NCBI GenBank assembly: GCA_024635795.1
Contig: JAGXIH010000002.1
Coordinates: forward strand, 1-45,095
Reading direction: 5' to 3'
From: Salegentibacter sp.
Lineage (GTDB): Bacteria > Bacteroidota > Bacteroidia > Flavobacteriales > Flavobacteriaceae
Length of the DNA: 45,095 nucleotides
Part shown: positions 1 to 45,095 of the stretch, one piece after another
Position numbering within the stretch: the first letter of the stretch is position 1
Layout: the number at the start of each line of letters is the position of its first letter
Program-made: the position numbers and the translations under genes
The notes under the pieces: generated by a model
What the model was told of the DNA's origin: nothing
Databases searched by the model: none
Seen by the model: the letters and a program-made list of their open reading frames with translations, nothing else

Positions 1-126
1 ACGCGTTACGCACCCGTGCGCCGGTCGTCAGCAAATTAGCAAGCTAATTCCTGTTACCCCTCGACTTGCATGTGTTAGGCCTGCCGCTAGCGTTCATCCT
101 GAGCCAGGATCAAACTCTTCATCGTT
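1..126 (-). rRNA. rrs: 16S ribosomal RNA, 5' end only
   Basis: The minus strand contains the conserved AGAGTTTGATCCTGGCTCAG block (complement near 99-118), followed by GATGAACGCTAGCGGCAGGC and the AACACATGCAAGTCGA element, all diagnostic of the first ~100 nt of bacterial 16S rRNA. The sequence then runs off the left edge after the region near E. coli position 120. The mature 5' end is placed about eight bases before AGAGTTTG and is approximate. Only the 5' end is present; the rest of the rRNA operon lies to the left of the window. Confidence 0.97.
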
Positions 127-460
127 GTTTCTTAATATAATTACAACTATCCAAAGTTTGCACTCAAAGACGACTATTCTAGTCTTAATTCTAAATTATT
201 TGTATTAATTACCGCTGAAGATTTCCGCCTTCGCGGAAATGACTTTGGTAATTATACGCGCTGTCAATTCAATAAATCAATGAACTTACCCCCTCCGGCC
301 TTCGGCCACCTCCCCCTAAAGGGTGAGGATCATTCCGCTCTCGGAAGGAAGTTTCTTGTTGAAACCAAAGGACTCGAACCTCTCTTTTTAATTACCCACC
401 CGGGATTTCCTGTCAATATTTCTTCGTGAACTACGCAGCCAGTCTCGCTGAAAGCGGCTG
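127..460 (-). other. rRNA operon leader
   Basis: About 330 bases separate the nearest rRNA promoter from the 16S 5' end, and no protein gene is apparent. The stretch contains a hairpin ATTTCCGC-CTTC-GCGGAAAT at 221-240 that recurs near 12.7 kb, a GGCC-TTC-GGCC stem inside a C-rich block around 290-325, and a small TTCCG-CTCT-CGGAA hairpin near 333-346. It is probably a transcribed pre-rRNA leader that is removed by processing; no boxA-like antitermination signal was identified with confidence. Confidence 0.6.
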
Positions 461-493
461 CAAATATACAACTGTTTTTCCTTTACTTCCAAA
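461..493 (-). promoter_or_regulatory. rRNA promoter, proximal
   Basis: On the minus strand the -7 element TATATTTG (plus CAAATATA at 461-468) lies 21 bp from a TTTG -33 element (plus CAAA at 490-493). This matches the Bacteroidota housekeeping sigma consensus TTTG/TAnnTTTG. It is nearest to 16S and shares a longer block with the distal promoter at 711. Confidence 0.8.
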
Positions 494-564
494 CAAAATC
501 TTTGAAAAGTTTTAAAGTAAATCGCAGTCTTAAAAGAACCTCTCGCTAGCTGTTTTTGCGGGTG

Positions 565-595
565 CAAATATACCAGGCTTTTTCTTTATGGCAAG
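565..595 (-). promoter_or_regulatory. rRNA promoter, middle
   Basis: A second minus-strand TATATTTG (plus CAAATATA at 565-572) has a near-consensus -33 element (plus CAAG at 592-595) 19 bp away. The flanking context GGGTGCAAATATACC resembles the other two copies. Confidence 0.7.
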
Positions 596-710
596 AAAAA
601 AAGTTTATTTTTTTTATTACCCAAAAAAAGCTTTCAAAACCTTCTCTCAATCCACGTTTTTAAAGAACTTCCGCCTACTCCTCAACTCCCGTTGCCCTCC
701 TAAGCGGCTG

Positions 711-741
711 CAAATATACAGCTGTTTTTTCATTACACAAG
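711..741 (-). promoter_or_regulatory. rRNA promoter, distal
   Basis: A third minus-strand TATATTTG (plus CAAATATA at 711-718) has CAAG at 738-741 with a 19 bp spacer. Around the -7 element it repeats the proximal promoter almost exactly, with AAGCGGCTGCAAATATACA present at both 452-470 and 702-720, and a CTGTTTTT block follows each. Confidence 0.75.
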
Positions 742-891
742 ACATTTCTGAATTCAAGTGATTTTTATGAGATTCTTATCCTATAATTAGCTTCAGCATA
801 AAAATTCTCAGCAAATGATGGAGGAAACAAATCAAATCCGTGGAACTTTTAGATAAAACCTCTTCCGAAGAGAAGAAGATTCAGCATAAGA

Positions 892-2826
892 TTACATAAA
901 AAAGTTCCAGACCAAGCCAAATCTTATTAGAAAATCGGTGTAGGGGTAACCCGGGGCCACGAAATTATTGTTTCCGTTGATCAGAGAATTCACATTCTCC
1001 AGCTTAAAAAAGATGCGGGTCTGGTCTATTTTCCCGTTAAAAAAGAAATCTACAACCGGATAATTCCCGATCTCCATTTCATTTTGAACATAGAATTCAG
1101 CTAAAACCGGGTCATAGGCGTTGGTCTCATATTGGCTAAAGTATTTAAAAGTAAAACCTGTCTGAAGAAACAAAGCCCGCTGAAACCAGTGATCCTGATA
1201 GTAGGCAGAATTCCTGGTCACAAAAGCCGGGACTTTTAATACGGAAGCCCCATCCAGAACATTCTGATACATTAAGGCATTATCGAAACCAAAAACCCCA
1301 AGGTCGAAACCGCGATAAGCTTTCAATTTAAAATAACGCAACTGGTCATCGTACTGGAAAGGCTTGACCATTCCCTCTTCATTCAATCCAAAATAAGTGA
1401 AATTCTGCACCTGGGTGATTTCAGCATCGATATCGGCTAGTTTTTCCGAGTCCAGTTTAAAGTAAAGTTGCTGGGTATTTATATTATCAAAACTGGTTTG
1501 CCAGTTATAGTTCAGGTAATTGCTTTGATAAAGCATAAAATTATAATCGGGAAGCCTGCTGTTTTGATTAAAACCGAATTCGATCTCGTTTTCTTCATTA
1601 AAGGCATAAGCAGCCGAGGCTTTCAGATAGTTTGCATTGAAATCTCCACCAAAACTCAGCATCGCATCGGCCGTTACACTAAATCCACCCAGGCTATTTT
1701 CGTATTCTCCACCAGCGGCATAATTTGTTCCTTTCAATCGATTATCGATCCTGCCTTCCGAAGTATAATAAACGGTATTATACCCATAATTATAGGTAGT
1801 GATCGAAGCTTTTGCTTTAAGGTCTCCCAAAACTTCATTGGTGAACCGGGCATAAGCTTCGTTGGTAAGTTCTTCCAGGCGAACCACATCATTAAGGTTA
1901 GCACTATCGAAAGACTCCCCAAAAATATCATTCATGGCTTTGGTCTGCTCAAACTGAAACTTTTTATAATCAAAATTAAAAATATGCCCAAAAGTTAGAG
2001 CACTGGTATTATCGGGCCGCGGCTCGGTCAAATGATAAAGGTGGTCAAGGTAAAAACGCTTCCCATAAAGGGTGCTTTGAGCGTTTTCGAAATTCATTTC
2101 CAGGAGAGAGCGGTCTTCAAACTCTTCTTCTTTACTGATATATTGCTCCATCGCCAACGAATTTAACCCACCGTTTTCCTGGTTCATAAGGTTATGAGAA
2201 ACAAAATGTGATTTCAGCTGGTATTTTCTATTCAGGGTTTGGTAATTAAGGGTAGTCCTGAAAATTCCGGTGCTCGTTAACTGATGCTGATATTTCCCTA
2301 AAGCCCGAACACCTTTATAGGCAATAGAGAAATTAAGCCTATCGGAAGTATTAATAGTAAAAAACGCATCCAGCTGTTGCCCTTGCTCGGGTACGGTTTT
2401 AAAATATAATTCGGTTAACGGAGTAGGAACATGATAATAGTAAATATCCTCTACTTCCATAAAACCAAAGTGCCTCGCTCCTGCCACAAAACCCGGCATC
2501 AATTTATCTGTTTCCCGTCGCAGACTTAAGGAATTATAGGTTTGCCCGGTATTGGGAAAGCTAAGCAGTTCAAAATTATCCTTTCGGAGGTAATTGAATT
2601 TATATTCTTTATAGATATTAAGGGTAGTATCTACAAATGTGGTATCACTTTCAACGGAAATTATTTTGTAGGCTTCAATTGGAGGTTTGGCTAAGGAATC
2701 TGAACCGGGTTGTTGATTTCCTTTATCAGGAACTTTCCCACCTGCACGTAGTAACTGACCATCCTGAGTCATGCCCAGAAAAGGCACCAAAATAAAAAGA
2801 ATAAATAAGATTTTTGTTTTCTTCAT
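892..2826 (-). CDS. putative outer-membrane porin
   Basis: This 644-residue protein begins with an export signal (MKKTKILFILFILVPFLG). A short polar, proline-rich linker with basic and acidic residues follows (residues ~25-50). The rest is a long series of alternating aromatic and polar strands ending in Phe-Phe-Met, the profile of a large beta-barrel. Length and composition fit the 'putative porin' family common in Flavobacteriia (family assignment from memory, not a search). It likely resides in the outer membrane; the transported substrate cannot be inferred. The gene stands alone: an intrinsic terminator separates it from the uptake operon upstream, and a TAnnTTTG -7 element lies just before its ATG. 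A weak hairpin follows the stop near 860-872. Confidence 0.7.
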   Translation of the reverse strand: MKKTKILFILFILVPFLGMTQDGQLLRAGGKVPDKGNQQPGSDSLAKPPIEAYKIISVESDTTFVDTTLNIYKEYKFNYLRKDNFELLSFPNTGQTYNSLSLRRETDKLMPGFVAGARHFGFMEVEDIYYYHVPTPLTELYFKTVPEQGQQLDAFFTINTSDRLNFSIAYKGVRALGKYQHQLTSTGIFRTTLNYQTLNRKYQLKSHFVSHNLMNQENGGLNSLAMEQYISKEEEFEDRSLLEMNFENAQSTLYGKRFYLDHLYHLTEPRPDNTSALTFGHIFNFDYKKFQFEQTKAMNDIFGESFDSANLNDVVRLEELTNEAYARFTNEVLGDLKAKASITTYNYGYNTVYYTSEGRIDNRLKGTNYAAGGEYENSLGGFSVTADAMLSFGGDFNANYLKASAAYAFNEENEIEFGFNQNSRLPDYNFMLYQSNYLNYNWQTSFDNINTQQLYFKLDSEKLADIDAEITQVQNFTYFGLNEEGMVKPFQYDDQLRYFKLKAYRGFDLGVFGFDNALMYQNVLDGASVLKVPAFVTRNSAYYQDHWFQRALFLQTGFTFKYFSQYETNAYDPVLAEFYVQNEMEIGNYPVVDFFFNGKIDQTRIFFKLENVNSLINGNNNFVAPGYPYTDFLIRFGLVWNFFM

Positions 2827-2842
2827 ATAAATAGCACTTCAG

Positions 2843-2850
2843 CAAAAGTA
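2843..2850 (-). promoter_or_regulatory. -7 promoter element of the porin gene
   Basis: Minus-strand TACTTTTG (plus CAAAAGTA) matches TAnnTTTG and lies 17 bp upstream of the porin ATG, which implies a very short 5' leader. No good TTTG -33 element is visible at the expected distance. Confidence 0.5.
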
Positions 2851-2904
2851 GGATAAAAGTGAGAATAAGAATTAAACCTAACTAATAATCGATAATATTA
2901 TACA

Positions 2905-2936
2905 AAAAAAGCTGCCTTCTAAAAGACAGCTTTTTT
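2905..2936. terminator. intrinsic terminator after the SusCD-lipoprotein operon
   Basis: Arms AAAAAAGCTG (2905-2914) and CAGCTTTTTT (2927-2936) give a stem with A/T tracts on both sides, so it can act in both directions. Its position between the lipoprotein stop (2970) and the porin start (2826) makes it the end of the minus-strand uptake operon. Confidence 0.85.
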
Positions 2937-2969
2937 CAAGCAATAAATTTATATTATAAAAATAACAGT

Positions 2970-3689
2970 TTAGTCTAAAGTGAACTCTACTGTTGCAGAA
3001 TCTCCAAAATCACCGGGAATTACAACAAGGTCTTCACCACCATAAGTTAATGTCACTGAACCCGGAGCAGCTATACCGTCACCATAGGAATCATATACTG
3101 TGAAAGTATAGGTTCCTGCATCAAGACATCTTTTTACAGATGCAGTAGCGGTACCATCTGAAAAGCCCCCTCCATCAAAAAGGACAATTCCTTCAGAATC
3201 ATTAATTTCCCAAGTGGTTTCACTGGCCCAATCATCAAAGATGAAGTTGATTCTGAATTCAGGGAAAGGACAAATTTGAGCTACATTTATCGTGATAGGA
3301 TCACCAATAAATAAACCTTCCTGATTACCAAAATTTAAAACCAAGGTTTCTCCTACCGGACCGATATTTATATCAGCCACATCAATAGTAAGAGCACCCT
3401 CATTGGTACCACCCGGTACGGTTACAGTTGCAGGTACAGAATAAGCATCAGGGCTTAAACTGGAATCGTCTAAATCTACCATAACATCGAAAGTTCTGTC
3501 ACCACTAACTACATTAGCAGTGTAAACTTTTACATCATAAGTAGTACTTCCATTAAATTCAACCTCAACAACCGGAGTTTGGCTTTCAAAGGACACATAA
3601 TTAAGAGAAGCATTATCGTCATCACTATCACAGCTCACAAAAACAGAGGTTGTGACAAACGCTAAAAATAATATTAATATTTTTTTCAT
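2970..3689 (-). CDS. lipoprotein of the SusCD locus
   Basis: This 239-residue protein has a signal peptide with lipobox VFVSC (cysteine at residue ~20). DSDDDN follows, an acidic stretch typical of Bacteroidota lipoproteins exported to the cell surface. Residues ~30-140 look like a beta-sandwich of Calx-beta or bacterial Ig type. The C-terminal ~95 residues carry a DDWASETTWEI...CLDAGTYTFTVYDSYGDG pattern, which resembles a small secreted beta domain seen in extracellular Bacteroidota proteins (recognised by pattern only). As the third gene of the susC-susD operon, it is probably a surface ligand-binding accessory. A large hairpin separates it from susD, so its expression may be set separately. 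The ligand is unknown. Confidence 0.65.
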   Translation of the reverse strand: MKKILILFLAFVTTSVFVSCDSDDDNASLNYVSFESQTPVVEVEFNGSTTYDVKVYTANVVSGDRTFDVMVDLDDSSLSPDAYSVPATVTVPGGTNEGALTIDVADINIGPVGETLVLNFGNQEGLFIGDPITINVAQICPFPEFRINFIFDDWASETTWEINDSEGIVLFDGGGFSDGTATASVKRCLDAGTYTFTVYDSYGDGIAAPGSVTLTYGGEDLVVIPGDFGDSATVEFTLD

Positions 3690-3713
3690 TTTTTTAATTG
3701 GTTTTACTATGAA

Positions 3714-3754
3714 TAAGCAATAAGCCTTTTCCGGAGAAAAGGGCTTATTGCTTA
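3714..3754 (-). promoter_or_regulatory. intercistronic hairpin between susD and the lipoprotein gene
   Basis: Arms TAAGCAATAAGCC (3714-3726) and GGCTTATTGCTTA (3742-3754) are perfectly complementary over 13 bp, and an inner TTTTC/GAAAA stem extends them past a one-base bulge. No T-tract follows on the minus strand, so an RNA stability or processing element, or a leaky terminator, is more likely than a simple terminator. Confidence 0.6.
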
Positions 3755-3760
3755 GAGCTT

Positions 3761-5257
3761 TTAGTTAATATTAGGGTTGTTTTGACGCTCACTTTGAGGA
3801 ATCTCAAAGGTCATTTCATCTGAATTGAAAGGAACTGTTCTTCCAGGGTAAGTTAAATGGTTAGAACCCAAAGTTGCGGTCTTACCTAATCTCTTACCGG
3901 CTAGATATACTTTACCTTCACCCCATAATTCAATTCTTGTTTGCAAATAAATTTCATCAGCAAGCTGTTGACCGGTTAAAGCATCAAGATAAGATGTGTC
4001 ATCTATACGCTCTTCAAGCAGGTCTCTTAATGCCTCTCTCGCAGTATCATCATCCCCGGTATCTGCAGCACTTTCTGCAAGTAACAAATACATTTCTGCG
4101 ATTCGCATATAAACATAATCAGTGGTAACATTTCTTTGTCCAGCTACAGTTCTATCTGGGTGATAGAATTTATTGATAGGATATAAAGTTCCATTTCCAT
4201 ATGCATTTACGAATTGTCCTTTACGAACATCATTGTCTGGAATTTGAGCATAAAGATCGTGGTTGATCTCTTTTGGATCTCCGGCCCAGGCATAGCTATA
4301 AGTAAAGAGGTCAATTTGCCCCCACCAGGAAACAAGGTCCAAACCAATATCAAGAGTTTGGTCTACACCCCACATCCATCCACTGGTTCCAACATCGTTA
4401 AAACCGGCAGCATCAAGATTTTCACCATTGTATGTAACCTCGTTGGCACTCATAATTGAGTATCCTCCGGTGTTGATAACATCCTGAGCTGTAATTTTAG
4501 CATTTGGATAGTCACCCTTTGCAGCATAAGCATACGCAAGAAGCCCCTTGGCAACAGATTGATCGATCTGGTTTTTAGCCGTTCTACCAAAATTGTTTAA
4601 AAGACCTATCGCGTCAGTAAGATCAGCTATAACGAGGTTTAAAACATCTTCAGACGTACTTAAAGTTGCAGCTTCATCGGCAACAGTGGTGTATATTGGA
4701 AGAATTGGCTCAGAAGGATTATATCCTTCAGCAAGATATTGAGAGAGATAAAAATAAGCATATGCTCTCATAGCTTTTGCCTGCCCCATAATGGCGCGGG
4801 CATCATCATTTTCCAGTTCAGCATCATTACCACCAAGACCATCGATTACGATGTTAGCTCCAAAGATAATTCTATAGTAATATCTCCAAACCTGGTAGTT
4901 ATCCCCGTAGGTATAATCCATGGTTGATTGATATTCAACGATATCCTGGTACCAGCCATAGGTATAACCGGCCAGAACCATATCACCACTTAACATATCA
5001 GAATAAATATCATAACCTTTCTGTCCAAAATCATCATGGCCATCTGTTCCTCCAGTACCTGTTAGGTACATGGTAGAATAAAGTCCTGAAATGTTTGCAT
5101 TTTGAAGGGAAGGGTTCAATACGGAAGCCTCAGCCACCTGATCTGAAGAAACGAACTGTGTAGGCTCTGTTTCCAAAAAATCTTCACTACATCCTGTTAG
5201 AGTTAATGCTCCAGCAAGGATTGGTATAAAAAATTTAGTTTTCATTTTCATTTTCAA
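3761..5257 (-). CDS. SusD/RagB-family outer-membrane lipoprotein
   Basis: This 498-residue protein has a lipobox LTLTGC followed by SEDFLETEPTQ, the hallmark start of SusD proteins (serine/acid-rich segment, then FLxxxP). Helical TPR-like segments follow, including AKAMRAYAYFYLSQYLAEGY, and the C-terminal part has RIAEMYLLLAESAADTG and a RIELWGEGKVYLAGKRLG block where SusD proteins read 'RR.EL..EG.R..DL.R'. The C-terminus FEIPQSERQNNPNIN matches the usual 'IP..E...NPN' ending. SusD proteins cap the SusC channel and capture the nutrient (glycan, peptide or other). Three in-frame ATGs (5257, 5251, 5245) make the exact start uncertain. Only 5 bp separate it from susC. Confidence 0.93.
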   Translation of the reverse strand: MKMKMKTKFFIPILAGALTLTGCSEDFLETEPTQFVSSDQVAEASVLNPSLQNANISGLYSTMYLTGTGGTDGHDDFGQKGYDIYSDMLSGDMVLAGYTYGWYQDIVEYQSTMDYTYGDNYQVWRYYYRIIFGANIVIDGLGGNDAELENDDARAIMGQAKAMRAYAYFYLSQYLAEGYNPSEPILPIYTTVADEAATLSTSEDVLNLVIADLTDAIGLLNNFGRTAKNQIDQSVAKGLLAYAYAAKGDYPNAKITAQDVINTGGYSIMSANEVTYNGENLDAAGFNDVGTSGWMWGVDQTLDIGLDLVSWWGQIDLFTYSYAWAGDPKEINHDLYAQIPDNDVRKGQFVNAYGNGTLYPINKFYHPDRTVAGQRNVTTDYVYMRIAEMYLLLAESAADTGDDDTAREALRDLLEERIDDTSYLDALTGQQLADEIYLQTRIELWGEGKVYLAGKRLGKTATLGSNHLTYPGRTVPFNSDEMTFEIPQSERQNNPNIN

Positions 5258-5262
5258 TATTA

Positions 5263-8200
5263 TTAAAATTTAACTCTAACCCCTGCAGTGATTGTAGAAA
5301 GCGGGGAATAAGTGTACCAATCTGAACCACCGGCTTCAGAGGTTTGCGGGTTCCACCCGTCACGATCTGTAAAAAGTGCAAGGTTATCACCAGATATCCA
5401 AAGACTAAATGCATCCATTCCAATGGTATCAATAAATTCGGTTGGCACGGTATAGCCCAGTCTTACGTTATTTAGAGAAACATAATCTAACTTTCTCAAG
5501 AATCTACTTGAAGTAGATGCCACATTGGTATCATAGTTAGATGAAATTCTTGGTACAGAGGTGATATCACCCGGTTGTTGCCATCTGTCGCGAATATCAA
5601 CGTGCCAGTTATTACTACCAATTTGGTCATTATGCATTAGGCGGGCATATTGGAAATCATATCCATATCCACCAAATTGATAAAGCATTTGTACATTAAG
5701 ATTAAAATTACCAAAACCAGTAGCAAGGTTTAAAGCACCTCTAACATCTGGAATAGCAGTTTTATCCACAAACTTTTGAGTAGCCCATGCATAATTTTTT
5801 GTGGTAGCTACATCTATATTACCTTCCATATCTGGATTGGAATTCATATACTCATAAAGACTTGAAATGATCTCACCACCATCAGACATTAAGCCTCCGT
5901 CAGGAACACCATTGTTGTTAGCATCAACGAAATGAGAGAACCACATTCCTTCACCTGAAGCAGGATCTACACCGGCCCAGTCACGAATATAAAAGTCGTA
6001 AATTGAACGGCCTGCAGTTCTACCATAGTAACCCGCAATATCAAGAACTTTCTCTTCTCCAGTTGTTGGATCTATTGGTAACTCCAACATTTCGTTTTTA
6101 ATGATCTCCCCGTTTACACCAAGAGTTAAATAGAAGTCCTCATTCTGTATGATCTTACCGGTCAACTGGTATTCAAGACCTTGATTTTGTAGTATCCCAT
6201 CGTTAACCTGAATTATTGCATACCCTAAAGATGGAGCAACTCTTCTATCAAAAATCTGATCTTCTGTTAATTTGTTATAGTAGTCGAAGCTACCTTCAAG
6301 ATAATTTCCTAAAGAAAATTCAACCCCAGTCTGGAACATTTTAGAGGTTTCCCAGGTAAGATTTGGATTTCCTTTAGTATTGAATGATAAGGATATTTCA
6401 TCATTAAGGTTATCCACGTTAAACAAGTCGGCTCCAGGATAGAATCCAACCCCGGCTTGATCTCCTAGTAAACCATAACTAGCCTTCAACTTTAAAAAGC
6501 TAAAAACATCCTGATTGCTCATGAAGTTCTCATTAGAAAGCACCCAGGCAGCACCAACAGATCCAAAAGTTCCCCATTTATCCTGAAGGAATCTGGAAGA
6601 ACCATCTCTTCTTATGGTACCAGAAAGGAAATAAGTATCATTAAAATCATAATTTAATTGACCAAAATAACTCTCAAGAGTATAGTCTAATTTATAAGAT
6701 CCCGGAGGATTGTTAACTACACCTAAATTAAGTTCTGTGGCATCTGGCACTACAAGATTAGATCTTGAAGCGAATAAAAAAGATTGTTCATATGAGTTAC
6801 TTTCATGGGCAGCTAAAGCTTCAAAAGTGTGCCCTCCAAATGTTTTGTTGTAACGAAGCAACTGCAAGAAGTTATAAGATAATCTTTCTGTTTGTTGCTT
6901 AAAAAGTGAACCGTTTTGCCCGGCTGAACCTCCGTAGAAAGGATTCCCTCTACTATCAAGATTGCTATTGAAATATTGAGAACCAAATCGGGTTTCAAAA
7001 TTAAGACCTTCAGCAATACGAGCATTGAAGAAAACGTTGGCGTTTATCTCATGTCTTACTGTATTATTCAAATCCTGATGAGCACCAGCAATAGCGTTTG
7101 TTAAGGCACCAAAACCACGACCTTCACCAAAATCATATTGATTACCTTCAAAATAAGGATCTGGGAGGATACTTCCATCTTGATCTCTTAGAAATAAGGG
7201 ATAAATTGATGGAATATTATCTACAAACCAGAATACACTTCCTGAATCTTCAGATTGTCCTAAGTTATTGATTTCTGAAACAGAGTAACCTAAGTCCATT
7301 GTACCACTTAACCAATCCTTAACATCATGAGCAACATTCAATCTTGCTGAAATTCTTTCGAAATCGGAATTAATTGAATAACCCTGATCGTCTAGATAAC
7401 CTATAGAAGTATAGTATGTGGATTTATCGTTACCACCACTAATTTTCAGGTTAGCCTCAGTACGGATAGCCGGTTGAAACGCATAATCTTCCCAATCTTC
7501 CGGAGTATATTTTCTTTCCAATCCCGGTCTAACCATTCTTGTTTCAGGATCAATTATTTGATCTCCTGCCGTATTATAATAGTTATATTTTGGATCTAAA
7601 CCTGAATTAGAAAACAATCTATCATTAGCAAAAGCAACAGGATCTGCCGCTCCAGAAGCATCACCTCTATTATAAAGGGCTTCCCAGCTTAACGCCAAAT
7701 ATTCGTCTGGATCAGAAAGCACTTCACTACGGTTTAATAATTGCATGTTTTGACCTGTTTTAAGCTCTACTTCAATAGCAGCTTCTCCTGCCTTACCACC
7801 TCGGGTAGTAATAACAATTACACCGTTAGCACCTCTTGCTCCATAAATAGCTGTTGCCGCTGCATCCTTCAAAATAGTAGTCGATGCGACATCAGCTGGG
7901 TTAATAGCAGAAATACTTCCAGAGTAAGGAACCCCATCTACAACATAAAGTGGATCTCTGTTTCCGTTTACAGAACCAATTCCACGAATTCTAATAGTAC
8001 CAACACTACCTGGTTGACCAGACGTGTTGATAACCCGAACACCGGCTGCTTCTCCAGCCAAGGCTTTGGAAACATCAGAAACGTTTTTACGTTCAAGATT
8101 TTCTCCCGAAACCACGGTAGCAGTACCGGTAAATGATCTTTTAGTTGCTGTACCATATCCCACAACAACTACCTCTTCCAATGCCGCAGCATCTACATTA

Positions 8201-8487
8201 AGAGTAACATCTATTCTGGTTTTATTACCTACAGGAATTTCCTGGGTTGTAAAACCTACATAAGAAAACACAAGAACATCTGTACTTTGTACATTGTTGA
8301 TGCTGTAATTCCCATCAAAATTAGTTTGTGCACCTTTCATGGTGCCTTCAACAATTACGTTGACCCCGGGGAGAGGCAAACCTTCTTCATCGACAACCGT
8401 ACCGGTTATCGTCTTTTCCTGTGCAAAGGTAATTTGCACTACAAACGCTAATAATAGCGTCAGAAAACCATGTAATTTGTTTTTCAT
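5263..8487 (-). CDS. SusC/RagA-family TonB-linked outer-membrane transporter
   Basis: From the ATG at 8487 the protein is 1074 residues. That start was chosen because it opens a clean signal peptide (MKNKLHGFLTLLLAFVVQITFAQ); the reading frame extends 23 codons further but those residues do not look like an export signal. A carboxypeptidase-regulatory-like domain follows (TITGTVVDEEGLPLPGVNV...; residues ~25-100). Then come the SusC signature LEEVVVVGYG, a TonB plug (VRINGTS-like VRVINTSGQPGS, RIRGIGS, PLYVVDGVPY, ILKDAAATAIYGARGANGVI) and a ~750-residue beta-barrel ending in VRVKF. It imports a ligand captured by the SusD partner using TonB energy. The substrate is not evident: no polysaccharide-degrading enzyme is nearby. 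Confidence 0.95.
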   Translation of the reverse strand: MKNKLHGFLTLLLAFVVQITFAQEKTITGTVVDEEGLPLPGVNVIVEGTMKGAQTNFDGNYSINNVQSTDVLVFSYVGFTTQEIPVGNKTRIDVTLNVDAAALEEVVVVGYGTATKRSFTGTATVVSGENLERKNVSDVSKALAGEAAGVRVINTSGQPGSVGTIRIRGIGSVNGNRDPLYVVDGVPYSGSISAINPADVASTTILKDAAATAIYGARGANGVIVITTRGGKAGEAAIEVELKTGQNMQLLNRSEVLSDPDEYLALSWEALYNRGDASGAADPVAFANDRLFSNSGLDPKYNYYNTAGDQIIDPETRMVRPGLERKYTPEDWEDYAFQPAIRTEANLKISGGNDKSTYYTSIGYLDDQGYSINSDFERISARLNVAHDVKDWLSGTMDLGYSVSEINNLGQSEDSGSVFWFVDNIPSIYPLFLRDQDGSILPDPYFEGNQYDFGEGRGFGALTNAIAGAHQDLNNTVRHEINANVFFNARIAEGLNFETRFGSQYFNSNLDSRGNPFYGGSAGQNGSLFKQQTERLSYNFLQLLRYNKTFGGHTFEALAAHESNSYEQSFLFASRSNLVVPDATELNLGVVNNPPGSYKLDYTLESYFGQLNYDFNDTYFLSGTIRRDGSSRFLQDKWGTFGSVGAAWVLSNENFMSNQDVFSFLKLKASYGLLGDQAGVGFYPGADLFNVDNLNDEISLSFNTKGNPNLTWETSKMFQTGVEFSLGNYLEGSFDYYNKLTEDQIFDRRVAPSLGYAIIQVNDGILQNQGLEYQLTGKIIQNEDFYLTLGVNGEIIKNEMLELPIDPTTGEEKVLDIAGYYGRTAGRSIYDFYIRDWAGVDPASGEGMWFSHFVDANNNGVPDGGLMSDGGEIISSLYEYMNSNPDMEGNIDVATTKNYAWATQKFVDKTAIPDVRGALNLATGFGNFNLNVQMLYQFGGYGYDFQYARLMHNDQIGSNNWHVDIRDRWQQPGDITSVPRISSNYDTNVASTSSRFLRKLDYVSLNNVRLGYTVPTEFIDTIGMDAFSLWISGDNLALFTDRDGWNPQTSEAGGSDWYTYSPLSTITAGVRVKF

Positions 8488-8594
8488 TATTAAGTTAATT
8501 TGAATTAGCCTTTGCCAAAAATCATAATAAATTCTTAATAAAACAAGGAAAATCATATTAAAGAGTAAAACTCCATTACAAGCATTTTAAACAA

Positions 8595-8610
8595 TTGTAA
8601 AGATTTACAA
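8595..8610. promoter_or_regulatory. 16-bp palindrome upstream of susC
   Basis: TTGTAAA-GA-TTTACAA is a perfect inverted repeat about 110 bp upstream of the susC ATG. Its symmetry and length suit a dimeric DNA-binding protein, but no regulator gene is adjacent and no -33/-7 promoter was recognised between it and susC. Confidence 0.35.
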
Positions 8611-8653
8611 CTATCCGGAAGGCCTATTACTAGATGAATCGGATTTTTTTCAT

Positions 8654-8686
8654 AAAAAAAGGTCGCCCTTCAGGCGACCTTTTTTT
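8654..8686. terminator. intrinsic terminator behind the decayed gene end
   Basis: Arms AAAAAAAGGTCGCC (8654-8667) and GGCGACCTTTTTTT (8673-8686) form a 14-bp stem with a CTTCA loop. It lies 17 bases beyond the minus-strand stop codon at 8704-8706 and could work in either direction. Confidence 0.85.
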
Positions 8687-8703
8687 ACAAATATTAAGTT
8701 AAA

Positions 8704-8853
8704 TTATCTCCAGCCTCCGGTGGAACAATCCTCACCGGGAGTACCGGTAGTTCTTCCAAAGGTGTAGCATGGATTTCCGGCGGCGTCAAATGCAGCGTCA
8801 GGAATAGGGAAATGCAGCAGGGTTCCCAGCCACAAAAGATCTAAGCCTTTCAT
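8704..8853 (-). pseudogene. remnant of a gene 3' end (49 codons)
   Basis: The minus strand has an open stretch of 49 codons whose product includes [20 protein letters not shown] and ends STGGWR-stop. A TAG immediately precedes the first ATG codon, so the reading frame is cut off upstream. A strong terminator sits just behind the stop. The protein-like composition, the in-frame stop and the intact terminator together suggest the surviving tail of a longer minus-strand gene that once lay upstream of susC. The parent family is not certain: an exported protein, possibly a SusD-like one ([15 protein letters not shown]), is conceivable. It could also be a short real ORF. Confidence 0.45.
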
Positions 8854-8948
8854 CTAATAGAAACAGGAAACTCCCGGGAATCTCACCCAATTTTTCAATA
8901 AATAATTTCTCTTATTTTTATTACATTGGCCCCCAAAGCAATCCAAGT

Positions 8949-9554
8949 ATGCTCCTGCCTTATTTTAACGACACTAATCATAATGAGTGCGGCACCGATG
9001 AAGCCGGGCGGGGTTGCCTGGCAGGGCCTGTTACTGCTGCAGCAGTTATACTCCCTAAAGATTTCAGGAATGAACTTTTAAACGATTCCAAACAAACTAA
9101 ACTTCAAACCCGGAATCTTTTAAGGAGCATTATAGAAAAAGATTGCACTTCTTATGGGGTTTCTCATGTGTTTATGGAAGAAATTGATGAGATCAATATC
9201 CTTAATGCTTCTATCCTGGGTATGCACAGGGCAATAAACCAACTGAAATGCGAGCCCGATTATATTTTGGTAGATGGGAATAAATTTAAGCCTTACGCCA
9301 GCATAGCCCATTCCTGTATTATTAAAGGAGATGGTAAATATTTGAGTATCGCCGCCGCATCTATACTGGCAAAAACTTACCGCGACGCCTATATGGAGAA
9401 GATCCACGAGGAATTCCCAATGTACAACTGGAAACAGAATAAAGGTTATCCTACCGCCGAGCACCGGGCGGCAATCTTGAAATACGGCAGCACTAAATAT
9501 CACCGACAAAGTTTTAAACTTTTACCCGAAGAGCAATTGAAACTGGAGATATAG
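8949..9554 (+). CDS. rnhB: ribonuclease HII
   Basis: This 201-residue protein removes ribonucleotides from RNA-DNA hybrids and single ribonucleotides embedded in DNA. The family signature [14 protein letters not shown] lies at residues 15-28 with catalytic Asp17 and Glu18. LVDGN holds the third acidic residue (Asp109), and [14 protein letters not shown] supplies the C-terminal active-site helix with its Asp. Length is typical of RnhB. It is a single cytoplasmic gene flanked by repeat-rich DNA; no clear promoter motif was found upstream. Confidence 0.97.
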
Positions 9555-9589
9555 AAGCTTCAAAAACAAATTCTTTGGAAAAATTAAAA

Positions 9590-9651
9590 GATCCCGTCCT
9601 GCGGCGGGATTAATTCAGCCAGCCACTTCGCTTAGCCTTCGGCTTTGCGAA
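9590..9651. repeat. 62-bp structured repeat, copy 1
   Basis: This copy is 58/62 identical to the second copy at 9698-9759. It contains hairpin ATCCCGTC-CTGC-GGCGGGAT (9591-9610, with one T-G pair) followed by a second stem-loop TTCGC..AGCC-TTC-GGCT..GCGAA. It lies just downstream of rnhB. Confidence 0.85.
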
Positions 9652-9697
9652 TCTTCACAACAACCCGATCAAAAACAACGGATGAAAAAAAATATGA

Positions 9698-9759
9698 GAC
9701 CCCGCCCTGCGGCGGGGTTAATTCAGCCAGCCACTTCGCTTAGCCTTCAGCTTTGCGAA
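9698..9759. repeat. 62-bp structured repeat, copy 2
   Basis: The counterpart of the copy at 9590-9651. The first hairpin is ACCCCGCC-CTGC-GGCGGGGT, fully paired: the T-A and T-G pairs of copy 1 are both C-G here. Three of the four differences between copies preserve or improve pairing; the fourth weakens the second stem. Confidence 0.85.
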
Positions 9760-9779
9760 GCGGGGCTTCATTAAATTAA

Positions 9780-9807
9780 GGGGCCGCGAAGATAACTCCG
9801 CGGCCCC
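9780..9807 (-). terminator. GC-rich hairpin behind the LVIVD lipoprotein gene
   Basis: Perfect arms GGGGCCGCG (9780-9788) and CGCGGCCCC (9799-9807) flank a 10-base loop. It lies 26 bases past the minus-strand stop at 9834, and the following minus-strand sequence is moderately T-rich (CTTAATTTAATG), so it most likely ends that gene. Confidence 0.6.
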
Positions 9808-9833
9808 GCCTTTAAAAAACCAAACAAAAAGGA

Positions 9834-11084
9834 TCATTTCAGACTGAAGGAACTCAGCAGTCTGATGTTATTATCTGCATAGGAATACTGATGCAGTATA
9901 TCATCCCCAACCATTAACAGCACCTCCTCCAGTGGGATTACATCATAGGTGTTAATGTCCTGAAAGTGGTCTGTTAAGGTTAAACCGGGGGATAGTGTTT
10001 TATCATAAATTTTAAGTCCGGAGTCGCCATCGCAAACGAATAACATATCGTCTTTAACGCCCAGGCCATAAGGGCTATCCATTTCATAGGTCGCCAGTAG
10101 TTCGGGATTTTGTTTATCAGCTACATCTATTACCTGCAACTGACTCCAGGACTGTCCGCATTCATTACCGCCTCGAATCGTCACGTAGGCCATATTCCCA
10201 TCTACAACTACTGGATCACAGCCTAGCACATGTTGAAGCCTGGACACAAATGCCGGCGTTGAAGGATCTTCAATGCTGTAGATATACATTCCGGCTGAAC
10301 TACCAAGATAGAGGTAATCGTCCTGATTAAAAATGGTTTCTATCTGCCAGCCGACATAATCGGTAGAAATATATTCCGGATTGGAAAGGCTGGAAATATC
10401 AAAAACCGACAAAGACTGGTTGCCAACTACATATAGAAACTTATCCTTAATATTGAAACGGGCCATAGAACCGCCCGTGCCCGTGGCCGCAGCTCCCGAA
10501 GCACTGGAGTTAAAAGATTCAGCCGCCATGATCATTCTATCATCCCGAACCATTTCGATCTTTCTGCGCTCTAATACATAGCCAATAATTACTTCTTTCT
10601 GAAAATCGAGGTTTTCCGTATCAACAAATGCGGCACCAACAGGGGTTGAAGGTTGATAATTCTCAAAAACACCTTCCAGCCTTTCCTGTTGTCTTATATT
10701 ATTAATATCACTTATATCGAAAACTACCAGGTCCATCCCGCTGTTTGCAAAAAGCATATCTCCCTTTATAGCGACATCAGTATTTTGCGGAATCTTCAGG
10801 TATTTTATTTTCTGAGGATTTTCTGGATTGGAATTATCTATAATATGCACTCCGCGATTAACATCATTAATAAAGACAAAATTCTTATAGACATAAATCT
10901 TTCCGGCCTGTTCGATTTCCTTTGGCTCCTGGATATATACCGAAGATCTGAAATCGGCTACCGACATTGTTACGGGAACGGCAACCAGTTGGACATTCCC
11001 GGCCTCTTCTTCTTTCTCACAAGAAGTAAACAAAGCCATTAAGGCCATAAGGAGCAAAGTGATAAGGGAGTAGAAAATTCTCAT
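9834..11084 (-). CDS. LVIVD-repeat lipoprotein
   Basis: From the ATG at 11084 the protein is 416 residues with a signal peptide and lipobox LFTSC followed by EKEEE, consistent with an outer-membrane or surface lipoprotein. The reading frame extends 26 codons further, but those residues precede the hydrophobic signal and would overlap the miaB promoter region, so the internal ATG is preferred. The body has repeated blocks such as GVHIIDNSNPENPQKI, LVVFDISDINN, LSVFDISSLSNPEYI, MYIYSIEDPSTPAFV and LQVIDVADKQNPELL. This is the LVIVD-repeat pattern of a beta-propeller-like fold. Function is unknown; such proteins are presumed to mediate binding at the cell surface. It is divergent from miaB. Confidence 0.75.
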   Translation of the reverse strand: MRIFYSLITLLLMALMALFTSCEKEEEAGNVQLVAVPVTMSVADFRSSVYIQEPKEIEQAGKIYVYKNFVFINDVNRGVHIIDNSNPENPQKIKYLKIPQNTDVAIKGDMLFANSGMDLVVFDISDINNIRQQERLEGVFENYQPSTPVGAAFVDTENLDFQKEVIIGYVLERRKIEMVRDDRMIMAAESFNSSASGAAATGTGGSMARFNIKDKFLYVVGNQSLSVFDISSLSNPEYISTDYVGWQIETIFNQDDYLYLGSSAGMYIYSIEDPSTPAFVSRLQHVLGCDPVVVDGNMAYVTIRGGNECGQSWSQLQVIDVADKQNPELLATYEMDSPYGLGVKDDMLFVCDGDSGLKIYDKTLSPGLTLTDHFQDINTYDVIPLEEVLLMVGDDILHQYSYADNNIRLLSSFSLK

Positions 11085-11162
11085 AATAGTGGTGGTTAGT
11101 TTCCTATTAGATGCATAAATTCCCGAAAGGTTGCGTAGGAGTGATAAAAAAATTTCTGTCAC

Positions 11163-11193
11163 TTTGTCAGAAACAGCTTTAGTCCTATCTTTG
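11163..11193 (+). promoter_or_regulatory. promoter of the miaB operon
   Basis: TTTG at 11163-11166 and TATCTTTG at 11186-11193 are separated by 19 bp, an excellent match to the Bacteroidota -33/-7 consensus. Transcription would start about 30 bp before the miaB ATG at 11229. Confidence 0.85.
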
Positions 11194-11228
11194 CAAATCT
11201 TAAAGTCCTAAAAGGCCAGAAAAGTATT

Positions 11229-12674
11229 ATGGAGAAGATAATTGACGAAAAACAACAAGGCAATAGCCTGGTAATCGAGCCGAAGAAACAAAACACCCGA
11301 AAGCTCTTTATAGAAAGTTATGGTTGCGCGATGAATTTCAGTGACTCTGAGATCGTGGCTTCTATTCTTTCAAAAGAAGGTTTCAATACCACCCAGAACC
11401 TGGAGGAAGCCGATCTTGTTTTGGTAAACACCTGTTCCATTAGAGAAAAAGCAGAACAAACTGTTAGAAAACGCCTTGAAAAATATAATGCCGTAAAACG
11501 CATAAATCCGGGAATGAAAGTAGGCGTGCTTGGCTGTATGGCCGAGCGGCTAAAAGACAAATTCCTCGAAGAAGAAAAAATAGTGGACCTGGTGGTGGGA
11601 CCAGATGCATATAAGGACCTACCAAACCTCATCAACGAAGTTGAAGCCGGACGAAATGCGGTAAATGTGATTCTTTCTAAGGAAGAGACCTACGCCGATG
11701 TATCGCCGGTGCGTTTACAGAGCAACGGGGTTTCTGCTTTTGTTTCTATAACCAGGGGATGCGACAATATGTGTACGTTTTGCGTGGTACCATTTACCCG
11801 CGGAAGGGAACGCAGCCGCGACCCACAGAGCATCGTGGAAGAGGTGAACGATCTTGCTGCAAAAGGCTATAAAGAGATCACTCTTTTAGGACAGAACGTA
11901 GATAGTTATTTATGGTATGGCGGCGGACTGAAGAAAGACTTCAAGGATGCCTCCGAAATTCAGAAAGCTACGGCAACCAATTTTGCCGGGCTCCTGAAAC
12001 TTGTTGCTGAAGCCCAGCCCAAGATGCGCATCAGGTTCTCTACCTCCAATCCACAGGATATGACCCTGGATGTGATTGAAGCGATGGCTAAATATCCAAA
12101 CATCTGTAATTATATTCACCTACCGGTTCAAAGCGGAAGCGACAGAATTCTGCAGAAAATGAATCGTTTGCATACCCGGGAGGAATATTTCAGCCTAATC
12201 AATAATATCAAAGACTTAATTCCCGATTGCGGGATCTCCCATGATATCATCACAGGCTTCCCAACGGAAACCGAGGAAGACCACCAGGATACTCTTTCAT
12301 TGATGAAATATGTAAAATATCATTTCGGATTTATGTTCGCCTATTCTGAAAGACCGGGGACTATGGCTGCAAGGAAATTCGAGGATGATGTACCTGAAGA
12401 AATAAAAAAACGAAGGCTCACCGAGATCGTTAGCCTTCAGCAGGAACACAGCTTATACCGAACTCAGCAGTTTATAGGAAAAACTGTAGAAGTTCTTATT
12501 GAAAAAGAATCAAAGAAATCCAGCGAGCAATGGAGTGGGCGTAATCCCCAAAGTACCGTGGTGGTATTCCCTAAAGAAAACTACAAGATTGGAGATTTCG
12601 TGAATGTAAAGATAAAAAATTGTACCAGTGCCACCCTTATTGGGGAGCCGGTGGGGCTAAGTGAGAATAATTAG
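11229..12674 (+). CDS. miaB: tRNA-2-methylthio-N6-isopentenyladenosine synthase
   Basis: This 481-residue radical-SAM methylthiotransferase adds the methylthio group to i6A37 in tRNAs reading UNN codons. The N-terminal domain binds an auxiliary 4Fe-4S cluster through Cys33 (ESYGCAMN), Cys69 (NTCSIRE) and Cys103 (GCMAER). The radical-SAM motif CDNMCTFC gives Cys178, Cys182 and Cys185. A C-terminal TRAM domain follows (residues ~410-475). The motif RGRERSR after the SAM motif is typical of MiaB rather than RimO. It begins a plus-strand run and is preceded by a clear promoter. Short palindromic repeats, not a terminator, separate it from the next gene. Confidence 0.96.
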
Positions 12675-12766
12675 ATTTCCGTCTTTCACGGAAATGACAG
12701 GGATAGATTTCCGTCTTCACGGAAATGACTAGGATTAGAAAAGAATTCCGCCTGCGCGGAGAGGAC
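12673..12766. repeat. tandem short palindromic repeats between miaB and the activator gene
   Basis: Copy 1 (12673-12704) and copy 2 (12705-12735) both contain ATTTCCGT...ACGGAAAT stems followed by GAC and GGAT. A third, degraded copy (about 12743-12766) reads AATTCCGCCTGCGCGGA. The same unit with a C-G pair in place of the T-A pair occurs in the rRNA leader at 221-240. These look like dispersed intergenic palindromes. Confidence 0.8.
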
Positions 12767-12779
12767 ATTGAATAAGTTT

Positions 12780-14048
12780 ATGGAATCGATACAAGCAACA
12801 AAACAAAGGTTTGGCCTCATTGGGGACGACCCTAAACTGAACCGGGCCATCGAAAAGGCCATACAGGTTGCCCCTACCGATATTTCGGTACTGGTAACAG
12901 GAGAAAGTGGGGTTGGGAAGGAAAGTATTCCCAAGATCATCCATTCGCTTTCTCACAGAAAGCACGGTAAATATATTGCAGTTAACTGCGGGGCGATACC
13001 GGAGGGCACCATAGACAGTGAACTTTTTGGACATGAAAAAGGCGCCTTCACCGGAGCAACCCAAACCCGAAACGGTTATTTTGAAGTAGCCGATGGCGGT
13101 ACCATTTTTTTGGATGAAGTTGGAGAACTACCTCTTCCTACCCAGGTGCGTTTATTAAGGGTGTTGGAGAACGGAGAGTTTATGAAGGTTGGTTCTTCCA
13201 AACTTCAGAAAACCAATGTCCGTATCGTGGCCGCCACCAATATAGATATGCAGGAATCCATCAAAAAAGAAAAATTCAGGGAAGATCTTTATTATCGCTT
13301 AAGTACGGTAGATATTCACCTGCCGCCCCTCAGGGATCGCAAGGGGGACATCCACCTTTTATTCAGAAAATTCGCATCAGATTTTGCATTGAAATATAAG
13401 ATGCCTACTATCAAACTGGACGATGAAGCTGTAAAACTGCTTGAGAAATACAGGTGGGGCGGAAATATAAGGCAGTTAAGAAATATCGCCGAACAGATCT
13501 CGGTGCTGGAGCAGGAACGGGTAATCACTGCTGAAAACCTCAAGGAATATCTTCCGGATATTGGCAGCAACCTGCCTGCGGTGATCGCCGGGAAGAAAAA
13601 GGAAGGCGACTTCAGCAATGAACGCGAGATCCTTTATAAGGTATTGTTCGATATGAAAAATGATTTAAACGACCTGAAAAGCCTTACCCTTAAATTGATG
13701 GAGCACGGAAATACAGAAAAGGTGCGCGATGAAAATGAAAGCCTGATCAATAAAATTTACGGGGATGAAGATGAGGAAGATGCCGAATCAGAAGAACTAA
13801 TGGCAGAAAAGATGGAGGTTTTACAAATCCCACAGCAGAGTCCAAAAGCCGCTCAAAAGCCCGAAAATGATAAATACTATTTCGCTGAAGAGATCGAGGA
13901 GGAAGAAACACTTTCCCTTCAAGGTAAGGAGCTGGAGCTCATCAAGAAATCATTGGAACGCCATAACGGCAAGCGTAAAGCAGCAGCCGAAGAACTCGGC
14001 ATAAGCGAGCGTACTTTATACCGCAAGATCAAACAATATGACCTCTAA
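12780..14048 (+). CDS. sigma-54-type AAA+ transcriptional activator without receiver domain
   Basis: From the ATG at 12780 the protein is 422 residues. The frame can be opened four codons earlier at a TTG, but MESIQATKQRFG is the more natural start. The AAA+ domain begins almost at once: Walker A GESGVGKE (~41-48), the sigma-54 contact loop GAFTGA (~88-93), Walker B GGTIFLDEVGE and sensor-type NVRIVAATN. After an acidic, variable linker (~265-370) a Fis-type helix-turn-helix ends the protein (KRKAAAEELGISERTLYRKIK). There is no N-terminal receiver, GAF or PAS domain, so activity is probably governed by expression, partner proteins or ligand binding elsewhere. It sits between miaB and lptE, within a housekeeping block. 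Its targets are unknown. Confidence 0.93.
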   Translation: MESIQATKQRFGLIGDDPKLNRAIEKAIQVAPTDISVLVTGESGVGKESIPKIIHSLSHRKHGKYIAVNCGAIPEGTIDSELFGHEKGAFTGATQTRNGYFEVADGGTIFLDEVGELPLPTQVRLLRVLENGEFMKVGSSKLQKTNVRIVAATNIDMQESIKKEKFREDLYYRLSTVDIHLPPLRDRKGDIHLLFRKFASDFALKYKMPTIKLDDEAVKLLEKYRWGGNIRQLRNIAEQISVLEQERVITAENLKEYLPDIGSNLPAVIAGKKKEGDFSNEREILYKVLFDMKNDLNDLKSLTLKLMEHGNTEKVRDENESLINKIYGDEDEEDAESEELMAEKMEVLQIPQQSPKAAQKPENDKYYFAEEIEEEETLSLQGKELELIKKSLERHNGKRKAAAEELGISERTLYRKIKQYDL

Positions 14049-14066
14049 CCTGGAGTTTAAATAATT

Positions 14067-14570
14067 ATGAAAAAAATCCTATTCCTGTTTAGTTTTTTAT
14101 TGATTTTCGCCGTGCAATCCTGCGGAATGTACTCCTTCACCGGTGCCGATACCGGCGAAGCTGAAACCTTTCAGGTTAACTACTTTCAGAATACGGCCGA
14201 CCTTGTAGAACCGGGTATAGACAGAACCTTTACCCTGCAACTCCAGGACCTTATTCAGAACCAAACCAGCCTGAACCTGGCCAATAATAACGCCGATCTT
14301 ATTTTTGAAGGCGAGATCATAGATTTTTACATCGCACCTATGACCGCCACTGCAGATAATACTGCTGCACAAAACCGGCTTACCATCGCGGTAAATGTTA
14401 GGTATTACAATACTCTGGAGCCGGAAAAAGATTTTGAACGCAGATTCTCTTTTTATTATGATTATCCTGCCAATCAACAGCTAATTGGCGCAAATTTAGA
14501 CGCAGCTATAGAACAGATATATTCCAGGTTAACACAGGATATCTTTAACGCTGCACTAACCGACTGGTAA
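14067..14570 (+). CDS. lptE: LptE-family LPS-assembly lipoprotein
   Basis: This 167-residue protein has a signal peptide with lipobox AVQSCG, then GMYSFTGADTG. The body is short alternating strands and helices ending in an IEQIYSRLTQDIFNAALTDW helix. This fits the Bacteroidota LptE family ('LPS assembly lipoprotein'), which plugs the LptD barrel and helps place lipopolysaccharide in the outer leaflet. It follows the activator gene by 18 bp and overlaps the start of the next gene by one base, so they are probably co-transcribed. Confidence 0.85.
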   Translation: MKKILFLFSFLLIFAVQSCGMYSFTGADTGEAETFQVNYFQNTADLVEPGIDRTFTLQLQDLIQNQTSLNLANNNADLIFEGEIIDFYIAPMTATADNTAAQNRLTIAVNVRYYNTLEPEKDFERRFSFYYDYPANQQLIGANLDAAIEQIYSRLTQDIFNAALTDW

Positions 14571-15424
14571 TGGAAAAACAGGAGTTTATAAAAATACTGG
14601 AAAAGCCTGCTTCGATAACCGAAGCCCAGACAAAGGCACTGGAGAGTATTTTAGCCGAAACTCCCTATTTTCAAACCGCCCGGGCTTTAAGGCTTAAAGG
14701 TCTAAAAGATCATAATGCCTTAAGTTATAATTCGGCGCTTAGAAGAACTGCAGCTTACACTACAGACAGGAGTGTACTTTTTGATTTTATTACTTCGGCA
14801 GAGTTCAACCAGAACAAGATAGCCAAACAGATAAAAGACCAGGAAGAAAATTTAAAAAATATAGTGGTTTACGAAGCCCAGGAGATTTTCGGCAAAAGAA
14901 GCATCGCCATAGACGAAGCCATTAAGATGAAAAAATCGGAATCGGAGCGGGTGATGGATCCCGGCCTTTTCCAGGAAACAGGCTCTAAGAAGGAAGATGA
15001 AGAAGAAAAGGAAACTTCAGCCGAGGAGCAGCTTGGAATTGGAGATCCGTTGGAATTTAATTCATCTGAGTCACACTCGTTTTCAGAATGGTTAAAACTC
15101 ACTTCAGCAAAACCAGTAAGGGAATTGGAAAAGCCTTCAGAAGAAATCACCAGAAAATTTGAACTCATAGACGAATTCATTTCCAAAAGCCCAAAGATAA
15201 AACCGGGAAAAACCCCTAAGAAAAACAACCTTGCAGAACGCAGCATAACCTCCCCCGAAGCCCTGATGACTGAGACTTTGGCGAAAGTTTACCTGGAACA
15301 AAAAAACTACATTAAAGCTATACAGGCTTATAAAATTTTAATTTTGAAAAATCCCGAAAAAAGTGGTTTCTTTGCAGACCAAATTCGGGCAATAGAGAAA
15401 TTACAAGAAAATAATAACACATAA
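14570..15424 (+). CDS. TPR-containing cytoplasmic protein
   Basis: This 284-residue soluble protein starts on the TAATG overlap with lptE, indicating coupled translation. Residues 1-110 are helical (RALRLKGLKDHNALSYNSALRRTAAYT). The middle (~125-215) is acidic, low in complexity and probably disordered. The C-terminus has one clear TPR-like helical pair (TLAKVYLEQKNYIKAIQAYK ... LILKNPEK). No enzyme motif is visible. Conserved placement between lptE and secG suggests a role in envelope biogenesis, but this is inference only. Confidence 0.75.
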   Translation: MEKQEFIKILEKPASITEAQTKALESILAETPYFQTARALRLKGLKDHNALSYNSALRRTAAYTTDRSVLFDFITSAEFNQNKIAKQIKDQEENLKNIVVYEAQEIFGKRSIAIDEAIKMKKSESERVMDPGLFQETGSKKEDEEEKETSAEEQLGIGDPLEFNSSESHSFSEWLKLTSAKPVRELEKPSEEITRKFELIDEFISKSPKIKPGKTPKKNNLAERSITSPEALMTETLAKVYLEQKNYIKAIQAYKILILKNPEKSGFFADQIRAIEKLQENNNT

Positions 15425-15426
15425 GA

Positions 15427-15765
15427 ATGAGTACATTCACTATTTTTTTAGCACTAATTATTATTGTAGCATTTTTACTGATAGTAGTAATTATGGTACA
15501 AAACCCTAAAGGTGGCGGTTTATCTTCTTCCTTTGGTGGCGGAGGTCAACAAGTTGGGGGCGTTCAAAAGACAGGCGACTTTTTAGATAAGAGTACCTGG
15601 ACCCTGGCTACTTTATTATTGGTTTTGATCCTGCTTTCCAATATCACGATCATGGATGGAAGCGGAATTAGTGAATCACGTGTATTTGAAGGTGATGAAG
15701 AAATTGAAACAAATATCCCTGCGCCTATTCAGGCACCAGTTGATCCTGAAGCTGACAATAACTAG
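15427..15765 (+). CDS. secG: preprotein translocase subunit SecG
   Basis: A 112-residue membrane protein with two hydrophobic helices (residues ~3-24 and ~57-76) separated by the conserved loop QNPKGGGLSSSFGGGGQQVGG, the SecG family signature. It assists SecYE in protein export. A longer-than-minimal acidic tail (EGDEEIETNIPAPIQ...) follows the second helix. It starts 2 bp after the TPR gene, and a strong terminator closes the operon downstream. Confidence 0.95.
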   Translation: MSTFTIFLALIIIVAFLLIVVIMVQNPKGGGLSSSFGGGGQQVGGVQKTGDFLDKSTWTLATLLLVLILLSNITIMDGSGISESRVFEGDEEIETNIPAPIQAPVDPEADNN

Positions 15766-15792
15766 GGATTACCCATACATCTTAAAAAAATT

Positions 15793-15824
15793 AATGCCAG
15801 CTTATGACAAGCTGGCATTTTTTG
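15793..15824 (+). terminator. intrinsic terminator after secG
   Basis: Arms AATGCCAGCTT (15793-15803) and AAGCTGGCATT (15809-15819) pair perfectly over 11 bp, with a 5-base loop and a following T-tract. It separates the miaB-secG run from groESL. Confidence 0.93.
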
Positions 15825-15918
15825 TTTCTATATGTCAGTAATTATCCGATGGCACAATTTTAGAAACTCCAGTATTCACTTTAAAAGTTAATTAACCTTA
15901 AAAATAAAATTTATAAAA

Positions 15919-16194
15919 ATGGGACTAAACATTAAACCGCTTTCAGACCGGGTACTTATCGAACCGGCAGCCGCCGAAACAAAAACCGCTTCGGGAATTT
16001 ACATCCCTGAAACTGCCAAGGAAAAACCTCAGCGCGGAAAAGTTGTAGCCGTAGGTAAAGGCAACAAGGACCACGACATGACGGTAAAAGAAGGTGATAT
16101 GGTTCTTTACGGAAAATACGCCGGTACCGAACTTAAACTGGAAGGTAAAGATTACCTTATTATGCGGGAAGATGATATACTTGCAATAGTATAA
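15919..16194 (+). CDS. groES: co-chaperonin GroES
   Basis: A 91-residue protein with the GroES start [40 protein letters not shown], the mobile loop (~17-32) and the C-terminal [13 protein letters not shown]. It caps GroEL during ATP-dependent folding. The 150 bp upstream show no CIRCE-type repeat and no good TAnnTTTG promoter, so the heat-shock control mechanism cannot be read from the sequence. Confidence 0.98.
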
Positions 16195-16249
16195 GACTTC
16201 ACTTTTCCTTAAATAGGAATTTTTCAATAAAAACATTAATATTAATAGC

Positions 16250-16291
16250 ATTCCGCCTTTACTGAAATAAATTCAGCACAGGCTGCGGAAT
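16250..16291 (+). promoter_or_regulatory. hairpin between groES and groEL
   Basis: Outer arms ATTCCGC (16250-16256) and GCGGAAT (16285-16291) enclose an inner CTGAA/TTCAG stem (16262-16276). It lies 19 bp before the groEL ATG with no T-tract. It may be a degraded member of the TTCCG-type palindromic repeats or may adjust groEL relative to groES expression. Confidence 0.5.
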
Positions 16292-16310
16292 TAACTAAAT
16301 TAATTTAACT

Positions 16311-17951
16311 ATGGCCAAAGATATAAAATATGACATCGAAGCCCGCAACGGGATCAAACGCGGTGTAGATGCATTGGCGAATGCCGTAAAAGTAACCCTT
16401 GGACCAAAGGGACGTAACGTAATAATCAGTAAATCATTTGGTGCGCCAACCGTAACCAAAGATGGTGTTACTGTAGCAAAAGAAATAGAGCTGGAAGACG
16501 CTCTGGAGAATATGGGTGCTCAAATGGTTAAGGAAGTAGCATCAAAAACCAACGACCTTGCTGGTGATGGTACTACTACCGCTACTGTTCTTGCGCAGGC
16601 TATCGTAAAAGAAGGCCTTAAGAACGTTGCTTCCGGTGCTAACCCAATGGATCTTAAACGCGGGATCGATAAAGCCGTTATAGCGCTAACCAAAGATCTT
16701 GAAAAACAAACCAAAGAAGTTGGAGACTCTTCTGAAAAAATAAAGCAGGTTGCTTCTATTTCTGCTAACAACGACGAGCACATCGGGGAACTTATCGCCG
16801 AGGCCTTCGGAAAAGTTGGAAAAGAAGGGGTGATCACCGTAGAAGAAGCAAAAGGTACCGAAACTCATGTAGATGTAGTAGAAGGTATGCAGTTTGACCG
16901 TGGTTATCTTTCTCCCTACTTTGTTACCAACAGCGAGAAAATGACTGCCGATCTTGAAAATCCTTATATCCTTCTTTTTGACAAGAAGATATCTGCGATG
17001 AAAGATCTTTTACCTGTTCTAGAGCCGGTAGCCCAGTCAGGTAAGCCGCTTTTGATCATTGCAGAAGATGTAGACGGAGAAGCTCTTGCAACTCTGGTAG
17101 TGAACAAACTACGTGGTTCGCTTAAGATCGCTGCTGTTAAAGCTCCAGGTTTTGGAGACCGAAGAAAAGCGATGCTTGAAGATATCGCAATCTTAACCGG
17201 TGGTACAGTAATTTCTGAAGAAAGAGGATTCACTCTTGAAAATACCACTATCGATATGCTTGGTACTGCTGAAAAAGTAGCCATTGATAAAGATAACACC
17301 ACTATCGTAAATGGAGCAGGAGACAATGCGGACATTGAAAACCGTGTGAACCAAATCAAGTCACAAATCGAGTCTACCACTTCAGATTACGATAAGGAAA
17401 AACTTCAGGAGCGTTTGGCTAAACTAGCCGGAGGTGTTGCCGTACTTTATGTAGGTGCTGCTTCAGAAGTAGAGATGAAAGAGAAGAAAGACCGTGTAGA
17501 CGACGCCCTTCACGCCACCAGAGCGGCTGTAGAAGAAGGAATCGTTGCCGGAGGTGGTGTTGCCCTTGTACGCGCTCAGGCAGTACTAAACAGCCTGAAA
17601 GCTGAAAATGACGATGAGGCAACCGGAATTCAGATCGTGATACGCGCTGTAGAGTCTCCGCTTAGAACAATTGTTGAAAACGCAGGAGGCGAAGGTTCAG
17701 TAGTGATCAATAAAGTGCTGGAAGGCGATAAGAACTTTGGTTTTGATGCCAAAACCAACACTTTTGTAGATATGATGAAAGCCGGAATTATAGATCCTAA
17801 GAAAGTAACCAGAATAGCTCTTGAAAATGCTGCTTCAGTTGCCGGAATGATCCTAACTACCGAATGCGCCCTTACCGACATCCCAGAGGATGACAAAGGT
17901 GGCGGAGGTATGCCCGGCGGAATGGGCGGAGGTATGCCCGGAATGATGTAA
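16311..17951 (+). CDS. groEL: chaperonin GroEL
   Basis: At 546 residues this has the standard length. [36 protein letters not shown] opens the equatorial domain, the ATPase motif [11 protein letters not shown] lies near residues 86-96, the apical domain is intact and the C-terminal tail is the GGM-rich [12 protein letters not shown]. It forms the double-ring folding chamber with GroES encoded 116 bp upstream. Confidence 0.99.
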
Positions 17952-17978
17952 CAGGCTAAACCTGTAAGCAAATAATCA

Positions 17979-18009
17979 ATCCCGCTTCTTTTAGAGGCGG
18001 GATTTTTTT
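17979..18009 (+). terminator. intrinsic terminator after groEL
   Basis: Arms ATCCCGC (17979-17985) and GCGGGAT (17997-18003) are followed by a seven-base T-tract. It ends the groESL operon. Confidence 0.92.
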
Positions 18010-18021
18010 GTCTTATATAAA

Positions 18022-18058
18022 AAGGAGCTTCCCACCTGGCACAGGTAAAAAGCTCCTT
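18022..18058 (-). terminator. hairpin behind the HEPN-like gene
   Basis: Outer arms AAGGAGCTT (18022-18030) and AAGCTCCTT (18050-18058) enclose an inner ACCTG/CAGGT stem (18034-18046). On the minus strand it follows the stop at 18107 and is succeeded by TTTATATAAGA, so it likely terminates the nifJ-side transcripts. Confidence 0.65.
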
Positions 18059-18106
18059 ACAAATTAAAACTTAAAAAACTAAAGGTCAGAGGTAATCAAC
18101 AAAAAC

Positions 18107-18481
18107 TCAGACAATAACCTGCTCCTGTTTTAGAAGAGCTTCCAGTTTATTGGCTGCATCTAAACATTTGCTCACTTTAGGCACATCATTGCAATCCCGG
18201 GTATTCAAAGAATGGGATCCACACTGAAGCGCACTTAAATCCAGCTGCGCAAAGTTCTTATTAATGTCTAAACATTTCTCATACAGGCAATCCAGGGTTT
18301 TACAATCACCCACTTCAACCTGGTTCTTCAGAAGGTAACCCTTTAGAAAGTTCTCAATGGAGAATTGTGCATTCTTACAAACCGAATAGGTCACAAGATC
18401 CTCCTCTGGCTTAAAAAATTCGTCATTTGCATGACTTAATTTTTCCTGAGCCTCATCAAAAAAGTTGTTATTGGCTTTCAT
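18107..18481 (-). CDS. small HEPN-like protein
   Basis: A 124-residue, all-helical, cysteine-rich soluble protein (8 Cys). The segment FFDEAQEKLSHANDEFFKPEEDLVTYSVCKNAQFSIENFLKGYLL resembles the first helices of HEPN domains, where paired helices carry a 'A..a.E..lKg.L' pattern; the canonical RxxxxH RNase motif is not seen, so nuclease activity is not implied. It lies 53 bp downstream of nifJ on the same strand and is probably in the same transcript. Role unknown; the family call is by pattern only. Confidence 0.6.
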   Translation of the reverse strand: MKANNNFFDEAQEKLSHANDEFFKPEEDLVTYSVCKNAQFSIENFLKGYLLKNQVEVGDCKTLDCLYEKCLDINKNFAQLDLSALQCGSHSLNTRDCNDVPKVSKCLDAANKLEALLKQEQVIV

Positions 18482-18534
18482 TTATATGGTTTTAAAATAT
18501 TGATTCTTTCTAAAGGGCCATCTCCCAATTTCTA

Positions 18535-21500
18535 TTACATATCTCTAAAGAGCTGAAGTTTCTCCCATTTGGTTTCCACTTCTTCCTGTGCCCGTTTTAA
18601 AAGTTCAGCACCCATTTCAGCGTCCTCCTTCACTACCCGGGTAAATCGGGTTTCTTTGTACATAAAGTCGCTTAAAGGAGCTGCCGGAGCTTTTGAATCC
18701 AGTTTAAACCTCTTGCCTTTTGGCTTGGCAGGGTTAAACCTGAACAATGGCCAGTAACCGGTTTCAACCGCTTTTTCCTGTTGAGTAACTCCGTGTTTCA
18801 GTTCATAACCGTGTTCTCCACAATGTGAGTACGCGATAATGATAGAAGGACCGGGATAAGCTGCTGCCTCTTCAATGGCTTTAAGAGTCTGAAGGTCTTT
18901 TGCTCCAATAGCAACCTGTGCTACATACACATTTTGATAGGATACCGCTTGCAAGGCCAGGTTCTTCTTAGAAGATTTTTTACCTGATACCGCGAACTTG
19001 GCGCTTGCTCCCAGAGGAGTAGCTTTAGACATTTGTCCTCCGGTATTCGAGTAAACCTCAGTATCCATAACCAGGATATTGATATCTTCACCTGAAGCCA
19101 GTACATGGTCTACTCCACCGTATCCAATATCATAGGCCCAGCCATCGCCACCTAGTATCCATACCGCTTTTTTGCGCAGGTATTGGGTAAGCTGGTTCAG
19201 TTTTCGGGCTTCATCGGTATCGATAGTCTCCAGAATAGCTTTAAGTTCGGCTATATGAGCGTGTTTCTGTTTCTTCTGAGTTTCATCCTCTTCAGAATTA
19301 TTCAGAATAGATGCAACAAGCTCTTTTCCTATTACCGGTTCCAGTTCTTTAAGTAGATCTACAGCGATTTCCTGTTTTTTGGACAGGGCCAGCTTCATAC
19401 CTAAACCAAATTCGGCATTATCTTCAAAAAGGGAGTTAGCCCAAGCCGGTCCTCTTCCAAACTCGTTGGTTTTATAAGGAGTTGTAGGCAGGTTACCTCC
19501 ATAAATTGAGGAACATCCTGTGGCATTTGCTATCAAAATACTATCCCCATATAATTGAGTAAGCATTTTAATATATGGGGTTTCCCCACATCCGGAACAG
19601 GCTCCTGAGAACTCAAACAGTGGCTCAAGAAATTGTGAGCCTTTAAGGTTTGTGATCTGGAGATCTGAACGTTCGTAATAAGGTAAGTCTGTGAAGTAAT
19701 CCCAGTTCTGATTCTGTTCAGCAGCAACATCGAGTTTGCTATGCATATTGATGGCCTTGAAGTTCTCGATCTCCTTGCTTTCAGCAGGACAAACTGCAAC
19801 ACAAAGGTCACAGCCAGTACAATCTTCAGGAGAAACCTGAAGGATATAGGATTCAGCATTGCTATCAAAAGGACGACCTTTGGCAGGAACTGCTTTAAAG
19901 GTGCCCGGAGCATTGGCCAGTTGCTCGTTAGAGACAACTTTAGACCTTATGGCGGCGTGCGGACAGATAGCCACACATTTATTACACTGGGTACAAAGAT
20001 CTTCCCCGTCCCAAACAGGAACGAAATCAGCGATCCCGCGTTTTTCAAATTGGGTGGTACCGGTTGGGAAGGTTCCGTCTACCGGGAAAGCACTCACCGG
20101 CAATCCATCTCCCTCACCTGCCAGGATCTTACCGAGAACCTCTTTCACAAAAGGATCGGCATCTCCGGTCATCATTGGTTTTAGTCCATGAGTACTGGTG
20201 ATTTGTTTTGGATAATCTACTTTCTGAAGATTCGCGAGAGAGCTGTCTACGGCGTCAAAATTCATCTTCACGATCTTATCTCCTTTATGAGAGTAAGATT
20301 TTACGATAGCATCCTTGATCTTCTGAATAGCTTCATCTTTAGGTACTACGCCGGAAATCGCGAAGAAACAGGTTTGCAACACCGTATTGGTCCTTTTCCC
20401 CAGTTTTGCTTCCTGGGCCACTTTAGTAGCATCTATTACGTAGAACTCAAGTTCATTTTCCACGATCTCCTCCTGCATTCTTTGAGGAAGTTTATCCCAG
20501 ATCTCTTCATTAGAGAAAGGTGCGTTAAGAAGGAAAGTTCCTCCTTTTTTTACCTTTTTCAGAATGTCATATTTTTCAATGAAATTAAACTGATGACAAG
20601 CAATAAAATCGGCGGTATTTATAAGGTAACTGGAAAAGATAGGTTCCGGACCAAAACGAAGGTGGGAGACAGTTTGTGCACCTGCCTTTTTAGAGTCGTA
20701 AACAAAATAGCCCTGTACATAGTTATCGGTAGTTTCCCCGATGATCTTAATGGAGTTTTTGTTTGCTCCCACAGTACCATCAGAACCTAAACCATAGAAC
20801 ATACAGTTGAAGGTCGCTTTTTTGGTTTTGAAAACCGGGTTATAAAGCAGACTCTTAAAGCTCAGGTCATCATTAATACCGATAGTAAAGTGGTTCTTTG
20901 GCTCGGCTTTGAACATTTCATCAAAAACACCTTTTACCATCGCAGGATTGAATTCTTTAGAAGATAATCCATAGCGACCACCAATAATCTGGGGCATTGC
21001 CCGATCGCTTTCAACAAAAGCAGTGATCACATCAAGATATAAAGGCTCCCCGGTACTTCCCGGTTCTTTGGTCCTGTCTAAAACAGCGATCTTTTTAACG
21101 CTGGATGGAATTTTGTCCATAAAATCCTTCATAGAGAAAGGCCTGTAAAGTCGGATGAACAAAGCACCAACTTTCTCATCATCATTGAGCAGGGTCTCCA
21201 CGGTTTCCTTCACCGCACCTTCCCCGGAGCCCATAATAATAATAAGTCTTTCAGCTTCTGGATGGCCTACATAGTCATAAAGGTTATATCGACGACCGGT
21301 ATGAGCGTAAAATTCGTCCATTACATCCTGAACGATGCCCGGTACTTTTTCATAATGCAAATTGGAAGCTTCTCTGGCCTGGAAGAAAACATCAGGGTTT
21401 TGAGAAGTACCTCTAATCACCGGGCTATCGGGATCAAGAGACCGGTTTTTATGGTCCATAATCTTATCTTCCGGCATCATTTTCTTAATGATATCGTCGG

Positions 21501-22065
21501 TGATCCCATCAATTTTTGAAATTTCGTGAGAGGTCCTAAACCCATCAAAAATATTCATAAACGGAACACGGCTACGCAAAGTAGCCACCTGGGAGATAAG
21601 CGCAAAATCCATCGCTTCCTGAACAGAGCCACCAAAGAGCATAGAAAAGCCCGTTTGCCGGGCTGCCATAACATCGGAATGATCTCCAAAAATTGAAAGC
21701 GCGTGGGTAGCTATCGTCCTGGCTGCCACGTGAATTACCGTAGGTAGTAATTCCCCGGCTATTTTATACATATTAGGAATCATAAGTAACAGTCCCTGCG
21801 AGGCAGTAAAGGTGGTAGTAAGCGCACCAGCCTGCAAAGAGCCATGTACGGTACCTGCGGCACCTCCTTCACTTTGCATCTCCACAATGCGCGGGATGTT
21901 ATTCCAGATATTCTTTTGGCCCTTTGAACTGAAAACATCAACGTGCTCCCCCATAGGCGAAGCGGGGGTAATAGGATAAATAGCACAGACTTCATTTGTT
22001 TTATGCGCCACTCTTGCAACCGCCTCATTGGCATCACAAATGAGTTTGGGAAATTTTTCGATCAT
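18535..22065 (-). CDS. nifJ: pyruvate:ferredoxin (flavodoxin) oxidoreductase
   Basis: At 1176 residues this is a full-length single-chain PFOR. It converts pyruvate and CoA to acetyl-CoA and CO2 and reduces ferredoxin or flavodoxin. Domain I has IYPITPASPMGEHVD and EMQSEGGAAGTVHG. The gamma-type domain includes CMFYGLGSDGTVGANKNSIK (~420-440). Two ferredoxin-type clusters lie near residues 690-760 (CTQCNKCVAICP and CTGCDLCVAVCP). A further Cys pair precedes the thiamine-diphosphate domain (SGACSGCGETPY), whose binding motif is GDGWAYDIGYGGVDH with NTGGQMSK. It follows the ferredoxin gene by 22 bp, making that protein its likely acceptor. Confidence 0.97.
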   Translation of the reverse strand: MIEKFPKLICDANEAVARVAHKTNEVCAIYPITPASPMGEHVDVFSSKGQKNIWNNIPRIVEMQSEGGAAGTVHGSLQAGALTTTFTASQGLLLMIPNMYKIAGELLPTVIHVAARTIATHALSIFGDHSDVMAARQTGFSMLFGGSVQEAMDFALISQVATLRSRVPFMNIFDGFRTSHEISKIDGITDDIIKKMMPEDKIMDHKNRSLDPDSPVIRGTSQNPDVFFQAREASNLHYEKVPGIVQDVMDEFYAHTGRRYNLYDYVGHPEAERLIIIMGSGEGAVKETVETLLNDDEKVGALFIRLYRPFSMKDFMDKIPSSVKKIAVLDRTKEPGSTGEPLYLDVITAFVESDRAMPQIIGGRYGLSSKEFNPAMVKGVFDEMFKAEPKNHFTIGINDDLSFKSLLYNPVFKTKKATFNCMFYGLGSDGTVGANKNSIKIIGETTDNYVQGYFVYDSKKAGAQTVSHLRFGPEPIFSSYLINTADFIACHQFNFIEKYDILKKVKKGGTFLLNAPFSNEEIWDKLPQRMQEEIVENELEFYVIDATKVAQEAKLGKRTNTVLQTCFFAISGVVPKDEAIQKIKDAIVKSYSHKGDKIVKMNFDAVDSSLANLQKVDYPKQITSTHGLKPMMTGDADPFVKEVLGKILAGEGDGLPVSAFPVDGTFPTGTTQFEKRGIADFVPVWDGEDLCTQCNKCVAICPHAAIRSKVVSNEQLANAPGTFKAVPAKGRPFDSNAESYILQVSPEDCTGCDLCVAVCPAESKEIENFKAINMHSKLDVAAEQNQNWDYFTDLPYYERSDLQITNLKGSQFLEPLFEFSGACSGCGETPYIKMLTQLYGDSILIANATGCSSIYGGNLPTTPYKTNEFGRGPAWANSLFEDNAEFGLGMKLALSKKQEIAVDLLKELEPVIGKELVASILNNSEEDETQKKQKHAHIAELKAILETIDTDEARKLNQLTQYLRKKAVWILGGDGWAYDIGYGGVDHVLASGEDINILVMDTEVYSNTGGQMSKATPLGASAKFAVSGKKSSKKNLALQAVSYQNVYVAQVAIGAKDLQTLKAIEEAAAYPGPSIIIAYSHCGEHGYELKHGVTQQEKAVETGYWPLFRFNPAKPKGKRFKLDSKAPAAPLSDFMYKETRFTRVVKEDAEMGAELLKRAQEEVETKWEKLQLFRDM

Positions 22066-22087
22066 TTTTTACATCTTTTTTAAAAAT

Positions 22088-22438
22088 TTATGCTCCGTGC
22101 AGCCATTCCTTTTTCTCCAGTAACTGTGCTTCAGTTTCTTCATGATTAGGATCCGGCAGACAAGCGTCTACAGGACAAACCGAAGCACACTGAGGTTCAT
22201 CGTGGAAGCCTTGACACTCGGTACATTTATCTGAAACGATAAAGTAGAATTCATCAGAGATCGGTTCTTTTTCTTCATCGGCGTCTACCTCTACTCCACC
22301 TGGCGTAGTTACGGTTCCGCTTAAAGAAGTTTCATCGGAATAAGACCATTCCTGATCGGGTTCATAAATTGCGTTGTTTGGACATTCTGAAATGCAGGCA
22401 TCACAGTTGATGCAGTCCTCTGTTATAAAAAGTGCCAT
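22088..22438 (-). CDS. 2[4Fe-4S] ferredoxin, Alvin/YfhL type with acidic insertion
   Basis: This 116-residue protein carries two clusters. The first is C9-x2-C12-x2-C15-x3-C19 (CINCDACISECP). The second is C72-x2-C75-x8-C84-x3-C88 (CTECQGFHDEPQCASVCP), where the eight-residue spacing is the mark of Alvin/YfhL ferredoxins. The C-terminal DPNHEETEAQLLEKKEWLH helix also matches that group. Between clusters it has roughly 40 residues (~25-66), many acidic, which the ~86-residue YfhL proteins lack. Located directly upstream of nifJ and divergent from korAB-nuo, it is the natural low-potential electron carrier of this region. Confidence 0.93.
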   Translation of the reverse strand: MALFITEDCINCDACISECPNNAIYEPDQEWSYSDETSLSGTVTTPGGVEVDADEEKEPISDEFYFIVSDKCTECQGFHDEPQCASVCPVDACLPDPNHEETEAQLLEKKEWLHGA

Positions 22439-22496
22439 AGATATTTATATTTTGTTAAACTATTCTATAAAGTTATAGAGCATCATCTTCTCAAAT

Positions 22497-22512
22497 TATG
22501 ACAATCATCATA
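22497..22512. promoter_or_regulatory. CRP/FNR-type palindrome 1
   Basis: TATGA-CAATCA-TCATA: half-sites of five bases with a six-base spacer, the geometry used by CRP/FNR-family dimers (TGTGA-N6-TCACA). Its centre is about 66 bp upstream of the ferredoxin ATG. A second copy with identical half-sites is 55 bp away. Confidence 0.55.
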
Positions 22513-22551
22513 TTTTTAAACAATTGAAAATCAGAAATGAAATACCGGTTT

Positions 22552-22567
22552 TATGATGTGAATCATA
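22552..22567. promoter_or_regulatory. CRP/FNR-type palindrome 2
   Basis: TATGAT-GTGA-ATCATA repeats the TATGA-N6-TCATA pattern of the site at 22497 with one further base pair of symmetry. Read as TGAT-N4-ATCA it also contains the core of an FNR box. It is about 91 bp upstream of the korA ATG. Confidence 0.55.
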
Positions 22568-22609
22568 TTTAAAAGGCAAGGGTAAATTTAAATTTGGTAA
22601 AGATCATCT

Positions 22610-22633
22610 ACTATCAGTAAGTGACCTGATAGT
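22610..22633. promoter_or_regulatory. inverted repeat just upstream of korA
   Basis: Arms ACTATCAG (22610-22617) and CTGATAGT (22626-22633) are perfect 8-bp complements with an 8-base spacer, ending 17 bp before the korA ATG. It may be an operator or a 5'-leader hairpin. Confidence 0.45.
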
Positions 22634-22650
22634 TAAAAAATACTAGGTTT

Positions 22651-24510
22651 ATGATTACACTTGAAAAGAATCCCAATGCTGAAACCCTGGATGCTGTTGT
22701 TATTCGATTTGTAGGCGATTCAGGTGACGGGATGCAGTTAACCGGCACCCAGTTTTCTGACACCTCGGCCATGTTCGGTAATGATGTGGCTACTTTTCCT
22801 AATTATCCTTCTGAAATAAGGGCTCCCCAAGGGAGTTTATACGGAGTTTCAGGGTTCCAGGTTCATATTGGGAGTGTAGAGGTTAGCACCCCGGGTGATA
22901 ACTTAGATCTGCTGGTGGCGATGAACCCCGCAGGTTTAAAGACCAATTTGTACGCGGTAAAACCGGGTAATACTATAATAATAGACAGCGATTCCTTTAC
23001 CAAGAAAAATCTTGAAAAGGCACAATATGATTCCAATCCCCTGGAAGACGGAAGTCTTGAGAACTACAGGGTGGTTCAGGTGCCAATGACCTCTTTAACC
23101 AAAGAGGCTTTAAAAGATGTTGAAGGTTTGGATAACAAAAGCATAACCAGAAGCAAGAATATGTTTGCCCTGGGAATGGTATATTGGTTGTATGACCGGA
23201 ATCCGGAGCATACTATTGAATTTTTTCAGAAAAAATTCAAAACCAAACCTCACCTGATAGAAGCAAACACCAAAGTATTGAATGCCGGCTTCTTTTATGC
23301 TGAAACCATTGAATTAATTCCTAATTCCTATAGTATCTCTCCCGCAAAAATGAAGGAAGGAACCTACAGGATCATTATGGGGAATACGGCTACCGCCTGG
23401 GGTTTCCTGGCCGCAGCCGAAAAATCGGGCAGAGAGTTATTTTTAGGCTCCTACCCTATCACTCCGGCGACAGATATTTTACACGAGCTGGTGAAACACA
23501 AGCATTTTGGTGTAAAAGCTTTTCAGGCCGAAGATGAGATAGCAGGAATAAGCTCGGCTATAGGCGCTTCCTTTGCCGGCGATCTTGCCATCACCACAAC
23601 CTCAGGACCGGGACTTGCCTTAAAAGGAGAAGCTCTGGGATTGGCAGTAATGATAGAATTACCCTTGGTTGTAGTGAATGTTCAGCGTGGTGGGCCTTCA
23701 ACCGGCTTACCAACAAAAACCGAACAATCTGACCTTATGCAGGCAATGTACGGTCGAAACGGCGAAAGTCCAGTGATCGTAATCGCCGCGAGTACCCCGG
23801 CCAACTGTTTCAATTTCGCTTATGAAGCCTCCAGACTTGCCCTTGAGCATATGACTCCCGTGGTATTGCTCACCGATGGATATATCGCAAACGGTTCAGC
23901 TCCCTGGAAGATAAAAAGTCTTGAGGAAATGCCGGAGATCAGAAACAACCTGGTTAATGAGGTTAAGGAAAACTGGCATCCGTACGACAGGAATGAAGAC
24001 ACCCTGGCAAGAAACTGGGCTATTCCAGGAACTCCAGGGCTGGAACACCGCGTTGGCGGACTTGAAAAAGACCGCATTACGGGCGATGTATCTCACGTTC
24101 CGGAGAACCACGAAATCATGACCTATACCCGGGCCGAGAAAGTAAAAAGAGTGGAGAATTATATACCCGAGATTCAGCCTGAGTTTGCCCAGGAAGGAGA
24201 CCTACTGGTAATAGGATGGGGCGGGACTTACGGCTCGCTTCATTCGGCAGTTAAGCAAATCGTGGAAGAAGAAGGTTATAAAAACATTGGTTTTGCTCAT
24301 TTCAATTATATCAATCCACTTCCAAAAAATACGGGAGAGCTTTTAAGCAGGTTTAAGAAAATACTTGTTTGTGAGTTGAACAATGGGCAATTTGTAAATG
24401 TACTCAGAATGAACTTTGAAGAACAAAAATTCCATCAGTTCAATAAAATTCAGGGCTTGCCTTTCGCCAATAGCGAACTCATCGAAAAATTCAAACAAAT
24501 AGCAAAGTAA
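22651..24510 (+). CDS. korA: 2-oxoacid:ferredoxin oxidoreductase, fused gamma-alpha subunit
   Basis: At 619 residues this is the gamma-alpha fusion of a two-subunit 2-oxoacid:ferredoxin oxidoreductase, most likely acting on 2-oxoglutarate (succinyl-CoA formation with ferredoxin reduction). The gamma domain begins VIRFVGDSGDGMQLTGTQF; the alpha domain includes SYPITPATDILHEL, AFQAEDEIAGISSAIGASFAG, TTSGPGLALKGEALGLAV and NVQRGGPSTGLPTKTEQSDL. The C-terminal transketolase-like part is complete. Substrate is inferred from the subunit architecture; other 2-oxoacids remain possible. It is followed by the beta subunit 2 bp later and, further on, the complex I genes. Confidence 0.93.
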   Translation: MITLEKNPNAETLDAVVIRFVGDSGDGMQLTGTQFSDTSAMFGNDVATFPNYPSEIRAPQGSLYGVSGFQVHIGSVEVSTPGDNLDLLVAMNPAGLKTNLYAVKPGNTIIIDSDSFTKKNLEKAQYDSNPLEDGSLENYRVVQVPMTSLTKEALKDVEGLDNKSITRSKNMFALGMVYWLYDRNPEHTIEFFQKKFKTKPHLIEANTKVLNAGFFYAETIELIPNSYSISPAKMKEGTYRIIMGNTATAWGFLAAAEKSGRELFLGSYPITPATDILHELVKHKHFGVKAFQAEDEIAGISSAIGASFAGDLAITTTSGPGLALKGEALGLAVMIELPLVVVNVQRGGPSTGLPTKTEQSDLMQAMYGRNGESPVIVIAASTPANCFNFAYEASRLALEHMTPVVLLTDGYIANGSAPWKIKSLEEMPEIRNNLVNEVKENWHPYDRNEDTLARNWAIPGTPGLEHRVGGLEKDRITGDVSHVPENHEIMTYTRAEKVKRVENYIPEIQPEFAQEGDLLVIGWGGTYGSLHSAVKQIVEEEGYKNIGFAHFNYINPLPKNTGELLSRFKKILVCELNNGQFVNVLRMNFEEQKFHQFNKIQGLPFANSELIEKFKQIAK

Positions 24511-24512
24511 TC

Positions 24513-25523
24513 ATGGAAACAACTGTAAAAAAATATACTTACAAAGATTTTGCAAATGACCAGGAAGTAAGATGGTGTCCGGGCTGTGATGACTATGTTA
24601 TTTTACGTTCGGTACAGAAAGCACTGCCTGAGACAGGAGTTAAAAAAGAAGATGTAGTCTTTATCTCAGGGATTGGCTGTTCTTCCCGTTTCCCTTATTA
24701 TATGGGAACTTATGGAATGCACGGCATTCACGGTAGAGCTCCCGCCATCGCCTCAGGAGTGAAACTCGCAAATCCAGATCTAAGTGTTTGGGTAATTACC
24801 GGAGACGGAGACAGTATGGCTATTGGAGGAAACCATTTCATACACGTATTAAGACGAAATATCGACCTAAATATCATCCTGTTTAACAACGAGATCTACG
24901 GACTTACTAAAGGACAGTTCTCGCCAACCTCCCTGGTAGGACAAAAAACCAAATCCTCACCTTATGGGAACACCCAGCCACCGTTTCAACCCGGTGAACT
25001 GGCTATAGGCGCAAAAGCAAGATTTTTCGCAAGAATAGGAGGAAATGCTCCTAAGGAAATGACCGACATCTTTATTGAAGCTCAGAAATTCAAAGGCACG
25101 TCTTTAGTAGAAGTGCTTCAAAACTGTGTGATCTTCAATGATGGTTGTTATGTAAAGTATACTGATAAGAAAGTGCGCGAAGACAAACAACTTTTTGTTG
25201 AGCATGGAAAACCTATGATCTTCGGAAAAAACAAAGATCAAGGACTGATACTAAACGGACTTAAACTGGAAACAGTCACCATAGGTGAGAACGGAGTTAC
25301 AGAGGAGGATATTCTTATTCACGACGCGAAAACCGAAGATCCTACTATGCACCAGATGCTGGTAAGGCTGGAGGATCCATTAGTGACAGGAATTATAAGA
25401 AGTTTTCAGGATGTCACGCTGGAGGAAAGAGAAGACGCGTTAACCGCACAGATAAAAGCTAAATCTGAATTCAGGAAAACCGACGATCTTTTCTTCTCTG
25501 GAGAAACTTATCAGGTAAATTGA
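24513..25523 (+). CDS. korB: 2-oxoacid:ferredoxin oxidoreductase, beta subunit
   Basis: This 336-residue partner of KorA carries thiamine diphosphate and the 4Fe-4S cluster. Visible motifs are RWCPGCDDYVIL (Cys pair), FISGIGCSSRFPYYMG (third Cys), the thiamine motif GDGDSMAIGGNHFIH followed by NNEIYGLTKGQFSPTS, and VLQNCVIFNDG (fourth Cys region). The enzyme reduces ferredoxin during 2-oxoacid oxidation. Its stop lies 73 bp before nuoA, and the gap holds an inverted repeat, so co-transcription with nuo is plausible but not certain. Confidence 0.94.
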   Translation: METTVKKYTYKDFANDQEVRWCPGCDDYVILRSVQKALPETGVKKEDVVFISGIGCSSRFPYYMGTYGMHGIHGRAPAIASGVKLANPDLSVWVITGDGDSMAIGGNHFIHVLRRNIDLNIILFNNEIYGLTKGQFSPTSLVGQKTKSSPYGNTQPPFQPGELAIGAKARFFARIGGNAPKEMTDIFIEAQKFKGTSLVEVLQNCVIFNDGCYVKYTDKKVREDKQLFVEHGKPMIFGKNKDQGLILNGLKLETVTIGENGVTEEDILIHDAKTEDPTMHQMLVRLEDPLVTGIIRSFQDVTLEEREDALTAQIKAKSEFRKTDDLFFSGETYQVN

Positions 25524-25530
25524 AACATAC

Positions 25531-25565
25531 CTGATCTGCATCAGTTTTTAAGCCCTTAAAAACTG
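25531..25565. promoter_or_regulatory. inverted repeats between korB and nuoA
   Basis: CTGAT-CTGC-ATCAG (25531-25544) resembles an FNR box (TTGAT-N4-ATCAA). It overlaps a perfect 10-bp hairpin CAGTTTTTAA-GCCC-TTAAAAACTG (25542-25565). The hairpin has no T-tract after it. The pair could act as an operator, an attenuator or an RNA processing site that sets nuo expression relative to kor. Confidence 0.5.
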
Positions 25566-25596
25566 TTAATTTTATTAACATATTAAGAACTACATT

Positions 25597-25947
25597 ATGG
25601 GTTCAGAAGCACTGATAGTATTCTTTCTCGCCGGCGTTATCCTGGTCGCCGGCGCGAATTTTATCTCAAATTTAATATCACACAAATCAGATAATCCGCA
25701 GAAAAGAGAACCTTATGAAAGTGGGATGCCTACCATAGGTCCTACCTGGGTTCAGTTTAAGGTCGGGTTTTATCTATTCGCAATCCTATTCTTAATCTTC
25801 GATGTAGAAATAGCTTTTCTGGTTCCCTGGGCCGTAGTGTATCAGGAAGTAGGAACCGTGGCTTTGGTGGAGATCATCATATTTCTGTCTATTCTGGGAT
25901 TAGGTTTGGCATATGCGTGGAAAAAAGGAGCATTAAAATGGAAGTAG
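25597..25947 (+). CDS. nuoA: complex I subunit A
   Basis: A 116-residue membrane protein with three hydrophobic helices and the NuoA/ND3 loop [40 protein letters not shown], including the conserved ExG and FDVE motifs. It belongs to the quinone-site/membrane junction of complex I. The nuoB ATG (25938) lies inside its last codons, indicating coupled translation. Confidence 0.96.
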
Positions 25948-26495
25948 AAAATCAAAAAGTACCGAAAGACTTTCCAGGCCAGGTTTTACCTGCCGGGAAT
26001 GGTGCGAATATCATTATAACCTCTTTGGATAAGGTCATTAACTGGGGGCGATCCAATTCGTTGTGGTCGCTGTACTTCGGGACAAGTTGCTGCGCCATAG
26101 AGATGATGCAAACCGGAGCTGCCCGACACGATTATTCAAGATTTGGTTTTGAGGTAGCCAGACCTTCCCCAAGGCAGGCCGACCTGATCATCATTGCCGG
26201 AACAATCGTAAATAAGATGGCTCCGGTACTACGCCGGCTTTACGACCAGATGGCCGAACCGAAATACGTGATCGCCATGGGTGCCTGTGCGATCTCAGGT
26301 GGTCCATTCTTTTATAATTCCTATTCGGTAGTAAAAGGTGCAGATCACGTGATTCCTGTAGATGTTTATGTTCCCGGATGCCCTCCGCGACCGGAAGCTT
26401 TACTTGACGGGATGCTCAAGCTCCAGGATAAAATTCGTACGGAGAGCATAAAAAACAGAAAAAATCCTGTGGAAGGTTTTGATGAAGGACTTTAA
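25938..26495 (+). CDS. nuoB: complex I subunit B
   Basis: From the ATG at 25938 the protein is 185 residues; a GTG 21 bases earlier also opens the frame, but AAAGGAG sits seven bases before the ATG and supports it. NuoB holds the terminal N2 4Fe-4S cluster: tandem Cys in [11 protein letters not shown], then [10 protein letters not shown] and [10 protein letters not shown]. The GTSCCAIE and [11 protein letters not shown] motifs are conserved. It overlaps nuoA by 10 bases. Confidence 0.97.
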
Positions 26496-26506
26496 AGAAG
26501 CTAGTT

Positions 26507-26983
26507 ATGACAAATCAAGAATTACAGGAATTGATCACCACCTGGTTTTCCGGCCCTGAAAGCGTCCACCTGGAATTTACCGAAGAAGGTTCCCAGTTTC
26601 TGAATCTTAGCATAGATCCCGAATATCTGCACGAACTAATGTCCTGGTTGAAGACAAATAATAAAACCAGTTTCGATTACCTTTTTTGCCTTACCGGGGT
26701 AGACTGGGGAAAAGAACTTGGGGTTGTCTACCATCTGGAATCTACTAAACACCGTCATATTCTGGTGGTGAAAGTACAAACTTCAGACAGAGAAAATCCG
26801 GTTTTCGATTCAGTTCAGGATATATGGCCAACCGCCAACTTTCACGAAAGAGAGGTTTTTGATCTCTTCGGAATAAAATTTAAAGGACATCCCAATTTAA
26901 AACGTCTGTTTTTATCGGAAGACTGGGAAGGCTTTCCGCTTAGGAAAGATTACGTAGATGAGGTAAATATGGTTGTTAAATAA
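26507..26983 (+). CDS. nuoC: complex I subunit C
   Basis: A 158-residue peripheral-arm protein with the NuoC signature SVQDIWPTANFHEREVFDLFGIKFKGHPNLKRLFL and LRKDY at the end. It is a separate gene, not fused with nuoD as in E. coli. It lies 11 bp after nuoB and 6 bp before nuoD. Confidence 0.96.
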   Translation: MTNQELQELITTWFSGPESVHLEFTEEGSQFLNLSIDPEYLHELMSWLKTNNKTSFDYLFCLTGVDWGKELGVVYHLESTKHRHILVVKVQTSDRENPVFDSVQDIWPTANFHEREVFDLFGIKFKGHPNLKRLFLSEDWEGFPLRKDYVDEVNMVVK

Positions 26984-26989
26984 AGAAAT

Positions 26990-28111
26990 ATGGAAACTGC
27001 TACTATAAATAACAACTTTAAATCTGAGGAATACTTCATCAATATGGGACCTCAGCACCCTGCAACTCACGGGGTTTTGCGTCTTCTTCTCACCATAGAT
27101 GGAGAAATTATAAAAAAGGTGGAACCAGACCTGGGATATATTCACCGTTCTATAGAAAAAATGTGTGAACGCGACAGCTATCAGCAGATCGTACACCTTA
27201 CCGACAGGATGGATTATCTATCCTCCCACATTAATAATGAAGCTGTTTGTCTCGCCGTTGAGAATGCCCTGGAGATTGAAGTACCTGAGCGGGTAAAAGT
27301 AATAAGGACCATTATAGACGAATTAACCAGAATTTCTTCCCACACGCTTTGGTGGGGTGTAATGGGAATGGATGTGGGGGCTCTTACCTCCTATTTCTAT
27401 GGCTTCCGTGACCGGGAATTGATAAATGATATTTTTGAGGAAACCTGCGGGGCCAGGTTAACCATGAATTATAATATTCCGGGTGGTCTGATGCAGGACA
27501 TCCATCCTAATTTTATTAAAAGGGTAAAAGAATTCATCGCTCATTTCAAGACCAAATTACCTGAATACGATAAGCTGCTAACCGGGAACATCATTTTTCA
27601 GAAGAGAACTAAAGGGGTAGGCGTTTTAAGCAAAGAAGATGCTATCGCTTATGGAGCTTCCGGCCCTGTGGCAAGAGGCTCGGGTTATTCCTGCGATGTG
27701 AGGAAATATCATCCCTATAGTGCTCTGGATAAAGTCACTTTCAACGAAGCCTTGCATACTGAAGGTGATTCTTATGCCCGGTATCTCGTAAGAATTCAGG
27801 AAATGTGGGAATCAATTTCCATCATAGAACAGCTCATTGATAATATTCCGGAAGGAGACTTCAAGGTTGCCACCAAGGCGGTAATCAAGCTTCCGAAGGG
27901 AGAATACTATCAAAAAGTAGAAACTGCAAGAGGTGAACTGGGAGTTTATATAATAAGTACCGGTGGAAAAAATCCGCACAGGATGAAATTCCGTTCTCCG
28001 GGGCTTTCAAATCTTTCCCTGTTAAACCATATAACTGTGGGCGGAAAAATTGGAGATCTGGTTGCCACGATGGCCACCATAGATATTGTTGTACCAGATA
28101 TTGATCGTTAA
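26990..28111 (+). CDS. nuoD: complex I subunit D
   Basis: A 373-residue homologue of the hydrogenase large subunit, forming the quinone site with NuoB. Motifs include GPQHPATHGVLRLLLTIDGE, EPDLGYIHRSIEKM, YLSSHINNEAV and the C-terminal DIVVPDIDR. Hydrogenase metal cysteines are absent, as expected in complex I. Confidence 0.97.
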   Translation: METATINNNFKSEEYFINMGPQHPATHGVLRLLLTIDGEIIKKVEPDLGYIHRSIEKMCERDSYQQIVHLTDRMDYLSSHINNEAVCLAVENALEIEVPERVKVIRTIIDELTRISSHTLWWGVMGMDVGALTSYFYGFRDRELINDIFEETCGARLTMNYNIPGGLMQDIHPNFIKRVKEFIAHFKTKLPEYDKLLTGNIIFQKRTKGVGVLSKEDAIAYGASGPVARGSGYSCDVRKYHPYSALDKVTFNEALHTEGDSYARYLVRIQEMWESISIIEQLIDNIPEGDFKVATKAVIKLPKGEYYQKVETARGELGVYIISTGGKNPHRMKFRSPGLSNLSLLNHITVGGKIGDLVATMATIDIVVPDIDR

Positions 28112-28121
28112 AACTGAAACA

Positions 28122-29186
28122 ATGTATAATTCCCTTATCATAACAAACAATATTCACAGCTGGGTTGTAAGTTGGATGCCGGCAGCGGTAACAGGTATTA
28201 CCGAAATGATAATGATCGCCCTGGCCTACCTGACGCTTTTTGCTGTTTTGGGCTTATTTTTGGTTTTAATGGAAAGAAAGGTAGCTGCCTGGTTCCAGTT
28301 AAGGATTGGCCCAAACAGGGTTGGTTTCTTCGGTATGTTCCAGACCATTGCCGATGCTCTTAAACTCTTATCTAAAGAGCTCACCGGCACAGATAAAGCA
28401 GATAAATTCCTATATAATTTAGCGCCTTATTTTCTTATTATTTCCTCCCTGATGGCCCTGGCCGTTTTTCCATTTTCCCAGAATCTGCAGGCCTTCGATA
28501 TAAATATTGGGATCTTTTTCCTTATTGCTATTTCCTCTATTGGAGTTATCGGGATATTACTGGGCGGCTGGAGCAGCAACAACAAATTCGCATTAATTGG
28601 TGCAATGCGTAGCGGAGTTCAAACTATTAGTTATGAGCTTTCAGTAGGACTTTCTTTACTTACTATGATCCTGCTTACCGGTAGCCTGCAACTTTCAGAA
28701 ATAATCGAAGTACAAAAAAGCGGGTGGTTGATCGTTCAGGGGCATATTCCCGCAGTGATTGCCTTTATGATCTATATGATTGCGGGAACCGCAGAAACCA
28801 ACCGGGCACCCTTTGACATGGTAGAAGCCGAATCGGAACTAGGAGCAGGTTTCCACACCGAGTACTCCGGGATGAAATTCGCTTATTTCTTTTTAGCTGA
28901 ATTCATCAATATGTTCATCATAGCGGCTATTGGAACCACAGTATTCTTCGGGGGCTGGTTGTCCCCATTTGGAATAACAGAATCTATTCCATGGCTTGGG
29001 GTATTCTGGTTCTTCCTTAAAGCTTTTGCCCTGGTGTTCTTAATGATGTGGTTCAGATGGACCTTCCCAAGGCTTAGAGTAGACCAACTCCTCACCCTGG
29101 AATGGAAATATCTATTGCCTATCAACCTGTTTAACATCGTGTTAATGGCAATAATAGTATGGCTTAATTTCACAATTCAATTTTAG
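28122..29186 (+). CDS. nuoH: complex I subunit H
   Basis: From the ATG at 28122 the protein is 354 residues; an earlier in-frame start would overlap the nuoD 3' end and adds no recognisable sequence. NuoH links the peripheral and membrane arms. Conserved motifs are WFQLRIGPNRVGFFGMFQTIADALKLLSKE, AETNRAPFDMVEAESELGAGFHTEYSG and WFRWTFPRLRVDQLL, with about eight membrane helices. It directly follows nuoD; nuoE, nuoF and nuoG are absent from the intervening 10 bp, where many bacteria place them. Confidence 0.97.
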   Translation: MYNSLIITNNIHSWVVSWMPAAVTGITEMIMIALAYLTLFAVLGLFLVLMERKVAAWFQLRIGPNRVGFFGMFQTIADALKLLSKELTGTDKADKFLYNLAPYFLIISSLMALAVFPFSQNLQAFDINIGIFFLIAISSIGVIGILLGGWSSNNKFALIGAMRSGVQTISYELSVGLSLLTMILLTGSLQLSEIIEVQKSGWLIVQGHIPAVIAFMIYMIAGTAETNRAPFDMVEAESELGAGFHTEYSGMKFAYFFLAEFINMFIIAAIGTTVFFGGWLSPFGITESIPWLGVFWFFLKAFALVFLMMWFRWTFPRLRVDQLLTLEWKYLLPINLFNIVLMAIIVWLNFTIQF

Positions 29187-29191
29187 AAATT

Positions 29192-29668
29192 ATGAGTTAT
29201 TTTTCAGACATATACCACGGAATACGAACCCTGCTAACCGGAATGGGCGTAACAGGAAAGTATTTCCTGCACTCCAGGAAAGGAGCAATCACCCAACAAT
29301 ATCCGGATAATCGTGACACGCTGAAAATGTTTGAACGTTTTCGTGGAGAGGTGGTAATGCCTCACGATGAAAATAATGAACACAGCTGCACCGGTTGCCA
29401 GAAGTGTGAGATCGCCTGCCCTAACGGCAGTATAGAAATAATCTGGGACCGCCAGGTAGATCCTGAAACCGGGAAAAAGAAAAAATTGATAGATAAGCAT
29501 ATTTATCACCTGGGAATGTGCACTCAATGCGGGTTATGCATTGATGCCTGCCCTTCAGACGCAATAAAATGGGCGCAGAATTTCGAAAATGCGGTTTACG
29601 ACAGGAGTCAGCTTACCAGAGTTTTAAACAGACCCGGTTCTAAAGTAAGAGCCGGCGTAGAAGAATAA
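29192..29668 (+). CDS. nuoI: complex I subunit I
   Basis: A 158-residue protein carrying the N6a/N6b 4Fe-4S clusters: Cys66, 69, 72 and 76 (CTGCQKCEIACP) and Cys110, 113, 116 and 120 (CTQCGLCIDACP). With NuoEFG missing from the locus it would be the outermost Fe-S subunit on the cytoplasmic face, hence a candidate docking surface for reduced ferredoxin. It starts 5 bp after nuoH. Confidence 0.96.
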   Translation: MSYFSDIYHGIRTLLTGMGVTGKYFLHSRKGAITQQYPDNRDTLKMFERFRGEVVMPHDENNEHSCTGCQKCEIACPNGSIEIIWDRQVDPETGKKKKLIDKHIYHLGMCTQCGLCIDACPSDAIKWAQNFENAVYDRSQLTRVLNRPGSKVRAGVEE

Positions 29669-29672
29669 AGAT

Positions 29673-30263
29673 ATGGAAAAGTATATTTTTTATGTTTTAG
29701 CCTTAATAATGATAGTCTCTGCCATAGCCTCGGTGAGCAGCCGAAAGATGTTGCGCTCGGTGGTCTATCTGCTTTTTGTCTTAATAGGTATAGCCGGAAT
29801 TTATTTTATGGCAGACTATAACTTTTTAGCTGCCATACAACTTACCGTTTATGCGGGAGGGATCATTGTTTTGATCATTTTTTCGGTTTTGCTGGTGCAC
29901 CATATCGATATGGAACTGGAAGTAGCTAAAAAATCCAAACGAATTATCACGGCATTAGCCTCTTTAATTGGTTTAGGCGTTTTTCTAACCACAATTTATT
30001 CGCATCCATTTGTTGAAACCACTACTGCCGTAACCACTACCACTGCAGATATAGGATTTGCTCTTTTAAGCACTGAAGCAGGTGGCTTTATTCTGCCTTT
30101 TGAAGTGATAAGTATTCTCCTGCTGGCAGTAATGATAGGAGCTATTGTGATCGCCAAGGGAGAAGACGATACTGAAGAGGAACCAAAAGAAACTCCTGTA
30201 GTAAAACAAGAAGAACCTGTTGAAAAGAAGGAAGAACTTCTGGAAAACGAGGTAACTGTTTAA
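29673..30263 (+). CDS. nuoJ: complex I subunit J
   Basis: A 196-residue membrane protein with about five helices and the conserved VYAGGIIVLIIFSVLLV helix (ND6 type). Its C-terminal ~35 residues are strongly charged (EDDTEEEPKETPVVKQEEPV then Lys/Glu-rich), a soluble tail beyond the membrane core whose role is unknown. It starts 4 bp after nuoI. Confidence 0.95.
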   Translation: MEKYIFYVLALIMIVSAIASVSSRKMLRSVVYLLFVLIGIAGIYFMADYNFLAAIQLTVYAGGIIVLIIFSVLLVHHIDMELEVAKKSKRIITALASLIGLGVFLTTIYSHPFVETTTAVTTTTADIGFALLSTEAGGFILPFEVISILLLAVMIGAIVIAKGEDDTEEEPKETPVVKQEEPVEKKEELLENEVTV

Positions 30264-30284
30264 TTGAATTAAAAAATAAGGACC

Positions 30285-30602
30285 ATGATACCCGGCATTA
30301 GCATAACAGAAATTCTCACGCTCACCTCTATCCTGTTCTTCATTGGGATTTATGGATTCATTACACGAACCAATCTAATCTCAATGTTGATCTCGGTAGA
30401 GATCATCCTGAATTCTACGGTGATAAATTTTGTGATTATCAACAAATATCTCTATCCCGAACTTTTACAGGGAGTGGTGTATTCATTATTTATAATTGCT
30501 GTGGCAGCTGCAGAAACCGCCCTGGCCGTGGCAATAATTATCAACCTCTACAAGCAAATAAGCTCTGTGGATGTAAAAGAAACTGAAACCCTGAAGTATT
30601 AA
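30285..30602 (+). CDS. nuoK: complex I subunit K
   Basis: A 105-residue, three-helix membrane protein of the NuoK/ND4L type. It has the conserved carboxylates in SMLISVEIILNS and VAAAETALAVAIIINLYK, which contribute to the proton pathway. It lies 21 bp after nuoJ. Confidence 0.96.
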   Translation: MIPGISITEILTLTSILFFIGIYGFITRTNLISMLISVEIILNSTVINFVIINKYLYPELLQGVVYSLFIIAVAAAETALAVAIIINLYKQISSVDVKETETLKY

Positions 30603-30614
30603 AAGACGGAAGCT

Positions 30615-32534
30615 ATGAACATAAGTTATCTCTTTTTAATCCCAATAATTCCCCTGGTTGTCTTTTTAGTACTGGGAATCTTCAACAAAAAGATCAAACC
30701 GGCAGTTTCGGGATGGATTGGTGTTGCCGGACTCGCCACCTCTACTATACTTTCATTTTATGCCGCCTTTCAGTACTTCTTTGTAACAGGAAAATTAGAC
30801 GGTGCCTATCAGACCTTTACTAAAAAAACGGTCTGGCTGAACTTTACAGATACTCTGCATATCGATCTCGGGATCCTAATTGATCCTATTTCCATAATGA
30901 TGCTCATCGTGGTTTCTACCATCTCGCTGATGGTGCACATCTACAGTCGCGGATATATGAAAGAGGACCCGGGATACACCAAATTCTTTGCTTTTCTTTC
31001 GCTTTTCACCTTTTCTATGTACGGTTTGGTGTTGGCTACCAATTTATTCCAGATCTATATTTTCTGGGAATTGGTAGGGGTATCCTCTTTTCTTTTAATC
31101 GGATATTATTATACGAAGAACTCGGCTGTTGCGGCGGCTAAAAAAGCTTTTATCGTAACCAGATTTGCTGATTTTGGTTTCCTTATCGGAATCCTGATCA
31201 TCGGTTTCTATACCGGCACCTGGGACTTTGAAACTCTAAATAATCCTGAAGGCGCTGCAATTGCGAACTGGGCCTCTACCTCATTTATGGGCTTATCGGT
31301 ATTAACCTGGGCCTTGATCCTCATCTTTATCGGAGGTGCGGGAAAATCGGCTATGTTCCCTTTACACATCTGGCTTCCCGATGCAATGGAAGGACCAACA
31401 CCGGTTTCGGCTTTAATACACGCGGCCACTATGGTGGTTGCAGGGGTTTACCTCGTTGCACGTCTTTTCCCGATGTATTATTTCGTCGAAGAAGGTTTCG
31501 TCTTAAATATTGTTGCCTATGTTGGCGCATTTTCCTCCCTTTTTGCTGCGATCATAGCGATCACGCAAACCGATATCAAAAGGGTGCTGGCCTTTTCTAC
31601 CATGTCTCAGATCGGGTATATGATGATGGCCCTTGGAGTTTCAGGTTATGATGGTCACGAAGGCGTAGGTTATATGGCCTCGATGTTCCACCTTTTTACA
31701 CACGCCATGTTCAAGGCTCTTTTATTCCTTGGCGCAGGTTCGGTGATTCACGCGGTACACAGCAATTATTTAAAAGATATGGGTGGCTTGAGAAAGCATA
31801 TGCCAATTACCAATATCACCTTCCTCATCGCTGCATTGGCTATCGCAGGAGTTCCGCCTCTGGCAGGTTTCTGGAGTAAGGATGAGATACTTGTGGCTGC
31901 TTTTGAAAACAGTCAATTTCTTTATTCTATAGGAATTCTGGTAGCAGGATTAACCGCTTTCTATATGTTCAGACTTTACTTCGGAATATTCTGGGGGAAA
32001 GAGACCAATTATGCTCATAAACCGAAGGAATCTCCCCGTTCTATGACTATTCCGTTGGTTATCTTGGCGATTTTTAGCATTGTGGTTGGGTTTATTCCTT
32101 TCAGTGAATACGTAACTGCCGACAAGCTGGGATTTGTTGCTCACCTAAACTATCCACTGGCGGCAACTGCGGTCCTTATAGGGCTGATAGGTATTATTTT
32201 CGCCTGGATCTTCTATAAAAAAGAAAACGACCTGGCCGAAAGGTTTGCCAATGCTTTCGGAATATTTTACCGTTGGACCAGCAACAAATTCTATTTCGAC
32301 GAACTCTATCTTTTCATAACCCGTAAACTGATCTTTAAAAGGATTTCGGCACCAATCGCCTATTTCGATAAGAAATTTGTGGACGGAACTATGGAAGGTA
32401 TCGGTAACAAAACTTTGGTTGTTGCCAATAAAATTAAAGGAATACAGTCTGGAAAAGTTCAGGATTATGCCTTCGGCTTTATAAGCGGAGTGGTGGTTCT
32501 GGCAATCGTTTTCATTTACCTATGGACTAATTAA
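30615..32534 (+). CDS. nuoL: complex I antiporter-like subunit L
   Basis: A 639-residue Mrp-like antiporter subunit with about 15 helices and the long lateral helix region at its C-terminus. Conserved segments are FWELVGVSSFLLIGYYY (key Glu), GGAGKSAMFPLHIWLPDAMEGPTPVSALIHAATMVVAGVYL and FLGAGSVIHAVH. The next subunit gene follows within 10 bp. Confidence 0.97.
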   Translation: MNISYLFLIPIIPLVVFLVLGIFNKKIKPAVSGWIGVAGLATSTILSFYAAFQYFFVTGKLDGAYQTFTKKTVWLNFTDTLHIDLGILIDPISIMMLIVVSTISLMVHIYSRGYMKEDPGYTKFFAFLSLFTFSMYGLVLATNLFQIYIFWELVGVSSFLLIGYYYTKNSAVAAAKKAFIVTRFADFGFLIGILIIGFYTGTWDFETLNNPEGAAIANWASTSFMGLSVLTWALILIFIGGAGKSAMFPLHIWLPDAMEGPTPVSALIHAATMVVAGVYLVARLFPMYYFVEEGFVLNIVAYVGAFSSLFAAIIAITQTDIKRVLAFSTMSQIGYMMMALGVSGYDGHEGVGYMASMFHLFTHAMFKALLFLGAGSVIHAVHSNYLKDMGGLRKHMPITNITFLIAALAIAGVPPLAGFWSKDEILVAAFENSQFLYSIGILVAGLTAFYMFRLYFGIFWGKETNYAHKPKESPRSMTIPLVILAIFSIVVGFIPFSEYVTADKLGFVAHLNYPLAATAVLIGLIGIIFAWIFYKKENDLAERFANAFGIFYRWTSNKFYFDELYLFITRKLIFKRISAPIAYFDKKFVDGTMEGIGNKTLVVANKIKGIQSGKVQDYAFGFISGVVVLAIVFIYLWTN

Positions 32535-32543
32535 TTGATCATT

Positions 32544-34031
32544 ATGGACATTTTATCACTCTTTGTTGTTCTTCCGGTACTAGTAATCATCGCTTTGGTT
32601 TTCACGAAAGGATTAAAGCAGGCCCGGCAAATAGCTATGGTAGGCAGTATTATTCAGTTGGGGATGGCGATAAATCTGCTCTTTGCCTACCTGAAGGAAC
32701 AAAGTATAAACGACAGCATATTCGTCTTCACCAGGGATATCGTTTGGTTTGAAGAATTCAACATCCATTATAATATTGGGGTAGACGGGATCTCGGTTGC
32801 CCTAATCCTTTTAACCTCTATAATCGTACTGGCCGGGGTTTTCATTTCCTGGAAAACCTACGATCTTCCTAAAGAATTTTTTGTTTCATTACTGGTATTG
32901 GCGACAGGGGTCTACGGGTTCTTTATTTCCATTGATCTGTTCACTATGTTCCTCTTTTATGAGATCGCGGTAATCCCTATGTATCTCCTCATTGGAATCT
33001 GGGGTTCGGGTCCTAAGGAATATTCAGCAATGAAATTAACCCTGATGTTAATGGGAGCTTCTGCCCTGTTACTGGTGGGAATTCTGGGTATCTATCTCAA
33101 CTCAAATGCAGATGGCGGGCCACTAACTTTTAGTATTCTGGAGATCGCACAGGTAAATATCCCTTTTGAAGCTCAAAAATTATTCTTCCCATTAATCTTT
33201 ATAGGTTTTGCCGTGCTGGGAGCATTATTCCCGTTTCACACCTGGTCTCCCGATGGTCATGCCTCGGCCCCTACCGCAGTCTCTATGCTGCACGCAGGGG
33301 TTCTAATGAAATTAGGGGGCTACGGAGTTTTCAGAGTTGCGATGTTCCTTCTTCCTGAAGGCGCTATGGAATGGTCCTGGTTCTTCATCATCTTATCGGC
33401 GACTGGGGTGATCTACGGAGCTTTTGCCGCAATAAGACAAACCGATCTAAAATATATCAACGCTTACGCTTCGGTTAGTCACCTGGGACTGGTGTTATTT
33501 GCCTTATTAATGTTGAATAAAACCGCCTGGAACGGAGCGATATTACAATCATTATCCCACGGCTTTATGACAGCGCTTTTCTTCGCCTTAATCGGGATGA
33601 TCTATACCAGAACTAATACGCGGGATATTACCAAGTTGGGAGGACTTTTAAAAGTAATCCCATTTATTTCGGTAATATATGTTATCGCAGGCCTGGCTTA
33701 CCTGGGCTTGCCGGGCTTCAGCGGATTTGTAGCCGAAATGAACATTTTTGTAGGAGCATTTCAGAATGAAGATATGTTCCACAGGGTGGTCACCATAATA
33801 TCGGTTTCATCAATCGTAGTTACCGCAGTATACATCTTACGAGTAGTAGGAATAATACTGATGGGGCCTGTGAAGAATGAAAGCTACTTAAGCCTTCCAC
33901 AAGCTACCTGGTATGAGACAACCGGGGTGCTTTTACTGCTTCTTCCAATAGTAGGAATTGGGGTAGCGCCGTTGTGGCTAAGCGATATGATATTAAAAAG
34001 TTTACAACCCTTTTTGCAGGGAGTATTATAA
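32544..34031 (+). CDS. nuoM: complex I antiporter-like subunit M
   Basis: From the ATG at 32544 the protein is 495 residues; the frame could start at a TTG directly behind the nuoL stop, but the ATG is preferred. Signatures are TMFLFYEIAVIPMYLLIGIWG (key Glu), GALFPFHTWSPDGHASAPTAVSMLHAGVLMKLGGYG and INAYASVSHLGLVLFAL. It is a proton-pumping membrane subunit with about 14 helices. Confidence 0.97.
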   Translation: MDILSLFVVLPVLVIIALVFTKGLKQARQIAMVGSIIQLGMAINLLFAYLKEQSINDSIFVFTRDIVWFEEFNIHYNIGVDGISVALILLTSIIVLAGVFISWKTYDLPKEFFVSLLVLATGVYGFFISIDLFTMFLFYEIAVIPMYLLIGIWGSGPKEYSAMKLTLMLMGASALLLVGILGIYLNSNADGGPLTFSILEIAQVNIPFEAQKLFFPLIFIGFAVLGALFPFHTWSPDGHASAPTAVSMLHAGVLMKLGGYGVFRVAMFLLPEGAMEWSWFFIILSATGVIYGAFAAIRQTDLKYINAYASVSHLGLVLFALLMLNKTAWNGAILQSLSHGFMTALFFALIGMIYTRTNTRDITKLGGLLKVIPFISVIYVIAGLAYLGLPGFSGFVAEMNIFVGAFQNEDMFHRVVTIISVSSIVVTAVYILRVVGIILMGPVKNESYLSLPQATWYETTGVLLLLLPIVGIGVAPLWLSDMILKSLQPFLQGVL

Positions 34032-34049
34032 TTTAAACAAAGAACGAAA

Positions 34050-35480
34050 ATGGAACTTAGTAGTTTTTTCCTGATGCGGCACGAGATGGTCCTCCTGGCA
34101 ATAGCCCTGATCCTTATTATTGCTGAAATCCTTATTCCGAAGCAAAAAAAATCCAGTGCTGTTCATCTGGCTATATTTCTCTTCGGAATACATACTGCGC
34201 TGGGCTTTTTCCCACTGGAAGAAAGCAGTTTGTTCGGCGGGATGTTCAGAACCAACAGCCTGATTCACTTCTTCAAAAATGTATTGAATATCGGAGTATT
34301 TATCCTCCTGCTACAGTCAGCCGACTGGATTCAGGAAAAGATCGTAAAACTAAATCGCGGCACCGAATTTTTCATCCTGCTCTTCTTTTCTCTTCTGGGA
34401 ATGTATTTTATGATCTCTGCCGGCGACTTCCTGATGTTCTATATAGGAATGGAACTTTCCACTATTCCGGTAGCCGCTCTGGCAGCTTTTGAATTGGTAA
34501 AAAGGACTTCCAGTGAAGCGGGTATAAAGCTTATTCTTTCGGCGGCCCTGGCTTCGGGAATTTCACTATTTGGGATCTCTTTGCTCTATGCAACTTCAGG
34601 ATCCATATATTTTCACGACATTATTGAGGTAATAACCTCCAACAATTTAACTATCCTGGGGTTTGTGCTGTTTTTTGCAGGATTGGCTTTCAAGATTTCA
34701 CTGGTGCCATTCCACTTCTGGACGGCCGATGTTTATGAAGGAGCCCCGATAAGTGTGGCTTCTTATCTTTCGGTTATTTCTAAAGGAGCAGCGGTTTTTA
34801 TTTTAATGATTCTGATGTTTACTGTACTTAGACCTTTAATGGAGGTATGGGAAAATATGATCTACGTGGTGGCTTTAGCAACCATGTTTGTGGGTAATCT
34901 ATTCGCCCTCCGCCAACAGAATATGAAGCGTTTCCTCGCCTTCTCCTCTATCGCGCAGGCCGGTTTTATTTTACTGGGCCTCATAACCGGAACTCAACTG
35001 GGAACAGCTTCCGTAGTATATTTTGTGATGATCTATATCTTTTCAAACCTGGCTGCCTTTGGGGTAGTTCAGGCAATTTCCTTAAAAACCGGTAAAGAAA
35101 ACATAGATGATTATAATGGTTTGTACCGAACCAATCCTAAGTTGAGTCTTATCATGCTACTGGCTTTATTCTCCCTGGCGGGAATTCCTCCGGTGGCAGG
35201 TTTCTTCGGAAAATTCTTCCTGTACACAGCGGCGGCTAGCGAAGGTTATTACTTCCTGGTCTTCCTTGCAGTGGTAAACGTTACCATCTCCTTATATTAC
35301 TATCTACTGGTAGTAAGAGCAATGTTCTTACGCACAAACGAAAACCCAATCCCATTTTTCAATAATAAGCTTTATATGAGATTAGGACTTGGAATTACGG
35401 TAATTGGTATCCTGGTATTAGGTGTTTACAGTCCGTTATATGATTATATTTATGAACTAAGCGCAGTTTTTAATCAATAA
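34050..35480 (+). CDS. nuoN: complex I antiporter-like subunit N
   Basis: A 476-residue membrane protein of the NuoN/ND2 type: DFLMFYIGMELSTIPVAALAAFE (key Glu), GLAFKISLVPFHFWTADVYEGAPISVASYLSVISKGAAVF and FLAFSSIAQAGFILLGL. It is the last recognised nuo gene of the operon; the next ORF starts 3 bp after its stop. Confidence 0.97.
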   Translation: MELSSFFLMRHEMVLLAIALILIIAEILIPKQKKSSAVHLAIFLFGIHTALGFFPLEESSLFGGMFRTNSLIHFFKNVLNIGVFILLLQSADWIQEKIVKLNRGTEFFILLFFSLLGMYFMISAGDFLMFYIGMELSTIPVAALAAFELVKRTSSEAGIKLILSAALASGISLFGISLLYATSGSIYFHDIIEVITSNNLTILGFVLFFAGLAFKISLVPFHFWTADVYEGAPISVASYLSVISKGAAVFILMILMFTVLRPLMEVWENMIYVVALATMFVGNLFALRQQNMKRFLAFSSIAQAGFILLGLITGTQLGTASVVYFVMIYIFSNLAAFGVVQAISLKTGKENIDDYNGLYRTNPKLSLIMLLALFSLAGIPPVAGFFGKFFLYTAAASEGYYFLVFLAVVNVTISLYYYLLVVRAMFLRTNENPIPFFNNKLYMRLGLGITVIGILVLGVYSPLYDYIYELSAVFNQ

Positions 35481-35483
35481 GTT

Positions 35484-35801
35484 ATGGCACTAGAAGGAAA
35501 ACATACATTTGGCAGTATTGGAGACACAAGGGTTAGCTTCGTGGAAAAGAAAATAGACGAAGAAAGAAAAGATTTCCTGAAAAAACTACTGGAACATAAC
35601 GGCTTTGAAGTCATTGTTGAAGAAGAAAAACGAAAAACCGAAGAAGAGCCTCAACTCTACACCGTAGCCGTAACAGATATGGTTTTTAATCCCACTACCT
35701 ATGTCTTTGAGCGCCGCCTAAAAACCTTTGACGGGCATAAGGTCACCCAGGATTACTGGAACCAGAAATCGGAAGATACTAATCCGCATTATTGGAAATA
35801 A
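35484..35801 (+). CDS. uncharacterised small protein at the end of the nuo operon
   Basis: This 105-residue hydrophilic protein has no signal peptide or membrane helix. The N-terminal half is highly charged and helical (FVEKKIDEERKDFLKKLLEH); the C-terminal half looks like strands (YTVAVTDMVFNPTTYVFERR). No cysteines are present, so it does not hold an Fe-S cluster. It begins 3 bp after the nuoN stop, so it must be co-transcribed with complex I. It could be an accessory or assembly protein of the 11-subunit complex, but no family was recognised. Confidence 0.8.
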   Translation: MALEGKHTFGSIGDTRVSFVEKKIDEERKDFLKKLLEHNGFEVIVEEEKRKTEEEPQLYTVAVTDMVFNPTTYVFERRLKTFDGHKVTQDYWNQKSEDTNPHYWK

Positions 35802-35851
35802 ACAACTTAATTGGTGACTCAAATAATTGCAAACCCATTAACACAAAAAAC

Positions 35852-36751
35852 ATGAAATTCTTAAATCTACTTTTATTCCTGGTGCTCTCATTAAACTGCG
35901 TAAATGCACAAAACTTAAAACCTTATGTGCTGGCATTGGAAACAACCGATAACATTTCAGAATTAAAAGATAAGTTATCCCTAAACCTACAACAAAATGG
36001 TATTGAGGTTGTAGGTCAATACCAGCCAGCAAATGATGCGAACCGATGGATCTATATTTTTACATCTCCCGAACTGAAATCTGCAGTAAAAGAGGTTGGT
36101 CAATTAACCGGATTTGCTGCAAGCCTGCGGGTAGCAATTACCCTTGAAAATGGAAAAACACTGGTGTCTTATACCAATCCTGTTTATTGGGGAAATGCTT
36201 ATTTCAGAAACGACTTCCCAAAAGTTTCTTCTCATTATACAAAGCTTACCAGCAAACTGGAAAGTGCTATGGAAGCTACGGGATCTTTTAAAAATTTGCC
36301 CTTCGGTTCCGAAGAAGGTTTATCTGAAAAAGAGCTAAGAAAATATCATTATATGTTTGCCATGCCTTACTTTGACGATACCATTGAACTGGGAAGTTTT
36401 GACAGCTATCAAACAGCCACAAATAAAATTGAGACAGCTGCCAAAGAAAAGAATACCAATCTGGAAATGCTTTATAAAATTGAAATCCCAGGGAAAAACA
36501 TGGCTCTTTATGGCTTTGGGATTAAGGGCGAAAAAGGAGAAGCTAAATTTCTTCCCATAATCGATATTGGTAAACCTAAACACACAGCTTTCCTTCCTTA
36601 CGAGGTATTAGTTATCGGAAATGAAGTTCACATGCTGCATGGCAGATATAGAATAGCCATTGCCTTTCCCGATTTAACAATGGGAACTTTCAGCAAAATA
36701 ATGTCGACCCCGGGAGATATTGAGGATTCATTAGAGCAATTGGTGAAATAG
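35852..36751 (+). CDS. exported protein, DUF302-like
   Basis: From the ATG at 35852 the protein is 299 residues and starts with a clear signal peptide (MKFLNLLLFLVLSLNCVNAQ); an upstream extension of the frame would overlap the previous gene and spoil the signal. The first half (TTDNISELKDKLSLNLQQNG ... IYIFTSPELKSAVKEVGQLTG ... VSYTNPVYW) follows the strand-helix pattern of DUF302 proteins, and a related pattern returns in the second half (LEMLYKIEIPGKNMALYGFG). Probably periplasmic; function unknown. It is 50 bp after the small nuo-linked gene, possibly in the same transcript. Confidence 0.65.
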   Translation: MKFLNLLLFLVLSLNCVNAQNLKPYVLALETTDNISELKDKLSLNLQQNGIEVVGQYQPANDANRWIYIFTSPELKSAVKEVGQLTGFAASLRVAITLENGKTLVSYTNPVYWGNAYFRNDFPKVSSHYTKLTSKLESAMEATGSFKNLPFGSEEGLSEKELRKYHYMFAMPYFDDTIELGSFDSYQTATNKIETAAKEKNTNLEMLYKIEIPGKNMALYGFGIKGEKGEAKFLPIIDIGKPKHTAFLPYEVLVIGNEVHMLHGRYRIAIAFPDLTMGTFSKIMSTPGDIEDSLEQLVK

Positions 36752-37054
36752 TAACCAAGTAAAGCGACAAAAGATTGAAAATAACCAATACCATCTATTC
36801 CCTTTGATTTGAGTATATAATTGTTTAAATCTAAATAAAGTGCTCAATTAATGGATCTCTTATCTGGTATCGACTAATATAAGTTATTAGAATAATGAGG
36901 TTGAATTTGTCGGGTTTAACCAGTTTTCCTGGAATGGATAATCTTATAATTTTCCTTAACCTTACAGGTAGTTCATTAAATTCCTATGAAGTATCCAGAC
37001 TCCATGGCTATTTAAGTGAGCCCTCAAGAATTTCTATAAAGTATAGGAATAAAA
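36752..37054. other. intergenic stretch without a recognisable feature
   Basis: No promoter, repeat or RNA gene was recognised here. A 56-codon plus-strand reading frame (36895-37065) runs into the downstream terminator stem and shows no family motif, so it was not called a gene. Confidence 0.5.
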
Positions 37055-37085
37055 AAAGCCTGTAACTTTTAGGGTTACAGGCTTT
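37051..37085 (-). terminator. intrinsic terminator of the detoxification cluster
   Basis: Arms AAAGCCTGTAAC (37055-37066) and GTTACAGGCTTT (37074-37085) pair perfectly over 12 bp. On the minus strand the stem is followed by a T-tract (A's at 37051-37057), 16 bases past the stop of the DJ-1/PfpI gene. Confidence 0.92.
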
Positions 37086-37100
37086 GAAATAAGTGCGCTT

Positions 37101-37778
37101 TTATTTAAGCGACTCGTATAATTTATCGGCTGCTTTATTTGAGGATGCAGGATTTTGGCCGGTAATCAAATTCCCGTCCTTGAGCACGTGAACTTCCCAG
37201 TCACCTGATTTGGAATAAATTCCTCCATTTTCTTTTAGCATATCTTCCACTAAAAATGGAACTACATTCGTCAACTTCACCGCTTCTTCTTCGGTATTTG
37301 TGAAGCCGGTTACTTTTTTTCCTTTAACTAAAGGTTCACCATTTTCATTTTTTACGTTTTTAAGAGCCGCAGGTGCATGACATACAAACGCGATTGGTTT
37401 CTTCTGCTTATTAAAAGACTCTATCAAAGCTATTGAAGTTTTATCTTCTGCAAGGTCCCAAAGTGGACCGTGACCTCCGGGATAGAATAGGGCGTCAAAT
37501 TCTTCAGCCTTAATTGTTTCTAACTTTAACGTATTGTCGATCACTTTTTGAGATTCTGTATCCTTATAGAAACGCTTCGTATCTTCGGTTTGGGCATCAG
37601 GTCCTTCACTATTTGGGTCTATTGGTGCTTTACCTCCCTGAGGTGTAGCTACAGTGACATCTACTCCTTTTTCCAGTAAGTTATAATAAGGTGCTGCGAA
37701 TTCTTCAATCCAAAACCCTGTTTTTTCTCCTGTGTCTCCCAATTTGTCATGAGAGGTTAAAACAAATAGTACTTTCAT
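37101..37778 (-). CDS. DJ-1/PfpI-family protein (type 1 glutamine amidotransferase-like)
   Basis: A 225-residue cytoplasmic protein of the Hsp31-like branch. The nucleophile elbow FVCHAPAAL gives Cys133 and His134, and GFWIEEFAAPY supplies the acidic residue next to the Cys (Glu25/26). FYPGGHGPLWDL is the conserved oxyanion-region motif. Relatives act as glyoxalase III-type, chaperone or deglycase enzymes on methylglyoxal-modified targets; which of these applies is not readable. It is the last gene of the minus-strand cluster, consistent with aldehyde or carbonyl stress defence. Confidence 0.88.
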   Translation of the reverse strand: MKVLFVLTSHDKLGDTGEKTGFWIEEFAAPYYNLLEKGVDVTVATPQGGKAPIDPNSEGPDAQTEDTKRFYKDTESQKVIDNTLKLETIKAEEFDALFYPGGHGPLWDLAEDKTSIALIESFNKQKKPIAFVCHAPAALKNVKNENGEPLVKGKKVTGFTNTEEEAVKLTNVVPFLVEDMLKENGGIYSKSGDWEVHVLKDGNLITGQNPASSNKAADKLYESLK

Positions 37779-37860
37779 ATCTTTTTATTTTTCTCGTTAT
37801 TATTTTTTACTAGTGTATTTAATGTTTGTGCGCTTGTGGCAAAGCCAATGACGCTAAATA

Positions 37861-39021
37861 TCAATAAGCCATTCTTACAATCTTCTCTGCATCTTCTGGT
37901 TTAAGGTTTTGATGTTCTCCAAGACCTTCCCAGCCGCGCTCTTTGAATCTTTTTGAGATTTCCTCGGCAGTACCTTCATAATCGTCAGTATATTGAGATA
38001 ATTTGGTGTCTATACCCAGCTCGTTAAAGAAAGCTTCTGTTCTTTTTATCGCAGCGCTTGCTTTATACTCTGTGTTACCATCGGTAATATTCCAAACGCG
38101 TTCGGCATATTGTGCCAGTTTTTCCTTCTTCGATTCGAAATTATACTCATAATGACTAGGAGCGATCACCGCAAGGGTTCGAGCGTGGTCAATCCCATAA
38201 AGAGCGGTAAGCTCATGGCCCATAGCGTGTATTGCCCAGTCTGTTGGAACTCCTTTTTGGATCAACCCATTTAACGCCATGGTACAGCTCCACATAAAAT
38301 TAGAGGCCGCCGTATAATCTGTAGGGTCTTCCAGTACTTTAGGTGCCACTTCTATAAGAGTTTGCATAATGCTTTCTGAAATTCTATCCTGAAGGTGAGC
38401 TCCAACAGGGTAGGTAAGGTATTGTTCCAGCACGTGTGTAAAGGCATCGGTAATTCCGTTCACCAATTGTCTCTGAGGTATTGAATGTACCACCTGAGGA
38501 TCCAGTACCGAAAATTCAGGGAATAATCCGGCGCCACCCATTCCTAGTTTCTCTTTTGTTTTTTCTCTGGTGATTACTGCTCCAGAGTTCATTTCAGATC
38601 CTGTAGCTGGCAAGGTCAATACAGTTCCAAAAGGCATGCCTTTTAATGTAGGAATCTTATTTACGAGTATATCCCAGGGCTCATCTCCTTCGTAAAGCGC
38701 AGCAGAAGAAAGGAATTTTGTTCCATCTATTACAGAACCGCCTCCAACAGCCAGCAAATATGTGATATTTTCCTCTTTAATCACTTTTAGCGCTTTCATT
38801 AACACCGCGTATTCCGGATTTGCAGGAATACCACCAAACTCAACAACTTCATGGTTTGACAGTGCTGAACTCACCTGCTCATAAATTCCGTTATTTTTAA
38901 TGCTTCCCCCACCGTAAAGCATAAGTACTTTGGCATCTTCGGGGATCTCGTTTTTAATGCTTTTAATCTGATCCTTTCCAAATATAACTTTGGTCGGGTT
39001 TTTAAATTCAAAATTCTTCAT
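37861..39021 (-). CDS. iron-containing (YqhD-like) alcohol dehydrogenase
   Basis: This 386-residue protein starts NFEFKNPTKVIFGKDQI, the YqhD/BdhA subgroup start, with the nucleotide-binding YGGGSIKNNGIY and AVGGGSVIDGTKF. Metal ligands are visible in GITDAFTHVLEQY (Asp, His), DWAIHAMGHELTALYGIDHARTLAV (two His). The subgroup uses NADPH to reduce short-chain and toxic aldehydes. It lies between the DJ-1 protein and an MDR oxidoreductase, which supports a carbonyl detoxification role. Confidence 0.93.
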   Translation of the reverse strand: MKNFEFKNPTKVIFGKDQIKSIKNEIPEDAKVLMLYGGGSIKNNGIYEQVSSALSNHEVVEFGGIPANPEYAVLMKALKVIKEENITYLLAVGGGSVIDGTKFLSSAALYEGDEPWDILVNKIPTLKGMPFGTVLTLPATGSEMNSGAVITREKTKEKLGMGGAGLFPEFSVLDPQVVHSIPQRQLVNGITDAFTHVLEQYLTYPVGAHLQDRISESIMQTLIEVAPKVLEDPTDYTAASNFMWSCTMALNGLIQKGVPTDWAIHAMGHELTALYGIDHARTLAVIAPSHYEYNFESKKEKLAQYAERVWNITDGNTEYKASAAIKRTEAFFNELGIDTKLSQYTDDYEGTAEEISKRFKERGWEGLGEHQNLKPEDAEKIVRMAY

Positions 39022-39068
39022 ATGTAGATATTATTTCTTTTTAAATGGTCATATGTAATTCGCATATC

Positions 39069-39094
39069 CCTGCCTACCGGCAGGCAGGTTTTTT
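39069..39094. repeat. CCTGCC/GGCAGG palindromic element
   Basis: CCTGCC-TACC-GGCAGG (39069-39084) followed by CAGG and six T's on the plus strand. No plus-strand gene precedes it, so it is more likely a dispersed intergenic palindrome than a functional terminator. It sits in the 128-bp gap between the alcohol dehydrogenase and MDR genes. Confidence 0.5.
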
Positions 39095-39149
39095 GGGGTT
39101 TGTATCGTATTCCCGTTATACTCATTTCATAACTATTTTTCTCCTTTTT

Positions 39150-40151
39150 TTATACTTTCACTACCATTTTCCCTTTGTTTTTTCCTTCGAAAAGATCCAA
39201 AAAGGCTTGTGGTATGTTTTCAAAACCTTCTCTAATAGTTTCTGTATGGGTTAATTTACCATCATTCAACCACTCAGCTAACTGTTTTACACCAGCGGGA
39301 TGTTTATCTACATAATCAAAAATCACGAATCCCTGCATCAAAGAACTTTTCTTAATCAGGAATGGTTGTACGCTAATACTTTTTGGAAGTTCGGTATTGT
39401 TATATACAGAGATAGCTCCACAGTTAATGGTCCTTGAGAACTTATTGATATTAAAAAGAACCGCTTCAGATATTTCACCTCCAACATTGTCAAAATATAC
39501 ATCTACACCATCGGGACAGGCTTTTGCGATGGCTTCTGTTATATTTTCGGTGGTGTTGTAATTGATTCCTTCATCAAAACCGAATTTCGATTTTAGCATC
39601 GCTACTTTTTCATCGGTTCCGGCAATACCTACGACTCTTAGACCAAGGATTTTTCCTATTTGTCCTACAACGCTTCCAACGGCACCGGCGGCACCAGATA
39701 CAAGAAGTGTTTCTCCTTCTTTCGGTTTTCCTATTTCTGTAAGTCCAAGATAGGCGGTAAGCCCGGTCATTCCCAGAATTCCAAGATAAGCTGAAAGCGG
39801 GGCCTTATCCGGATCTACCTTCATAAGTCCATTAGCTTTCGTTACCTGTGTTTCTTTCCATAATAAAGAGCCAGATACATGATCTCCTTTACTGAAGTTT
39901 TCAGCTTTAGATTCTATAACCTCGGCAATAATTCCCGACTCAATAGGTTTGCCAACTTCAAAAGGTGGAATGTAGGATGGTGCATCGCTCATTCTTCCTC
40001 TTAAATATGGATCTACAGAAACATATTCAGATCTTAGCAATACTTCACCTCCTTTTAGTTCGTGGACTTCTGTAGTGGTGAAATCAAAATCTTTCAACTC
40101 AGGTTTCCCTGTAGGTCTGTTCTTTAAATTAATTGTTCTTGTTGTATTCAT
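39150..40151 (-). CDS. NADP-dependent MDR oxidoreductase (alkenal/one reductase type)
   Basis: From the ATG at 40151 the protein is 333 residues; a GTG one codon earlier also opens the frame. It belongs to the zinc-free MDR group of leukotriene B4 12-hydroxydehydrogenase/CurA enzymes. Motifs are the N-terminal INLKNRPTGKPELKDF, EYVSVDPYLRGRMSD, the Rossmann motif VSGAAGAVGSVVGQIGK and VDVYFDNVGGEI. These enzymes reduce alpha,beta-unsaturated carbonyls. It starts 15 bp after the TetR gene ends, so TetR probably controls it. Confidence 0.92.
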   Translation of the reverse strand: MNTTRTINLKNRPTGKPELKDFDFTTTEVHELKGGEVLLRSEYVSVDPYLRGRMSDAPSYIPPFEVGKPIESGIIAEVIESKAENFSKGDHVSGSLLWKETQVTKANGLMKVDPDKAPLSAYLGILGMTGLTAYLGLTEIGKPKEGETLLVSGAAGAVGSVVGQIGKILGLRVVGIAGTDEKVAMLKSKFGFDEGINYNTTENITEAIAKACPDGVDVYFDNVGGEISEAVLFNINKFSRTINCGAISVYNNTELPKSISVQPFLIKKSSLMQGFVIFDYVDKHPAGVKQLAEWLNDGKLTHTETIREGFENIPQAFLDLFEGKNKGKMVVKV

Positions 40152-40165
40152 CACTTTTTTTTCAA

Positions 40166-40744
40166 TTATATTTTAATACTATTCCATGCCATCTCATAGG
40201 CTTCATTTACGTTCGTCGGTGTTATTTTGTAGAGTTCACGTTGTTGCATGTTCATTAAAAATGCAATAGGATAGATGCTGAAAGCATATAACATATAAGG
40301 AGAAACAGGTTTAATTATTCCTTGTTCTTTTCCTCGTTCCCAAAGATCTAGCAAGGGTTCAAGGTGTTTTAATCCTTCTTTTCTGCTTGGTTCATCTATA
40401 ATGGGGGTGTTATCGCATTGAGACAGAAACATGGCTTCTTCAATTTCCTTTAATTTGAATTCAGCAATATTCTTCCAGATATTTTCAAAACCTTCTTCTA
40501 CTGAAACTCCTTCTTTATAATCCTTGAAGGCGAATTTGCTGAAAGCAGCCTTTACTTCAATATATACCTGATTTACCAGGTCCTGTTTATTTTCAAAGTA
40601 GAGGTAGATAGTTCCCGCAGACACTTCTGCCATCTTAGCGATCTTAGACATTGGAGTTGCGTGAAAACCATTGTTATTAACAAGGCTTATGGTAGCTTTT
40701 ACAAGGGCTTCCTTTTTTTTCTGGCTTTTCGAAACTCTGTTCAT
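40166..40744 (-). CDS. TetR-family transcriptional repressor
   Basis: A 192-residue protein with a TetR helix-turn-helix at residues ~10-57 (LVKATISLVNNNGFHATPMS then IAKMAEVSAGTIYLYFENKQ) and a helical ligand-binding domain. A perfect 30-bp palindrome overlaps its promoter, indicating autorepression. It leads the MDR, alcohol dehydrogenase and DJ-1 genes on the same strand; an electrophile or aldehyde inducer is plausible but unproven. Confidence 0.93.
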   Translation of the reverse strand: MNRVSKSQKKKEALVKATISLVNNNGFHATPMSKIAKMAEVSAGTIYLYFENKQDLVNQVYIEVKAAFSKFAFKDYKEGVSVEEGFENIWKNIAEFKLKEIEEAMFLSQCDNTPIIDEPSRKEGLKHLEPLLDLWERGKEQGIIKPVSPYMLYAFSIYPIAFLMNMQQRELYKITPTNVNEAYEMAWNSIKI

Positions 40745-40763
40745 TTCCTTTATAATTATATTG

Positions 40764-40799
40764 CAAATATATAAATGAATGAACGTTCATTCATTTATA
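40764..40799 (-). promoter_or_regulatory. promoter and 30-bp palindromic operator of the tetR gene
   Basis: Minus-strand -7 element TATATTTG (plus CAAATATA, 40764-40771) abuts a perfect palindrome at 40770-40799 whose half-site is TATAAATGAATGAAC. The palindrome fills the spacer and upstream part of the promoter, so a bound dimer would block RNA polymerase. ATGAATGAACGTTCATTCAT at its core has the typical TetR-family operator look. Confidence 0.85.
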
Positions 40800-40951
40800 A
40801 AAACGGCATTTAAGTTTTATTTAACCCCGTTCCTTAAATCTTGCTAAAATTGAAGGCGATTCAAAATCTGTGAAATTAACTGGTATAAATACTGAAAGAG
40901 TAGGTTAAGTATTTGGTGTTAGTTTACGAACCTCTCTTTAAGTCTTTGTTC

Positions 40952-41584
40952 TTATGAACGGACTGCTTTTTCAATTGGAGTCTCTCCATCAAGAATTTCA
41001 AAAAACTGGTTTTGCTTTACATCATCTTCCAGTACTTCAACCAGAGTTTGAGCAACATTGGCTCTGGAGATGCTCCCTTGTTTTTCTAATTTTTCCTTTA
41101 GTTGAATTTTACCGGAACCCTCTTCATCTGTAAGTGCACCAGGTCTAACAATAGTATAATCTAAACCACTGTTGCGTAGATAATCATCAGCATTTCCTTT
41201 TGCTCTTAAATAATCTTCAAGCTCTTCACTTATGGTTGGGTTGTCTGCGCCCATAGAACTTAGCATAACAAACTTTTCAACTCCTGCTTTTTTAGCAGCT
41301 TCGGTGAACTTTTTTGCTCCTTCCTGATCTACTCCTATAACATTTTTACCTTTAGATCCTGCAGCAAAAATAACTTTGTCAGCATTTTTGACAGCACGAC
41401 TTAAATCTTCCTCTAAATCGCCCAGTACAGCAGCCACATTTTCTTTTTCAAAATGGTCTTTCTGTTCCTGTTTTCTGACCATGGCAATGGGTTGATATTT
41501 TTCGGACATTTTTAATAAATCGATGATGATTCTTCCTGTTGTGCCGTTTGCCCCGGCAACTAATACATTTTTCTTTTTACTCAT
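40952..41584 (-). CDS. NAD(P)-binding SDR-type protein (NmrA/YwnB-like)
   Basis: A 210-residue atypical short-chain dehydrogenase fold with nucleotide motif VAGANGTTGRIIIDLL at the N-terminus, VIFAAGSKGKNV, KFVMLSSMGADNP and YTIVRPGAL. The classical YxxxK pair is not obvious, as in many NAD(P)H-sensing or flavin-reductase-like members. Probably an oxidoreductase or redox sensor in the cytoplasm. It lies 55 bp downstream of the quinone oxidoreductase-like gene on the same strand. Confidence 0.88.
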   Translation of the reverse strand: MSKKKNVLVAGANGTTGRIIIDLLKMSEKYQPIAMVRKQEQKDHFEKENVAAVLGDLEEDLSRAVKNADKVIFAAGSKGKNVIGVDQEGAKKFTEAAKKAGVEKFVMLSSMGADNPTISEELEDYLRAKGNADDYLRNSGLDYTIVRPGALTDEEGSGKIQLKEKLEKQGSISRANVAQTLVEVLEDDVKQNQFFEILDGETPIEKAVRS

Positions 41585-41639
41585 AATTATTTTCTTTTTT
41601 AGTAATAATATATAATCAATTGACCAATCCTTAGAATTT

Positions 41640-42623
41640 TTAGGATAAGCTTATGATTACTTTCCCCTGTGCTCTTCCAGTAGCTAAGTATTCATAGGCG
41701 TCGATCCCATCTTCAAAAGAATAAATAAGATCTACTATTGGCTTGATATCTCCATCTTCAACCATCGTTTTGATATCAGTCAACTGCTCTGCGTTAGGCT
41801 GCATCCAGGTATATTTATAAACCGCCGATTTCTCCTTGATCAGTTTTAATAATTGTTCGGGTAATTTATAATCTTTAATCCCCATTTTTTTAGCTGTTTC
41901 TTCGTCTGGTGGACCCATAATCGTAGTTACTTTTCCGCCGTCTTTAATAATTTCAAAAGCTTCGAAAGTATAATCATCTCCCAAAGTGTCAAAAACGATG
42001 TCTAAATTATTAGCAACCACTTTGTAATCTTCGGTTTTATAATCGATCACGCGATCAGCTCCTAAGGCTTTCACCCAATCTGCATTTTTGGAACTAGTGG
42101 TTGTATAAACGATAGCTCCTTTTGCTTTGGCATACTGAATGGCCAAACTACCGACGCCACCGGAGCCAGCATGAATAAGAATTCTATCATCTTCTTTTAT
42201 CCCCGCTTTTTCTAAAGCCTGGATTGCTGTGAGTCCCGTCAATGGTAAGCCTGAAGCTTCTTCAAATGATATATTTGCCGGTTTTTTAGCGACTTTATCA
42301 CTATTAATGGTCACAAACTCTGCTACAGTACCCATTTGTTCCTGAGGCACTCTGGAATATATTTCATCACCAATTTCAAAATTATTAACATCTGCGCCTT
42401 TATCAACAACCACCCCGCTCACGTCAAAACCAATTGTACTCGGTAGCTTTAAAGGCAGCATTTCTTTTAGATGTCCTTCCGCGATTTTATAATCAATGGG
42501 ATTTAATGAAGCTGCTTTAACTTCAACTAAAACATCATTTGGCTTTACCGAGGGCTTTTCGATCTCATTGATAGATAGACTATCTTTAATTTCACCGTAT
42601 TTTACTATTTGTAGTGCTTTCAT
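41640..42623 (-). CDS. NADP-dependent MDR oxidoreductase (quinone-reductase like)
   Basis: This 327-residue zinc-free MDR has the GroES-like N-terminus (EKPSVKPNDVLVEVKAASLNPIDYKIAEGHL), the motif GFDVSGVVVDKGADV, SGLPLTGLTAIQAL and the Rossmann motif IHAGSGGVGSLAIQYAKAKG. It ends GRAQGKVIISL. Such enzymes reduce quinones or enones with NADPH. A MarR-type pseudogene lies upstream on the same strand, and a TAAGT-TAGT-ACTTA inverted repeat precedes the ATG. Confidence 0.92.
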   Translation of the reverse strand: MKALQIVKYGEIKDSLSINEIEKPSVKPNDVLVEVKAASLNPIDYKIAEGHLKEMLPLKLPSTIGFDVSGVVVDKGADVNNFEIGDEIYSRVPQEQMGTVAEFVTINSDKVAKKPANISFEEASGLPLTGLTAIQALEKAGIKEDDRILIHAGSGGVGSLAIQYAKAKGAIVYTTTSSKNADWVKALGADRVIDYKTEDYKVVANNLDIVFDTLGDDYTFEAFEIIKDGGKVTTIMGPPDEETAKKMGIKDYKLPEQLLKLIKEKSAVYKYTWMQPNAEQLTDIKTMVEDGDIKPIVDLIYSFEDGIDAYEYLATGRAQGKVIISLS

Positions 42624-42660
42624 ATCAATCGCTTTTTTATTTTAAAAATTTATTTATCAG

Positions 42661-42674
42661 TAAGTTAGTACTTA
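42661..42674. promoter_or_regulatory. inverted repeat upstream of the quinone-reductase-like gene
   Basis: TAAGT-TAGT-ACTTA lies 38 bp before the ATG at 42623 and 6 bp from the end of the MarR pseudogene. A 12-bp perfect palindrome with the same AAGTACTT core (CTAAGTACTTAG, 42914-42925) occurs inside the pseudogene. A candidate operator for a MarR or HxlR-type protein. Confidence 0.4.
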
Positions 42675-42679
42675 TTATT

Positions 42680-43040
42680 TTATTTTTTTGAAAGAATATC
42701 GACCCATTTATTAAGAATATCTTTTAAAAGCATTACTTCTGTTAACTTAATGTCTTCAGTCAGCAAAGTATTAAGGAGCTTTTCCGGAATTGGGATCGCA
42801 TTGTTTTTTAGCTCCTTTCCTTTTTTGGTAAGTTTGACAAATACCTTTCTTTCATCTTTTTCAGACAATTTGATTAATTGATAATTTGTCATTTTCCCAT
42901 AAAATCAACAAAACTAAGTACTTAGGATAGGTTAAGCCCATTTCTTCCCAGAATGATTTATAGGCGATTGTTATTAGCCGGGAAACCGAATAAATAGGAA
43001 AGCAGATTTGATTATTCAATTTTAGTTGCTGCTCGTCCAT
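42680..43040 (-). pseudogene. MarR/OhrR-family regulator, internally deleted and frameshifted
   Basis: The 5' part (from the ATG at 43040) encodes MDEQQLKLNNQICFPIYSVS...LVLLILWENDKLSINQIV-stop, the dimerisation helices and first wing region of an OhrR-type MarR protein, including the reactive Cys13 context. A second frame resumes at LSEKDERKVFVKLTKKGKEL and ends LNKWVDILSKK, the C-terminal part of the same family. Intact members are ~145-150 residues; joined, these give ~120. About 25-30 residues (the recognition helix) are missing at the junction near 42865-42885, and the frame is shifted. It was probably the peroxide or electrophile sensor of this cluster. Confidence 0.85.
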
Positions 43041-43045
43041 AATAT

Positions 43046-43471
43046 TTATTTTTTTGAATTTTTCCAGAATTTCCAGGCGCCAGATGACCAAAGTGCCCAG
43101 GCTATGAGAACCGGTTGAAAGAAAAGCCTAATCAATCTTGCTCTATCTGAATCTAAAACGCCAAAGGCATCTTTTCCTTCTAAATATTGTGCGACATTGC
43201 CCGGAAAAACCAGTATAAAGAAAATCGCTAATGCCCAACCTATGGTAGCACGCTGCTTTTTACAAAATAATAAAGCCAGACCTAATGCCATTTCAACTAT
43301 ACCAGATAAAATAACTACTAAATCTTTGCTCACAGGAACCCAATCGGGAACCTGAGTCTGGAAAGCAATTCTATTAAAAGTTAAGTGACTAAATCCTGCA
43401 TAAATCATAAACAGTGATAGTAGTATTCGGAAAATGTTTTGTGTTAATGTTGTTTCAACTTCTCTTCTCAC
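43046..43471 (-). CDS. DoxX-like membrane protein
   Basis: A protein of about 141 residues if started at the GTG at 43471; the frame opens at a TTG at 43516, but a TAnnTTTG element at 43492-43499 lies between the two, so the later start fits better. Four hydrophobic helices are seen (IFRILLSLFMIYAGFSHLTF, VVILSGIVEMALGLALLF, TIGWALAIFFILVFPGNVAQY, RLFFQPVLIAWALW). This fits DoxX/MauE-like small membrane proteins. Function unknown; such proteins often accompany redox or stress genes. Confidence 0.75.
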   Translation of the reverse strand: MRREVETTLTQNIFRILLSLFMIYAGFSHLTFNRIAFQTQVPDWVPVSKDLVVILSGIVEMALGLALLFCKKQRATIGWALAIFFILVFPGNVAQYLEGKDAFGVLDSDRARLIRLFFQPVLIAWALWSSGAWKFWKNSKK

Positions 43472-43491
43472 AGCTTTTATTTTATATTCCC

Positions 43492-43499
43492 CAAAATTA
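43492..43499 (-). promoter_or_regulatory. -7 promoter element of the DoxX-like gene
   Basis: Minus-strand TAATTTTG (plus CAAAATTA) matches TAnnTTTG and is 20 bp before the GTG at 43471. No clear -33 TTTG is seen. Confidence 0.45.
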
Positions 43500-43721
43500 G
43501 ATCGTGTACGATACAATTATAGATGATTTAAAAAAACCAGATCCTTATTTAGGATAGAAATCGTTTATAGGAACCTGGATATATTGACCACAATTTTTGC
43601 ATAAACACAACAATTAGACTTGATCCCTTTTTTTGTTTGAACTTCTTCCGTAAGAGCTAAGAATTAAACCCAAAACATAATATAGTTTACAGTCCCATGA
43701 TTTGATTGAGGAAAACAATTT

Positions 43722-44837
43722 TTAAAATGATTTCTTTTCCATTCCTTTTATATTGGGTTCAGAAGTGTTTTTAACTACAAAGTCCACAACCCCAAGTAAC
43801 AGTTCCTCTTCTGTAATTACTTCAACTTTCCATTCGCCTTCCCTAAGGTTATTTTTATAGGTATATCCACGGAAACCACGATCACGTCCACCAGTGACTT
43901 CAAAGCCAATGTCCTCGGTTATTTCCCAACTCCTGGTTTCGGGATTGTACCATTGCCAACGATGAAAAATTGACTTTTTTATAGCTGTAGGTGCAAAAAC
44001 AGAAGTGAACACATATACCCTTTCATCAGCCTGACGATGAAAATTGATGTTATGCGTACGCCAAAATATATACCATTCATCCCTCTCGTAAGTAACGATG
44101 TATTCATTATTTTTTTTCCTGACATCATGAGCCACCAGCCCGGTTTCCATAGCCAGTGGTACCGGTGGAATAAGATTGAAATAGTAAAAAGCATTGATAA
44201 CTAAATAGATAGAAAGGATACCACTGATCAGTTTTTTTAGACTTATCTCTGCTCTTGTGCTTGGGCTTGAGGTGTAAATAAACAGGATAAGAGCCAGCGT
44301 AAAAGCTAAACTTACAAGGCCGGAAATAATAAAAATAAAGGTACTCATTTCCCTTATCAGCGTAGGAACCATAAAGGTGAAAAAGGTAAAACTTATAAAA
44401 AAATAAACACTGAACTGGAGGTATTTATTGGAGATTTTCTTTCTAAGAAACTCGTTTGCAAATAAGAGTATAACCAGCAGTATGAAAAAAACCATGGTTT
44501 TTGACAATGACACACTTCTAAAAAAATAGATGACAAAAGCACTTGAAAGTGCTCCAAAGAAGAACTGTATGGCTAGCGGAAAATATTCTGAATAACGCCC
44601 GATAAAAGTGTTTTTCCACTTGCCATCATCCGCTACATTAAACAAATAAAGCGTTATCGATAATAAGATCATATGCGAGCAAAGTACCACCGTATCATAA
44701 ACGCGATCTATTCGCCCCAAAGTCAAGGTGTCAAAAATAAAGCCACCCATAAAAAAAAGTATGGGGGCGTACTTTTGATTGCGAATAACAGTCTTTCCAA
44801 AATCACTGTTTCTAAATCTTACTAAGGCTCTTTTCAT
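43722..44837 (-). CDS. membrane protein with C-terminal DUF2914-like domain
   Basis: This 371-residue protein has about seven membrane helices in residues ~20-225 (e.g. FPLAIQFFFGALSSAFVIYF, TMVFFILLVILLFANEF, TFIFIISGLVSLAFTLALIL). A soluble C-terminal domain (~240-360) contains VFTSVFAPTAIKKSIFHRWQ, RGFRGYTYKNNLREGEWKVE and VVDFVV, the DUF2914 pattern. The domain would be periplasmic or cytoplasmic depending on topology, which was not determined. No functional partner is nearby. A -7 element lies directly before the ATG. Confidence 0.8.
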   Translation of the reverse strand: MKRALVRFRNSDFGKTVIRNQKYAPILFFMGGFIFDTLTLGRIDRVYDTVVLCSHMILLSITLYLFNVADDGKWKNTFIGRYSEYFPLAIQFFFGALSSAFVIYFFRSVSLSKTMVFFILLVILLFANEFLRKKISNKYLQFSVYFFISFTFFTFMVPTLIREMSTFIFIISGLVSLAFTLALILFIYTSSPSTRAEISLKKLISGILSIYLVINAFYYFNLIPPVPLAMETGLVAHDVRKKNNEYIVTYERDEWYIFWRTHNINFHRQADERVYVFTSVFAPTAIKKSIFHRWQWYNPETRSWEITEDIGFEVTGGRDRGFRGYTYKNNLREGEWKVEVITEEELLLGVVDFVVKNTSEPNIKGMEKKSF

Positions 44838-44853
44838 ACTATTTTAGTAGCTA

Positions 44854-44861
44854 CAAAAGTA
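44854..44861 (-). promoter_or_regulatory. -7 promoter element of the DUF2914-like gene
   Basis: Minus-strand TACTTTTG (plus CAAAAGTA) matches TAnnTTTG, 17 bp before the ATG, giving a very short leader. The porin gene at 2826 has the identical octamer at the same distance. Confidence 0.55.
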
Positions 44862-44954
44862 TCGTATTTCCCTTGATATTATTACTCATAAACAATTACT
44901 CTTGATCCTAAATATTATCAATTTCACGAAAAGGTGAGAATTCAGAATAGCCCC

Positions 44955-44995
44955 AAAAACAAAAAAGCCTCTTCCCGCAAAGCGGAAAAAAGCTT
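44955..44995 (-). terminator. minus-strand terminator of an element right of the window
   Basis: Outer AAGC/GCTT (44965-44968, 44992-44995) and inner CCGC/GCGG (44975-44985) pairs form an imperfect stem; on the minus strand it is followed by TTTTTTGTTTTTG. It lies upstream of the promoter of the DUF2914-like gene, so it must end a transcript entering from the right. Confidence 0.65.
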
Positions 44996-45006
44996 CTCAT
45001 CAGTCG

Positions 45007-45069
45007 GCCATAAAATCCTGGAGTACCAGGAATTTCAATGGCTAACTACACAATCCCGATTGCTCGGGA
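45007..45069 (-). other. two stem-loops upstream of the right-edge terminator
   Basis: An imperfect hairpin (GCCAT 45007-45011 / ATGGC 45038-45042, with inner CCTGG-AGTA-CCAGG at 45017-45030) and a second stem TCCCGA-TTGC-TCGGGA (45054-45069) precede the minus-strand terminator. They may be the 3' part of an untranslated RNA or 3' UTR. The transcript's start is outside the window. Confidence 0.4.
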
Positions 45070-45095
45070 CAAACAACACAACTACTTTTTAGTGC

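Follow-up and report, generated by a model that had tools for sequence, protein, structure and literature searches.

The window, a stretch of 45,095 nucleotides from the marine bacterium Salegentibacter sp. (contig JAGXIH010000002.1), contains a respiratory gene island at positions 18107–35801: genes for a pyruvate:ferredoxin oxidoreductase (PFOR), a 2[4Fe-4S] ferredoxin (fdx), a 2-oxoacid:acceptor oxidoreductase (korAB; KOR) and a complex I of 11 subunits that lacks NuoEFG (Table 1). Family profile matches place PFOR, the ferredoxin, korAB and nuoA-B-C-D-H-I-J-K-L-M-N at the positions claimed in an earlier note on this DNA (nuo genes at 25597–35480, forward strand). Most parts match at curated level, while NuoI, nuoJ and korB fall short of the cut-off of their best NCBIfam model. 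As that note had it, the nuoH start (ATG, 28122) lies 10 bases past the nuoD stop (28111), and nuoE, nuoF and nuoG are missing from the locus; NuoE, NuoF and NuoG queries from a complete complex I gave no match in 88 loci (tblastn, E 1e-4). Its description of the host as a probable flavobacterium was also right: the nearest named loci are those of Salegentibacter flavus and S. sediminis, and the host is a Salegentibacter.

Two conserved companion genes had been overlooked: (i) orfX, whose end (35801) is also the end of the interval given in the earlier note, where the gene itself went unmentioned, and (ii) orf18107, encoding a small cysteine-rich protein of probable HEPN fold that we call Cys-HEPN. 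The terminator-like stem 3' of the latter is the probable end of a fdx-PFOR-HEPN unit; the consensus scan that detected it returned 26 such sites, against 18.4 (sd 4.1) in shuffles, a signal that is weak alone. Given its narrow occurrence (Table 1), orfY is probably not part of the module.

Table 1. Genes and features of the island and its immediate borders (window coordinates).
Feature	Position	Strand	Basis or remark
Terminator-like stem, 17 pairs + T tail	18022..18058	-	3' of Cys-HEPN gene; consensus scan
orf18107 (Cys-HEPN), 124 aa, five conserved cysteines	18107..18481	-	position 3' of PFOR, predicted fold
PFOR (nifJ-type pyruvate:ferredoxin oxidoreductase), 1176 aa	18535..22065	-	TIGR02176 1747.4 bits, cut-off 911
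fdx, 2[4Fe-4S] ferredoxin, 116 aa	22088..22438	-	NF033683 96.7 bits, cut-off 86
korA, 2-oxoacid:acceptor oxidoreductase alpha (fused gamma-alpha), 619 aa	22651..24510	+	TIGR03710 647 bits, cut-off 483; PF01558 + PF01855
korB, 2-oxoacid:acceptor oxidoreductase beta, 336 aa	24513..25523	+	TIGR02177 243.6 bits, below cut-off 261.9
nuoA	25597..25947	+	PF00507 E 3.3e-36
nuoB, 4 cluster cysteines present	25917..26495	+	TIGR01957 241.9 bits, cut-off 142.7
nuoC	26507..26983	+	TIGR01961 127.8 bits, cut-off 122.5
nuoD	26990..28111	+	NF004739 440 bits, cut-off 360
nuoH, longest ORF from 28086	28122..29186	+	NF004741 335.6 bits, cut-off 305; PF00146
nuoI, two CxxCxxCxxxCP motifs	29192..29668	+	TIGR01971 90 bits, below cut-off 113
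nuoJ	29673..30263	+	NF005163 E 2.6e-28, 98.8 bits, below cut-off 174
nuoK	30285..30602	+	NF004320 86.4 bits, cut-off 57
nuoL	30615..32534	+	TIGR01974 608 bits, cut-off 407.5
nuoM	32535..34031	+	TIGR01972 417.5 bits, cut-off 263.8
nuoN	34050..35480	+	TIGR01770 369.7 bits, cut-off 332.6
orfX, 105 aa, no known family	35484..35801	+	directly 3' of nuoN
orfY, 319 aa	35792..36751	+	among 80 named loci, only in two Salegentibacter carriers

The cluster ligands of the complex are intact. All eight cluster cysteines of NuoI are present in 84/84 sequences and all four of NuoB in 74/74; we take the NuoI clusters to be N6a/N6b and the NuoB cluster to be N2. Membrane-bound [NiFe] hydrogenases of the Mbh/Ech type carry CxxC pairs for NiFe in their NuoD-like subunit. 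The window NuoD has four isolated cysteines and no CxxC, and an Mbh/Ech identity was rejected. The ferredoxin is YfhL-type, above the curated cut-off, with YfhL and similar ferredoxins of 80–85 aa as its nearest solved chains; it carries a long acidic insert and a net charge of -24. PFOR is of the single-chain NifJ type, likewise above cut-off. For korA only the 2-oxoacid superfamily model (TIGR03710) passes, and the KOR substrate is probably 2-oxoglutarate, an assignment at family level.

The same neighbourhood recurs across 80 named loci, in which counts refer to the loci assessable for each gene. The divergent fdx adjoins korA in 62/62 loci, korAB lies upstream of nuo in 65/67, and PFOR adjoins fdx in 42/57; the 15 loci in which PFOR is not beside fdx, and locus L059, in which korAB does not precede nuo, speak against a fixed module, as judged from the loci themselves. 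In 62 of the 80 loci the full set of 11 nuo genes is collinear on a single strand, each gene at 50% identity or above; in the remaining 18, the genes that are missing are terminal ones. We set aside as flanking genes a DnaJ/TerB gene that follows nuoN in L041, together with the LepA and WD40-like genes next to fdx in Lutibacter.

The strongest support for a module is the presence of the same set, with its insert-bearing ferredoxin, in a different order in four distant Bacteroidota genomes. In these (four of five opened) the genes share one strand and are arranged nuoABCDHIJKLMN-CysHEPN-Rrf2(-Rrf2)-PFOR-DHODH-like-fdx-korA-korB; their ferredoxins match that of the window at 61–64% and keep the acidic insert. 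The fifth locus (G213) contains nuo-HEPN-Rrf2, with PFOR, fdx and kor not found within the stretch. Genome G205 combines similar elements with a different pump: rnfCDGEA and an RnfB-like protein are found there with kor genes, a fusion of PFOR and ferredoxin, and a HEPN relative.

These patterns bear on whether the ferredoxin is the direct donor at all. Conceivably, KOR or PFOR docks on NuoI/NuoB, or a flavodoxin is the carrier, and fdx serves other enzymes. That korAB and nuo follow each other on one strand is consistent with this, and the Desulfitobacterium paper calls the direct donor of the bacterial 11-subunit enzyme an open question, its search for a common donor protein having failed (PMC11238625). 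However, no gene accompanies korA more consistently than fdx, and a ferredoxin with the same insert is also found in the second gene order; we consider a donor other than the ferredoxin very improbable.

Of the two companions, orfX lies directly 3' of nuoN in 63/63 assessable loci, and 26 columns are invariant among 57 sequences. Its product (AlphaFold pLDDT 80.8) has no match in Pfam (E up to 1) or NCBIfam, no significant match to PDB sequences, and no Foldseek match in the PDB at E<0.001. Membership of a known family was rejected, the best structural match being PII-like at E 0.08, and OrfX is regarded as a candidate accessory subunit or assembly factor. The Cys-HEPN gene lies 3' of PFOR in 34/41 assessable loci, with five cysteines that are invariant in 32 sequences and each present in 38 to 41 of the 41 sequences of a wider set. 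Weak profile matches in G193, G099, G114, G254, G347 and G348 were excluded from the members; the first match in G099 (E 3e-16) contains two in-frame TGA codons. The orf18107 model (pLDDT 82) finds HEPN domains as its best Foldseek matches (probability 1.0, TM 0.65–0.68, E 0.05–0.15), and a PF05168 match (E 0.066) falls short of the cut-off. HEPN ribonucleases have a conserved R...H catalytic motif; the invariant and near-invariant columns of the alignment hold neither R nor H, and a role as HEPN ribonuclease was rejected.

In photosynthetic NDH-1, NdhS/NdhO-type subunits serve ferredoxin docking. Tentatively, and with rather more doubt than belief, we suggest that OrfX may be the ferredoxin-docking twelfth subunit of a dedicated ferredoxin:menaquinone complex I—a counterpart of NdhS in role—and Cys-HEPN a cluster-binding guard or sensor of PFOR. 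If so, then together with the insert-bearing ferredoxin the entire donor chain of complex I would be genome-fixed as one mobile module.

The earlier note had proposed searching the whole genome for nuoEFG. The window's own genome (1.98 Mb) has no match to the NuoF family PF10589 and, at 61.6% completeness, says too little to prove absence; near-complete relatives were therefore used. Twenty of the 37 carrier genomes lack NuoF, among them those of S. flavus DSM 17794, Eudoraea adriatica DSM 19308 and Muriicola jejuensis KCTC 22299; nor was PF10589 found in the near-complete genomes G001 and G021. The other 17 carriers hold 27 NuoF-type matches, which their neighbour genes assign to formate dehydrogenases (7), NAD-hydrogenase-like enzymes (16) and a separate, complete nuo operon (3), with one, at a contig end (G067:C87), unplaced. 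Genuine NuoE-F-G triads occur in Flavobacterium taihuense, F. fluvii and Botryobacter (the last in a stretch that begins at nuoJ), and each of the three sits within its own 14-gene nuoA-to-N operon.

An NADH module encoded elsewhere might nonetheless complete the complex, be it NuoEFG or one of the hydrogenases and formate dehydrogenases that bear NuoEF, with NADH, H2 or formate as the point of entry. The NuoEF-bearing enzymes that make up most matches in the 17 carriers could dock in principle, but NuoF is lacking in the 20 others, the true triads belong to operons of their own, and in Desulfitobacterium formate dehydrogenase genes were likewise first mistaken for nuoEFG (PMC11238625). On the NuoF evidence we dismissed the idea that the complex is usually partnered by nuoEFG encoded elsewhere, and completion by any such module appears highly unlikely.

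In the family sample of 36 relatives, KOR and NuoD always go together: both are present in four genomes and neither in the other 32. NQR is present in 14/14 congeners, both carriers included, and so is OGDH E1; the module thus adds to the NADH route, and KOR as a substitute for OGDH in the genus is ruled out. The module has apparently moved horizontally between bacteria. The left flank up to groEL is common to the window and to 10/10 opened island-free congeners, in which no island gene follows; right flanks differ among genomes, carriers included, and no two-sided empty site was found in the 10 of 12 island-free congeners opened. Searched with orfX as a probe for plasmid carriage, 72,556 plasmid records gave no match. 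The groEL comparison rests on a single marker in 30 genomes, of which two were dropped (G071 had no match, and in G068 the gene is split); its p-value, from 1000 resamplings that raised a warning, is indicative only.

We propose that the island is, most likely, a self-contained, transferable respiratory module leading from PFOR/KOR via a dedicated ferredoxin and the 11-subunit complex I to menaquinone. In this scheme (i) PFOR would oxidise pyruvate and the KOR-type enzyme, probably, 2-oxoglutarate, (ii) both would pass electrons to the acidic ferredoxin encoded between them, (iii) the ferredoxin would deliver these to the NuoB/C/D/I arm, and (iv) complex I would reduce menaquinone and pump ions. 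This would give the host a ferredoxin:quinone route in addition to its NADH:quinone route (Na+-NQR) and NAD-linked OGDH. OrfX and Cys-HEPN probably serve the module, in docking, assembly, or the protection or regulation of iron-sulphur enzymes. That the two oxidations feed complex I through ferredoxin was the central claim of the earlier note; it is strongly favoured by the genome evidence, because of the linkage in many genera, the KOR/NuoD co-occurrence, the NuoF survey and the second gene order, from which we infer the electron transfer itself: its direction, ferredoxin as direct donor, the pumping, and menaquinone as acceptor.

Electrons could also run the other way, with menaquinol and the ion gradient driving complex I backwards to reduce ferredoxin for reductive carboxylation by PFOR/KOR (CO2 fixation or anaplerosis). 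PFOR and KOR are reversible and both occur in reductive TCA cycles, and NAD-linked OGDH already covers the oxidative direction in the 14 congeners; against this, the cultured carriers of the island are known as heterotrophs. The account of L. profundi holds that PFOR may run backwards, but also reports that no ATP citrate lyase was found in that organism (PMC5219744). We judge reverse operation unlikely. In the forward, ferredoxin-oxidising reading, the island suggests how bacteria that already have an NADH route might acquire, by horizontal transfer, a ferredoxin route that conserves energy.

Similar islands exist elsewhere, and the pairing has precedents in concept. The headless complexes of Bacteroides, Prevotella and Desulfitobacterium are likewise nuoABCDHIJKLMN without NuoEFG, and in Bacteroidetes they occur alongside NQR, as in the island's host (PMC7002350, PMC6560451, PMC11238625). 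Unlike them, the island has donor enzymes and a dedicated ferredoxin in the same locus; 13 other Bacteroidota nuo loci (L159–L171, opened as stretches of 8–20 kb) gave no fdx, korA, PFOR or orfX match beside nuo. The B. fragilis paper draws the Nuo donor as unknown and reports that headless Nuo contributed no NADH:quinone activity and that nuo was poorly expressed in rich medium (PMC7002350); the missing activity is thus not clean proof of another donor. In epsilonproteobacteria, as in our proposal, POR/OOR supply flavodoxin/ferredoxin to a complex I without NuoEF (PMC6682613). There the enzyme contains NuoX/NuoY and, in C. jejuni, NuoG is retained (PMC7002350), whereas NuoG has no match in the 88 loci, which on the NuoG count sets the island apart from this type (NuoG kept, NuoEF replaced by NuoXY). 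Photosynthetic NDH-1 of cyanobacteria and chloroplasts resembles the proposal in its 11 core subunits, ferredoxin donor and, in Synechocystis, partnership with PFOR (PMC8887894); unlike in NDH-1, no photosynthesis-specific subunit family was seen within the island. For the aerobe Brevibacillus massiliensis, a ferredoxin-dependent complex I was proposed, likewise with headless Nuo and ferredoxin-linked 2-oxoglutarate oxidation; this organism belongs to another phylum, the donor studied is a tungsten enzyme, and we know of no gene island described for it (PMC9424855).

For the donor question the island singles out as candidates one ferredoxin, two enzymes that could supply it and two proteins of unknown function, in deposited strains without NuoF, making the question directly testable. 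That ferredoxin may feed a headless complex I is an established idea, and headless complex I in Bacteroidetes was already known (PMC6560451, PMC7002350); the novelty lies in the dedicated module, which has apparently moved horizontally, and in its as yet unstudied partners.

By ORF listing and family scans, PFOR, the 116-aa 2[4Fe-4S] ferredoxin (fdx), korA, korB and nuoABCDHIJKLMN all lie where the earlier note had them and, as it says, nuoE, nuoF and nuoG—the NADH-oxidizing N-module—are missing from the island, leaving a "headless" complex I. Two further genes belong to the island: orfX, a 105-aa ORF after nuoN, and a gene for a 124-aa protein of probable HEPN fold with five conserved cysteines (Cys-HEPN). 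The window is one entire contig (C22) of a 1.98 Mb genome that is 61.6% complete; the closest named loci by NuoD are those of Salegentibacter flavus (99% identity) and S. sediminis (98%), which makes the host a Salegentibacter. Another contig of this assembly (C15; L043, 7232 bases) runs from part of PFOR to the start of nuoD and matches the window at 91.3% identity; either the genome has the island twice or the bin contains two Salegentibacter strains. In the island ferredoxin, unlike its solved relatives of 80-85 aa, a long acidic insert separates the two cluster motifs.

Coordinates of features in the window and in related loci
Feature	Location	Position	Strand
Island	window	18107-35801	
Cys-HEPN gene	window	18107-18481	-
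Stretch matched by contig C15	window	19844-27069	
Ferredoxin with acidic insert	window	22088-22438	
orfX	window	35484-35801	+
Ferredoxin compared across classes	L243	9663-10013	
PF05635 ORF between nuo genes	L065	13237-13590	
PF05635 ORF between nuo genes	L079	16172-16528	
ORF between nuoC and nuoD, Maribacter MAG	L054	2233-3729	
ORF between nuoC and nuoD, Maribacter MAG	L061	5772 onward	
HEPN relative, PFOR-like and rnf genes of G205	L202	10054-19571	
Ferritin-family gene of G359	L201	3336-3800	
Cys-HEPN profile match with TGA codons	L203 (G099:C1)	471388-471750	

GTDB species genomes were scanned with NuoD, and the best 80 loci of 356 relatives were kept. These cover 15 named genera (Salegentibacter, Christiangramia, Gramella, Salinimicrobium, Lutibacter, Maribacter, Eudoraea, Aestuariivivens, Aequorivita, Seonamhaeicola, Flavobacterium, Yeosuana, Muriicola, Robiginitalea and Botryobacter). 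In 62 of the 80, the full set of 11 nuo genes runs in order on a single strand, and the other 18 miss genes at the ends of the order only. Counting, among the 80, those loci whose contig extends far enough, (i) korAB lies immediately 5' of nuoA in 65 of 67 (exceptions: L115, with inserted ORFs, and L059, with other genes), (ii) fdx is divergent from korA in 62 of 62, (iii) PFOR lies past fdx in 42 of 57, with nine of the 15 exceptions labelled Lutibacter, (iv) the Cys-HEPN gene lies past PFOR in 34 of 41, and (v) orfX lies immediately 3' of nuoN in 63 of 63. In L066 and L093, the Cys-HEPN gene adjoins fdx without PFOR. By profile search, 63 of the 80 loci have orfX and 37 have the HEPN gene.

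Additional ORFs are seen inside some nuo series. Small ORFs of the 23S_rRNA_IVP family (PF05635) lie between nuo genes in L065 and L079, as do similar ORFs, assigned by BLAST cluster alone, in L071, L085 and L114; a PDDEXK_3 ORF stands 5' of nuoL in L056. Two Maribacter MAGs have a 496-498-aa ORF separating nuoC and nuoD, that of L054 giving no Pfam match.

A Cys-HEPN profile search of a phylum sample of 296 genomes gave matches in 16, the window's own included, and revealed a second gene order. In five genomes of another class of the phylum (G296, G213, G156, G316 and G359), the Cys-HEPN gene lies immediately 3' of nuoN of an 11-gene nuo operon (nuoD, nuoH and nuoI of G316 being identified by tblastn), and is followed in all five by one or two Rrf2-family genes (four of the nine assigned by Pfam scan, the others by similarity). 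In four of the five, the same strand continues with PFOR (56-58% identity to that of the window), a DHODH-like gene, an island-type ferredoxin that retains the long acidic insert across classes at 61-64% overall identity, and korA-korB; none of these was found within the stretch available for G213. orfX is absent from this order. A single inherited order would not yield two arrangements of the same set, and the two gene orders are our strongest evidence that the set functions as a unit. In G359, the two Rrf2 genes flank a ferritin-family gene. One Cys-HEPN profile match (L203; E 3e-16) contains two in-frame TGA codons.

Related modules occur with other companions. In G144 and G279, from another family, a different divergent 100-aa ORF precedes korAB-nuo-orfX; that of G144 is a Fer4-type dicluster protein. 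G205, which has no nuoB match, carries (L202 and L241) a HEPN relative without three of the five cysteines, followed by a PFOR-like protein of 1637 aa whose C-terminal part is a ferredoxin domain, and by rnfC, D, G, E and A; further along come an RnfB-like FeS protein and the genes for kor alpha and kor beta. This locus is an RNF counterpart of the island module.

The five cysteines of Cys-HEPN are invariant in 32 sequences; when distant sequences are included, the five positions are C in 41, 38, 40, 40 and 40 of 41. The AlphaFold model (pLDDT 82) matches HEPN domains best, and the HEPN ribonuclease motif is missing. The gene lies among those for PFOR, ferredoxin, Rrf2 regulators and either headless complex I or RNF, and we therefore guess that its product serves iron-sulphur protection, sensing or maturation. 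Against a general role of this kind, 20 of the 57 loci assessed for PFOR have no HEPN gene within the stretch. A functional, non-homologous parallel comes from Campylobacter, where, in the accessible part of the report, hemerythrins protect Por and Oor (PMC4257069).

orfX has 26 invariant columns across 57 aligned sequences. Ten genomes of the phylum sample match it, own included; in the other nine, by coordinates, a same-strand nuoB lies ~8.9-9.7 kb upstream of it. A search of 13 other nuo loci (L159-L171), and of L041 and L042, found no orfX. Its AlphaFold model (pLDDT 80.8) gave no significant PDB match, the weak best matches being PII-like. orfX is a candidate complex I subunit or assembly factor.

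The earlier note proposed that ferredoxin feeds this complex directly. PF10589, the NuoF-type domain, has no match in the window's own genome, which is 61.6% complete, so absence proves little. The search also covered 37 carriers from among the 80 named loci; 20 gave no match and 17 gave 27, all of which, S. sediminis included, were classed by neighbouring genes. Three are NuoF with NuoE and NuoG in a separate nuo operon (Flavobacterium taihuense, F. fluvii and Botryobacter, the available stretch of the last starting at nuoJ), whose subunits share only 26-57% identity with those of the window. Seven are NuoE-NuoF fusions that we assign to formate dehydrogenases because an FdhA-like molybdopterin protein and FdhD adjoin. 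In sixteen, a NuoE-NuoF fusion stands at a gene combining NuoG-like and Oxidored_q6 domains, the arrangement of soluble NAD-hydrogenases. With all but one of the matches thus placed in other enzymes or a separate operon, a stray complex I N-module is seen in no carrier; the one left unplaced lies at a contig end in a Lutibacter MAG (G067:C87).

NuoD was found in 11 of 60 near genomes (own genome among them), in 2 of 14 genus relatives and in 4 of 36 family relatives; KOR alpha occurs in the very same four and in none of the remaining 32. NQRA and OGDH E1 are each present in 14 of 14 congeners, and therefore the module adds to NADH-linked respiration rather than replacing it; neither was found in the window's own, 61.6% complete genome.

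Island (seven genes) and groEL protein distances are barely correlated (Spearman 0.12, p 0.02; 406 pairs, 29 genomes). Botryobacter, a member of the Cytophagales, shares 74% identity with the window in groEL and 83.5% in the island, and adjoins Salegentibacter in the midpoint-rooted island tree. The island data reject the groEL topology (1000 resamplings, one marker gene). In the ten island-free congeners examined, out of twelve, the left flank as far as groEL is shared with the window; a clean empty site cannot be demonstrated because the right flank varies among genomes. The island is apparently a mobile module.

The open-access literature, mostly at title or abstract level, yielded no description of orfX, of the Cys-HEPN link or of the island itself. 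In the accessible parts of published reports, headless complex I is documented in Bacteroidetes (PMC6560451, PMC7002350), POR/OOR supply ferredoxin or flavodoxin in Campylobacterota (PMC6682613), PFOR goes together with NDH-1 in Synechocystis (PMC8887894), an Fd-dependent complex I is proposed for an aerobic Brevibacillus (PMC9424855), and PFOR plus ferredoxin are proposed donors in Desulfitobacterium (PMC11238625); the L. profundi genome paper, to the same extent, names complex I, NQR and PFOR and draws no link among them (PMC5219744). The idea is a known one, and its form here is unusually explicit: a pyruvate/2-oxoacid-ferredoxin-complex I module, dedicated and apparently mobile, that includes two unstudied proteins.
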